Part shown: in pieces, positions 1 through 64,000 of the stretch | Position numbering within the stretch: position 1 is the stretch's first letter | Layout of the letters: each line of letters opens with the position of its first letter | Assembly (NCBI RefSeq): GCF_026151205.1 | Contig: NC_087080.1 | Coordinates: forward strand, 6,428,797 to 6,492,796 | Source of the DNA: Bolinopsis microptera | Lineage: Eukaryota > Ctenophora > Tentaculata > Lobata > Bolinopsidae | Length of the DNA stretch: 64,000 bases | Reading direction: 5' to 3' | Position numbers and translations under genes: made by a program | The notes under the pieces: generated by a model | Told to the model about the DNA's origin: nothing | Databases searched by the model: none | The model's input: the letters and a program-made list of their open reading frames with translations, nothing else

Positions 1-1435
1 TTTGTCTTACACTTATTCGTCTGTTAACTTTTACTTGGTTCATCTTTGCTTGTTTTTGTCCCTATTTCCTTCGCTTGATCTGTGATGATGTAGTGGTAGA
101 CAAAGTGTATAAGTATTAATGTTCAGCCATTTGCACTCAGTCATTTGTAGAAACTAAATACTAGGTCATCCCACGAGACTTCGTCTAATGCGCTTCTATT
201 CCCTTTCCTCCCTTCTGCTTTAGACACACAATCCTGGTTTATGCTACCTTGACCTTCCCTCTGTCATCTACAGGTTCTGTTTCCTGACCCAGTTTATAGT
301 TACATGTTCCGTGTTTAACTTCGAGATATTACCTTCAGACTGAGTCCGCTAGGCGTACGTGCTTGGTTAGAGCGGCGTGTAGCCACGTTTATATCACTAG
401 TAAACGAATCACTAGTAAACGAATGAGTTATCGTGTTAGCTAAACAGAACTTGTTCGGAACTGTTCTACTGTAAGTGGGGTGGATGTTTACTTAGTTGAC
501 AGGTTTAAGTTAAGTTTACTATTTCGGTGCATTTGGTTAACTTAGTAAATTACCAATCACAGTTCATATTATTACATTGAAGTCACCAAGTTGAGCGATT
601 GATTGTTGGCCACATGGAATACTATAAACGCCGGAAAAATTAATGAACGGTCATCACATCATGATATTACAGTTGTATTTAGTTAAAAATATCACAGTTG
701 TATTTAGTTAATAATATTACAGGTACACATTATAATGTATTAATATTTGTTAGTGTAACATCAACTCACATGTACGGAATTATCAGAAATTTTGAACTCT
801 AAGCAATACTTGTTGGCGTTTAAATCAAAACTGCTTTCTTCGAGTTTCAACAGCACTGCATCTTGCACTCTCGGTCCTATTCTGTTTTGCTTGTCTTCGG
901 TATCTTTTCATAGTTACATTTTTTGGCAACGCCTTCTAAAGATTTTCTAACAATATTTCTCCATGTTACTATGACTATTAATGAGTACTGCCTTTGAAAA
1001 GAGCTTTACTAATGGACCAGACCCTTGAAAAGGATTAAAGACACTACACGCTTGTAACTCCCCCGAATGTCATATATGTGGCGTATAATGTTGAATATTA
1101 TACACATATTAATCAATCGTATTGGTCACCCCTTAGTGGCTGGGCTGGTCACAGTTGGCTCCTTACTCAAGCATCTTGGTTATCATTATGCCTTAAACGT
1201 CCCTCCTGACAATGACTTTATAAGAGCTACTTCTCCCAGAGAGAGAGAGAGAGAGAGAGTTGTTGTAAGCCGTGTCCCAGTTGTAATGGTATTGGTCATG
1301 TGTGTTCTGGTGATCATGTGTCTTCAGGTTATACTGAGAGGTTATATCCATAAAACTGTGTCCTGTTTTTGGGGCTGTTAATTGGGGGTAAACGTTTGGA
1401 TAATTTAAAACTATTTTAGCTACACCATCAATGCC

Positions 1436-1436
<1 letters not shown>

Positions 1437-1467
<31 letters not shown>
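1437..1467. repeat. Poly-C homopolymer, 31 bases
   Basis: An uninterrupted run of 31 C. Runs of this length are unstable and error-prone, so the exact length should be treated as approximate. Confidence 0.9.
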
Positions 1468-2591
1468 AGTATCATAATGATGTGTAAGTGTGTTGACTGT
1501 GACTCTCAACAGTTAACTAAATTAGTTGCTAGATTTACTAGTGGAATATTAGCTTTTTCTTCGATACAAATTCGTTCATCAGTCAATATGTCGTTCCTTA
1601 AGTAGATCGGGTAGTGACGGTCTTGTTTTTCTTATTTACAATAATACAATAATATAACTGTAATCAGTCGCTGGGGCGGCAAAGTTATGTCTTTCTCAAA
1701 AATAGGGGCCAAATTGCGGGGAGTCAAAAACATGTGATTATAGCTCCACCTTCAATTTGTGCACAGTCTACACCTATCATGATCCTTGTATCACCAGAAC
1801 TGCTTCTCAACCAATGTATACACATTTAACTAAACTAGTAGCAGCAGTACAGTTACACTTAGTCATACAGTTACACTTAGTCTCAATATTGAGTTTACTG
1901 TTCATATTTATTTGTGTTGCAAAATTTTATTATTAATGTTAGACCCCTTTGTTTTTAGTTTTGACTTTTGGATCCCGCACTTGACGATATGATAATATCA
2001 TGGATTAATATTCAGAGTGTAATTACGAGTTACCTCTTCTAAGCGTGGGACAATGGCGCTTGTTGCAGGATGGAATTCGGGTTGACGAATTAGTCCGTTA
2101 CTTTATTAATCGCGGCTTTTGGATGATAAAACTGGTAGTTTACTCAGTCTTATATTTTCTGTGAATCTTAATTTTGGGTTCTTTATATACCTTAAGAACG
2201 ACAAATTTAGTCGACAAATTTAGTCTTATCTACCATTAATTTATTCAAAATTTTGACTAAAATTGTTGTAAACAACATTTTTTTTATTGAGACAACATTT
2301 TTCGGCGACTAATTTAAAAGCAGACCAAAATTTCAGTAGAGCATATAATTATATGACATGAATATTATTTAGCTTACATTGTTTATAATTAATATAATGA
2401 CATCACCGTTCCTACTTCTGAACTACTTTGACTATTACACGTGTAATCTACTGCTTTTATGCTTTGAGCTTTCACATTCTCTTACTTCCTTTTCCCATCA
2501 GGCAGTATCTGCATCTAGTTTAACTCATTACAAAATCATTTAATCAACATGCCTGACGTTAAACCTTAAAGTATGACTAAAGTGAGAAATC

Positions 2592-2636
2592 GGGGGGGGG
2601 GGGGGGGGGGGGGGATTGGGGGGGGGGGGGGGGGGG
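2592..2636. repeat. Poly-G tract interrupted once
   Basis: 23 G, then ATT, then 19 G. This could form a G-quadruplex on the plus strand. The length may be affected by sequencing error. Confidence 0.9.
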
Positions 2637-4356
2637 AACTAGCTAACTAATGAAAAAATCAAATAAATGGAACGGAAAATGGTCTCGAAAAGTCAAAAAA
2701 TGTGACTAAAACTGTTGTAGTAGACTAAAAATTTGCGAAATTTGTGACTAAAATTATGGTAACCAAAATTGTTGTAACCAAATTTATTGTGAATTTATTG
2801 GCCTTAAGATAGTTCTTTTAACACTACTGAGTATAAGTTTCACCTAATAGCAGTGAAATAAACACCATTCACTATTATCATTCTTAAGCAATAGTTGGTT
2901 AGTGATAGTGTGTTATGCTTTGCACTTTGCCCCTGTTTTTGAACCCGTGCCCAATGATTGAAGAGTACACTGTGGAGTATAGAAAGGAGCAGGTACATTT
3001 ACTATAGGGGAAAGTGGGACAGGGCGGAATGGAACTCTACAAATTGGTCGGTTCTTTTATTGATATTATTGGAATCGTGTTTCAGTTTAGAGGCTAAGGA
3101 CCCGGGATGTTTCGCTATTTCAGGTCCGTTCACTTTAATACGAAAACATTCTGAGAGAGAACAAAATGTATATTCTTCATCCGACTTAAAATCTCCGCAA
3201 CTTCAATTTAATCACCCAGCGGTGATTCTCAAAGCCTCTGCTGCTTTCTATTCATCTAGGACTATAATTGTTAGGTATACGGGTGGTAGAGCGCACTGCG
3301 CAATGCTATGGTGACCTTGTGGGTGTAGACTGTACACCACCACATTCAGTCTGACAGTGGCTATTGTCTTTCCAAACATTGAACGTTATTGAATATTGTG
3401 CTAATTTTGTTGCTATCTTCATAGGCTTGTTATTATTTCCCAGGTTATAGCGTATAGTGTAAGTGTATGGAATAAAGATAGTGTCAACTTGAGGTATCTG
3501 GCTAGGAATGCTGCTACCGGATTATGCTCATATCCTTATTCATTTCAGCTTGATAGTCTATTTTCTGAAATGAGTTATTTATAAGATTAACTATACGAGT
3601 AATGTTCACGCAGATATAGTTAAGTCTTCAATCGTGATGCATCAATCATTCAAAACTGCTTTATTCATATTTTCTCTGATATATATAGTGGTTTTCGTTC
3701 ACAAGCATTACAATTCCGTTTTAAAATAATGTGACATGATATGTATAGTAGTTGCTTTAGAGCAAGATTAAATTGTTGCTCTAATCTCTATCATTTAATT
3801 TTATAGCTGCTTAGAGATGCTTCATCGTTATAATAAGCTTAAACTTTCAGATCCAATGATTAATTTCATCAATAACACGTTTATTGTTACAATTTATAAT
3901 ATCTAATTGTCAATTAATTACATCTTGACATATATGCCCAATTGACGTTATACAACATACGTGATGTCCCTGTAGTCTGCGTACTTGAGAAGTTAACCAC
4001 AATCTCCCCACTTCCGACTTGAGAGTACTAAAAGATATACTTCGATCAGGAGAACAAAATCAACTATTAACTTGATAATGGCATCATTAACTTGATAATG
4101 ACATCATAATTATAGTCAAGACTCCTAGCTGGCCGGCTTGTATCAGCAAATGTTTGAAGTGCTTTTAAGTTTTATTATAACAGTCTCGTGTGGTTAGATC
4201 ATTTGCTTAGCTTGTGTAAATTCACATATAACCTGATAATGCGAATACTTAGTTATTGTTTAGCCCTTTTTTGTTAGCCCCTTGCTTCTTCTCGAAATTG
4301 ATATCGTTCAACCTGTTTTATTCCTGCTTAATCGTCATTTTGACCACATTCTACAG

Positions 4357-4540
4357 CTGTGACAATATTACTGTGACAATATTACTGTGACAATATTACT
4401 GTGACAATATTACTGTGACAATATTACTGTGACAATATTACTGTGACAATATTACTGTGACAATATTACTGTGACAATATTATTGTAACAATATTACTGT
4501 GACAATATTACTGTGACAATACAACTGCAACAATATTATT
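4357..4540. repeat. 14-bp minisatellite
   Basis: About 13 tandem copies of CTGTGACAATATTA. The first copies are perfect and the 3' copies slightly diverged (TGTAACAATATTA, CAATACAACTG). Confidence 0.9.
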
Positions 4541-5968
4541 GCCTTTCAAAGTTACTTGACAGAACAAGAACAAATTTACCCATTATCATAAATTATAAGT
4601 CCTGTCTAATGACTAATGAGTCATAATGACCCATACGGTACATTGTACGACTATCCTGTCCTGTATTCGTGTTCAATATTTATTTTTTAAAGGCTCTAAC
4701 TCTGCCTTGTGAACAGAACAAAGCTAGAGAGAGAACCCTTCTCTGATACATCTAATTGTTAACCAGCACGGTGTGTATATATATACTGTTACCTAGACGA
4801 CGGATTCTTGGCTACATCTTTACTACTGTTTACTCGCCAATAAATGAGAAGAAAGCATGTATTTTTAAGTTTGGTTGCTTAGCATCCTCGATATTATGCA
4901 CTAAGCAGAGGGATGGAGTCTATTGACATTGTCCGATAACCATTATAGCTTGATCTCTTCTTTGTTTACCATGTTATGAAACATAATTGTGTATCATAGT
5001 TTATGTGACCGATTGTTTTCAGTTATGTTTCATATACTATGCGGTTGATTTGTGTTATGTCCTATATGAAAGGATAGTTATTATTGATAGACGCTCTGCT
5101 AAAATCATTAAATTACAACCTAACTGATAGTCTCGTTATTACATTATTACATAGCTTTCTAATGTTGATACTTTATCATTAGATACTACATACAAAAAAA
5201 ACAATTGAATATCGTCCAAGGACTCCTTCAAACTTCAAATTATAGTTCAACATCTTAAATGGATACATTATCATAGAGATACGTTATCGTGATGGACTGA
5301 CGGACCATAACCCCCATCTCCTTATTTGGGCATCACGTGGTTATCTGGGTTATTGTCTAATTACACGCCCGCCAACTTTATTACCCCAACTCTTTTTTTG
5401 ATCTAAGGACCCCATGTACCTTTTACATTGTTAACATTCCAGCTGAACAAGAGTTGCTCTTTGTTACATCTAATTGTATTCATATGTTGGAGTAGACAAG
5501 GAGTCGCGTCTTTGTTTTTTATTTTACATGAGGTAAAATATATAATAGGATGTACTTTAACTTAGTGCTAGTAACTAGAGGTTGTATGTTTTTACGTTGC
5601 CGCCCCGCCTGAAATGATTTATCATCCAGCTTTATTTTGTCAGAATTTTTGATATTTCAAGTTTTAAATCTTTCATCCCCTTACATCTTCATCTGCAAAA
5701 ACCGAAGTTGATCTGCAAATTCAGAAACCCACGACAACTTAAAGTTAAGTGCTGACTCACTGATCAAATATGTTGCAAAATTCTAATCGCTTGTACTCTA
5801 GCTATTAATAAGTATTATCGTATACACACAGCACGGAAAGCTTGTCTTTTCCAATGTGATTGTCTGACTATAAGTCCGCATGTAGCAGCGTCGGTTATAG
5901 TCATTGCTACACTCCACAACTCACACACTCGCGAAACTATTGAATTGTTGCCAATTTACCGTCAATTC

Positions 5969-6081
5969 ACTGGGGTTTTACTGGGGTTTTACTCGGGTTT
6001 TACTGAGGTTTTACTGGGGTTTTACTAGGGTTTTACTGGGGTTTTACTGGGGTTTCACTGGGGTTTTACTGGGGTTTTATT
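5969..6081. repeat. 11-bp minisatellite
   Basis: About ten tandem copies of ACTGGGGTTTT with single-base variants, ending about 340 bp before the start codon of the giant Ig gene. The open frame through it on the plus strand is an artefact of the repeat. Confidence 0.9.
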
Positions 6082-6424
6082 TTTAACCAGTTCGCGGTTA
6101 TCGCACTCATAATATACAATATACATATTGTGTAATAGAGGTATTTGCTTTGTGTCAAGTTCACCGTTACTAACTTGTGGTTGAGTAGCATAGTCGAGAG
6201 TTACAAGAGTTAACCTTGATTGTTGTACTCAGCAAGAAGAACCTTGTACTCCGCAATAATATTTATTCGTTGCCCGTTTATCATTTTGTTGATTGATATT
6301 TATTTAGTTACTTGAAATGATCAGACTTTTTACCCGGTAACATTCTGTCATGCCAGTTTAAGACAAGGAAAGTAAGAGAAAGTGAAAGAGAAAGTGACCA
6401 AGTAAGCGAGTTGGAGTTTCTTTC

Positions 6425-7231
6425 ATGATACTGAGGAGTTTCTTTCAACTGCTTGCTCTTGTCACGGTACGTGTTTTAGATTATTTCAATCATGGGTTTG
6501 GGGTTGGGGGATTGCAACTTTTGATATACAACTACAAAGCATGGACGTACATAAAACTAAACTTGTTCGACAAATTTTAATTTTTTGGGAATTTTACATC
6601 ACTATCCTCTCACCATAACCATGATATTGATAATAATGAACGCTTTTTCTCAGGTTATTGGAGCAAATTTAGACGGTTTTGCAGATGCTGACTCGTCAGG
6701 ACAAGCAGCAACCTGTGAACAAGGGTCCGTTATACTTACAGATGGCACGGGTAAGTTGAATTAGCCGATATTTTGTCCCTGTTTATTCACCAAAATGTAA
6801 TTGAAATATACGAGATTGTTTGGTTACTCGTTGCAGTCATAAGTGTAATTCAATATTTCTATAACTTTACTAACCAGCTTAATTAACTAAACTGTGTGTT
6901 ATCAGGTTGTCAAGGTTGTCCCGCCGGTACCAAAGCTAAGTCTGATCAAACAGGTTGTGAAACGTGTCCTCTAGACTCATACAGGTGAGTTCACTGCCCT
7001 ACTGGTGGGGAGGTATTAGGTAAACCATGTTCTGACACGTGACAGTGTTTAACCCCAATAACGACCCTGTCAATCGAATTGTTAAGGTAGTTTGAAAGTT
7101 ACGAACAGTGTGCTTAACATTTCATATTCTGACACTTACTTTCAGCTTGGCGGAGGCTACAGCGTGTATAGAATGTGCTAGCCCGTTAGGAACTGTAAGT
7201 GATGGAAGCACCAAGGCTGAGGATTGCGTCA
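6425..7231 (+). CDS. Exons 1-4: signal peptide and GCC2/GCC3 cysteine-rich module
   Basis: Exons 6425-6466, 6654-6750, 6906-6984 and 7146-7231 (end phases 0, 1, 2, 1). The start ATG begins MILRSFFQLLALVT, a compact hydrophobic signal peptide with likely cleavage near VIGA. The preceding in-frame codons run into a stop, which supports this start. Exons 3-4 read C-x2-CP-x-GT, C-x2-CP-x2-SYS, then C-x2-C and a final C in a GSTKAEDC context. This is the spacing of the GCC2/GCC3 or ephrin-receptor-like repeat, usually found in extracellular proteins next to sushi, EGF or Ig modules. The exons are short and split by three introns, unlike most of the Ig exons. Confidence 0.8.
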
Positions 7232-10200
7232 GTAAGTTTAACTTCTAATATTTAATCTACCTTAAGCTGCAGTCACTCCAGTTATTTTTAATGGTTGGTA
7301 TGGCCTGCTTAGGTTTGGTTTATCGGTTCTACAGCGACATGAACGCTTTGGCGTCGTTGGAATTGTGATTTAATATAATATCATAGTCTAAACGATTTGA
7401 GGTTACCAATGAGTTCATGTTCAATTGTAGGAATTGAAATATTTCGTTACAGGCAGTAAGTTACAGGCTGCATCGTAAGGAATGATTGAGATAATGATTT
7501 GAACAGCCCATTTTAATTTTTTATTATTTACCGTGGCACACAGAACCGTGCACCTGCTACTTCCAGATAATTTGAAAATATAAATAAATAAACTATCATA
7601 TCCGGACGATTTTGATTCCCCGAAAATAATCGCACGTTCTTTTTGGAACTGTGGTGCGATTGAGATTTCTCTTTTGAATTTGATTCTTAAATTGCCCTAT
7701 CTGTGTCACTGATTCGTTAATTTGGGATATCATATCAGTACAGTATAATCATCATGTACTATGTAGAGTTTTTCATTCAGAACCAAAGATTATTCAAAAG
7801 AATCATAGGTAACTAAAACTGCCGTTCGACTGTCATGTAAACTTGATTAGTGCACTTGCTACTAATTTTTTTTGGTTTGGTAATTTGGTCGTAAATTATC
7901 AAACTAAAGAAATTATACCACGTTGCATAATGGACATTGGACATCGATAAAATATTCTTCATATAACGAAATTAACCTTTTTAGAGGTGTGTACGGTCCC
8001 GAGCGTGACGAATACGATAACCGGAACGACACCTTCTGGTACCAGGTTGGCAACTGGCGAGGATTCCACCATCGTGTGTGATAGTGGCTACCAGTACGGA
8101 GATCAGGAAACACAAATTATAAAATGTGACGTTTCCCTCGAGAACAACGGGTACCCTGCCGGTTGTAGAAGTAAGCGTGATATCTGTTTTATCCATTATT
8201 TTGGAAGTATTATATATTTGTTTAAATTTATAATTATATATTTGTTAAAATGATCATGAGATGCCCAATGCTCCGGTTTTAGAATAAGGCAGAAATGAAC
8301 CATCTTATCGATTATCAATAAAAACTGTGAGTATGCATGCTTTGGTTGTTATTCAAATACTTGTCAAAAATTTTTTTATAAGTTATTGAAAAAATTATTT
8401 TTTCAGAAATAACGCTGAAATTACCGGGTAATCCCTCCTTAAAAATGGGTAGCGAAGCGTCACTTATATGTATCGTCGAAAATGAGTCGGATAACTCAGA
8501 TATAACTTGGTTCAAGGGCGACTCCCAACTCCTTAGTTCAGATGACAACTACGGATTTGATATCGGTACAGATGCACTAACTTCTATTTTGACTATCAAA
8601 GTGCTGGATGATACTCACACTGCATCCTACTCATGTAAATTGAACTATGCATCTCCACTTCTCAGTGAACAGTCCATAACTGGTGACCTCACTGTCCTAG
8701 GTCAGGATAAGTTTTATTAAATGATACCTTTTTAAATTAAAAAATTATTTAGTTTTAAAATATTTTTGTTTGGAACTAACCCGATAATATTACCTCAAGA
8801 TTTTAAGCGAAGATACCATGCTACATTTTCAGTACTTTTAATAGAAGAATTAAAAGTACAAAAACAAGTAAACGAATACTTATATTCTAGTTTATTACTT
8901 ATTCTAGCATCATTCTAACCAAAAATAACATTGTGCACGATTATCCTAGTTCGATGATCCATGGCCATCTTACGAAAACAAATTTGTCTATTTCAAATTA
9001 TCTTGGTGTCTGGTAGAACTGCATCAAGGATCTGGAATATTAAATTAAAGGATTATTCTGTTGGAAATGCTCGATCACTACTAATAGGATCAATATGGAA
9101 ATGAAGCGTGTAAATTTACGAACTTTCAATTTGACTTATTAACAATTAATAATTAATATAATTGATGTGGATTCTCGTGGGGAGGTGAGGTACATTTGTT
9201 TACTTTAACATGGAGGTTCTTCTCAGCAGGAGACAGAGGTGATGCACATTTGTTTACTTTTAAGGTGGAGGTTCTGCTCAGCAGGAGAAAGAGGTGATGC
9301 ACATTTCGTATTATGGAACGCTTGTAACGCTTATAACTCCTTCTTGTTACCCCCCTTTGAAGGTCCCGAATTATTTTATGAACGAAAGCTTAAAAATAAC
9401 CGAGAAATCGACCTTGTTATCAACTCATTTTGATGACTGTTTCTGACCTAAAATTGAACGTGAAATCGATTTGTTAAGGAGACGATCTCCTTGTTCTTGT
9501 GTTGCAGGATCAAAATGTTCTTCGTTTGAGTAAAACATGAATTTTGAGGGATAAGGAAGTGTTGTTGGGTTGTAAAACCAACTTAAATCGATTTCTAGTG
9601 CAATGTTAGGTGAGGAACAGACACCAAAATGAGTTGCATACCTGATGTGTGTTTTCTTACTCTGCTCTTCGCTCAAGCTGCAAAGCTGCAATAAACATAT
9701 TGCAATAAACATTTCTCTCTGAAAATTGTGTTAGTACCTGTTCGATCAGTTAAGGTGATGATTGCCTCAATCTTTCAGGTTTCAGCTTTACCGCCTAGGC
9801 CCTAGGTCATGAGTAGAACCTAAGGATCAAAATATATGTTGCTTGTTGCTCGTATTAAGTATAAAACATCAATTTTGAGGGATAAGGAAGTGTTTATAGG
9901 TTCTGAAACCTAGTTAAATCGATTTTACGTGCAATCTTAGGTCAGAAACAGTCATCAAAATGAGTTGATAACGAAGTCGATTTCTCGGTTATTTTTAAGC
10001 TTTCGTTCAGAAAATAATTCGGGAACTTCAAAGGGGGGGTAACAAGAAGGAGTTATAAGCGTTACAAGCGTTCCATAATACGAAATGTGCATCACCTCTT
10101 TCTCCTGCTGAGCAGAACCTCCACCTTAAAAGTAAACAAATGTGCATCACCTCTGTCTCCTGCTGAGAAGAACCTCCATGTTAAAGTAAACAAATGTACC

Positions 10201-13200
10201 TCACCTCCCCACGAGAATCCACATCTATAACTCATCGTTTTATTTCCTCTTTACCTACAAAACATATATTTTTCAGACATTCAGATTTTTGTTTCTGACG
10301 TCGAGGTCGATCCTGCTGACGCCAAAACCCTAATTGTAGCTGGGGAAAGCCTTTCTCTCATGTGCCAAATGAAGGCTGATAGCAAATATGTGGACAGAGA
10401 GATAGAATGGTTTTATGATGGTGACGAAACAGTATGTAAAATTCTAAATTATCTTTTCGTAGGAAGACAGAAGGTTAATTACAAATTTTCTCGAGGAACA
10501 CTAAATGAATACGATCAAGAATAACATAAATGAAAACACTTCAGCCAACAGGCCTATTGGATGGTGAAACGTCGCCGTACAAACACAAAACTATGACCAA
10601 AACTGCTGAACTGACAGACACGGCAGATTATACTTGTACAGGTAGGAAAGGGGATAATGGTAGCGGACCACCTCCAAAACCCTGACATTCCTTTTCATAC
10701 CAGGCTCTTTTTCAATTATTGTTAAAGAAATGTTCATTCAAGCGCATATCAATGTTGATGGCCAATGGGATAATGGTTGGAATCTTCTGCTCAATCCAAC
10801 AGTCCCTAACGGCCATCATGGGATTGGTTTAACAAAATATGTTCCTAATAAATGGAGGCTTTTACTGAATTATCACCGGAAGTAACTAACGATCGATTTC
10901 TCTAATCATCCAACACTTAGGCACGTACGGTAACGATGGAGCACCATTACAGCCCTTGCCTATAACTAAAGAGGTAAAGGTGTACGTGCTGGGATACAGT
11001 GAACAACCGGAGAACACGTTTAGTGAAGTCGGAGTGGCCCTCGCCCTCAGCTGTACTGCACAGGGAGATGCTTCCACCACAATCACGTGGTATGTGTTGT
11101 TAAAATAAATCCAGTTAAAATAGAGTCAGTTAAAATAGATTCAGTTAAAATAGATTCAGTTAAAATAGATTCAGTTAAAATAGATTCAGTTACAATAGAT
11201 TCAGTTGAAATGAATTCAGTTTTTTCTTTCTTTAATTTGTTGTTTCCTTAGTTGTATAACTTTTTCACTCTTTTGCTGCCTAAAATGTACAGCACACTCA
11301 CCTCGAAAATGTTTACAAATTATCTGATTGATTACATCAATACATTTGAAGTCAATTAAAATAGGTTTATTGTTTCACCAAATTGTACATACCAAAAAAT
11401 CAATTTGGATAGCTGGATCACGTGGAATGTTTCCAGAATCTTGCACTGTCACCTTTGTTCCATCAACTATGGAGACTGGAGATGGCTATGCGATTTACTA
11501 AATTAGATAAGTAAGATTATGTAGACAGCTGCGAAGTCAACCACCTTTATAACAGGACTAAAACCGTTGAGGGGGTTGAATCAAACCCAACTCCTGAAAC
11601 TCCAACATTCCCTACATCATTGGAAACCTCGAGTGAACTTAGAATTAGCAGTGCTCAACTAAGCGACTCAGGATCTTATAAGTGCAGTGCCACCTTCGGG
11701 GCAACAACTGTGGAAAGTACTGTCGCTACAGTCACCGTTCTTGGTAGGTACCAGTTCTCTGATCGGTTTAGGCTTCTTAAGAGCCCAACTGTTATGTCCA
11801 GTATTTTACCTTTTTAGTTTTCACTGATAATTGGTAATTGCTAACTGCTAAAATACAAATTTGATGAATTACTGGATTTACAAAATTTTATTTTTATTCC
11901 ATGACGGTTAATATAATCAGCGTGCCGAAAAGCTGAAGTTCAAAATCCTCAAAAGTTAATTTGCATCTCTGAAAATACTCTCCCTATTCCCAGACATCGG
12001 TATCAGCGAGGACCCAGTAAAGATAGGGTTCCTAGCAGGAGAGGACGCTAGTTTGTCGTGCAAGGTAAAGAACCCGACGGATAACCCGGCCACTGTTTCC
12101 TGGATACTGGCGACAGCAAATGGAGATGAAGTGGTTGAAGATCAGTACATCCAGTGGGCTAACGAGAGCCCTGTCGGAACCTCCACTCTGGTATACGACA
12201 GGTTAGAACATGATGATATATTTTTGTATGTTATTTTCTTTTGTTTGGGTTTTAACCATTCAGAATAGTCAATTAAAGCCAATTCACGTGACACAAGAAA
12301 CAAAAAATCGATTGAAGGCCAAGGTATGATAAAATTTGGACAGGTGATGCAAGTGGATGGAAATTTAGCGTCCGCCGACAGTCGAACAAACGGGCGCAAT
12401 TCTTGTTGTATGTTATTTTCTTTTGTTTTAATGATCATCAGATGAAAGTTTTTCGCCGAAACAATAACATCAAACTGATCCGATATGCGTGTTTCAGTGC
12501 CACCCATGATAATGCTGGTGTTTACAAGTGTAAAGCAGACTACACTGTAGATGGTAAAACATACTCTCGGGAAAGCACACCTGTTGATCTCTTTATTAGA
12601 GGTAGGACAGTTATTCCTGGCAACTTGCCACATTCCTGGCCTGTTTCACTTCAATTTCTATTTTCCTGATCATGTTATTATAGTTTATAAAATTATGTCA
12701 ATAAAATTTTGTGTGAAGCTTCATTTTTTAGTTTAAGGCCTTTTCTATTTTTTATTGTTGATAGTATGAACTATGAATCAATTCCTATTCAATAATCTCT
12801 ACTATAATTCAGAGAATTATTTCTGATGTTGTTGTCTGTACGACCGCCCACGTGCAAATTCGGCAAAAAGCAAAAGGTTGCAAAGGAACCATGGTAACGG
12901 TTTCGTTACACGCACGTGCACGTGCAAAGATTGTTAAAACGGCATTTTTATCGGTTTTGTTGATATTATGTTGTGTTTAATGCGAGCAACATTTTAATCG
13001 GCTGTATGTTCGGTTGTGTAGGATATTTTGACGCGATTTAAACTCACTAACAAAAAATACTATTAGCTTCCTCCCTGTGACCACGGGTTTTCTAGTATTC
13101 AATAATATCATAAGTTCGAAATAAGATAAATCAAACACATGATTGTCATAACCTGAAACCCACAACTCAAATCTTCAGAGCTCCAACAAAAACTGGACGA

Positions 13201-16200
13201 GATCGCTCTGGTGAAACTGCCAGCCGATACTACCAAGGTATTTACCTGCACTTACAAGGGAGATGACGGTATTGAGAACATCAAATGGAATTTAAACGGA
13301 GATGGGTACGACGCGACATTTCATACCGAGTGGTCAGAAGTTGCGGTAAGGAATTCATAAAAAATGTCGGTTATGTAATGAATTTGTGTGACAGTTAAAT
13401 CATTTATTAGTATCATTCGGGGGGAAACAAATGATGTAATTCCGTTATCTACAGGGATCTTACCTTGCCGATGGCACATGGGAGAGCACGTTAACAGTAA
13501 CCAGTCTCACGAAAACCAGCGGAAAGCTAGTAAAATGTATCGTGGACTTCAAGGCAGACTCTTACAACAATGCATTGTCCTCCGAAAGCAACTTTGTTGT
13601 CCGCTGTAAGATGTTGTTAAAATGTTTCCTCCATTTTCTTTATCGACTCACTTCATTGTCCTCAGGCCATTTTTTACAATATTTCTCCTAACTGATTATT
13701 TTCAGCAATCTCTGAGGCGCCCGATGCGCAAACAATTTCTGATCAGGCCTCAGTGGATATCAGCTGTATTTACGCCGGTACCAACGACCCGGATACCGTT
13801 CAGTGGAGAGTTGACGGTTCAGTGAAGACATCAGCCGATACTGCTGATACCGGTTTTACTGTCACCACAGGGGTGTTCCATGGTTCTACAAATAACGAAA
13901 GGTTTTAAATACATTTTTTTACTTTTTGGACTATTTATATTTGCTGTTTATGTATCCATGTTTTATGTTCTTCCCTGACAACCAATACCAGGTAAAATGT
14001 TTAAGTTTTTTTTCTCACAAAAAAAACCTCAGAAAAACCACCTTGACAATAACCGGACGAGAATACACGGACGCAGAAAAAATTATCAAGTGTGAGTTTA
14101 TCTTCTCCACAAATCTCCCGCAAGAAACCATGGAATCTTCCACAACTCTACTCTTCCGAGGTATTTGTAGTATAATTTGGCCACAAAAGTTATGAGTAAA
14201 ATGGCTTACAAAGAGGCGGGGGTCTAATCCCGAAACTGCTACATAAACCGGAATTTCTTCGAGTATAAAATATAAATATGTCTCGTAAGGTATGTAGAAA
14301 AACAGAATCCATATGTCAAAGTGTCCCATCGCGTACAGAATATTTTATTTAATATTTGATTGACTCGTGTTTTATAATTATCTTTATATAATAAAGATAC
14401 TATATTCGAGTAAACATTGGCTGGCTAACAAACCAGTCCTTCAATAATTGATAAATTTAAAAAAATACAATAAGATGCATCATAAAATCGGTATCGCCTA
14501 TATTCCTGCTTCTGTTGTTCGATTCAATTCATATCTCCTAGGAATTATTACGCCACTGGATGCGAACTACTACTCGATTGGGACGGATTCTGTTTCCTTT
14601 ACTTGTGAACTAGGAGTAGGAGCTGATGGGGATGTCCCTGCTTATACTGAGTGGTAAGTCTGCATTCCTTTGTTGCTGATATTATGCTAGTTAGGTCTTT
14701 CAATTTTTACTTATTTACAACTTTACTTTGGCTGTGGAATGTATCTGGACTGTATCCTACAAATCATCAAATCAGTGTTCAGTATACATCACAATTTCAG
14801 GTTCCTCAACTACAATGAAGCAGATAGAACGCAAAACGAGGCACTAAAAAACGAGGGTGACTACGCCATAGTAACTGACTCTCAGATCAATAGCGGCAAA
14901 ATGGAAACTACTCTGACTATCTCTAGTGCCAATATCGCGGTCGCCCTTGCTGGGAAATACACGTGTGAATTCTCATATGACAACGGAGATTTCTATAAGT
15001 CTGAAGGAAACCTTGTTGTACGGCTGGTCACGATAGTACCTTCCGATGCCCAAATCTACAGCTACCGAAATGACGGGGTACAATTGTCATGTACACTTGA
15101 GTCGAGCGACATTACTACCGGTATAACATGGTCTGGGCCAACAGGGTTTGATCCGTCCGGTTTAACCAGCAAAGATCCAAACAATGTTCACACTTACATT
15201 CTGACCCTTCCAACCGATGCTGCTGCAGCCCAGTACAGCTGCGAATTTGCTTTCACTGATGGACCTACTTTCAAGCCGGTTGGCACCTTTCTCGATGTTA
15301 ACTTGAACCTGATCGAGATGACGAACCCGACCAAGATGTACAGTACCTATGGGGTTGGTGTTACCGTTACTTTCTCCTGTTCGGCTGGGTCTCGCTCCGA
15401 GATGAGTGACCTTAACTTCTACGACGGAACCCAGGAAGTTACAGCAACTAGGAGGAGCTATGAGAACGGCAAGACGAATGCTGAGTACGATTACGTGGTT
15501 GATACTAAAGATAAGGATGCGGAGTTTAAATGCTACAAAAGTGCAGATGAAACTTCCGATTCTACTACTCTTGATGTGATGACCTGGACACAAGAGCTTG
15601 CAGAGTCAACTGAAGGTTCTGCTGGAGATAGTGTAGTCTTGCTTTGTAAGGCAGAGTGGAACACAGTCGACCAGAACAAACCAGCCTTCACGTGGTTAAA
15701 GGGAGCTTCAGCCGCTGAGGAGACCAAATCAGACACAGAAGACACGTCAGGAAAAACGTGGGTTCAAAGTGAGCTGACGATCACTCTTGCCCCTGACATG
15801 GACGGCAGCGAGTACACTTGTACTGCTACATATACCGGACTTACAGCCGGCCTGACACTTACCAGTACAACCGACATCAAAGTCGCCAGTAAGTAAAATA
15901 TTTATTTTAAATTACATTATTTTAAATAAGTCATAACTGCCGATTAATGAGAACAGAAATTGCATGTCATATTATATGCTATTTTACCCGTACCTTTTTT
16001 GATTTTTATAAGTTTTGAAGTGATTATATTTTTTAAATGTAACTTATTGATCTCATATGCTCCTTATTCCAGGTATCGAGATTACTCCAGCGAAGTACGC
16101 CATCGTACCGACCGGAGAATCAGCGATGTTCACCTGTGTTGTGATAGCGAAGGACGGAGTCAACCTGAAGTGGAGAAAACATGCTGACGACTACACTGAG

Positions 16201-19200
16201 AACGACAAGAAATACGTTGATCTGACGACCTCAGCTCAGCAGGATAACTACGATCCAGACAACAATTCAAGGAAATCCACTTTGACGTTGTCATCCTTGA
16301 CAAATGCTGACAGTACTGACACTATTGAGTGTTACGAAGAAAATACTCCCGCTCTCACTGCAACCATGGAACTCAATGTTGTCGGTAAGATCACCAAACC
16401 TATAATCGTGTGTTCCTCGTTTATGTTCCTGCTACTAAGCATGCTGCGTATAAGTTGTTTGGAAAAACTCCTGTCAGATATTACTTTTACAACGCTACTT
16501 TTAGATTGTAGGTATAGCAACTTCACTCTGACTCATGTAAATCATGACTCATCAGTACCGTTACATATGCATAAATAATAAATATACTTAATTATCTTCA
16601 ATTCAGAGTTCGCCGACCTCGTTTCAAAGGGTTTGGTGGTAGGGGAAGAGGTTATTTTCACCTGTACTGTTTCAACCTTTACTAACGCTGCTCTAGTCAT
16701 CGAATGGTTCCAAAAATCCAGTAGTGGTTCAGATACTTCCAAAGGAGCAGGTAAAAATTCTTTTATCAATATTATAAAAAACCATTTATCTGTCGAATGC
16801 AATATTTATATAATGGTTATAACCATTAAATAAATGGTTATAATCATTTATTTAAAATTGTTTGATCTTCCATGAAATGTCGGCCATCTGATTTTTCTAT
16901 TCCTCCCTTCAGGAGCACAAACTGGAAATGAGTACACGTACACTATTGACGCGGTTGCTCAGATTGACAATGGTGTTTACTATTGCCTAGCTACATACAC
17001 TCAACCACTCAACCTTGGAGATGCAGTCTTCAAGTCAGAAGAAGTTAACCTTCACGTTAGACGTAAGTTGTATTAGGATATTTAGGAGTCTGTCTCAAAG
17101 ATGTCATCAGCAAACCCATCATGGGACCCAAATATTCTCATCAAGCTTTATCGTTCATAATTTTCATTTCAGAGATCAACCCAACACCAACCACACCTGT
17201 CTTTATCCACACTGGAGAGACAATAAGTTTGGACTGTACTCTGAGCATTATAGCGAAATCAGCTGGAACATCTGACATTAAATGGTACAAGGACGGAGTA
17301 GAGGTTGTGCAACAAGTGGGCGTATTAGAAGTGGAAAACGGAATTTATGATGGTACAAATGAGCTTCAGAAGTCAACGTACACTGACACTGATGTTGATA
17401 AAGATGATGGAGGTATTTACAAATGCGAATTCACATTCGCTGTCGGAGAAAAGATTTCTTTCGAGACTACCGTCCACGTTCATCGTAAGTACCGTATTGA
17501 AGTAGAATTAGGTACCGTAGAAGTACCGTATTGAAAAAAAGGGATAAGATTTTGAATTGGCAGTTTTGTTAAAGTACCTATCTAAATCTGGGTGTGGTTT
17601 CTGTATTTTTTATGAGGTTTTTATCAAATCACGCCAACAACCTATAAATATAATCATCCAACATCATTTCAGTGCTCACTCCCCTGGACAGCGATTACAT
17701 AAATCCTTCTGTTCTGAACTGTGATTTCCAGGGTTCTAACGAACCTACAATTTCATGGTGGAAGGTCACCCAAGCATCGGGACAATCCCAGCCAACAATG
17801 ACAAAAATCGATCCTACCCAAAGTGAATTTTCTGCTTACACACTCGACCCTGGGTCCTGGGTCGCAAATGCTGTGTCCGCTAAACTGAACATCGATTTAG
17901 TTAAGGTAACAGACGCTACCTCGGTCACGTGTAAACTTGAGTTTACAGGATTGGACGACCCACTGGAGACTAATACGATGATCCACAAGCGAGGTTTGTC
18001 CCTGAAACTCTGTAGTAATACACACTCACATATGATACGCGAATAATGACATGAAATTTTGACTCGAAATGTTGACTAAACTTCCCAATTTAGAAGTTTT
18101 CACTTTTCCATCTCCCCAGAAATTTCTTCCATAAACGATAAAACCTATACAATGGGAGAGGAGGTCATCTTGGAATGTGTCCTCTTCTTCGGAGTATCTG
18201 GTACCGGTCCTGCCTCGGTCGAATGGAAAGGAATTGACGCCTCGATAACGGACGCCGAGAAGAAGATCGACGAGAATACCAACATAGACGGTACTCGTAC
18301 CACTACACTAACCTTCCCTAGTACTGATAATGCCAAGTTTGATGGTACCTACACCTGCTCGTTTGTGTATGACGACTCGGAGAAATACGATGGTGAAATA
18401 GTGATAGTAACACGATGTGAGTTGCTCTTTTGTAATTTAAGATAAGGTTTCTAGTTGATAGATGAGTGTGTACCAGACAAGCAGATTGTGAAAAACCAAT
18501 TATCCAATTTTATGTTTATTTCAATATATGATGTAACATGAAATAAATGGTCAAATCAAATCTCTATATTCCAACATTTCAGTGACAACCATAGTGCCCG
18601 ACACCAAAGCTTACATCCACACGAACGACGGATTTTCTGTCACGTGCACATTCGCGGGTCAGGAGACACCAAGTGATGTAACATGGACCCTCGGAGACAA
18701 ACCCCTGGTTACAGCCACGGACGACTACACTCTTGTGTACACGATTGGAGAAAAGAAGGCCGAGCTGACTAAGACCAACCCCAATTCGGCTGACGATGGA
18801 GTTTACACGTGCAAGTTCACGATGGAGGTTGCAGGAGATCCTCCATTTGCTTCCACTACCATCACTGTAGGATGTAAGTTATCGAAGATACCCCTGCTGA
18901 TTTGCTGATATAAATTTCTATTTAAAAAGAAAAATATTGAGCGTAGTGTTTTCAAACTTTTACCATGGATAAGGAAGGTTTTGTGATTATCTTTATAAGT
19001 TTAACTCTAGTTATGAAAATAATCCCTCCAGTGCTGACCATGACGCAACCGGAGAATTACTTCGGAGCTGTAGGTGGAGCCCTATCTTTAGAGTGCACCA
19101 TGAAAACTGATGTTCCCAATGCAAAGATGTACTGGTTCAAAGGTAAACTTTAACGTAACAATTTTTTAAAAAGTCGTCGATATGGTTTCTATTCATATTT

Positions 19201-22200
19201 TTGTGGTCAATGGTCATCCATATAAGAATCTAATCCGTAAACTGAATTCGATAAAGATGAAATTTTTCGGTTTTGTCAATAACCCAAAGTCAAAGTTAAC
19301 GGTAAATAACTCAAAATCCATACACCATACTAACCCACATCCCACAAAGACAATAACACATCCCTCCTCAGATGGTGTTCTCAAACAGAACGTGGCTAGT
19401 CCCTCCCTGGTCGACGGTGTGTTGAAGTCGACTTACACCATCGCAGCACTAGTAGCTGCTGACCATGATGGGGCCTGGTCCTGCTCTTCTTCTGATGACG
19501 CTGATGTTTCTACCCACAAGGAGATCTCCTCCACATCTGTCACCCTCAAAACTCTTGGTGTGTAAATTACACTGTAGTAAGACTGATCCCCTCATCGAGT
19601 TACTTTATTGACCTACATGCTCGTTACGTTTTTATGATGATATCTTCACTAAGGCCATAAGCCTGTCACGTGCTCACATAACTGATGGCATTCCCAGATT
19701 TTGTCCTGCAACCACCCGCCAAGACCTTTGGAGCAGATGGTATGGATGTGAGGTTAACCTGCAAATCTAGCTACGGTCAACCGGGAGTTAACGTTGCTGT
19801 AGTGTGGTTGGTTAACGATGGTGGTGAACCTGATGTTAGCGGTGACAAGGTAATATTAACTGTAATGATAGGACTATAACAAGAGGTGAAATTAACAAAA
19901 ATTGATAATTTCACTATCATATTTATTACTTCCCTCTCTCGACACAGACTGTGAAATGTGAAATGATCATGAAATCTGTTTTTATCGCTGTATGTAAGAG
20001 CCTCACAGGAAATTACCCAGTTTTTCAACGGGGCAACTAACGCTGCAGACGTGTACGTGAGCTCCTTGAGTATATCCTTTACTGACGATATGCTGGAGAA
20101 GAGCTACTCTTGTAAGTTTACTTTCTCCGGAGATGGAGTGGGAACAGACAACTCCATCACTTCTTCTGCAACTACCGTCACTCAAATGGGTAAGATGTGT
20201 GACATTATCTGGTTTACACGTGCAGCAATTTTTGTACCGTTAACTGTGGAGCAATGGAAGTGTTATAATAATATTGTTTTGTACTGAGTATTTATTTTAA
20301 ATGTGTCAGTAAAAAGTATCGGTTCAGGTGCCAATACGACAAAGAGTTGAGTACCGAGAGCTTTTTGACTATTTAACAAAAATATTTTTACGATGATGCA
20401 AGCCTTTTTAATTGTGTGAGAGTTGACTTGGGCGATCATTACTTGAGCATTTTTGTTTTTTTTGTATAATATTTTTACAATAGTATTTTTGCAATAAGAC
20501 TGATCGTTTAACCAACCTCTTATGGAAGATATGATAGCTTCAATCAATTAAACTACATCTAAACCACCATTCATATTTCAGCAATATCTGGCCTGGAGGA
20601 CGTATTGTACATTGAAAAGGGAAAGGAGCTGTCCATCTCGTGTACAGCTATCGGAGATAGTGCCACGGAGATCGAGTGGACCTACAACGGATTAGCGTAC
20701 ACCACAGGGGTGGTGGCAGGTGCTACTTGGGACAAAGACACCCACTCTATAACCAGCACCATCACCATAGAGACGGTGGATACTGCTAATGATGGCAACT
20801 ATGTTTGCGAGCACTCCGGTGATGACTCTCTTCAGGATACCATCACTGTTGATGTTTACGGTTAGTTTGGGTTTGTTTATATTAGGTTTTGTGGTGGTTT
20901 ATGTCTTAGATTTTATAAAGAACTGAGGATCAGAGGATTAAGTGTGTAGATTAAGTTTAAAAATTTGTTCGTGCATTTATGATCACGTCAAAAACCTAAA
21001 AAAGTGAAGAAATCCTAAATTTGAAATTCCGCATTTCAGAGGTGGAGGTTGTTAGCAAAGAAGTAAAGACTGATACGACAACAGTTCTTACTTGCATGGT
21101 GAAAGCAGTCACAAAACCATTCACCTTCGCTTGGATTGATGCAGTAAGTTTATATTCTTGGCTGTTTAGCTTAGCGTAACGCTGACCGTGATTTAGTGTT
21201 AAACTTCGTTTGAATTATGTCGAAGCTACTGATCCTAACACAAATATTCAATTGATTCCAGATTATTTTAACTTGGTGTTAACTTTCAGTCAGTAAGTTC
21301 ATTTTAGAACGTGAAAAGGTGAAAGTGTGAAAGTGATGCTAAATAATCGCTACCTTATTTTTTAGTCCAGATTGCTAATTCTGCATCTAAAAATTAAATC
21401 AAACGAACATTATATTGATTGCTAATTTTGCATCTAGAAATTAGATCACTTGTACACTTGTCTTGTAAATGACGACAATTTAAGTTAAGAACGTGTCCTG
21501 ATTTTGTTCGGCTAGTTGCCAGCATCTGCTTATTATCCTATAAAGCTATAAGCGGTACTCACTCGATTACATACTGCGTATTCCAGTACATGCACCGTTA
21601 AGCTAGGGTATATAAGCGGTTATTGGTTTTAGTGATTAGCCGCACAATAGCATGTCTACTTCACATCTTAATAACTTGTTTATTTTATTGATCTGTGATT
21701 ACTGATCTATTTGACTAAAAATGATACAGCTGCTTGATTTTTTATCTTTAAATATGTTTTAAATCATATTGAATGTATGTTTATTGTTCATGCCGTGATT
21801 AATGAACATATAACTAGTAAGAGATCTATATTGTTAATGTTGACTGACTAACACGCTATTGAAGACAACTGACCTAAAATTCTACATGACTGTGATATTA
21901 ATATTTCAGCGAGTTTCCCAACCTCCTGGTTTACGTTAGAGTTCAGGTCAAGGTGACTGGCCATGCTTTCAACTAGCTAGCTTTAAAACTGGCTCACTGA
22001 CAGGCCTTTTAACAAGTTAGCTTAACAGCTTCTTCAGCTAAAAACCGCTCCTCCGGCTAAAATGACAGCTTTTAGTTTTACGGCTAAATTGACCGTTGTT
22101 GTTTCTTGAGTATGATACCACACAAATATACGACAAACAGACGACAGTATAACTTAATTTATCAAATCCCTGACTCCTACCCCATTACAGTCAAGCCAAC

Positions 22201-25200
22201 CAGTGACAGCTCAATCTGAGAGCGTGGTAGACGGGAGTAATAACCAGAAGAGTGAGCTAACATTGTCAGCTCCGCAAGCTGATACAACTTACACTTGTAC
22301 CCTGACTGATCCTCTCGGAGTCAAATCTGATCCGGTGATTGTCAAGCTTAATGTGTTTGGTGAGAAACCTTTTCATAATTTGTTTTAGGATCTTTGCTGC
22401 TTATCATTTATCAATATATCCGTTACTTTACTGGTTGATTATAACAGTATGAGTATAAATGTAATATGGTAAGTTACGCAATTGAACGTAACACAGAATT
22501 TAAGTTAAACACTGTTTTGGAGAGCTATAGGTAGTTTCATTGCGTCTTAATTGACACCTCACCTCCGCAGAGATAACACCGACAAACGCTAAAGGCAAGG
22601 TGGGAGAAGACGCTGTCGTTACTTGCGAAATCAGTGACATCACTCAAGCTGTCACCGTCGTGTTCAACGACGGAACCGACGACCTGGCATCAGAAGCTAA
22701 CGTCCGTCTTATTGAAACAGGAGCTCCGATAGCTGCGGATGCTACCACCCAGACCGCTAAGATGACCCTGTACAACGTACAGGATGATGCTACTTTTACC
22801 TGCAAGGTGACCTCTGGAGAGTACCCCCTCTCTCCGGTTCAGAGCGAGGAGGTCACGGTTTCTGTGTCTGGTGAGTTCTCATTCTTACCTGGGTACCTTT
22901 GTTGTTGATAGACTTTTTGTTTTTAAGCAGATGAAAATTTGATATTCCATCTCCATGTAGATTGTAGCAATGTACTTGTATGGAACAACTGGATTAAAAA
23001 CATTGTACATTAAGTACAGTGTACATTAAGTACATTGTACATTAAGTACATTTTACATTGATGTCGTAAACAGTCTGTTTACACTTTACAAGTCTTACCA
23101 TTAGATTGAATATAAATAACTTCAACCTCCAACAGGTGTTACAATCGACGTCAAATACGCGATTAATAAAGTAGGAGAATCCCAAAACCTGGTGTGTACT
23201 GGTGATGGAGATGCTAGCATGACGATAGAATGGTTTGCTGCTGAAGCTCCTGACACTGCTCTCACTGCTGTGCTTGGAGACTTTGACAACAAAGCCGGTA
23301 CTTTCACTTTCTGCGATTTAAGTGTTTTCTGCCAAAATGACGATAGATTAAGTACATGTTTTTATAACAAAGATCATGTAAAACAATTATTCCAGTTTAG
23401 AATAAAATGTTTCAGTAGCAACTCCAGACTAATCAACAACATCAGGTACCAGAACCAGCACTCTCTCGTTCGCAAGCCTCACAATTGAGGACAGTAAGGA
23501 GTATACCTGCACAGTGAAGTACGGAGAGGGTGAAGGTAACAAAGTCAGTGGGAAGGCCAGGATTGACGTTGTCGGTAAGTGAACACTTCCAGCAAGTGTA
23601 TTAATCACAAAACAAATGATTTTTAATGTTACCCGGGAAACCCCTAATATTCTACAATCTACATGACTGTGATATTAATATTTCAGCGAGTTTCCCAACC
23701 TCCTGGTTTACGTTACAGTTCAGGTCAAGGTGACTGGCCATGCTTTCAACTAGCTAGTTTTATAACTGGCTCACTGACAGGCCTTCTAACCAACTGGCTT
23801 AACAGCTTCTCCAGCTAAAATAACAGCTTCTCCGGCTACAATAAAACTTCTCCAGTTAAAATAATAGGTTTTCCGGCTAAAATATTAGCTTCTCCAGCTA
23901 AAATAACAGCTTTTACGGGAAAAATCACGCAAAATAATCGGTTTTCCTATTATTCTATTTACTGTTAGCTAATTGATGTCTTCAGGTGTGACCATATCTC
24001 CTGATGTCGGAAAGAAATCCGGGGAAACTGCGGTATTGTCATGTGACTACAACACATTCTCCGATGCTGCTGTGCTGGCTAAGTGGTTCAAGAAGAACCC
24101 AACTAACGGACAGGCTGATACCGAGCAGACACAATCATCAGGTACAAATTAGTAGTTATTAGAAATGCTTCTCAATCATTCCAGTTCATTCAAATCTATC
24201 ACCTTATGAAGTAAATTGAAAATGATACCTTCAAACCTAACAATATTTTCTCTACTTAACAACAACCCCTCACATCCAGATATAGACAACAGCCAGAAGG
24301 GCAAGTCCACCTTCACTCTGACGAACGTACTGTTTGCTCAGAGTGGTGATCAGTACTACTGCCAGCTTCAGTACCAGGAGACCGCATCTGGTGCGACTGA
24401 GGCCAGCACCTTTGAATCAGAGATCAGGACTTTATTCGTCAGAGGTTAGAATTGTATGAGTTGAAGTTAAGATGGTTTATTTTTTGTCGGATCTATTAAA
24501 CTGCGATATTGTACTTTCTGATGGATATTTGGTTAGTGCTACATAATAATACTTGCAAGTTTCGGTTTTTTACCTTTCATCCTTGGGGCGATATTTGTTT
24601 TGTGCACCATAACAGTCAGTAATTCTCAGAATAATAGCAAAGCCTCTTTTTCAGAACTTGTAACCTCTGCCTACCCTACACAATACATCCATGTGGGAGA
24701 CACCGTCAGTCTGGTCTGTGATCTCAAAGTCAAGACAGAAGACGAACTGGAATCAATGAAGTGGTTCATTGGATCGGAGGAAGTAGACGACAGCAAATTG
24801 TTTGATAATGCTAACTTTGACACGACCAACACGTTACAGAAGACTACTTATACTGATCCTGTGCCTGATAAGACGGAGGGAGGCATTTACAAGTGTGAAT
24901 ATAGTTTTAAAGTTGGTGATCCCATCAGCTTGGAGACCACTGTCGCCGTACACTGTAAGTACCTGTTTTTCCAGTTGTTGTGAATATTTTGAATTTACTT
25001 CTTCATTCTTTCGTGAAAATCTCGATTTGCCATTTTATAATTAATGAATAAATATCTCCTTATTCACGGTTTTACGAATAATAATGATTTGACTACACAG
25101 AACTGTTTACCATGAACTAAAGTCTAAATCCTTTCAGTCCTGACCGCTTGGCCTGCTTTGACTCTCAACGAGAACTCTCTTATATGCGAGTTCGAAGGAA

Positions 25201-28200
25201 CAAACCAACCGACAATCAAATGGCACAGTGCAGATGGCCAGGAGTTAGTAGTAGGAGGGAGCTCTCCCTACAGTGTGACCCCCGGAGGCTGGACTGTCAA
25301 CTCAATGATCTCCACTCTTAACATTGACAAGTCCAAGTACCTGGAACTGGCCAGTATAACTTGTAAGATCACATTTGATGATGCTGCCGTTACTGATCCC
25401 CTGGAAACCACCACTGCTCTTCACTTCCGAGGTGGGATGTTGGTTAGGTTTTTAGATGGGGTGGAATCTTTTTCCATGGAAGATATGGGATTGAATTTTC
25501 GGTCATCGTGATGAGTGGAATTTGCAGTGTTTTCCTAAAATCCCAATTTTGGTAAACGATGAAACTGTCGCAATATTGATGACTTGTTATCGAGATTTAA
25601 AAATCATCTGAATACATTTACTTCATCAGAAATCAAGGAGAAGAGTACAACAACATATACAACTGGAGAGGACATTGTCCTTTCATGTGTATTCGATTTC
25701 ATCAAGGGTGGTACAGGACCTACAACTGTGAAATGGTCTGATCTAAGCGATCTAACTGAGAATGACGAATATACCGTCGATTTAGGTGAGGATTGTAAAT
25801 CAATAGATCATTACGTATCTGAACTTTTAGTTTTGACTTTTACCCAATAAATAATACACAAAGTCTTGTTAAAAGTAGAAAAGTAACCCGTCTGCTATCC
25901 AAGGAACGAATGAAGCTGACGGTAAGCGAACGACGACTTTGACACTGAAAGCTATCGACGATATCAAATATGCCCAGATGTACACTTGTCATTTCGAATA
26001 TTCTGACACTGAAAAGTACGAGTCAGAGGGTATAGAAGTCGCAGTTAGAGGTAAGTCAGTTGTTAATAGTTGTTAATAGTTGATAATAGTTATTAATAGA
26101 ATGTTGATAGTTGTTAATAGTTGTTAATAGATTGTTGATAGTTGTTGATAGTTGTTGATAGTTGTTGATAGTTGCTGATAGTTGTTAATAGTTGTCCATA
26201 GTTGTTAATAGTTGTTAATAGTTGTTAATAGTTGTTAATAGTTGTTAATAGTTGTTAATAGTTGTTAATAGTTGTTAATAGTTGTTAATAGTTGTTAATA
26301 GTTGTCGATAGTTGTTAATAGTTGTTAATAGTTGTGAATAGTTGTTAATAGTTGTTAATAGTTGTTAATAGTTTTTAATACTTGTTAATAGTTGTTAAAA
26401 GTTGTTAATAGTTGTTATAGATTGTAGGGATATTCAGCAACAGACAGATCTGAAATCAGGGTATATAGTACAGGGAAATCCGTCTGAAAAAATCGATCTG
26501 CTGACACACGAAGCTTACAAAGGATTTTTGACGTTTTTGAGTCCTAGTAGGTGCCCTCTATGGCTGACCAACTTTTCCAAACTTTTCCACGTGGCTTAAG
26601 GCCACTTTTTGCCACTTTACCACTTTTTACCACCTTTCTTATTTGTCGAATATCTTTAGTTGTGAACATCGTAAAAGGTTGCGAATCAATCGAGTGTGTT
26701 TATATTATCAGGAAGAAAAACTTTTGTTCTAACAATTTTTACGTCAGATAATAATTTAATTGGATAATTATCAATTAACCAATTAGCAAAATTCTAAAAA
26801 TTTTTTATTGGCTAAAAATGATCGGAATAGCTTAAAACACGGAGAAAAGTAGTTTTTAGAAAAAATTTGAAAATTTTTCACTTACATTTTTTTTTCGAGA
26901 CTTAAAAAAATTTCGAAAATTCAAAATATTTTTTTCCGCCAAAAGTGACCAAATTGCAAGAAACGCGGAGAAAAATGATTTTCAAAAAAAACTTAGTCAA
27001 TTTTTCGTTTCAAGAATACTTAAATCACCAATATTTGTAGTTGGAGTTCAGTAAATCTCGGCAGATTTTAGTAATAATCAGGAATTACTAACTCTAAGTG
27101 GAAAGGTCTGAAACTGAAAAACGTTAAGTTTAACCATACGATCGCGATATAAGAGTTTCATAACTAATAACAATACAGCCTTATCGATTTTCACAGAAAC
27201 TGCACCAATGGCACAGTCAAGATCGAAACGATAGCCTGCTGTACTGTCATTTTATTGATTTCAATGATGAATCAGTGGGGTTAAGATAATCACATTTGTA
27301 ATAAATAAAACCTCTCTGTACCGTCAATTGTGCTGTCTAAACCGGCCTACCTGTATTACCAGACCTCTTCTTTTCCTCAACAATCAAACCGAGTTGTTCA
27401 TATCGCATTTGGTGGGTGATGTAAACTAAGTAGTAATACATATCGAGCTATTTTCAATCACAATACGACACAATGCAACACGTGTATATTATATTATGGC
27501 CCTTAATGAGGTATATGAAACGTTCTATACCGTACACTTCTCGTTTCTCCAGTGAGAGGCCCGATATGGAGAGGTTTTACAGTTTATCACGAAAATGTCT
27601 ACTTGGTCTCATGGCTCTTTGACAGCTCAAAGAAGGCAAGAAAAGACCAGAAAGCTTAGAATGTCAACTCGCAAGAGCGGGCTACCGGACAACTGAACTC
27701 AATTTAGACATTTAGATTAACCCTAACCCTAACCCTAACCCTAACCCTAACCCTAACCCTAACCCTAACCCTAACCCTAACCCTAACCCTAACCCTAACC
27801 CTAACCCTAACCCTAACCCTAACCCTAACCCTAACCAATTAAGCTGATTGGTTAGTGGGAACTAGGTTCAATTGGGTTCAGTTGTCAGTCTTCGATCTGT
27901 CCCACATTAATCCCGAGCTGATCATCATGGGCCCCGAATATCCTGCGGGAAGAACCTGTATTTTTACTTCACGACGTCCGGATTTCAAATCAACATCCTC
28001 AATAACATTAACAATCCTTCCTGATCAGGATCTGTCTCTATTATTTTCCAAAATATCCTAACTCTCGTGGAACATTTCACTGAATTAATTATAACTGGTT
28101 CTTTACTACCCCTTGCCCGACACTGTACTCGTATCTAAATCTTACCCTTTCCCGTATGTTACCCTTGTTGATTTTACTTTTAGCCGACCCTGACATATGG

Positions 28201-31200
28201 GGGTGATTTGAGGTATCCCGCAAATGAAGCGGTATGCAGTACAATACAAAACAGTCACAGTAGATGTTGGAAGGTGTATTTACACTTGCTTCCTGGACCT
28301 GGCTGTTCCTCAGTTTCCCTGATCTGTTCTTGCCCTTCTTCGAACTGTAAATGAGCCATGAGACCAAGTAGACGTTTTCGTGATAAACTGTAAAACCTCT
28401 CTATACCGGGTTTCTCACGGTATAAAGCGTTTCATAAACCTCATTAAGAGCCATATAATATACACGTACTGTGTCGTATTGTGATTGAATATAGCTCGAT
28501 ATGTATTACTACTTAGTTTACATCACCCACCAAATGCGATATGAACAACTCGGTTTGATTGTTGAGGAAAAGAAGAGGTCTGGTAATACAGGTAGGCCGG
28601 TTTAGACAGCACAATTGACGGTACAGAGAGGTTTTATTTATTACAAATGTGATTATCTTAACCCCACTGATTCATCATTGAAATCAATAAAATGACAGTA
28701 CAGCAGGCTATCGTTTCGATCTTGACTGTGCCATTGGTGCAGTTTCTGTGAAAATCGATAAGGCTGTATTGTAATTAGTTATGAAACTCTTATATCGCGA
28801 TCGTATGGTTAAACTTAACGTTTTTCAGTTTCAGACCTTTCCACTTAGAGTTAGTAATTCCTGATTATTACTAAAATCTGCCGAGATTTACTGAACTCCA
28901 ACTACAAATATTGGTGATTTAAGTATCACAGTGCTGGCAAGCACGACCGGTGCATTTATTGTGGGTATACTATGTACCCCCTTTACTATTATACCCCCTT
29001 TACTATTATACCCCCTTTACTATTATACCCCCTTTGGTACACGTTACAAGCCTCTTTCGTGCACGCGAAGCGTGCACTCCGGCCGGAGGCGGCGGCCGAA
29101 GGCCGCCGCCTCCGGCAGGAGTTTTTCAGGCATTAAGACTCATCGGAAGTCGTTCAGCAGATTTATTTTTAGTTCAAAACATTCTAATTTGATGTCAAAG
29201 ATGACAGGAATAAAAAATAGTTATGTTGAGATTTTTAAGAAATTTGCATAAAATACTCGCCAGCACTGTTATACGAAATTCGGTAAAAAACCCAAAATCG
29301 CCATATTCAGGTGCCTTAAAAACCATGTTAAAATCGAGTTAGAGATCTGAAACTTTGCAGGGTGTCTAGATGTTGACCAAATCGACTGCAAAAAAAGTTT
29401 CAAGTTTCAGGGGCATCGGGAAATAGGTTTTCTAGAACCCCTGTTTTACGACAGATTGTCGTGACATAGATACATATATATTCAGGGATAGACGCTTTGC
29501 CAGTCAATTATAGGCTATATTCAGGTGTCTGTAGATTCAGAAGCTTTAAAGATACAGCCATCTCGGACCACAGGTCTTGAAGATAATTGTTTAGACTTCA
29601 GTTTACATTATATTAAAATTTAAATTAACGTCATCATCACCACTTGATGACGTCATCAAGTTAACCATTTTAAAAACTTGATTTTTGACAAAGTAGTCAC
29701 TTTTAAAATCGATTTTACACCATTAAGGAGTAATTTTATTCAAAATCTGAGGACATTTTCATCGTAGATAATTGTTCAAGTATTCTGAAAATCTACCGGA
29801 AAGTTTTTCTAGCTTGCTCCTTCATAAAGATATTCGTCATTGAAGTTTGTGCTTTTTTGAAGAATTATTTTATAAAAACGTCAATTTTGCGATTTAGTAT
29901 TCTCTGGTGTTGGGCCATGCCTTGGGTTGTGGAGCTCAGTTCTGCTTCCTATAGATATAAATTGTGCATTAGGCTAGTTTTAAAGTTAAAAATCGAAAAG
30001 TTGCACACGTGGGGACACGCCCAAATTGATAGAAAATTGCTAAAATCACTGAAAATTGCTGTTTTCGTCATTTTCTGTCAACTTTAGAGTGCCGTTGTGA
30101 TTACAGTTCTTCTTGAAATACTTTGAAACTTTGCATGTTTATCAAGCTATATATACAACAATTACATGCAAAATTTTACGGCGATTCAATATTGGATGCG
30201 CACGCAACGTCCGCTCAAAGTTTGCACGTGCGAAAGGTGAGAATTTTGCTCATTTGTGATTTCCAACAAATTCTGCTTTGCCACGACAGTTTAATGTCAT
30301 TATAAATGAATTTAATGCCAACTTGAATGAGTATTAAGTGGCATATTCAGTCAGTGATCGACCGATATGCTTACCTAAACACAAGGAAATGTTTTTAAAG
30401 GAAAAATTTCAAAATTGTTGAAACTTCCTCCTTATTAATGAAGATATCAGTTTATATTTCGACTTTATAAAGTACCCTGACAGTGACATTATAATCAAAA
30501 AGAGATGATATTTGACCAAAACCAATAATCATGGGTAGAGTGGACCGCTGCCAGTGTCTCTCTTTCCCAAACAAAAGGAAATGATATTAATTTGATTGAC
30601 CGTTCTCAAATGCAAAATGATACCGAGAATGAAATCGGTCGCTCGCTTTTCCCATTCATTTACAATTGTAATAGATTAAGAAGAACTACCCAAAGGCAGC
30701 TGTACTCAGCAATAAAGATTCAATAAACTTCAGCTAATTCAATAAGTAATAACTACCACCCTTACCCCGAAATACTAGGTATCGACCCGAACGCAACCCA
30801 AAGAGATTTTTACAGCATCTGATTGATGTACCTAATCAATCGAAACCTATTACAATTCGTAAGCCGTGAATGAATGGGAAAAGCGAGCGACCGATTTCAT
30901 TCTCGGTATCATTTTGCATTTGAGAACGGTCAATCAAATTAATATCATTTCCTTTTGTTTGGGAAAGAGAGACACTGGCAGCGGTCCACTCTACCCATGA
31001 TTATGGGTTTTGGTCAAAATTCTTGAAACGAAAAATTGACTAAGTTTTTTTGAAAATCATTTTTCTCCGCGTTTCATGCAATTTGGTCACTTTTGGCGGA
31101 AAACAATATTTTGAATTTTCGAAATTTTTCCAAGTCTCGAAAAAAAAATGTAAGTTAAAAATTTTCAAATTTTTTCTAAAAACTACCTTTCTCCGTGTTT

Positions 31201-34200
31201 TAAGCTATTCCGATCATTTTTAGCCAATAAAAAATTTTTAGAATTTTGCTAATTGGTTAATTGATAATTATCCAATTAAATTATTATCTGACGTAAAAAT
31301 TGTTAGAACAAAAGTTTTTCTTCCTGATAATATAAACACACTCGATTGATTCGCAACCTTTTACGATGTTCACAACTAAAGATATTCGACAAATAAGAAA
31401 GGTGGTAAAAAGTGGTAAAGTGGCAAAAAGTGGCCTTAAGCCACGTGGAAAAGTTTGGAAAAGTTGGTCAGCCATAGAGGGCACCTATTAGGACTCAAAA
31501 ACGTCAAAAATCCTTTGTAAGCTTCGTGTGTCAGCAGATCGATTTTTTTCAGACGGATTTCCCTGTACTAATAACCTGGAGGCCCCTTCGACATTTTATG
31601 GCATTCGTATTTCTTAAGTTTTAGTTATGTTCTGCAGTAATGGATGAAAAAAATTGTTAAATCCTGCAGGGTTAATAACGCTATCTTTTCAGTGGTGAAC
31701 GTGGACCCAATCAAATACTACCACACCAACGCCAACTTCAAGATAATCTGTTCATTCGTTGGAGCTGAGAAACCTACTGGTGTGAAGTGGTCCTACAAAG
31801 GACCCAACGACTCCGGGTACTCTCCAATAACCTCAGGATCTGATAACTTTGACCTGGCTTTGGTTAAAGATAATACAGAGGCTGTGCTCACTAAAGGCCC
31901 GCATACAACTGATGACAATGGCGAATATGATTGCGAATGGGAGTTTGCTACTAACCCCTCTTTGAAGCCAACCGGAACGCAAAATGTCATCGTTGCTCGT
32001 AAGTTCCAGTCAAAAAGACTATTTTAAATAATTTGACGTCAATTTGAATTATTTGTTTGAAATGGTGAACTTTGTATAAAGATTAATTTTATCTAAAACC
32101 ACACCGTTTCAGTGTTACAGATGCCACAAAAGGACTTGTCACCGATAAACGAACCACCTGGAATTAAGGTCGACTTGACTTGTACTGTTGTCAACGATGT
32201 AACTATAGATATTTACTGGTACCAAGGTCAGTCACATTAACTTACTGTATAATAGATGTATAACTAAAATGGTTTCAGATAAATCAGCAAAAAGTTCTAC
32301 AACACAGTGATCAATAAGTTAATTTAATTGATCTCTATAGAGAAAAAAAAGTTAACCATCGACCCTCTCGCAGGTGATACATATTTGAAAAACCTTCTCG
32401 AGGAGTTTGACGAGTCTACGAAGATTGTCAAGACAACTCTGACAATAGATAGCTTCGCTAACTCTGACGCTGGCGAATACAGCTGTAGACTAGACAAGGA
32501 TGGGTCCACCAGCCAGGTCACCCAGGACAGCGTTATTCTCAAGATCCAAGGTTAGTTTGTTTGTTGGTCCATTCATTATTAGGTAATTTTTGGAGAGTAA
32601 GTACATTTGGGTTTTCTACTTTTAGTTACAATCTCGATAAAACAAAGAAGCAGCTCTCGCAACTTTGTCCTATACAAAGTTTAACTTACTTGAATGGTTT
32701 CATTAATGGTTTTGTCCCCAATTTGATACTAAAGTTTCTCGCTTTACCTGCACTTGGATATCACGCTAATTAAGTTTGACTGTCAACTTATACTCAACTA
32801 GGTAAGTTTCGCATTTTCTCTCTCCCTCCCTTTTTCTCTCTCCCTCTCTTACATAACATAAGAATGTAGTGGTCGCAACATTCCGTAATTGTTAATTGAG
32901 ATTAAGTGTTTTCTATTCATCCACATAGTTAAAGTTTCATAAGTTTGTTTTGGATATGTTCTACTATACTGTCACATGAAATTTTTCAAATTTATCTTGA
33001 TTGCTTGATGCGTGTTTACGACTAAGCAAGTTTATACTTTTTAATTTCAACTGCGATAGTGACGTCCCGGCCGTAGGCCTGAGTTACACTAGAAACGAAA
33101 CGAAACACTGTATTTACTACCCCGCTACTACGAGACAAAGATATTATATAACATATAACTAAATAATTTACACAATACGGTGCCCATGTCTGAGCAGCTC
33201 TCCTCAAAAAACTTTCTCTCCTCATCGGAGCAGAAAGTTAAAAACAAAACACGGGTCTCATAAAATCAAAAAATACTAAATAATGCTAAAGAGATAATAT
33301 TACTTTAACTATCGCAAAAAATGGTAATAGTATACATAAAATTGCCCATATAGATAATATAATAGAACAAGTTTTTTTTTCTAAAAATATTCCCACTAAA
33401 GTTCTTTATTATATATATTTGATTAAACGAAACAAAAGAGGGCATATCTTGGCAAACGAATAAATTGTCAAGCTGGATCGCAATCACACAACAGATTGAA
33501 ATTGAGTCACGTTAGTCGGAACAAGCAGGCCGTGACTCGAGTCACGAAGTATGTTTAGAGGTCATAAAAGTTTTAATAGAAGTCAATTATGTGAGTTGTC
33601 ACCTTATGTGTTTAGGTGATAAGAATCCGCGAAAATTCCGAAATTCACGCGTTAATTATAACAGTTGGAAAATAATGATTGTAAAATAATGATAATTGGA
33701 AAATATAGATCGTAAATTAATAATACTTGGAAAATAATAGTCGTAAATTGATAATATAAATAACAAAAATTGTAAAACTTTCTATGTATGAAGATGATTA
33801 ATGATTATATAGGTATTACTATTGCATTGGCAATAATGGAACTTATTCCAGTTATCATTACTAAGACGTGTTATTTGTCACGTACCTCTTTTCTCGTTAT
33901 CACTTCCATATTTGGTATGATTACGTCACACACTCCTAATATGGTCACGAACTGTTCGACAGGTGTTTGGGTTCCATTATTGCACCAGCTCTTAGCTCAT
34001 TAGTCTGTTATGTTCAATTTCAAGGGAACTTTAGGTATCGTCTATCAATATTGCAACACGTAGTTATAGTTACGGGCTAATTTATAGCAAGTTTCGGGAT
34101 TGATCTGGCGAACTTTTGAGTTTTGACTCCATACTCGTTTAAAATGTGTTGGGCAACGTATATGACTTATCCTCATTTTCCGATGACTTATACTCCGCAG

Positions 34201-37200
34201 CGCTCCCTTCCATAATACTTTTGGAATTGGTATAGTAGCACTTGCGGAGTCAAAGTTATCAGAGCCTTGTTTGGCAAGGGACTCTGCGTTTTCATGGCTG
34301 TACCATCACTACCACATGAAGCTCGCTTAAAAACCTTTGTACATTTTGCACCAGTTGGTCTTCTAGTGAACTTATCGTGTTTTGTGATTAATTGGTAACA
34401 CCCCAGACAGATATATACCTTTTTATATGTAATATGTAAATGGTCCCACACCCTCAAAAGGATACAAATTCTCATAGAAGATGCTGGTGTGCATATTGCA
34501 TAATTTGTCACCACGCATGATCCTTGCTTTTGTTTAAAGAAACTCAAATGTATACTTTTAGTACTGCAATATCGCAATTCTTTCGAATATTATCTTGATA
34601 AAAGGGGAAACTACACTCTACTGACCCGTTTAAACTTGATTTCAAGGTCTTGCAATTTTAAGATTGTGCCATTTCAAGTGTAGTAGATCCCTGAAACAGG
34701 GAATCGTGAGAACAGCTTGATTTCCTGTTTACAGTTTTCCTTCGCCAAACTCACTGTAAAAATTCAGTGTTTAGTTTTTGAAATTGATCAACTCCTCAAA
34801 ATTTACATCCTGAATCGTCATTTTAGTTTTATGCGTGGATAAAGATCAGAACCCGGATGAATTTCTGTCTGAGTCTATCCCTATTGCTCATCTACCAAGC
34901 CTACTCCGTTCTGTCAAGTTAATACAAAATGCTGTTTTATTTTAAGTACATTTTTCAAGACGCACAATCTGATGACACACACTTGAATTCATAACTTGCT
35001 ATAAACACACATTCTAACTTCACTCTTAGTCTTACAATCTACGTAGATTATAACACACATCATATCTTCACTCTTACAATCTATGTAGATTATAATACAC
35101 ATTCTATTCAGGTCTGGACACAACTCCAGAAGCTGCTGGAAGTATCTACATTGAGGAAACTAAAAGTACAACTATCGCCTGTAAGATCGACAACGAAGGC
35201 ACCGTCACGTGGACTAAAGATGGCGCAGCTTTTGATGATGCTGCTATCTATAGCGCAGGAACATACAACTCACAAGATGATTCCACAACCAGCACTCTCA
35301 CTTTCTCAAGTGTAACTGTTGCAAATGAGGGTGTTTATGTATGTACCTTCAAGACTTTGACCGCCACCTTCACTTTGGACGCTTTCGGTAAGTCTTACAT
35401 TATTATCAAGTTAACGACTGTGAATGATCATATGATGGAACAGTTTTAAGCTATCCTTTTAATGAAAATTCTTCGACTGATTTATATTAATCCCACACAT
35501 TTTTTCCCAGGTTTTGAAGTACAAAACAAAGAGGTGAAGTCAGGAGAAGCGACTGAGTTGATCTGCAGTGTAACTGGCAGCAATAAAGTGTTTTCGTTCG
35601 CATGGACTGATTCGGTAAGGAATAATATAAATTGTATAAATATCCTTCAACCTGAAAAATGCCAACTTATGTAGCGCGCACTGAACGAAGAGGACTTTAA
35701 TATGACACAATACTCAATAAATCAAAAAGAGGACTGTACAAAATTACCACAACTGTATTTGTCTATAACTTCGTAACTATTTATTCTTGCAATGAGCTTA
35801 TAAAGTCATAGATACCACGAGTCCCGACTGCCGTATTAGTTATAAAGTTATAACGAGTCATTTTTTGTCCGATCCATTAATTTCTCCCAAATTTATTAAA
35901 ATAATAATACCTGTTGACAGGCTGACGGTGCGGTAAACTCTGTTACAGACTCACAACCGGACTCAAATAACGTCCAAAACAGCAAGATCACAGTTACCCC
36001 GACCCAAGATACTACCTATAAGTGCACCGCTACCGATCCCCTAGGAAAGGGAACAATTGAGGATACCATTATTCTGAATGTCTTTGGTTTGTACTTTTGA
36101 CATTTAGTGAACTCAGTTGTTTTCGATCTGCGTTACATCAATTTCAAACCAAGTCAATATAAAGAAATTTATCAAAATTATTCAAGAAACAAATAGTTTG
36201 GTCTAGACTCTAGTTTGGTTTTACCCGTTTTTCTAACATCGTAATTTCTACAGAAATAACGGATCCTACAGAAGTTATGGCTCAAGTTGGAGTAGCAACA
36301 TCCCTGACATGTGGAGTAACTGGTAATACTGGAACACCCAACTATATTTGGTACAAGGTCGGATCAGACACACCTGTCTACACGGATACTGGAAATGCAG
36401 CCACTTCCACCTACGACATAGCCGATCCTCAATTTTCTGACGACGGGGCCTATAAATGTACAGTTGCCATGAAAGTTGGCGACTTTACAAACGATGTGTT
36501 TGAATCAGCCACAACTGAGCTGATCATGAAGCGTAAGTTATTAAATCTATCTTGACTACCCCTCACGAAAACATAACTCTTCAGCCTTCCACAATTTGGA
36601 CATAACAATTTTCTTTGTTCCTAACGTCTAATAGTATACCCAAAAGAGCTGACGACCTCGTTCGGAGACGAGACGACGGTAAAGACAGCTACTGATACCC
36701 TGGTATGTACGTATAAGGGAGATAACGATGTTTCTAGCGTAGTCTGGACTGGTCAAGGTGGTGCTTCTGTCGATGCTTCCAAGGTATGATTTTGTGATAT
36801 TTTGAATTTTATGGTATTTGAAAAAATGACATTATGTTGAGGTCATTTTCGCGCAGCAACTTTCCAATCGATCTGAGAAATGCATAATCGTCGTCGAGAA
36901 TTACATAACTGTTTTTGTATTAATAAGGGAATAAGGGAGTCATACTATAATACATACTATGATACTCTTAGTTTTCATAGCTTGAATATTATTTAAGTAT
37001 TATAATAGACTTTATTTACTATTAACCTCTCAACTATTAGGTGGAAACGGGTGACTATAACGAAAACGACCAAACCAAAGTGAGCACATACACGTTCACT
37101 GGGGTAGAAGGGAAGGACGGAGGTGACTACACCTGTACTTTCAACTTCGACAAAAACACCATCACTCCTCTGTCTAAGAAAACTAAGGTCACCATCGCTG

Positions 37201-40200
37201 GTAAGTGCTCAATGCTCATGACGTTGAACCTCGTTATTTTAAATAATATTTCATTTTTGATGGTCGAAATTTTTGGCTAACATCCCGGTATACTATCTCG
37301 CTGCTCTCATATTAAATGGTAAACTTTTCAGTTTTGGGAATGTTTGATGCCATAACGATCAACGAAGAATCACTCGACTGTACCTTCTTCGGCACCTTCG
37401 AACCAGCCTCAGTAAAATGGTACACAGCTGCGAACCAAGAAGTGGACACAACAGCCGGATCTGCTTACTCTATCCCCGCCTCCTCCTGGGATAGTAACAC
37501 CAACTCCATAACCTCCACTCTGAGTGTCGACAAGTCCAAATACACTGATGTGGTTACGTTTACATGTGCTGTTCAGTTCGACGCAGGAGACACCTTCCCC
37601 GACAGTGTTGCTGGACTGGAGACTGTCACCTCTCTACACTTCAGGGGTAATCTCTCGTTCTATTTTAAGTATCTTTCTTTTTTGTATATCTTTGTTTTAT
37701 CTTGTTTTAAAAAAATGTATGTTGATTTGAGTTTAATTTGTGCGCGCGTGACGCGTCGCTAAAACTTTATTCAACCATCGCTGCAGCAGTCAGCACAATG
37801 CAGGGTTTCATGTTGACTTCTCTAACAATACCTATCCCAGAAATTGAAACACAGAGTTCAACTACCTACTCAACCGGGCAAGATGTCACTTTATCCTGCG
37901 TATTCGACTTCACGAAGGGAGGCACTGGTCCAACATCAGTTGAATGGACTCAGATAGATGGTCTCACCATGGCCACTGATTACCTCGTGGAATTAGGTAA
38001 TGAGAAGTAATTTTATACACCCCACTATCTGGCCTGTAATATATGGGATGACCAATTTATGAGTTCATTTCTATCCACATTTTCTGAATGAATAATGTAA
38101 TCATTAAATTGTTCGACAGGAGAAAATGGAGCTGACGGGAAACGAACAACAACTCTTTCCTTGAAAGGAATAGACGATCCAAAGTTTGCCGAATTGTATA
38201 CCTGCGGTTTCAAATATTCTGATACGGAAAAATACATTGAGAGTATCCAGGTTCATGTCAGAGGTAATTATACAGCTTTTCTAACTATTGACACCCTTTC
38301 TTACTATAACAGTTATTACAGCTATACATTCAAGTTGTATTTTGATGAGTTTTCTGTTAAAATACATTTTTGGTGATTAAAGCTTATGCTATTTTCGACC
38401 AAACCAATCTGTTTCCAATTAAATGTACCACTGTAATGTACTTTCAGTGTCAACTGTTGACCAAGCCTCGCAATACGTTCACACCAACGCAAACTTCAAG
38501 ATAACATGTGACTTCGTGGGAAAGGAAACCCCGTCATCTGTAACATGGTCGCACAAAGCAACAGCTGATGCTGCGGCAACTACCGTCACTGATCAAATTA
38601 CTGACTTCGGTTTGGAGCTGATTGATAGCAAGCAAGCTATACTCACCAAGTCGAATCCTTCTTCTGCTGACGATGGCGAATATACTTGTGAATTTGATTT
38701 TGCTGAGATGCCATCCGAAAAAGGAACCGCGAAAGCCGATATCGTTGCAGCTTGTAAGTCTAGTAGAACACAGGGAAATGGAAAAATGTACCTCATCTTT
38801 ACCGTTAAAAAGTTGTGAAACCATTTTGCATTTTTAAATAACCAAATAATGATTTACCACGTTTGTCTATCATATTCTCGTACATATCACAAATCAAGAC
38901 CATGCTAACGTTCTACCCTCCGTACCGATCAGTTAATTAAACCAATATTTCAGTGCTCCAGATGCCGCAACACACTTCATCTCCTATAACAGAAGCTCCC
39001 GCCCAGAAAATTATCCTTACTTGTACAGTTAAAAGTGATACTTCACTGGACATTTTCTGGTACAAAGGTAAATATTCACCTTGATAAAGTGACCAGTCAC
39101 AATAAATGATACACCATTCTTGTTTATTTGTTGGATTTAGATTGTGTGATGCAGGATTGAAATGGATATCCGTAAAATAAACAGTCGCAATCGGTTCTCA
39201 CTTTTAAAAGATACTGCACCTAATTTAAACGAACCTCCAAGTCACATTCTTATCATTGTAACGCTAACTTGAACTCCTTTCCCTGTACCTAATCTCTTAT
39301 TTCCAGGAGCAACTGAACTGACCAACACATTTGAAGAAGTTTTGAGGGCTAACGTAATTTCATCAGAACTTACTATTGCCAGCTTCACATCCGCGGATAT
39401 CGGGGAATACTCGTGTAGACTGGATAATGATGGTAGCATCCTCCGAGTCTCCGAACACAGGATCATTCTCAAGATCCAAGGTTTGTTTGTGGTCTACTTA
39501 GGACTACTTAGAACTACTGAGGACTAATTGGGATCACTTAGGATTACTTAGGATCACTTAGGATTACTTAGGATTACGTAGGATCACTTAGGATCACTTA
39601 GGATCACTTAGGATTACTTAGGATTACTTAGGATCACTTAGGATCACTTAGGATTACTTAGGATTACTTAGGATCACTTAGGATTACTTAGGATTACGTA
39701 GGATCACTTAGGATCACTTAGGATTACTTAGGATTACTTAGGATTACTTAGGATTACTTAGGATTACTTAGGATCACTTAGGATTACTTAGGATTACTTA
39801 GGATCACTTAGGATTACTTAGGATTATTTAGGATTACTTAAGATTACTTAGGATTACTTAGGATTACTTAGGATTACTTAAAACTACTCAAGACTACTTA
39901 GGACTACTTTAGCTTAGGGAGAAATGCAGGCTGTGGCAGTCCTTTTCAGTAAACATTATATAAACACCAGAACAGACAACTTGAAGCATTTTAACCATCT
40001 AATAATATAACTCGATATACAATACAATATAACTCAACTCACTGGGTTTACAAGGTTGCATATCTAGATAAATAAAATAAAATTAGATATATAAATAAAA
40101 CTGTGATTACGTGATATTAATGATCTTTATGATCTTAGGGCTACTACCTCTAACAGAGTTTTGTGGAGAAATTTATTTACCTCATAATTAACCTTTATTT

Positions 40201-43200
40201 TTTAGAGAACTGTTATGTTTTTTTGGGCACTTATCAGTCTCTTAAGATGTTTCTTTACTATTTTGAGATTGTTTTAAAATTTAGATAATAATAAAATAAA
40301 ACTGTGTCCACCAGGACTGGAGCCGACCCCTCTGGCTGCCGGAGCTGTTTACGCGGAAGTAGGAAAGAGTGCAAGCATTGCTTGTAAGATCGACAGCGAA
40401 GGAACAGTAACTTGGACTAAGGATGGAGAGTCGTTCACTGACGCAGCCTTCTATAGTGCGGGAACGTTCGACTCCGATAAAGATGAGCAAACGAGCACTT
40501 TGTCATTCGCTAGCGTCTCGAAGGACAATGAAGGAGTGTACGTGTGTACATTCAAGTCATTGTCTGCTACGTTTACTTTAGATGCTTATGGTATGTACAC
40601 AACACAGCACATTATATTCATGTGTAGTTACAGGGCGTGCACTGTGCAGCTAGCAAGCTGATTTATAAAATTCGAAATTATTAGCTTCGTGAATTCGACT
40701 GTTTTCGTGGCGGAGATATGAGTTTTCCGTGACCTAAACTTTAATCTCAGGTCTGTCCGTGACAAACAAAGAGGTGAAGTCTGGAGTAGAATCAGTCCTT
40801 ACATGCAAAGTTACTGACGTCACTTCTGCCTTCAGCTTTACATGGACTGATAAGGTACTGAAAAATAAAACATTGTCCTGGATTTTAATAATTAAGTCCA
40901 ATCATAAGTATTGACGACATGGTTGCAGGATACGATAGCTATAATATTAAATACTACTTATTCACCAAGATATGACTTGCTTACAACAGATAATAGTATA
41001 TATCCTCAATACTATCAAACCAACGACAAGATTAGTCACCTAACTAAGTAACCATCCTCCCTTCCAGGACTCGAAGGTGGTGAACGCTCTTTCCGAAGCA
41101 GTGAGGGACGAGAACGACGAACAGGAAAGTGAACTGACCGTAACCCCAACAGAGGATACCACATACACATGTACTGCCACAGATGCGACCCAGGGCCAAT
41201 CAGCCATCACCGCTACCCTCGACGTGTTTGGTGAGACAAATAGAAAATTAGATCTTGTCTGTTTATTTAAGAGCTGGTATTCTGTAATAACTATGGAGAT
41301 TAAGATTTTTCCGTTCTTAAACGGGCTTAGTTTTCATAATGCTGTTTGTCCACATTTCTGTTTACTTTATCAGTGATGATGGTTTTTAGAATATAATGGT
41401 GGAATTCCCTCAGAAATCACGAACCCAACTGACGTTTACGCTGAAGTTGGAGTAGCAACTTCCCTGACATGTGGAGTAACTGGTAATACTGGGACACCCA
41501 ACTATGTTTGGTACAAGGTCGGATCAGACACACCTGTCTACACGGATACTGGAAATGCAGCCACTTCCACCTACGACATAGCCGATCCTCAATTTTCTGA
41601 AGATGGAGCCTATCACTGTAAAGTATCCGCGAAGGTTGGCGACGTTACAAACGACGGCTTCGAATCTGAAGATGCAAAACTTGTTGTGAGACGTAAGTCC
41701 TTTATTTCAACTTATTGCCGGCCTATCTAAAAGCTTGATCAACTATAAACCTTGGTACCTTTTTTTACCATATCAAAATAAAGCTGCTAATATTTTTTGT
41801 TATAACCTTTTCTTTCTGAAGAGGTATCAACATCATTCGGTGACGAAACTGTTATGAAGACGGCTACAGAAGCCTTTGTTTGCACTTACAAGGGAGATAA
41901 CGACGTTTCTTCTGTTCAGTGGACAGGACCTAACGGTGTAATCGATCCAGCAACTAAGGTTTATATATCTCAGTAATGAAATCTTGTACAACGTACATTG
42001 TACAATGTACTTTGTACAATGTACACGTGCTTACTGCCCAACTGGTTGGGTGACACATGACATTGATTCTGCTGTTTATGGTCAATTCTGGTAGATGATT
42101 TTTTTATAAGAATTTTCCCTCTATAGTACTTGAATAATATGGCTTTAAGCTGAAAGTTGGAGACTAACTTTTTATTCGCGAATTTTTCCATAAACTCTGG
42201 TTTTCCTTAGATCGTAACAAGCAATTACGAAGACGAACTAAGAACAGTTGTAAGCACCTATACATTAGATGGAACAGATGGTGGACAGTACACTTGTACC
42301 TTCAACTTCAACAGTGGACCCGCCATCGCTAAATCTACTAATCTTGTTATTTTCTGTGAGTAAAGTTTAATTTATTACAGTTTGTTCAACTCTGTAGTAA
42401 ATATAATTTCGAATGCAGGTTCATGCATGTAATGGTATTTTTGCAAATAATGTCATCAACAAGTGGCAATTTTCTAAAAACCAATTATCACGAATTTCAA
42501 CTCCTCAGCAATGACGCAGATTGAGACACGTTACTTCAGCCCTGAACACATCGAGGTGAAATTCGAGGGTACCTTCGAACCAACCATCACGTGGTACATT
42601 GCTGGTGCCGAGTACGACGCGGGTACCAACACCCAACTGACACCCTCTGTATCTTCCGCATGGAACAATAACGCTGTTACCTTCAAATTGTCGTTCAAAA
42701 TGACTGCCTTCAGTTTCGGTATACAGCCGTTTACTGTTTCTGCAAAACTTGAGTTCGGAGATAAGTCCACTGAGGTGCTGACTACACAGGATGCTACTGT
42801 CTATAAACGAGGTATTTTTGTGAAAACCTTCTGAAATTAGAATAAGCAAGTGCCGTAATGCACTGACGATTTGATACGAAGTTTGAGAGTTGTAGGCTCT
42901 GAGATATCCAATCTAGGATTCTTCCAAAAGCCAGTTTCTTGCCACATAAAACAATGTTTAAACTTTTATACATTTGCATTACATTCTATAAGTTTTAGTT
43001 GACGATCGTTTCCCTCAGAGCTGATGGAGGGTCTAGCTTCGAAGGTCATAATAACGGATGAAAGTGAAAAGTTCCAATGTAAAGCTACTGGTGAAGACAA
43101 CACAGTATTCGCTATCAAGTGGTACTTAGGTAAGTCATTTCATTGTTCTACAATATTGCGAAAAAGAGAGACGTTCCTTGTATTTCCTTCAAACTTGCAA

Positions 43201-46200
43201 CTGACATCAACTCAATCTAACACACACATAAAAATGTACACAGAAACATAAAATATCTAAAAAATGTTCACTGACTTACAATAACCAAACCTCGTAACCA
43301 CAGATGGCAAGCTGTTGGATGACTCTCAAGATTACATGACGATCACAGAGGAACCACAAGGAAGGTCTATCCGAGTGAGCGCTCTCACTGTTGACAACAC
43401 CCGCTCTGACTTTAACGGACTGCTGAAATGTTCTGTTAGCTGGCCCGAACCTGCTCCTTACACTGCTGAGTCTACTGCAGAGGTATAGGAACCACCCAGT
43501 CTACCTTGACATTATATTTATGTTACTAAGATGCTTATTGTAGCCTGTAATGATTCTGTTTTCATCATCCTGCCATTATGTACGATTTCCCAAGAGAAAA
43601 CCAACTGCAACGGACAATTTTATACTCAATTTTGTATTTTTGAAATATTACGGCTAGTACGGTTATAACTGACCGTTGTGACTCATATAGCCCCCCCCCC
43701 CCCTCACATCCTGGTTCTAACCCCCTTGCTCCAGGTTACAGCTAGAGGAGCTTACATGGAAGACTACAGCTACTCTGACAGTAATGGTGATGGTGTGATG
43801 GTCTGTAACGCTTGGAATCCGGAAACTGTCTCAGTCACTTTCGCCTGGAAGAGATCGGATGGAACCGCTTTAGTGGCAGAGGCAAATAAGGTTTGTAGAA
43901 TTGTTCATCGAGAATAATGCATTAATTTGGATCTCTATCAAGGAACTCGAAATTTAAAAAACTTCAAATAACAACGGTGATGAATTCCAATGGTGTTAAA
44001 TTAACTTTCATAGTCATCGTATCAAACATATATTGTATGATAGTTTTAAATGCTAAACTCAAATCCATTTCTCTTCCAGATCACGATAACACCCGTAACC
44101 GAGGGAAGACTTCACACTAGTACAGTAAAATTACTGGGCATGACAAGTGAACAGAGTGGAGATTACCAGTGCGAAGTGAAGTTTGATGTTGAAGCTAGTC
44201 CTAAAATTTTCACAACCAAACTCCAACTTCTCGGTTAGTAGATTCTGTTAGTTTGTTTTAGAACATAATAATCCGACTGTTTACTGGCCTTGGGTAACGA
44301 GATGGAATCCGAACATTTATTTAATGTTGTTTATTTACTGATTAAAGAAAAATAAGCTAACTTGAAATTGTTCTGTAGCTGCAAGGATCGAACACTCTGG
44401 TCCCGACCACGACGACACAGCCTATATTGATATCGGTGCTGAACTTCTGATTACTTGTACTTACTCCGGAGACGAGGAACCCTCCATGATTGAATGGCTC
44501 AAGGTTCGTCCCTTACATTCTTTTCTTACATTCCTCTCTTACATTCCTGGGATCTTACTTCCATTTTTTATAGCTTCCTGTTAATTTACACAAATATAAA
44601 CATTCTCTTCCAAACCAGGGAACTGCTCTGAAGGGAGATCTGCTAACTGATCAAGATGTCACCTACGAAATCACAACCAGTGACTACGATTCAAGCTCCA
44701 AGAGCAGGAAGAGTGTTTTGAAGTTAAAAAACGGAAATGTCCTCGAGTCAGGACTCTACACCTGCAAGTGGACAGTAGCCTTGGGAGCTCCAACTGCTAT
44801 ACTTAACGTCCGTGTCATGGGTTAGTTCGTAGAAAATACTTGAACAGCCAATAGTTTGGTTTTTATCAACTTTAAATCTTTCTTGTGAAGTTTTTCTGAT
44901 CCTTGTAATACAAATCAACTGCTTCGTATAGCACATACTGTCACACTACGTCATGATTTTATTAATCCTAGGTTTGGACGTTACTGATGATGTTAAGGGC
45001 AAGACTTACGGTTTGGATGGATCACTAGTGGTTGCCTGTAAGTACAGTGGAATCGAACCTGGTACAATCTCGTGGCACAAAGACGCAACCACATTTGAAG
45101 CAGGCGACAAAATAGCGATGAGCAACGGAGAACTGTCGAACAACCATGCGACTTACACGCTCACAATTTCCGACGCAATTCCGGGATCAACTGACGGTCA
45201 GTACACGTGTAAGATGACGTACGATGACGGGTTCGAGAAGAGCACGGTACTCGAGGCTGTGGTGAGGACTGCTGCTGTGGTTGAGGGAGTGGATGATACT
45301 GTCGTGTCTCACGCTCTCGTCCTGGATGGGACACTTTCAATGAAGTGTATCTACAAGGGCGTGGCCCTGCCCAATGGTATTAGTTGGTTCTACGGAAGTG
45401 ACGAGATAGATTTCAATGACCCTAGTCTCTCTCTTTCTAACTCAATGAAGAGCAGAGTCTCGGACCCTGTCCATATCTACCAGAGCTCCGTAAACTTGGG
45501 AATTAAAACCGTGGCTGATGAAGGGAAGTACAGTTGTAGGTTCCATCTGGATGACAGCCAGGACCCGACAGCAGAAGCAGAGATCAAGGTAGTCTCAGTT
45601 ACAACACCTGATGTGTGCGTGTTCGTTGACTACGGAGCAGAAACTACGACGACTCTTACTTGTAGTTACAGTGGTTCCGCTGCAGCGCTCTCCTTCAAGA
45701 AAAAGTTCCCTGGGGGAACGGAGGTAGATGGAGAGTTGGGCGAGTTCAGTTCTAACAAACAGGTAGGATTCTGCAACAAGTTGCAAGTTTTAAAGCAGCA
45801 GAACCTTTTGTACTATTTACCTTACTCGGGATTATTATGACCGGGATAAAGTGGTGGGTTTAGGGTAATTTCGCCATATTTTTCCCGAACCACATTTTCA
45901 CCGGTCGTTAATAAACCCGCCTACTCAGCTTTTAGGGTTCCCAAGGGGTATGGGTGCTCATATTTTAATCGTTGTCTTATATTCACTAAAGAAGACTATT
46001 GGGACACTTGTTGTAGGTTTTTCGACTTCATTTGGCTAAAATTGCAATAAATTCACCTTTTTGCCCAATTCTTGTCATATATCCTTATTGTCAAATTTGA
46101 TTTAAATAGGCCAATTTTTAATTTCTTAGGTATTGACTATCTCTACATAATGAAATAGGACTCAAAGTAAAAGTAACAGTTAAATTAAAACTTGAATTAA

Positions 46201-49200
46201 TTAAAACTGATGAAAGGGATGATCCAGATGAAGATAACGAAGATGATTACAACTTATTGGAAGACTAAACAGCTCTCCCTTTATCTTAATATCGATCTGG
46301 TTGTTACACTTCAAATGTTAAAAATTATTTTCCATCTAGTTTGATTAACCACGAGTCATTATTTCTGTCTACTTTCAACAATTATTGATAATTCGACTTG
46401 TTTCAGAAGTTTTAGCAATGCGAAAATTTCTAAACTTGCTTATCTCTAATAAGGAAATTTACATCTGAGACAAAATTTTTGAATCTAAAATTGAAAGGTT
46501 GGACACCGGTAAAATGGCGACCGGGAAAATGTGGTGGGTTTTGAGCAATTTCGCCATATTTTCCCCGAACCATATTTTAACCGGTCGTTAATAAACCCGT
46601 CGTAATAATCCCGAGTAAGGTAGATCATTTTATTCGTCCCGAGTTCGTTTTGAGCTTGCAAAATGAGCATTGATTAGTACTAGTAGTGAACATCTTTTCA
46701 AAGTCACGTTTGGTAACATACCTGAAATAAATCATTAACATATCAAATTTCAGACCGGAACATTTGAACTGATCGACATCACGGACGCTAAGGCGGGGAC
46801 TTATGAGTGTGTCTTTGGTTTAGCTGATGATTTGAAGGCATCAACTGAGATTAAACTCTCAGCTCGAAGTACGTTTGGTCGAACTAATTTTAATATGGGC
46901 GAGCGCTTTATATTAGATAAACACTCAATTCACCACTGTAAAAAAACACAAAAATATAGCATTTCTTTGAACGACCAGTTTACTTAATTTTTTCCTTGGA
47001 CATTTTACAAATAGCTTCATATTGATTTTGACATAATCTCACTAAAAGATGTATTACTTCAGAGGCAGAAGTATCAACATCGGTCGGAACTTCTAATCCG
47101 CGTCTTCTGGCAACATCCTCAGTAACAATAACGTGCACTGTCGCATCTGGTGCTAAAACAATCACATGGTGGGTTGAACAAACCGTCAGTGGTTGTTAAA
47201 ATTACATGTTTGCGTGGTTGTATAATGTGCTCATAATTAATGCTCATAATTAAGTGCTCATAATTAATGCTCATAATTGATTCCGTGGATATGAATGGAG
47301 TAATCCCCTCAGGTACAAAGATGACTCTGAGTTTACCAACTACGAAGTCGTTGAAGAAAATAATGAGAAATCTGCGGTATCTTTCGACATAGAAGACAAC
47401 AGCGGTGGTTCTTACACTTGCAAAGGTGTTTACTACAACGATGATTGTCCAACCCAGCACACCTTCACATCCCAGGAAATAAACCTGGAAGTGATCACAG
47501 ACGTAGCCACAACCCAACCTAAGGACACCACGGTTACTGTGGGCGAGAAAGGTACCTTCGAGTGCGTGTTCCCAGATCCGTACGGAGAATCCAACGCACC
47601 AACTATCGAGTGGAGAGTGGGGAAACGGTTCTTGTTGGGTGATGATTTGTATAACGATGACGGAGAGGTTGTTATGGATGGATCTATTGAAAATGTTCGT
47701 AACCCTGGCACTTATTCAACTATTCTTACTATCGAAAAAGTCACCATTGAGTCTGCTGGAAAATACACCTGTTCTATCAAATGGGGCGGACTTTTCATTC
47801 ACTCGGAACCAGCTACGCTAATTGTCCGAGCCATCACAACAGAACCGTCCACCGTTAATGTTCCTGAGGGAACCGATGCTAAATTGTCTTGTGTTGCCAT
47901 ATCGGACGCGGTCGCCACGATCACGTTCCACAAAACATCTGACGATTCTTCTGTAACTACAGTAGTGAGTACGGAAGACAGTGCAACAACCTCAACCACA
48001 ACCATCACAACCACCGGGGTGTTAACTTTATCCGGTGTCACACCAAGCCACGCGGTGGATTACTATTGCAAAGCTACTTGGGGTGATCACAATGTGAAAT
48101 CCTCAAACGTGCACCTGTCTGTTCTGAGTGTGGTTCAGAGTAACATGGCTGATTCCTGGGGATTGGATGGGAACTCGGTGATGCAGTACTGTTACTACGA
48201 GGATAAGATCATGGCAAGTAACACCAAAGCTTTTGAAGACGAGGATGGAAGAAGTGTATTTGCTGTGACTAGTGTCGCTTGGGAGATATATGCTGGTTCT
48301 TGGTCTGATATATCTGACAACAGCTTGTGAGTAAAATTTTCATGTGAACATCATTGGGATTTTGCTTTTTGTGGGAGTCTATAAGAATTTTTGATAGAAA
48401 TTATATAGACATAAGAAAGTATGTTGTTTGTATTTCCCAAACAACTCTTCCATTTCTTTTTATTTGACTTTCAACCGTCTTAACCAAGTTTAACTTCCTT
48501 TTCAAGTTCACCACAGACTTTATTTTCTTCCATTTCACGATCTCAGTCGCGTCGTCAAGTTCACTTCTGTTTTCACCAGGATAACAGCTGGAACCACTTT
48601 CCGAGAAAACGGTCTAAACGTAGCCGTGGTCAACATCGGACCTCTTGCTTCAGACGCGCCAGACCATTCAGTGAGGTGCAAAGTAACATACACCGCCGAT
48701 CCGAACCACCATCTCGAAGGAGGTGTTATCACCTCCAGCTCCGTAAAAGTCAAAGTAATACACGTCACCTCGTTCGTGGTGCCCTCTAGCATTGCAGTGA
48801 CAGGAGACACAGTCACTTTGTCGTGCAGTGCAACTGGAGAAACTCAACCAACCTTCAAGTTCACTGCGGAGGGTTCACCTTTCTCAGCGGAATACTACAC
48901 GGAAGTAGCTGCCGCATCCTCTGTTGTTGATGGGGGAGATGGGAATGTGTGGAATTCTGAGTACAAGTTCTCAGTGAAGGCTCCTAACATGATTGTTAAC
49001 GGAGAAACTGTCGCTTGTGAGGTAGAAACACCAACTATTTCGCTCAAAAGCCCTTTGCTATTATATTCCCGATATTTAATTTAAACGATTGGTTTGGTTC
49101 GCACCTTTCATTATTTTATTATACTAATATTATATGTTTGTAGGCGATGCCTCCCCTAAATAAATGTATTGTCCAGGCTGAGTTTACAGCAGGAACAGTT

Positions 49201-51509
49201 AATAGTGAGGACAAAGAACTGAAAACATATTACAGTTGTGGCGGTGCCGAATCTAAGGCTAAGATTACGTTACTGAAAGGTTAGGGTGATTTGTTTATCA
49301 AGATAAAACAATGAATTTAATATTGAACATGATTCGACGTATCGATATTTGCAAGTTTTGCTAGAATTGTCTGATGGTTTAGAGTCTTAACATTGGTAAT
49401 TCTCCTCAGATACACTTGCAACAATATCTTACGGGTCGGTAGAAAGTGACGGCAGTTTGACGGCATCTACCGTATGTAATGCCAACACGGCGTCAGAGAA
49501 ATACACCAAAGCAAGTATGTTGTATCTTTGTACTAGTTACCTGGCCAATTATGTTCGATTGTGCGACATCTGTCCGACAGCGACATCTGTCCGACAGCCG
49601 GACAGATCATATCTCAAATTGGAAATGTGTCGTATTGAAATCAGATGATAATTTGGGACAGAGGTCGTTTATTTCTGGTACCCTGTGTCGGACAGATGTC
49701 GCTGTCGGACAGGAGTCGTGTTACCATTATGTTCAGTGAAGAGTGATCTTTGAAGAGCGATTTTTTCTCGGCTATTCACTCCATCATTTAGTTGATCTGA
49801 ATGATTTAATGATATTATATTCATTAAAGTGCCGATTAATCAAACTTATCGCACGTTCCTTCTCAGCTGAGACCGTTAACTCCGCATCTGAATCAAAATG
49901 CAGTAAAGACACAGGGTTCTGGACCCCTCCCTTTCTGTCCCCCTGTCTCCAAATAGTCGCCTTCTCAAAAGCTAAAGTTGAGCAGATCTACGATCTTAAT
50001 ACTTGGGTCGATAGCTCCGGGAAATACGAGGTATATTTCGGGGATGTTCTTGTTATTTGTATCGTAGATTCAGCAGGAGTTTTCTTTGAGTGAAATTTTT
50101 CCGTGAATTTTTTAGATGAAAACGATTGTTCTCGATGTTGTTAAAATAAATCAACTAATCACTTGTTCTTTTGTTAGTATTATCAATTGACGATCGTTTT
50201 GTCATAATCTCAAATTAAAACAAGTTTATTAACTCAGTTGTGTAATAACGATGCAGAAGCAGAGCTCACAGAAGCTAAGATAATAGAGTACATAACCAGT
50301 ACTACTAACGCTGACTGCGGGGCCCGACATGTTATTCCTTGCCTCAAGGCAGCTGATGGTATTTTTACTGTTCATCGTGCATTTTTACTGACCAAATCCT
50401 TAATCTATACCTGTTATTTTCGTCCAAACGATATTTCATGGCCTTTGCCGAGGATCATACCGCAGTTGCGGTAAACAGACCTGGTATCCCTTGCCAGTGT
50501 ACTCTAATTAAACCACAGCGTATTAGCTCCCGCACTGTGGATTAGAACCACGTTTCTAGATTTATCATTAAAGTTTGTGCGATTTGACCACCCGTTCACA
50601 TTTTCGTCTTATTTTCAGGAAGTTGTAGTGTTAAAACTGGAGCTGATTTAAACGGATGTGCTTGGGACAAAACTACTAAAATTCTATCTGTATTTGTAAC
50701 AATTGAGTTTACCCCCGAAGTAGAGACAATTCAGGAAAAGACGGGCTCAGTCACTATACCGGCCGGCGATAAATTACGATTCTATGATTGTGTATCCAGT
50801 ACAAACAAGCGCAGTGTGTTAATTGAGATTCTTGACCGGGGTCCAGTTGATACCACCCTCGTTATAACCAATACCACTGTCATTGATGAAGATTTTCCTG
50901 ATTTCGGTATGCTTTATTCGATTATATTCGCCTTTTTTAAGTATTATTTTCTATACCAGAAGAAGAAGAAATAGATAGCTATAAAAGTTTCTCGACACTA
51001 CTATATGATTGTTCTTATTATGACATTTTCGAATTTCTGATTTGATTAAAATCCCTTAATTCTAATAATTTTTAACATGACTTGATTGTAAATAATAACA
51101 ATTTGATACGACTATTCTTCAGATATAATGGATAGGTCAAGCGATGAAACAGCCAAGTTAAGATTGCTACTCACCGTAGGGGGTGTATGCGTTGCAGCGC
51201 TTATTATAATAGCAGTCACTCTAATTGTCAGAAGGTAAAATTAATTGATTCTTAATAAATTACCAAATCAACTTTGAAATCATTATTAGACTAATTGAAA
51301 GTGATCAAGCAGAAAATTTGAGCGGTTGTACATCTCGTTTCAGTGGCTGAGTAATATAACTCAGCTCACTTGGATGGGGTGACGTTCTCAGAAAATGTTA
51401 GTCATACAAATTTTATAATTCACAATTAAATCTCAGGAGGACAGTAAATAAAAGAAAGACGTTGAAAGTCGAGGTCTTCCCCGGTAGATTGGTGATATCA
51501 GACGCATAA
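6425..51509 (+). CDS. Giant type I membrane protein with about 52 Ig-like domains
   Basis: Eighty-one coding exons were traced by hand. All introns are GT-AG, all phases agree, and the summed coding length of 17,106 nt is divisible by three (5,701 residues). Order: signal peptide (residues 1-17), GCC2/GCC3 cysteine-rich module (about 47-101), sushi-like module (about 102-163), Ig domains to about 5,380, an unrecognised membrane-proximal region with cysteines, a transmembrane helix (about 5,655-5,677) and a basic 24-residue tail. Most Ig domains show the first Cys, the core Trp and the D-x-G-x-Y-x-C signature. There are no fibronectin III, kinase or other enzyme domains, so Dscam, titin and receptor kinases do not fit. 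It most likely sits at the cell surface with a very long ectodomain. An adhesion or recognition role is inference. Exon coordinates are in the entries that follow. The main uncertainties are the transcript ends and a few weak donors (8701, 13902, 23298, 41959, 49022). Confidence 0.85.
7985..8170 (+). CDS. Exon 5: sushi/CCP-like module
   Basis: One 186-nt exon bounded by phase-1 introns, encoding about 62 residues with four cysteines (VCTVP..., TIVCDSGY, IIKCDV, AGCR). The C-D-x-G-Y element and four-cysteine layout fit a sushi (complement control protein) fold, and sushi modules are classically single phase 1-1 exons. The Trp usually found just before the last Cys is missing, so this is a divergent member. 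It sits between the cysteine-rich module and Ig1. Confidence 0.65.
8407..14160 (+). CDS. Exons 6-16: Ig domains 1-6
   Basis: Exons: 8407-8700 (Ig1, one exon); 10277-10431 + 10545-10641 (Ig2); 10921-11089 + 11556-11743 (Ig3); 11994-12201 + 12498-12601 (Ig4); 13179-13345 + 13455-13605 (Ig5); 13706-13901 + 14033-14160 (Ig6). Each domain shows a Cys in strand B, a Trp in strand C and a Cys in strand F (Ig1: LICIVEN, ITWFKG, ASYSCKL). Borders between domains are phase 1. Introns inside domains are phase 0 or 2, and in Ig3 the intron splits the core Trp codon. Donors at 8701 (GTCAGG) and 13902 (GTTTTA) are weak but are the only ones that keep frame. Ig2 is short and its second half is compact (DYTCTG). 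Confidence 0.8.
9164..10225. mobile_element. Foldback/MITE-like element in intron 6
   Basis: Terminal inverted repeats of about 290 bp: the left arm starts GATGTGGATTCTCGTGGGG (9164) and the right arm ends with its complement (10225). The arms match through at least 9164-9460 and 9930-10225 with few differences. The spacer holds a diverged direct repeat (about 9527-9640 and 9860-9970). No transposase is encoded, so this is a non-autonomous DNA element. Target-site duplications could not be assigned. Confidence 0.8.
11105..11220. repeat. 15-bp tandem repeat in intron 9
   Basis: About seven copies of TCAGTTAAAATAGAT with point variants, directly after the exon 9 donor. Confidence 0.85.
14542..15888 (+). 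CDS. Exons 17-18: Ig domains 7-10, including a fused four-domain exon
   Basis: Exon 17 (14542-14653) carries the first half of Ig7 and ends inside the core Trp codon (phase 2). Exon 18 (14801-15888, 1,088 nt) completes Ig7 and then encodes Ig8, Ig9 and Ig10 with no intron. Landmarks are VQLSCTLES and QYSCEFAF (Ig8), VTFSCSAG and EFKCYKS (Ig9), and VVLLCKAEW, TWLKG and EYTCTATY (Ig10). Ig9 lacks the usual Trp (LNFYDG), with Phe in its place. Elsewhere in the gene most domains are separated by phase-1 introns, so this exon looks like local intron loss or a primitive intronless array. Confidence 0.85.
16073..17062 (+). CDS. Exons 19-21: Ig domains 11-12
   Basis: Exon 19 (16073-16384) is a complete phase 1-1 Ig domain (AMFTCVV, LKWRKH, TIECYEE). 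Exons 20 (16607-16750) and 21 (16913-17062) together encode Ig12 (VIFTCTV, IEWFQK, VYYCLAT) with a phase-1 intron between strands C and E. Confidence 0.85.
17173..22870 (+). CDS. Exons 22-33: Ig13-21, oldest copy of the 8-Ig block
   Basis: Exons: 17173-17484 (Ig13); 17673-17993 (Ig14, type b); 18120-18416 (Ig15, type c, single exon); 18583-18873 (Ig16, d); 19032-19142 + 19372-19557 (Ig17, e); 19698-19849 + 20009-20189 (Ig18, extra); 20582-20860 (Ig19, f); 21040-21143 + 22191-22359 (Ig20, g); 22571-22870 (Ig21, h). Types b to h recur in the same order at 25138-36532 and 37332-41692 with near-matching exon lengths: d 291/306/306, e 111+186/114+177/114+174, f 279/276/276, g 104+169/104+166/104+163. 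Ig18 has no counterpart in later copies. Ig21 has lost the core Trp (VVFNDG). Confidence 0.85.
21882..22080. repeat. Intron-borne repeat, copy 1 (intron 31)
   Basis: A stretch of about 185 bp starting CTACATGACTGTGATATTAA is repeated at 23659 in intron 35 with few changes. The two introns are not in equivalent positions of the domain block, so a dispersed element is more likely than carry-over from block duplication. It contains TTTCAG, which could act as a decoy splice acceptor. Confidence 0.75.
23002..23060. repeat. Short tandem repeat in intron 33
   Basis: About 3.5 copies of a 17-bp unit, TGTACATTAAGTACATT-like and partly self-complementary (TGTACA/TGTACA). Confidence 0.8.
23136..24444 (+). 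CDS. Exons 34-37: Ig domains 22-23
   Basis: Exons 23136-23297 + 23446-23574 (Ig22: NLVCTGD, IEWFAA, EYTCTVKY) and 23986-24141 + 24280-24444 (Ig23: VLSCDYN, AKWFKK, YYCQLQY). Both have a phase-1 intron inside the domain and phase-1 borders. They sit between the oldest 8-domain block and the next copy and have no clear counterpart in the later copies, so they were either lost there or inserted here. The donor at 23298 is GTACTT; the next exon rejoins in frame at 23446. Confidence 0.8.
23659..23930. repeat. Intron-borne repeat, copy 2, with a tandem tail (intron 35)
   Basis: Second copy of the 21882 repeat. It is followed by about six degenerate copies of a 20-bp unit related to AACAGCTTCTCCAGCTAAAAT (about 23806-23915); two to three such units also follow copy 1. 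Confidence 0.75.
24655..36532 (+). CDS. Exons 38-48: Ig24-31, second copy of the 8-Ig block
   Basis: Exons: 24655-24954 (Ig24, like Ig13); 25138-25431 (Ig25, b); 25630-25785 + 25904-26050 (Ig26, c); 31693-31998 (Ig27, d); 32113-32226 + 32374-32550 (Ig28, e); 35112-35387 (Ig29, f); 35511-35614 + 35921-36086 (Ig30, g); 36254-36532 (Ig31, h). Shared type signatures include b 'F-x-G-T-x-x-P' before the Trp, c 'GGTGPT', d 'HTNANFKI' and e 'LQMPQ'. All domains keep both cysteines and the Trp. The copy is stretched by two long introns: intron 41 (26051-31692), filled by a nested palindromic element, and intron 44 (32551-35111). Confidence 0.85.
26051..26419. repeat. Decamer minisatellite in intron 41
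   Basis: About 36 tandem copies of TAGTTGTTAA with variants (GTTGATAGT, GTTGTCCATA), starting directly at the exon 41 donor. Confidence 0.95.
27016..28926. mobile_element. Inner palindromic element B with telomeric tract
   Basis: The left arm 27016-27617 and right arm 28352-28926 are inverted complements of about 575-600 bp (outer end ATACTTAAATCACCAATATT) with small indels between them. The spacer 27618-28351 contains the telomeric tract. No coding capacity was recognised. It lies just inside the left arm of element A and abuts element C. Confidence 0.85.
27719..27836 (-). repeat. Interstitial telomeric repeat (TTAGGG on the minus strand)
   Basis: About 19 uninterrupted CCCTAA units on the plus strand, with no variant unit. 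The site is internal to a gene intron and to a foldback element, so it is not a chromosome end. The lack of divergence suggests recent capture or active turnover. Confidence 0.97.
28926..31018. repeat. Dispersed repeat C, copy 1
   Basis: Shares long collinear similarity with 54790-56561 (start: ATCACA-TGCTGGCAAGCA; end: GGTTTTGGTCAAA). Copy 1 carries GC-rich hairpins at 29060-29115 that are absent from copy 2. The last part (30511-31018) is itself a palindrome, with arms starting TTTGACCAAAACC. No protein-coding capacity was recognised. Confidence 0.8.
29060..29115. repeat. Two perfect GC-rich hairpins with GAA loops
   Basis: Hairpin 1 (29060-29078): GTGCACGC, loop GAA, GCGTGCAC. Hairpin 2 (29083-29115): a 15-bp perfect stem CCGGAGGCGGCGGCC, loop GAA, and its complement. 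The flanking similarity to copy 2 of repeat C continues on both sides, so this reads as an insertion of roughly 80 bp. Confidence 0.9.
32551..35111 (+). other. Intron 44, long intron between Ig28 and Ig29
   Basis: No domain-like exon, transposase or terminal repeats were recognised. Near the acceptor is a direct duplication of about 40 bp (35018-35056 and 35066-35104), each copy carrying a palindrome around AATCTACGTAGATT (ATG in the second). A pyrimidine-rich CT tract lies at 32817-32849. Confidence 0.6.
36635..41692 (+). CDS. Exons 49-60: Ig32-39, third copy of the 8-Ig block
   Basis: Exons: 36635-36783 + 37041-37200 (Ig32, a); 37332-37646 (Ig33, b); 37841-37996 + 38120-38263 (Ig34, c); 38448-38753 (Ig35, d); 38954-39067 + 39307-39480 (Ig36, e); 40315-40590 (Ig37, f); 40751-40854 + 41068-41230 (Ig38, g); 41414-41692 (Ig39, h). 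Order, intron phases and exon lengths repeat those of the previous block almost exactly. Ig39 and Ig31 share a 157-bp stretch at about 98 percent nucleotide identity inside otherwise diverged exons. All eight domains keep the Cys-Trp-Cys core. Confidence 0.88.
39530..39900. repeat. Decamer minisatellite in intron 56
   Basis: About 37 tandem copies of GGATTACTTA, with a GGATCACTTA variant interspersed in a higher-order pattern, directly after the exon 56 donor. Confidence 0.95.
41822..42811 (+). CDS. Exons 61-63: Ig40-41, partial fourth copy; Ig41 has no cysteines
   Basis: Exons 41822-41958 + 42211-42355 (Ig40) match Ig32 (TYKGDNDVSS in both). Exon 42509-42811 (Ig41) matches the b-type domains Ig14/25/33 (FEGTFEPTITW against FEGTNQPTIKW). 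Ig41 has Val where the strand B cysteine should be (IEVKF against LICEF) and Ala in place of the strand F cysteine (VSAKLEF against VTCKLEF); the exon encodes no Cys at all. The Trp and flanking hydrophobic pattern remain, so the fold is probably kept without its disulfide. The donor at 41959 (GTTTAT) is weak but frame-consistent. Confidence 0.82.
41983..42030. repeat. TGTACA palindrome cluster in intron 61
   Basis: Several overlapping GTACAATGTAC and GTACATTGTAC palindromes in tandem that could fold into a hairpin. Confidence 0.7.
43019..44820 (+). CDS. Exons 64-69: Ig42-44
   Basis: Exons 43019-43129 + 43304-43482 (Ig42: KFQCKAT, IKWYLG, LLKCSVSW), 43735-43890 + 44080-44233 (Ig43: MVCNAW, FAWKRS, DYQCEVKF) and 44379-44503 + 44619-44820 (Ig44: LITCTYS, IEWLKG, LYTCKW). 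The border between Ig42 and Ig43 is phase 0, the only domain border carrying an intron that is not phase 1. A C13 run (43691-43703) lies 31 bp before the exon 66 acceptor. Confidence 0.83.
44972..46868 (+). CDS. Exons 70-71: Ig45-47, second fused multi-domain exon
   Basis: Exon 70 (44972-45762, 791 nt) holds Ig45 (VVACKYS, ISWHKD, YTCKMTY), Ig46 (SMKCIYK, ISWFYG, YSCRFHL) and the first half of Ig47 without introns. Exon 71 (46754-46868) completes Ig47 (TYECVFG). Ig47 has Phe instead of the core Trp (LSFKKK). Intron 70 carries a TA-flanked element. Confidence 0.85.
45820..46620. mobile_element. Non-autonomous DNA element in intron 70
   Basis: Ends are inverted complements (CCTTACTCGGGATTATTA), flanked on both sides by TA (45818-45819 and 46621-46622), as expected for Tc1/mariner-type insertion. 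A segment of about 78 bp (GTGGTGGGTTT..., 45851 and 46530) is repeated directly near both ends. A frame ending at 46268 encodes an acidic stretch (DERDDPDEDNEDD) followed by a stop. It could be a transposase remnant or chance. No other coding sequence was recognised. Confidence 0.75.
47063..49021 (+). CDS. Exons 72-74: Ig48-52, third fused multi-domain exon
   Basis: Exon 72 (47063-47168) ends inside the Trp codon of Ig48. Exon 73 (47313-48326, 1,014 nt) completes Ig48 (SYTCKGV), encodes Ig49 (TFECVFP, IEWRVG, KYTCSIKW) and Ig50 (KLSCVAI, YYCKATW), and starts Ig51. Exon 74 (48547-49021) completes Ig51 (VRCKVTY) and encodes Ig52 (TLSCSATG, TVACE). Ig50 (ITFHKT) and Ig52 (FKFTAE) carry Phe in place of the core Trp. 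Exon 74 begins with a single base completing a Phe codon split with exon 73. Its donor at 49022 (GTAGAA) is only moderate but is the only GT that rejoins exon 75 in frame. Confidence 0.8.
47227..47282. repeat. Short tandem repeat in intron 72
   Basis: Four copies of a TGCTCATAATTAA-like unit lie just before the acceptor of exon 73. Confidence 0.8.
49177..50906 (+). CDS. Exons 75-79: unrecognised membrane-proximal region with cysteines
   Basis: Exons 49177-49279, 49410-49514, 49867-50030, 50238-50358 and 50619-50906, about 260 residues. I recognise no known family. It has about ten cysteines (YYSCGG, TVCNAN, SKCSKD, LSPCLQ, LCNND, ADCGAR, IPCLKA, GSCSVK, NGCAWD, YDCVSS), no Ig signature and a strand-rich last exon (ILSVFVTIEF, VLIEIL). 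A possible N-glycosylation site (ITNTT) lies close to the membrane. The cysteine spacing differs from EGF, sushi and TNFR modules. It may be a membrane-proximal stalk fold or a lineage-specific domain. Phases fit throughout (0/1, 1/1, 1/0, 0/1, 1/1). Confidence 0.7.
49563..49720. repeat. Small palindromic repeat in intron 76
   Basis: CGACATCTGTCCGACAG occurs twice in tandem at 49565-49598, and its complement (GTCGGACAGATGTCGCTGTC) occurs at 49687-49706. Together they form a hairpin-like unit of about 150 bp with no coding content. Confidence 0.8.
51123..51234 (+). CDS. Exon 80: transmembrane segment
   Basis: Encodes an acidic juxtamembrane stretch (MDRSSDETAK), then a hydrophobic helix of about 22 residues (LLLTVGGVCVAALIIIAVTL...) followed by a basic stop-transfer (RR). 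It ends in phase 2. Signal peptide plus this single helix gives type I topology with nearly the whole protein outside the cell. Confidence 0.9.
51437..51509 (+). CDS. Exon 81: cytoplasmic tail and stop
   Basis: The acceptor TCTCAG accepts phase 2 and gives a 24-residue tail (RRTVNKRKTLKVEVFPG then RLVISDA) ending at TAA 51507-51509. The basic start continues the stop-transfer signal. No ITAM, ITIM, SH2-binding or other signalling motif is visible. With this exon the whole coding sequence is an exact multiple of three. Confidence 0.7.
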
Positions 51510-51513
51510 TAAA
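51508..51513 (+). terminator. Possible polyadenylation signal AATAAA
   Basis: A canonical AATAAA overlaps the stop codon of exon 81. If used, it would leave almost no 3' UTR, so a more distal signal may be the real one. Confidence 0.35.
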
Positions 51514-52560
51514 CAGTTATATTAGTAATAATTCTAATATTAGTTATTATATCAGAACGAGATTTACCTTTCTTAAAGTACTAATTTTTAAATGCTTTTG
51601 GTTATTTAAAGTGTACATCTTGTATCAAGTTAAGTTCTCGCATTGTGTACATACCAACATCGAATATCTGTTGTCATGGGAATGCGTCTACTAAGCGAGA
51701 TTCTTTCATTTTAGAGATATTCACCTTAGGAGACATATTTTTACGGCCTGAAATTTGGGCCTTTTCGACCCTCGCTTCATACTTTTCTGATGTCATTTTC
51801 AAATCTTCACATATAATATCCCCCAAATTTCGTGACCCGCATTTCCAACATGATTATGTCTCCTGAGGTTTTATACATATGGTGATTGTCAATTCTTATT
51901 ACTGCTGTCAGTGTCTGCTGGGATATTGATCACACGTGACCACAAAAACCCTGCTTTGACGCATTTTATCCTTAATTTTGAACGTTTTTAAAGTGTTTAT
52001 GCTGCAGTCAGCAGTGAGATGTATGTTGATGAAAAATCGACTTTTTGATACGCGCCAGTAGTAATAGTATAGTTAGAAATCTATCTATGAGGTAAGTTCT
52101 TCATAGTTTCCTGTTCAAGGAATCCATCTTCTATTCACAGATCACGCATAATTGTAATACACTTGATATGAACAAGTGACGTCTTGTAAAATGCTTTATA
52201 TTTTGTAATTAAAAGTAAAAATGAGAATTAAGACAAGTTAAACGACAAAATTATCTTTATCAATGAGTCTTCTGAATGGTAACATCTTCAGTGGCTTTAT
52301 TAAATCTTTTTGAGACTAGTTTTTAGTGGTTCTACTAATGAAATTTTGTAAAACTAATAAATTGTGATAAATGTTTATTTAACTAATTGTCGTTTTGAAT
52401 TTTGAAACACAAATACATGTTTTCTTTTGTCCGGTTTCAGGTCTGATGATGTATGATCCTGTTATATCAGTATGCCTGTGTGAAAATGTATCAGAAATGA
52501 GTAAATTAAATAGTTGTATCAGTATGTACTAATGTTAATTGACGATGTCAATTCATCGCA
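51510..52560 (+). other. 3' flank of the giant gene, with an alternative last exon
   Basis: At 52441 a strong acceptor (CCGGTTTCAG) is also compatible with the phase-2 end of exon 80. It would give the five-residue tail R-S-D-D-V and stop at 52454-52456. That C-terminus (D at -2, V at 0) resembles a class III PDZ ligand. Otherwise the stretch is AT-rich with no gene seen. Confidence 0.4.
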
Positions 52561-52810
52561 GCTCGGCTCGGCACAGTAACACTAACGCATCGCGCTACAA
52601 GTACTAATGTATTAATAGTACTATTTATAATATTATATAATCAGTGCAATGTACGTGTAAAATGGACGGAAAATGCCCCATTTCCGCTCAAAATGCTTAT
52701 AACTTCAATTCCGAGCGTGCTAAATCAGTCGTTCAGGGCCAGCTGGAGAACGGTTGAAAAAGTCACGTGACAGTTGATTCACGATTTGATTGACGATGTC
52801 AATCCGTCGA

Positions 52811-52841
52811 GATCGTTGCTCTGCGAAGCAGAGCAACGATC
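52811..52841. repeat. Perfect hairpin with GAA loop
   Basis: Stem GATCGTTGCTCTGC, loop GAA, then the exact complement. The tip is GCGAAGC, a heptamer known to form an exceptionally stable DNA mini-hairpin. Confidence 0.9.
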
Positions 52842-52940
52842 GTCGAAGCAAGAATGCTAGTTCGCGCGGCGCGTCGAAGCGGCGAAGTCCTCCAAATTCA
52901 CGATGTCAATCCTTCGCATCTCGCCAATCTGCATAGAGTG

Positions 52941-53108
52941 TTACCTGGGGACCTCAGGCTATCAAGTTCATTAACATTGCATTAAAGATTCGGCGGAATG
53001 ACAGGCTGAGCGCGGCCCAGTAACATAAAGTGTATTACCTGGGGACCTCAGGCTATTATGTTCATAATAGAGATTAGGCGGCATGACAGGCTGAGCGCGG
53101 CCCAGTAA
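52941..53108. repeat. Tandem copies of a dispersed repeat
   Basis: Two adjacent units each run from ACCTGGGGACCTCAGGCTAT to GACAGGCTGAGCGCGGCCCA. A third copy lies at about 56918-57008. There is no coding content. Confidence 0.8.
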
Positions 53109-53299
53109 AGAGTGTAGAGTGATTAATCATCATCCTGTTTATGGACTAACTCGGAGCGTTTGCTATTTTTATTCTTTATATGCAGCATTTGCCTCAGGTC
53201 ATTGATATTTTGAAAAATTGAAAGTGCGCGTTTCTTCGCAAAATTTATACGATAGAGTATCATCCGTTCACGCATGATTCATCGACGCTGTTATTTTGA

Positions 53300-54490
53300 C
53301 GGATTTTTTTTTTTTTTAATGTTGGGGCACCCACTTTACCTCCCTATTGGGAGGCTACGTCCGTCATTAGTGACTAACGTCTATTGGGGTTCCTCTGGTT
53401 GTAGGTGTCAGTAGGTTTGGGTCACTTGGCATGGGCTAGTGATCCCGCCCCTCCAGAGGATAAAGCCTGGTGAGCGACGTTTCCCGTAAGGGAAACTGTC
53501 ATAATGCTCGTTCACGGGAGAACACCACCCATGCCTAGATGTTCTCCCGGGTACTCGATAGAACAGGCTGCCCCCTGTCATTCTAGTGGGCTGACAGGAA
53601 CCTACCAGGCATGCCTGAGCCTTTGATGGAATATACCCATCTCCTTTGTTATTTTGTATTAATTCTTTGTTTTTGCGCGGCTCAATTTCCGCGCTTATAT
53701 ACTAAAGTGCTGACTCACGAATTTGCATCCGATATTTGCATTTTGAGTAGACCCTTTTGCTGTCGCAATTTGGCAATTTCTTTGTTCACGTAATTATTGC
53801 TAATTTTACGTTTGCTGGAAATAATCTAGGTGCTATATCTCCAATAGCTGGCATTTTGTCTGATTGTTAGATCCCCTCTAACTGGTAGCGGCCCTAAGGC
53901 TGGCAGTTTGTCTGATTGTTAGATCCCCTCTAACTGGTAGCGGCCCTAAGGCGGCATGTGAGTGAATGAGTGAGTAAAAAAGTGAGGTGTAGGAGAAGTG
54001 GGGAAGAAAACATGATTATGAAGTATGGTACACTGTTGCCAGCTGACTCACCAGCAACAATGCAAATCCAAGAAGAAAGAAGGAGAGACACCGTCCGTTA
54101 TCTGGGTGAGCCACCACAGACAGTGCTCCCACTTCTGTGGGGCTGAGGGTGTTGGCTCCAAGAACCAGCCGTGAGCGAACAGCGCCTGACCCCCTCTATG
54201 GTTAACTTGAGAATAACAGGACTATGCCTTTCTCCAGGCCAATCCGTTCAGTAACCAGCTGACCCTGCACCACCTCTGATGGAAGATGTGGTTCGGATTG
54301 GACTTCGCTAGGATTTGTCAGTTTTTCTGTAGACACTAATGCTCCCTCGAGGAAAGACATGAGCCCCGGCGAAGCTGACCAAAAACGTGGCAGGGATTCT
54401 CACCCTACTTCGAAGTAGCGCGCGCCGCCGCGCTTTCTTCTCGAAATGTTAGCCGACGGCACGAGCTTCGAAGTAGCGCGCGCCGGGCCA
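53300..54490 (-). mobile_element. Probable minus-strand retroposon or SINE/LINE 3' end mosaic
   Basis: A GC-rich block unlike its AT-rich surroundings. Read on the minus strand it ends in an A run (plus-strand T13, 53308-53320). It contains a 52-bp tandem duplication (53847-53898 and 53899-53950) and, at its plus-strand 3' end, two copies of CTTCGAAGTAGCGCGCGCCG. No reverse-transcriptase frame was recognised, and family assignment is not possible by eye. Confidence 0.45.
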
Positions 54491-54789
54491 AATCATTAAC
54501 AATGGTCAAGCTGTTATTATAATCATATCGCGATAATATTTTATAAAAATACTGTACGGGTACGGTATCATTTGTTGACTTTGGTTAAAAGTAAAAAGGT
54601 GCACGATAAAATTTAAGGGGTGATACTCGTAAAATATTTGTTTCAAATATTTCGTTGTAGGTTTACAATTTACCAAGACGCACGCCGAGAATTGGACTGA
54701 TCGTCGATGGAACAAATATTTTACGAGTATCAACCGTTAAATATATCGGCGAGTCCAACTGTATAACTCAGCGCGCGTCCTGGTAGGTT

Positions 54790-56561
54790 ATCACAATGCT
54801 GGCAAGCATTACCGTCGCCCTTATATTCACAATACTATTTACCCCCTATACTATAAACTATTATATCCCCTTTATTGATTTCCATGCATTAAGACTCATC
54901 GAAAGTAGATCAGCAGGTACATTTAAGTTCAAAACATTCTAATTCAATGTTAAAGATGACAGGAATACGAAATAGTTATATGGAGGTTTTTAAGAAATTT
55001 GCGCAAAATACGCGCCAGCATGTTATACGAAATTAGGTAAAAAACCCAAAATCGCCATATTCAGGTGCCTTAAAAACCATGTTAAAATTGAGTTAGAGAT
55101 CTGAAACTTTGCAGGGCGTCTAGACCTTGTCTAGATCGACTGTAAAAAATTTCATGTTTCAGGAGTATCGTGAAGTGGGTTTTCTGGAACCCCTGTTTTA
55201 CAACAGATTGTCGTGAAGATATATATATAATATAGACGCTTTTTGCAGTCAATTGTAGCCTACATTTAAGTGTCCGTAGATTCGAAAGTATAAACGATAC
55301 AGTCATCTCGAACCACAGGTTTTAAAGATAATCGTTTAAGCTTTAGTTTACATTGTATTGAAAAATAATTTAACGTCATCATCATCACTTGATGACGTCA
55401 TCAAATTAAGTGTTTTAAAAACTTGATTTTTGACAAAGTAACAACTTTTCAAATCGATTTTACGCTATTAAGGAGTAATTTTATTCAAAATCTGAGGACA
55501 TTTTTACCTTAGATAATTGTTCAAGCATTCCGAAAATCTACCGGAATAGTTTCCTACCTTGCTCCTTCATAAAGATATTTGCAATTGAAGTTAGTGCTTT
55601 TTTGAAGAATAATTTTATAAAAACACAAAAGTTGTGAATTAGTATTCTCTGGTGTTGGGTCATCCCTTGGGTTGTGGAGCTCAATTTTGCTTCTTAAAGG
55701 TCTAAATTGTGTTATAGGCTAGTTTTAAAGTTAAAAATCGAAAAGTTGCACACGTGGGGACATGCCCAAATTTATTTAAAATAGCTAAAATCACTAAAAT
55801 TTTTGATTTTCACGATTTTTATCAACTTTGGAGTCCTGTTGTGATCCAAGTTCTTCTTGAAATCTTCTGAAACTTTGCATGCTTATCAAACTATATATTA
55901 AATACCACTATGCAAAAATTTACGGTGATTCAATATTGTATGCGCACGCAACGTCCGCTCAAAGTTTGCACGTGCGAAAGGTGAGAATTTTGCTCATTCG
56001 TGATTTCGAATATATTCTGCTTTCCACGATATTTAAATGGCATTATATATGAATTTAATGCCAACTTGAATGAGTAAAAAGTGCCATATTCAGTCGGTTA
56101 TCGACAGATATACCTAACTAAACACAAGGAAACGTTTTCAAAGGCAGAATTTCGAAATCGTCGGAATTACCTCCTTGTTAATGAAGTTTCGATTGTGTAA
56201 ATTATCCTGACATTATAATCAAAAAGAGATGATATTTGACCAAAACCCATAATCATGGGTAGAGTGTACTGCTGCCAGTGTCTCTCTTTTCCAAACAAAA
56301 GGAAGTGATATTAATTTGAGGAACCGTCCGCTAATGCAAATTGATACCGAGAATGAAATCGGTCGCTCGCTTTTCCCATTTAATAAGCTTTATTACAATT
56401 CGTAAGCCGTGAATGAATGGGAAAAGCGAGCGACCGATTTCATTCTCGGTATCAATTTGCATTAGCGGACGGTTCCTCAAATTAATATCATTTCCTTTTG
56501 TTTGGAAAAGAGAGACACTGGCAGCGGTACACTCTACCCATGATTATGGGTTTTGGTCAAA
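54790..56561. repeat. Dispersed repeat C, copy 2
   Basis: Collinear with 28926-31018 over most of its length with scattered substitutions and indels. It starts at ATCACAATGCTGGCAAGCA and ends at GGTTTTGGTCAAA. The terminal palindrome spans 56235-56561, with arms meeting around 56390. It lacks the GC hairpin insertion of copy 1. Confidence 0.8.
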
Positions 56562-56911
56562 TAAACCTATAAAATTTTTGATACATAGTTACGTATCGGC
56601 GGCGTATCGGCCTTCGGCGGCGCGAAAAGTAGCATGCAACGTATGTCAACAAAATTTAATTTGCTTGCATTTTTAAAATTTTTGTGCCATTCATGTTTTT
56701 ATCATGATCACAGATCAAAATATCAAATTTTTCACAAAACTGATTTGCTTCATACCTTTTGGGAATGATTATTGAGTTTCGCCTTGGTGCTTCACCTAAC
56801 CATTTGCTTTTGTGCCACTGCGGGCGAGCTTGTATCACAAGCGCCACTGCAAACGCAAGGGCAACCTTGGTGCCATATTTAATGACGCGCGGCTTTTGTG
56901 TTTTGGAGCTA

Positions 56912-57008
56912 CAGTTACCTGGGACGGGGACCTCAGGCTATTATATTTATGTTCATAATCATAAATGATAGAGATTCGGTGGAATGTCAGGCTGAGCGCG
57001 GCCCAGTA
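56912..57008. repeat. Third copy of the GACCTCAGGCTAT repeat
   Basis: Similar to the units at 52941-53108, again ending in GGCTGAGCGCGGCCCAGTAA. It is slightly longer because of an AT-rich insertion. Confidence 0.75.
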
Positions 57009-59577
57009 AAGCTATAGTAAATGTAAAAGTCACGTAGTTTGATGAAATTCATTAATTGTCGTCGTATTATTCCGTCATATCTGATATTTTCAGTTTTTGG
57101 AATGTGGTCGGTTTGAAAATTTATAAAAACCTTCCATTGGAATTTACGAAAAACTTGGTAGATTATAAATATTGGATTTTATTTAGCTGATATAATAAAA
57201 TAATAGCTAGCGATGAAAATGCTGTCCATATTGTTAATGGAATAACCAGTAACCCGGCGTGCGCTACTTTCTTGCCGGTAGCACTTTACTTGCCTCGTAG
57301 CACTTAAACTTTTCTTTTGATCCTAATATGAGTCTTGTCTCTAAAAACTTAACTGAGCTAGCGTTTTGGTGTGTGCAAAAGCTTTCAGGCACGCACATTC
57401 CTTGCCCTGTTAGTTACCTGTCCCTTCAAAATCAAACGAACAGTCAAGGACAAAAAGTCATACACCAAATGAGCATTATATTTCTATGAATTGTTTTACT
57501 CAGAACCTGTATAATCTCTATCGGTGGTTACAGAGGTGCCAGTACTCTTCCACCCACAGCGATAAGTGATTTGGACCTTAACCAGATCAACACTCCTGCT
57601 TGTTGTTGTGATGTGAATTTGTGGATTTTTATTTTTAGTTGACCATTTATATATATATTACAAACGGTTTTATTTTTTACCCTGGTTTTTAGATTTTTAC
57701 CATTTTTATAACATATAATTTATTAGTTATTAGAATATATATTCGCATATATCCACACTATTTACATTACACGTACAACGTGATATTATTATCAGTGCAG
57801 TGTGTACAACACCAACTACACCAATCAATTGCCAATCTGCGAAACATTTATTTATTATTATCACTTCGAGATGGCCTACTCTCATGCTGTCTATAGGTGA
57901 GCAAGGGACGCAAAATGTCGAGGTTCTGGGATCATTCCCCAGTTGTCCCCAGTTTTTCAGAGTTAATCATCTCCTATACACAGCATGAGAGCTACATGAA
58001 CTTATAGCTAGACAATTACCATTGTTGAAATTATCTGTATATTTTTCGAAACATTTTCCATTAAGTGCAGTAGCTCATCTGCATAATATTTGCATAAATG
58101 CAAGGTCTTTCATTGCTGTAAAGCTTTTTGTGTTGTATGGTGCATTACTTGTTGGAACAGGCCTTTACTTATCACTTCAATCACTACCACTGAAGTAAAC
58201 GCATGTCAAATGATGGTTAGTCTAGTGTGATACACTTGTTCTACTTGATGAATTGATATCAAAACTCACAGGTTGATTCACATGTAGTCTGGAACAATTT
58301 TAAAAATATATTTAGAATATTCTGATCGTGTTAAATTATATTAAAATATATCCCCAGGGTCAAATCGCCAAATTATACAACACACAGTCACAATTTCTTA
58401 TCAGATTTGATATTTTAAGCATTAATTGTTTCACACTAAGTGATTTCATTAAAATTGAAATAAATCATAGATTTTCATTATTTTTCCATGAAATTTTGCA
58501 TTTTAACCTTATTGTGGAAGTAATTTTTGATTTAGACCTCCAACAAATCAAGATATAGGTATATTAAATAATATTAAAGTATATCTCTGGGGTCGAAGAC
58601 ACAAAATATACATACACTTTAATATACTTTAATATGGTCACCCCAAATTTGGCAGCATTACTTATATCATCATTTCTTTAAGATGGTAATATAAATATTC
58701 AAACTTACAATGACAATCGACAATGTACTGATGATGGGTATAAAGTATATACCTTGGTAGTAAATATCACACTTTTGCTTGTCATGAGGAGGGTCAATTC
58801 AATGAATTGGGCTCCTTTTCATTGCTCAATGAATGCTCACAGTTGTTTAGTCTTTTCAAAACTTGGATAATTATTGTTCGTGTTGGAATTTCTGAATATC
58901 AATAAAAAATTTGACACTTATACCATTAAATTAATTTTGCATTCCATGTGCCAAGAATCCAAAGAATTTGTCAGCATTTATTCCTTATGCATTTGACTAT
59001 CATATGTATATTGCATCAAACAATTTCTACGAAATGTTTTTGAAATATTTATAATGATGTGTGATACTGATGGTGTTTTGTGTCATTATTATTTGATTTG
59101 ATTTGATTTTGTGTTATGTAAATTCTATTGACCTATTGGTTTTTCTGTATCCGCTGTTTTCTAATTATGAATACTTTAGCTGAGAAGTGAAAGATCATGT
59201 ATATTAGAAGTTGAAAGTAGAAAGTTGTTGATGATCAAGCTCTACTTAGATAGCTCTACTATTGATGTTTGAAAAACTAACGACCTTATTCACCACCAAT
59301 GAGGTAAAATGATATTTATGGTAAAAAAGATTTCATTCTTCAAACTCCAACCAATTAAAACACTTTCTTTTGATTGCATTGAATATAAACAAGTACTCAA
59401 CAAAGAGGTACAGTATATTTGTAAAAGTGTGTCTTACATTATTTTACATTAAATGTTGAAAAGAAAATACATGTCCAAATGTAAAGCAGTTGTTTAATAA
59501 TTGTTCTCCCTTATTATTTAAATGCTAAATCGGTATAGTATCAAAAATCTGCATCAAATTGTAGTAACAGTTTGTTT
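57009..59577. other. Intergenic region with no gene recognised
   Basis: AT-rich. A small inverted-repeat unit (about 57877-57992) has ends CTCTCATGCTGT-TATAGG in opposite orientation. Two related stretches at 58324-58370 and 58561-58610 share ATTAAA-TATAT-C-GGGTC. No coding exon could be supported on either strand. Confidence 0.5.
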
Positions 59578-62381
59578 TCACTTGTCCCAACGAACAACAG
59601 GCACATAACCATCAATCTTTGTCCTGTACAAACACAAGACTGTCACAGAGTTACCACTGAGTTTCATTCCACATCCTGTCTCCGCTGCACCGTCTCGGAC
59701 AGAGATCTGGGAATTATCACTTGGTTATCAAGCTGACAAGTCGACCCACAATATAATAATGCATTTTACGGTAAAATTTTTACCTCAATTGCTTCTTGAA
59801 CTTAACTCTGGATTTTTTCTAGCCTCGTTTGGTGTATTCGATTTTATGCTCATTGACAAAGTGCTTGCAACTTACCTCTCGTATTTTATCGTATTTCAGA
59901 TATCTGAAATCCTTGCAGACATAGGAAGAAGGCTGGTTATTTGTCCCATGAACTTTGTATACAACTGCTTCTAATCTGGTGTATTATTAATTATGTTATT
60001 GTGACAATTTGCCACATCATAGGTTCAATAATTTCAAGTTTTACTTTTTGAGTTGTTTAAAAACCCGTGTAAGTGTAACGTACCCGTCAAACTTCCCTTT
60101 CCAGTTCTTGCTGTAGTAACTAACATGAATCCATTTGTTCAAGTTCTGCTGTACCTTAGCAGCTAGTTCATCACTCCATCTGGGTAGAGACTAGTTAACT
60201 TGTTGTTTTGTATTTTTGCCAAATCGTACAAATTCCTCGTTGGTGTGAAATTTCTCTTCTAGAACTGCACTTAATGCTTTGTAACCCTTAGCCTCCCCAC
60301 TCCTAGCAACATATTATATGACCTCAACCTTTCAACATCTCACGTCAAATAAGCTCCCTCTGAAAAACCTCCCTCCCTGCCCGTGTCAAAACATGAGTTC
60401 ACCACTACAATAATTAGTGCTTCGTAATCATAGTTGTCAATGATATTTGGAATGTAAGAGTAAGACTTAGTAAGAGACAGTTCAGACTTCCGGAAGATTT
60501 CTCCTAAAAATTAAGATGTACCATTTGCAATTCTATAATTCGGAATCCTATTTTTAGGAATTTCTGAAGTGCAATTTCCAAAGCAATGATATTCCTGGAA
60601 GGGGTTATCACACAATGAACCTTCCAAACAGCCTTATCTCCCTGCACGTGTCATACACGTGTCACGCACGTGTCATGTTCCCTGCACGTGTCATGGGTTC
60701 ACCGGTACACTGTACCAGAATCAGGTACAATGTACCAGTGAACTCACAGTTATGATAGTTAATAGTGTACCTGATGTGCCATGTTCCCTTGTGCTCTGTA
60801 CGTAGGCACTCCTGGATGTCAGCTGCACTAACAGCACCGTCTCCTTCCTCGTAAGTGTCCAGCTCGTCGTAACTGTCTAACTCGTCTTGTCCTGGGAGTG
60901 GTATTTCGTAGAGTTATTTATTAGAGTTATTAGAGTTTTCTGAGGAAATTTCAAATTGAAATTTTGAATTCGATTGTTTCGGGAGTATAGCTACCAATGT
61001 AATAATAGTGCTGAAGACTAGATGATATCAAACATAATGAAACCATCATCCTCATGATAGGTTGGTGACAATATTAGCAGTGAACTGTGACTACAGGACT
61101 TTACCATAGTCTACCATTTCCAATCACTATCCATTGTTCTCCAATAATGAGCTACCTTCATCTCCAATAAACGATTAATTACACCTTCAATTATACCATC
61201 ACGTCAACCTAAGAACTGTGTATATAACACTGGTACGTTACATTGGAGATGGCTCTCTCGTGTTACATGGCACTATGTCACATTGTAATATTCAGCTATG
61301 TGGTGTCTCAGTGTGTGAGTGTGTGATATTGTGTGATATTGTGTGAGTGTGTCACGTGATAAAGGTGTCGATGAGCTAAAATTCACACTCTTGTATCACT
61401 AAGCACAAATACTCCTGTGTAAATCATATATAGTAAGGTATGTTGATTTGTAACAGGAAAAACGTGTGCTTTGGTATACCTGAAGAATCAGTAAAAATGT
61501 CAGGTATTTACGTTATGCCTACTCTGTTAGTAGCTCGGTCGGTGGTTTGGAGATTAGTTTATATATATATAATGATACACAGTGTAGAGCCTAACAAATT
61601 AGTTGAGATATATAGAGCCTAACTATGTGAAAATGAGGGAACAACTGTGTTACTAACTTTAACTGAGTCCTACCTACTTTTACTGTGTAATATGAGAATT
61701 AAAGATGTCTAAGTATGATATTAGTGATAATAGCACTGCATTTAACACTACAGCAAGTTCTGAATAGCAACAGATTATTGACTTGAGACTTCTAGATTTG
61801 GACTGACCAAGTAAAATATCTTCTCGTGATATAACCCAAATAATTAGCGTTATAATTAGCGCTATAATTATTTGGATGATATCATGAAAAGGCAGAAGGA
61901 CAATACGTTACGAGTTACAGCCTGTCTTTCAAAACTATCTGACCATGACGATTATCGTATTACTTAATACCCCAGCTCCTTAGATAGTTTACATCAGAAC
62001 GCATTTCTGGGCACTACTAGTTACTACTATGGTTTTGTATTACTTATGAGTTGTTTAATATCTCCTGACTATAGTTAGTTAATTAGTACTACAGTGGGAC
62101 GCTATGCTAATTACGAGCTCGAGCGGAAATTCCAGTAACTGTAGTCTACAGACTGTAGACACAAGATACTCTTGACATCTGAATTTAGAAGTTGACGGAA
62201 CTATTCTAATTTATTAGGGTTAGCAGCTATGAAGGTGTATTATGAATGACATTATAATAGATATGATGATAATGATTGATAATTTAAATTTTCTTTAAAA
62301 TCTCAAACCTTGAGCAGAAGTAGCGAGTAGTAGGCAACACTCAGAGAAGAGTAAAACCAAGATCAGATCTCTCGAGAACAT
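59578..62381 (-). CDS. Small secreted CAP-like protein, five exons
   Basis: Traced on the minus strand: 62381-62309 (ATG and signal peptide), 60891-60771, 60179-60084, 59975-59876 and 59706-59578 (stop). All introns are GT-AG, phases match (1, 2, 2, 0), and 519 nt gives 172 residues. The start MFSRDLILVLLFSECCLLL is a clear signal peptide. It is followed by an acidic linker (DELDSYDELDTYEEGDG), then DIQECLRTEHKGTW and RWSDELAAKVQ, which resemble the first helix of a CAP/SCP domain. The C-terminal part TGCGM and SVTVLCLYRTKIDG resembles the CAP 'GCG...VVC-Y' end. The usual GEN and H-F-x-Q-x-x-W motifs are not visible and the middle is short, so it is either a very divergent CAP protein or an unrelated secreted family. 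The gene model is better supported than the family name. Confidence 0.6.
62309..62381 (-). CDS. Signal-peptide exon of the CAP-like gene
   Basis: The ATG is at 62381-62379. The exon encodes 24 residues rich in Leu with a likely cleavage after ATSA, ending in phase 1 with donor GTTTGAG. The next exon starts in phase 1 at 60891, about 1.4 kb away, making this the longest intron of the gene. Confidence 0.55.
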
Positions 62382-63899
62382 GTTACTCCAAGTCTCCAAC
62401 CCCAATATCGAGTCAACAGAAAAGAGAGAGAGAGAGGGAAAGAGAGGGACGCTGTACTTCTAAATGCACCTGCTAAACTGAAGCAATGAGAGATCCATCT
62501 GTCCCCTTTTTCTTGTAAATCTTATAATCGCTGACACGTGTTTTTGAGGTAATTGTGCCTGGTATTTGATATAGAGACAAAAAGCTAACTCAGTAAAGTA
62601 ACTACCTCTCCAGTCTACCATCCACAGCTGAAGACCATTAACACTATTTGAAAGTTTCTAAAACAGCACCCTGCCGAGTGCCGTATGACGTATCAATATA
62701 ACTCCAGCCCCCCCCCCCCCCCCCCACCCCCACTCCCCTTTAGTTGCAAAGGTTTTCTAGTTTAGGTTATTACAGGTTTACCGGTGTTTGGCTCGACTCA
62801 TTTGTTATAATAGCTTACCTTCGGTCTTTGATTTCATGGTCATGTACGTCACCAAAGATACCGTAATTTTAATTTAAGTAAACGTTAGTGCGATTCTGTA
62901 ATAAGTGGGTCTGTTAATTTTATGGTCTCTGCACTTGTAAGTAATGCAATTAATTTTTGACATCAGCTATTCGTTAAGAAGTAATTCTCGCTTCACTGAT
63001 TTTTTTCATAATCTGAATCTGGAAGATTTACTTCGTTGACAGAAAAAAGAAGGGTTTTTTGGCATTTACAATTTGAAAAATGTATCTACTGCATACTATA
63101 GGAGCTCCCTCCGGAGAGGGTGAGGGTGGTAGGTAAACATAAGGTCACAATTCTCTAAACATCGTGTAAACGAATGCACGTGAACATTATCAGGTGGCAG
63201 ACATTTGAAGTAAAGCCAAACCGAGCTTTCTGAACATTAGCTGAGTATGATACAGGAAGTTAATTTGGTTTTATTCACCGCAACTCCATAAACTTACTTC
63301 TACTTTTTGACCCTCAATACTTGCGGATTTATACTTTTGCAGTCTCTAATGTTTCCCAATATTTGCAGATGTTTAATTGGTTTGGGAGAGTATGTTTAAA
63401 CTTTTGGGGTTTTAAACACTGCGCCACTATGTTAACCAGTCATATACTGGAGACTTATGTACAATATAAATCCTACTAGAAATCCCAGAATAAAGGGCTG
63501 CTCACCTGGTCAGAAAATAGAATAGCACAAGTCATATTTAATAGCAACAGTCATATCATGTTAAATACTTATATTAAATCAAAAGGTTATTGGTGTATTA
63601 GTTTTACTTGACAATTATTCCCCAATAATTGGCAAGTAAGCTACTACCCGTTTACAATATCTGTAAAAGCTGGAATGTCTTAAGAGTGACCGCTCACCTC
63701 GTTTGCAATGAACTGAAACATGATAACTATTCACGTTGTGTGGACTATTCACGTTCTGTTGTCCTTTTTTACATCTGACGGTAACCACGATATTGCAAGG
63801 AGAAGAGCTTGGAAGACTTTTGATTCTGCAAACTTTAACTGTCGTATAACCATCTAAAACAAATAATTAAATAATTAAGTGTCAACAAACATATTATAG
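62382..63899. other. Intergenic stretch or unseen 5' exons of the next gene
   Basis: Contains a C run (62709-62725) and otherwise AT-rich sequence. It may hold the promoter of the minus-strand secreted gene and, on the plus strand, 5' exons of the Ig gene that begins to show at 63900. I could not identify a convincing signal-peptide exon. Confidence 0.4.
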
Positions 63900-64000
63900 A
63901 CGAAGTTGAGGAATTCGAAACTAAATCTTTTGGAAAAGAACACAACTTGCAAATTGAGGCTGGTTCTGTGTCGAATTCCATGAATATAACGTGCGTGACA
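63900..64000 (+). CDS. Start of a further Ig-like exon, cut by the window end
   Basis: After an acceptor (ATTATAG) a phase-1 frame stays open for 33 codons to the edge: DEVEEFETKSFGKEH..., then GSVSNSMNITCVT. The spacing of a G-x-x-x ... I-T-C segment about 30 residues into the exon matches the strand B cysteine of the Ig exons of the giant gene, and the entry phase is the same. Only the first half would be visible, so the call is tentative. Confidence 0.4.

Follow-up and report, generated by a model that had tools for sequence, protein, structure and literature searches.

Does the stretch between positions 6425 and 51509 of the window (the whole 64,000-nt stretch of DNA that was analysed) hold one gene for a giant membrane-bound immunoglobulin (Ig) protein or several neighbouring genes, and what could such a protein do? 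The initial annotation had described 81 exons that sum to whole codons and encode ~5,700 residues. Our hand-curated gene model reproduces this count, with 81 coding exons on the plus strand (6425–51509) and a coding sequence of 17,127 nt that gives 5,708 amino acids plus a stop, the sole stop being the last codon; the coordinates of the initial annotation were in view during curation, so the model is not blind to them and the agreement at the 3′ end is not independent.

The exons came from a purpose-written gene finder that scores coding potential and splice sites. Untrained, it returned two genes (6636–27847 and 28264–52770), retrained runs gave single chains of 93 exons (to 53,473), 80 exons (to 52,757) and 79 exons (to 53,458), and a trained run with heavier splice weights broke the chain at 9.8/10.6 kb. 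All automatic runs ended at 52.7–53.5 kb, beyond the 51509 of the final model, which is the 79-exon run minus seven exons plus nine exons (six taken over from other runs, the last three set by eye). The gene finder permits no splice type but GT-AG, so all 80 introns have it by design, and weak splice sites occur among them, such as the exon 12 acceptor (−3.3). The exon-chain score was 4771 bits on the plus strand versus 194 on the minus strand and 8–24 in five shuffles, a score inflated by training on the same region. In a cross-check in which one half was used for training and the other for scoring, the model's frame outscored the two others in 80 of the 81 exons and the score was above zero in 76 (exons 1, 46, 79, 80 and 81 fell below zero). 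The gene model is beyond chance. Its introns are mostly in phase 1 (57/80), and downstream of the stop an ATTAAA is present from 52208. The features are as follows.

6425–51509, plus strand: whole gene model, 81 coding exons, 5,708 aa, hand-curated
6425–6466, plus strand: exon 1, start codon and signal peptide, which runs on into exon 2 (6654–6750)
6654–7231, plus strand: exons 2–4, Cys-rich GCC2/GCC3 (Ephrin_rec_like) repeat, by Pfam
7985–8170, plus strand: exon 5, four-Cys sushi-like module (Sushi, 18.0 bits)
8409–17064, plus strand: Ig domains D1–D12, by Pfam and by exon and motif
17175–24446, plus strand: Ig domains D13–D23, with relatives of D13–16, D19 and D20 in the later blocks
24657–24956, plus strand: Ig domain D24, a relative of D13 (47% identity)
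25140–37202, plus strand: Ig domains D25–D32, first copy of an eight-domain duplication
37334–42357, plus strand: Ig domains D33–D40, second copy of the eight-domain duplication
42511–42813, plus strand: Ig domain D41, nearest to D14 and D33, with both Cys lost despite that resemblance
43021–49278, plus strand: Ig domains D42–D52, of which D51–D52 are the longest and least typical
49410–50906, plus strand: exons 76–79, juxtamembrane region, no Pfam match
51123–51234, plus strand: exon 80, transmembrane helix, by hydropathy
51437–51509, plus strand: exon 81, most of the 25-residue basic tail and the stop codon
52356–52361, plus strand: AATAAA, the first such signal past the stop

The predicted protein (615 kDa, pI 4.33) runs from a signal peptide through a GCC2/GCC3 repeat, a sushi-like module, 52 Ig domains and a juxtamembrane region to a transmembrane helix and a 25-residue tail, the same order as had been annotated. 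Ephrin_rec_like, which we take to be the present Pfam name of GCC2/GCC3, scored 26.4 bits on a 133-aa N-terminal fragment (cut-off 23.1) and 22.0 bits in a longer N-terminal piece, just under the cut-off; in the PDB, the N-terminal fragment matched EphB2 best (E 0.0013). The Sushi profile reached 18.0 and 16.0 bits, both under its cut-off of 20.7 (best E 0.004), so that of the annotated GCC2/GCC3 and sushi pair the former is upheld and the latter stays at a sub-threshold match. By exon and motif we counted 52 Ig-like domains, and Pfam Ig_3 alone gave 47 separate stretches at E≤1 (9+11+9+14+4 in the five pieces that make up the whole protein), in keeping with the ~52 tandem domains reported from first reading. 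At least two Cys are found in 51 of these domains, Trp in 49 and the strict second-Cys motif in 24, and the Ig fold with paired Cys, Trp and second-Cys motif places them in the Ig superfamily. The domains follow one another nearly linker-free along the rod. FN3, VWA, EGF, LRR and kinase domains were not among the whole-protein Pfam matches listed at E≤1 (HMMER filters remove most matches above 0.1).

Among 19-residue windows of the protein, hydropathy is highest at the C-terminal helix (2.75), followed by the N-terminal signal peptide (1.69), which agrees with the annotated placement of these elements at opposite ends; by hydropathy and sequence, the signal peptide, single helix and basic cytoplasmic side define a type I single-pass protein. 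Exon 80 also gave a sub-threshold match to the Pfam ErbB1 transmembrane segment (17.0 bits, cut-off 27.1). The cytoplasmic tail is as minimal as had been described (25 residues in the model) and contains no tyrosine, which sets the protein apart from ITAM/ITIM receptors. For exons 77–79 the best PDB match had an E of 1.8 and was taken as chance, and exon 79 alone gave a poor predicted fold (pLDDT 41). No RGD occurs in the protein.

Net charge is negative in all 52 Ig domains (mean −7.6, range −15 to −4). Threonine makes up 13.2% of the residues, and arginine only 1.4% versus 5.7% for lysine. DG and DP pairs occur at about twice expectation (67 versus 31.9 and 28 versus 14.8, respectively), and dibasic sites are not depleted (28 versus 27.3 expected).

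The protein carries only five N-glycosylation sequons in 5,708 residues, where shuffling within domains expects 49.8 (sd 6.2) and the minimum of 2,000 shuffles was 30. Depletion is seen in all thirds of the protein (3, 1 and 1 versus ~17 each), and D, E, K and Q stand before x-S/T above expectation. Alignment of paralogous domains in nine families, which take in 25 of the 52 domains, showed N with S/T at +2 once versus 8.7 expected from the paralogues, and the corresponding counts were 32 versus 19.3 for D, 29 versus 26.7 for K, 14 versus 14.0 for Q and 31 versus 37.8 for E. This purge of sequons would imply contact of the chain with the ER machinery, and a bare surface as the favoured state. 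The scarcity could instead be a general trait of the lineage rather than the outcome of selection on this protein, an explanation that is compatible with a tether function and that we hold to be possible but on the unlikely side. Base composition does not explain the scarcity, as 29 and 27 sequons occur when this coding DNA is read in its two alternative frames, a reversed-motif control lies at expectation (48 versus 49.7) and N-P-S/T, which the transferase is not known to use, is enriched (10 versus 1.7 expected). Per 500 residues, the giant Ig protein has 0.44 sequons; the mean for human sequon-bearing membrane proteins is 4.9 (PMC10987669). No report of a sequon purge in a giant Ig protein was found among the titles and abstract openings of the open-access literature covered by a limited set of search terms. 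Together with the uniform acidity of the domains and the block duplication and gene conversion described below, the purge is new relative to the initial annotation.

The history of the Ig rod can be read from its internal copies. The eight-domain block D25–32 recurs as D33–40 at a constant shift of 8, with 45–80% identity in 8/8 pairs, and older copies are found at shift 11 (D13–15 to D24–26) and at shifts 19, 18 and 10. Across 762 aligned codons of D25–32 and D33–40, dN was 0.34 versus a dS of 2.09, which means that the internal copies have probably been under constraint; dS reaches saturation in four of these pairs and lies at 1.7–3.0 in another three, so the dN/dS ratio is rough. One pair, D31 and D39, is an outlier in dS and has the following tracts.

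36243–36506, plus strand: exon 48 (D31), gene-conversion-like tract in common with exon 60, 88% nucleotide identity, dS 0.38
41403–41666, plus strand: exon 60 (D39), partner of the exon 48 tract

The likeness extends over 264 bases, from 11 bases upstream of the exon to 26 bases before the exon 3′ end, and the flanking introns are dissimilar on both sides. The simplest reading of this pattern would be local gene conversion.

Two introns also contain insertions with inverted ends.

26466–31570, no strand: insertion in intron 41 (26051–31692), ~560-bp inverted ends that are 98% alike; ends approximate
9161–10228, no strand: insertion in intron 6 (8701–10276), 313-bp inverted ends that are 97% alike; ends approximate

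Intron 6 has a length of 1.6 kb. Within the intron 41 insertion lies a perfect 6-bp array, (TAACCC)x19.8, at 27718–27836; this unit fits the usual animal telomere repeat. The same insertion has one copy of a 1.5-kb repeat (29123–30656) whose other copy lies downstream of the gene (54879–56380, 85% alike), and the two probably represent a mobile-element family. Tandem arrays of 10-bp units that differ from each other were observed at 26058–26417 (~36 copies, intron 41) and 39495–39909 (~42 copies, intron 56).

Taking gene, domains and surface together, we favour, with moderate confidence, a single gene for a type I membrane protein of ~615 kDa that acts as an unglycosylated, polyanionic Ig rod for adhesion or tethering, although length, charge and scarcity of glycan sites are no proof of adhesion. 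The adhesion or recognition role suggested in the initial annotation is plausible. In the arrangement that we infer at the cell surface, the signal peptide would bring the chain through the ER, and the helix near the C-terminus would anchor it with the short basic tail remaining inside. At ~4 nm per Ig domain, the 52 domains of the ectodomain would form a rod of ~200 nm if straight. This rod would carry a small Cys-rich tip (GCC2/GCC3 and sushi-like) held far from the cell, which could bind a distant partner. Because all Ig domains are negative and N-glycan sites have been cleared, the rod is predicted to be naked and polyanionic, and its sugar-free acidic surface may serve lateral, homophilic or cation-mediated contacts, or act as a repelling brush. 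Taken together with a tyrosine-free tail, this layout would suit a long rod for tethering or adhesion better than a receptor with signalling through its own tail. A more speculative version, which we regard as rather unlikely, is a protein polyelectrolyte brush, with all-negative rods of ~200 nm that were purged by selection, block-duplicated and locally homogenised. If this is true, peptide charge would do the job of a mucin glycocalyx, or cations would bridge sugar-free lateral bundles.

An unlikely alternative to the tether rod is a giant with a structural role in the extracellular matrix or at a specialised cell contact, used in the manner of hemicentin and either anchored or shed near the membrane. 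Hemicentins are of similar size and tandem Ig number (>600 kDa and >40 Ig domains; PMC8429575), but no VWA, EGF or fibulin-type module is among the Pfam matches of the giant Ig protein, and a transmembrane helix is present.

We consider it improbable that the protein is a highly variable recognition or allorecognition receptor in which the many Ig domains provide a diversified binding surface, perhaps by exon skipping. Skipping would keep the frame for any exon flanked by phase 1 introns, and most introns are in this phase; Ig and sushi domains are also combined in Botryllus fester and FcoR (PMC12065747), and one exon pair (48/60) looks recently converted. However, the tail is without tyrosine, unlike those of FcoR proteins, the internal copies appear constrained with no excess of amino-acid change, and adjacent domains are no more alike than average (mean of 25.5% at shift 1, none above 40%, versus an all-pair median of 25.3%). 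Alternative exon arrays of the Dscam type were rejected because neighbouring domains are not alike.

The remaining question is whether the model has fused neighbouring genes, or joined main transcripts that start or end inside it. The sequence favours the single gene that had been proposed. Introns at Ig borders are in phase 1 in 42 of 43 cases (those within Ig domains comprise 12 in phase 0, 10 in phase 1 and 6 in phase 2), and the D25–32/D33–40 block spans the two longest introns. The longest (intron 41 with its insertion, 5.6 kb) lies between D26 and D27, within the duplicated block, and its sister between D34 and D35 measures 184 nt; the second-longest (2.6 kb) lies between D28 and D29, with a sister of 834 nt. 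Because of the border phases and the span of the block, one gene would be the best fit. The 1.0-kb introns at 21,144 and 45,763 interrupt Ig domains, and a gene border there would split a domain.

Fusion of several genes is quite improbable, and one example of it would be a secreted D1–D16 protein followed by a membrane protein that starts just upstream of exon 26. Upstream of exon 26 (19032) and in frame with it, a possible internal start at an ATG (18965) opens a signal-like segment (18965–19031) whose hydrophobicity has an 11-residue mean of 3.05, and read-through of the exon 25 donor leads to a stop at 18906. Yet such a signal-like stretch is found at one of 80 later exons versus one of 160 wrong-frame readings, which is near chance, the intron before exon 26 is 158 nt long and in phase 1, and no comparable stretch precedes exons 43 and 55 at the related junctions. 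Similarly, a transmembrane-like terminal reading with a stop (37645–37728) matches the phase after exon 50, but it would skip exon 51 while taking in the final two bases of that exon, and it has a coding score of −37 versus −16 for exon 80; it is probably due to chance. The automatic runs that broke the chain (untrained at 27.8/28.3 kb and one trained at 9.8/10.6 kb) would also suit several genes; the 28-kb split of the untrained run falls inside the intron 41 insertion. Signal-like ATGs number 11 (in four places) on the plus strand versus 2 on the minus strand, in a scan that is blind to any signal peptide interrupted by an intron, as is that of the gene itself; three of the four places are out of phase with the next exon, and the fourth (33788–33914) is in phase but has a coding score of −34. 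Botryllus fuhc offers a precedent, as it was initially taken for a single gene and then found to be two, 227 bp apart (PMC12065747). Against this, the sequon purge is seen in every third of the protein. Other candidate ends and starts were also rejected. Transmembrane-like readings after an acceptor number five on the plus strand and two on the minus strand; of the five, three are out of phase, one is the 37645 reading with its score of −37 and one (51123) is exon 80. At 28.9–29.2 kb, a hydrophobic open frame was not accepted as a transmembrane exon, since much of its hydrophobic stretch consists of a 17-bp tandem repeat (28975–29035), and it too sits within the intron 41 insertion. The hydrophobic stretch before exon 38 was dismissed as an internal start because it has no ATG.

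Outside the gene, six-frame translation of 51510–64000 gave no Pfam match at E≤0.1, and four of six frames of 1–6424 gave one sub-threshold match only (14.1 bits, cut-off 34.1). Five small, weak gene-finder models (41–363 aa) were obtained in these flanks (~19 kb), and no further gene was recognised there. Searches for structured RNAs returned no Rfam match at the gathering cut-off and no tRNA.

If the locus is one transcription unit, the giant Ig protein would be, to our knowledge, among the longest membrane-tied Ig ectodomains. The sequon purge provides evidence, drawn from sequence alone, for ER passage and for the importance of a bare surface, and could serve as a test for other giant surface proteins, while the internal block duplication indicates the way in which the rod has grown.

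Among known systems, no protein of the same architecture was found in titles and abstract openings of the open-access literature searched with limited terms. The GCC2/GCC3 (Ephrin_rec_like) repeat is common to Eph receptors and to SVEP1/polydom, the latter built of a VWA domain and a long sushi array, whereas the giant Ig protein has no kinase or VWA match and no long sushi array. Dscam, with about ten Ig domains plus FN3 and, in arthropods, alternative exon arrays, is likewise a membrane Ig rod, and a predicted model of D13 matches a Dscam Ig domain; the giant Ig protein differs in its 52 Ig domains, with no FN3 match and no array of alike neighbours. Hemicentins, which are not known to have a membrane anchor, are alike in size and Ig number. 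Their N-terminal VWA and C-terminal EGF and fibulin modules (PMC8429575) are not among the matches of the giant Ig protein. Botryllus fuhc-tm, fester and FcoR are membrane Ig proteins too, with sushi domains in fester and FcoR, but they are about tenfold smaller (fuhc-tm ~535 aa with three Ig domains; FcoR 520–610 aa with tail tyrosine motifs; PMC12065747). Aplysia ApLRRTK is a single-pass receptor with a GCC2_GCC3 region, but it has an LRR ectodomain and a tyrosine kinase (PMC4200351), with no long Ig array. Titin, twitchin and other cytoplasmic Ig giants share the tandem I-set Ig domains, and the predicted D13 model matches titin Ig domains, whereas the giant Ig protein has a signal peptide, paired Cys, a transmembrane helix and no FN3 match. 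In those giants the Ig domains are cytoplasmic and mostly mixed with FN3. The difference extends to the sequons, of which human titin has 163 in 34,350 aa (PMC10987669) versus 5 in the 5,708 aa of the giant Ig protein.
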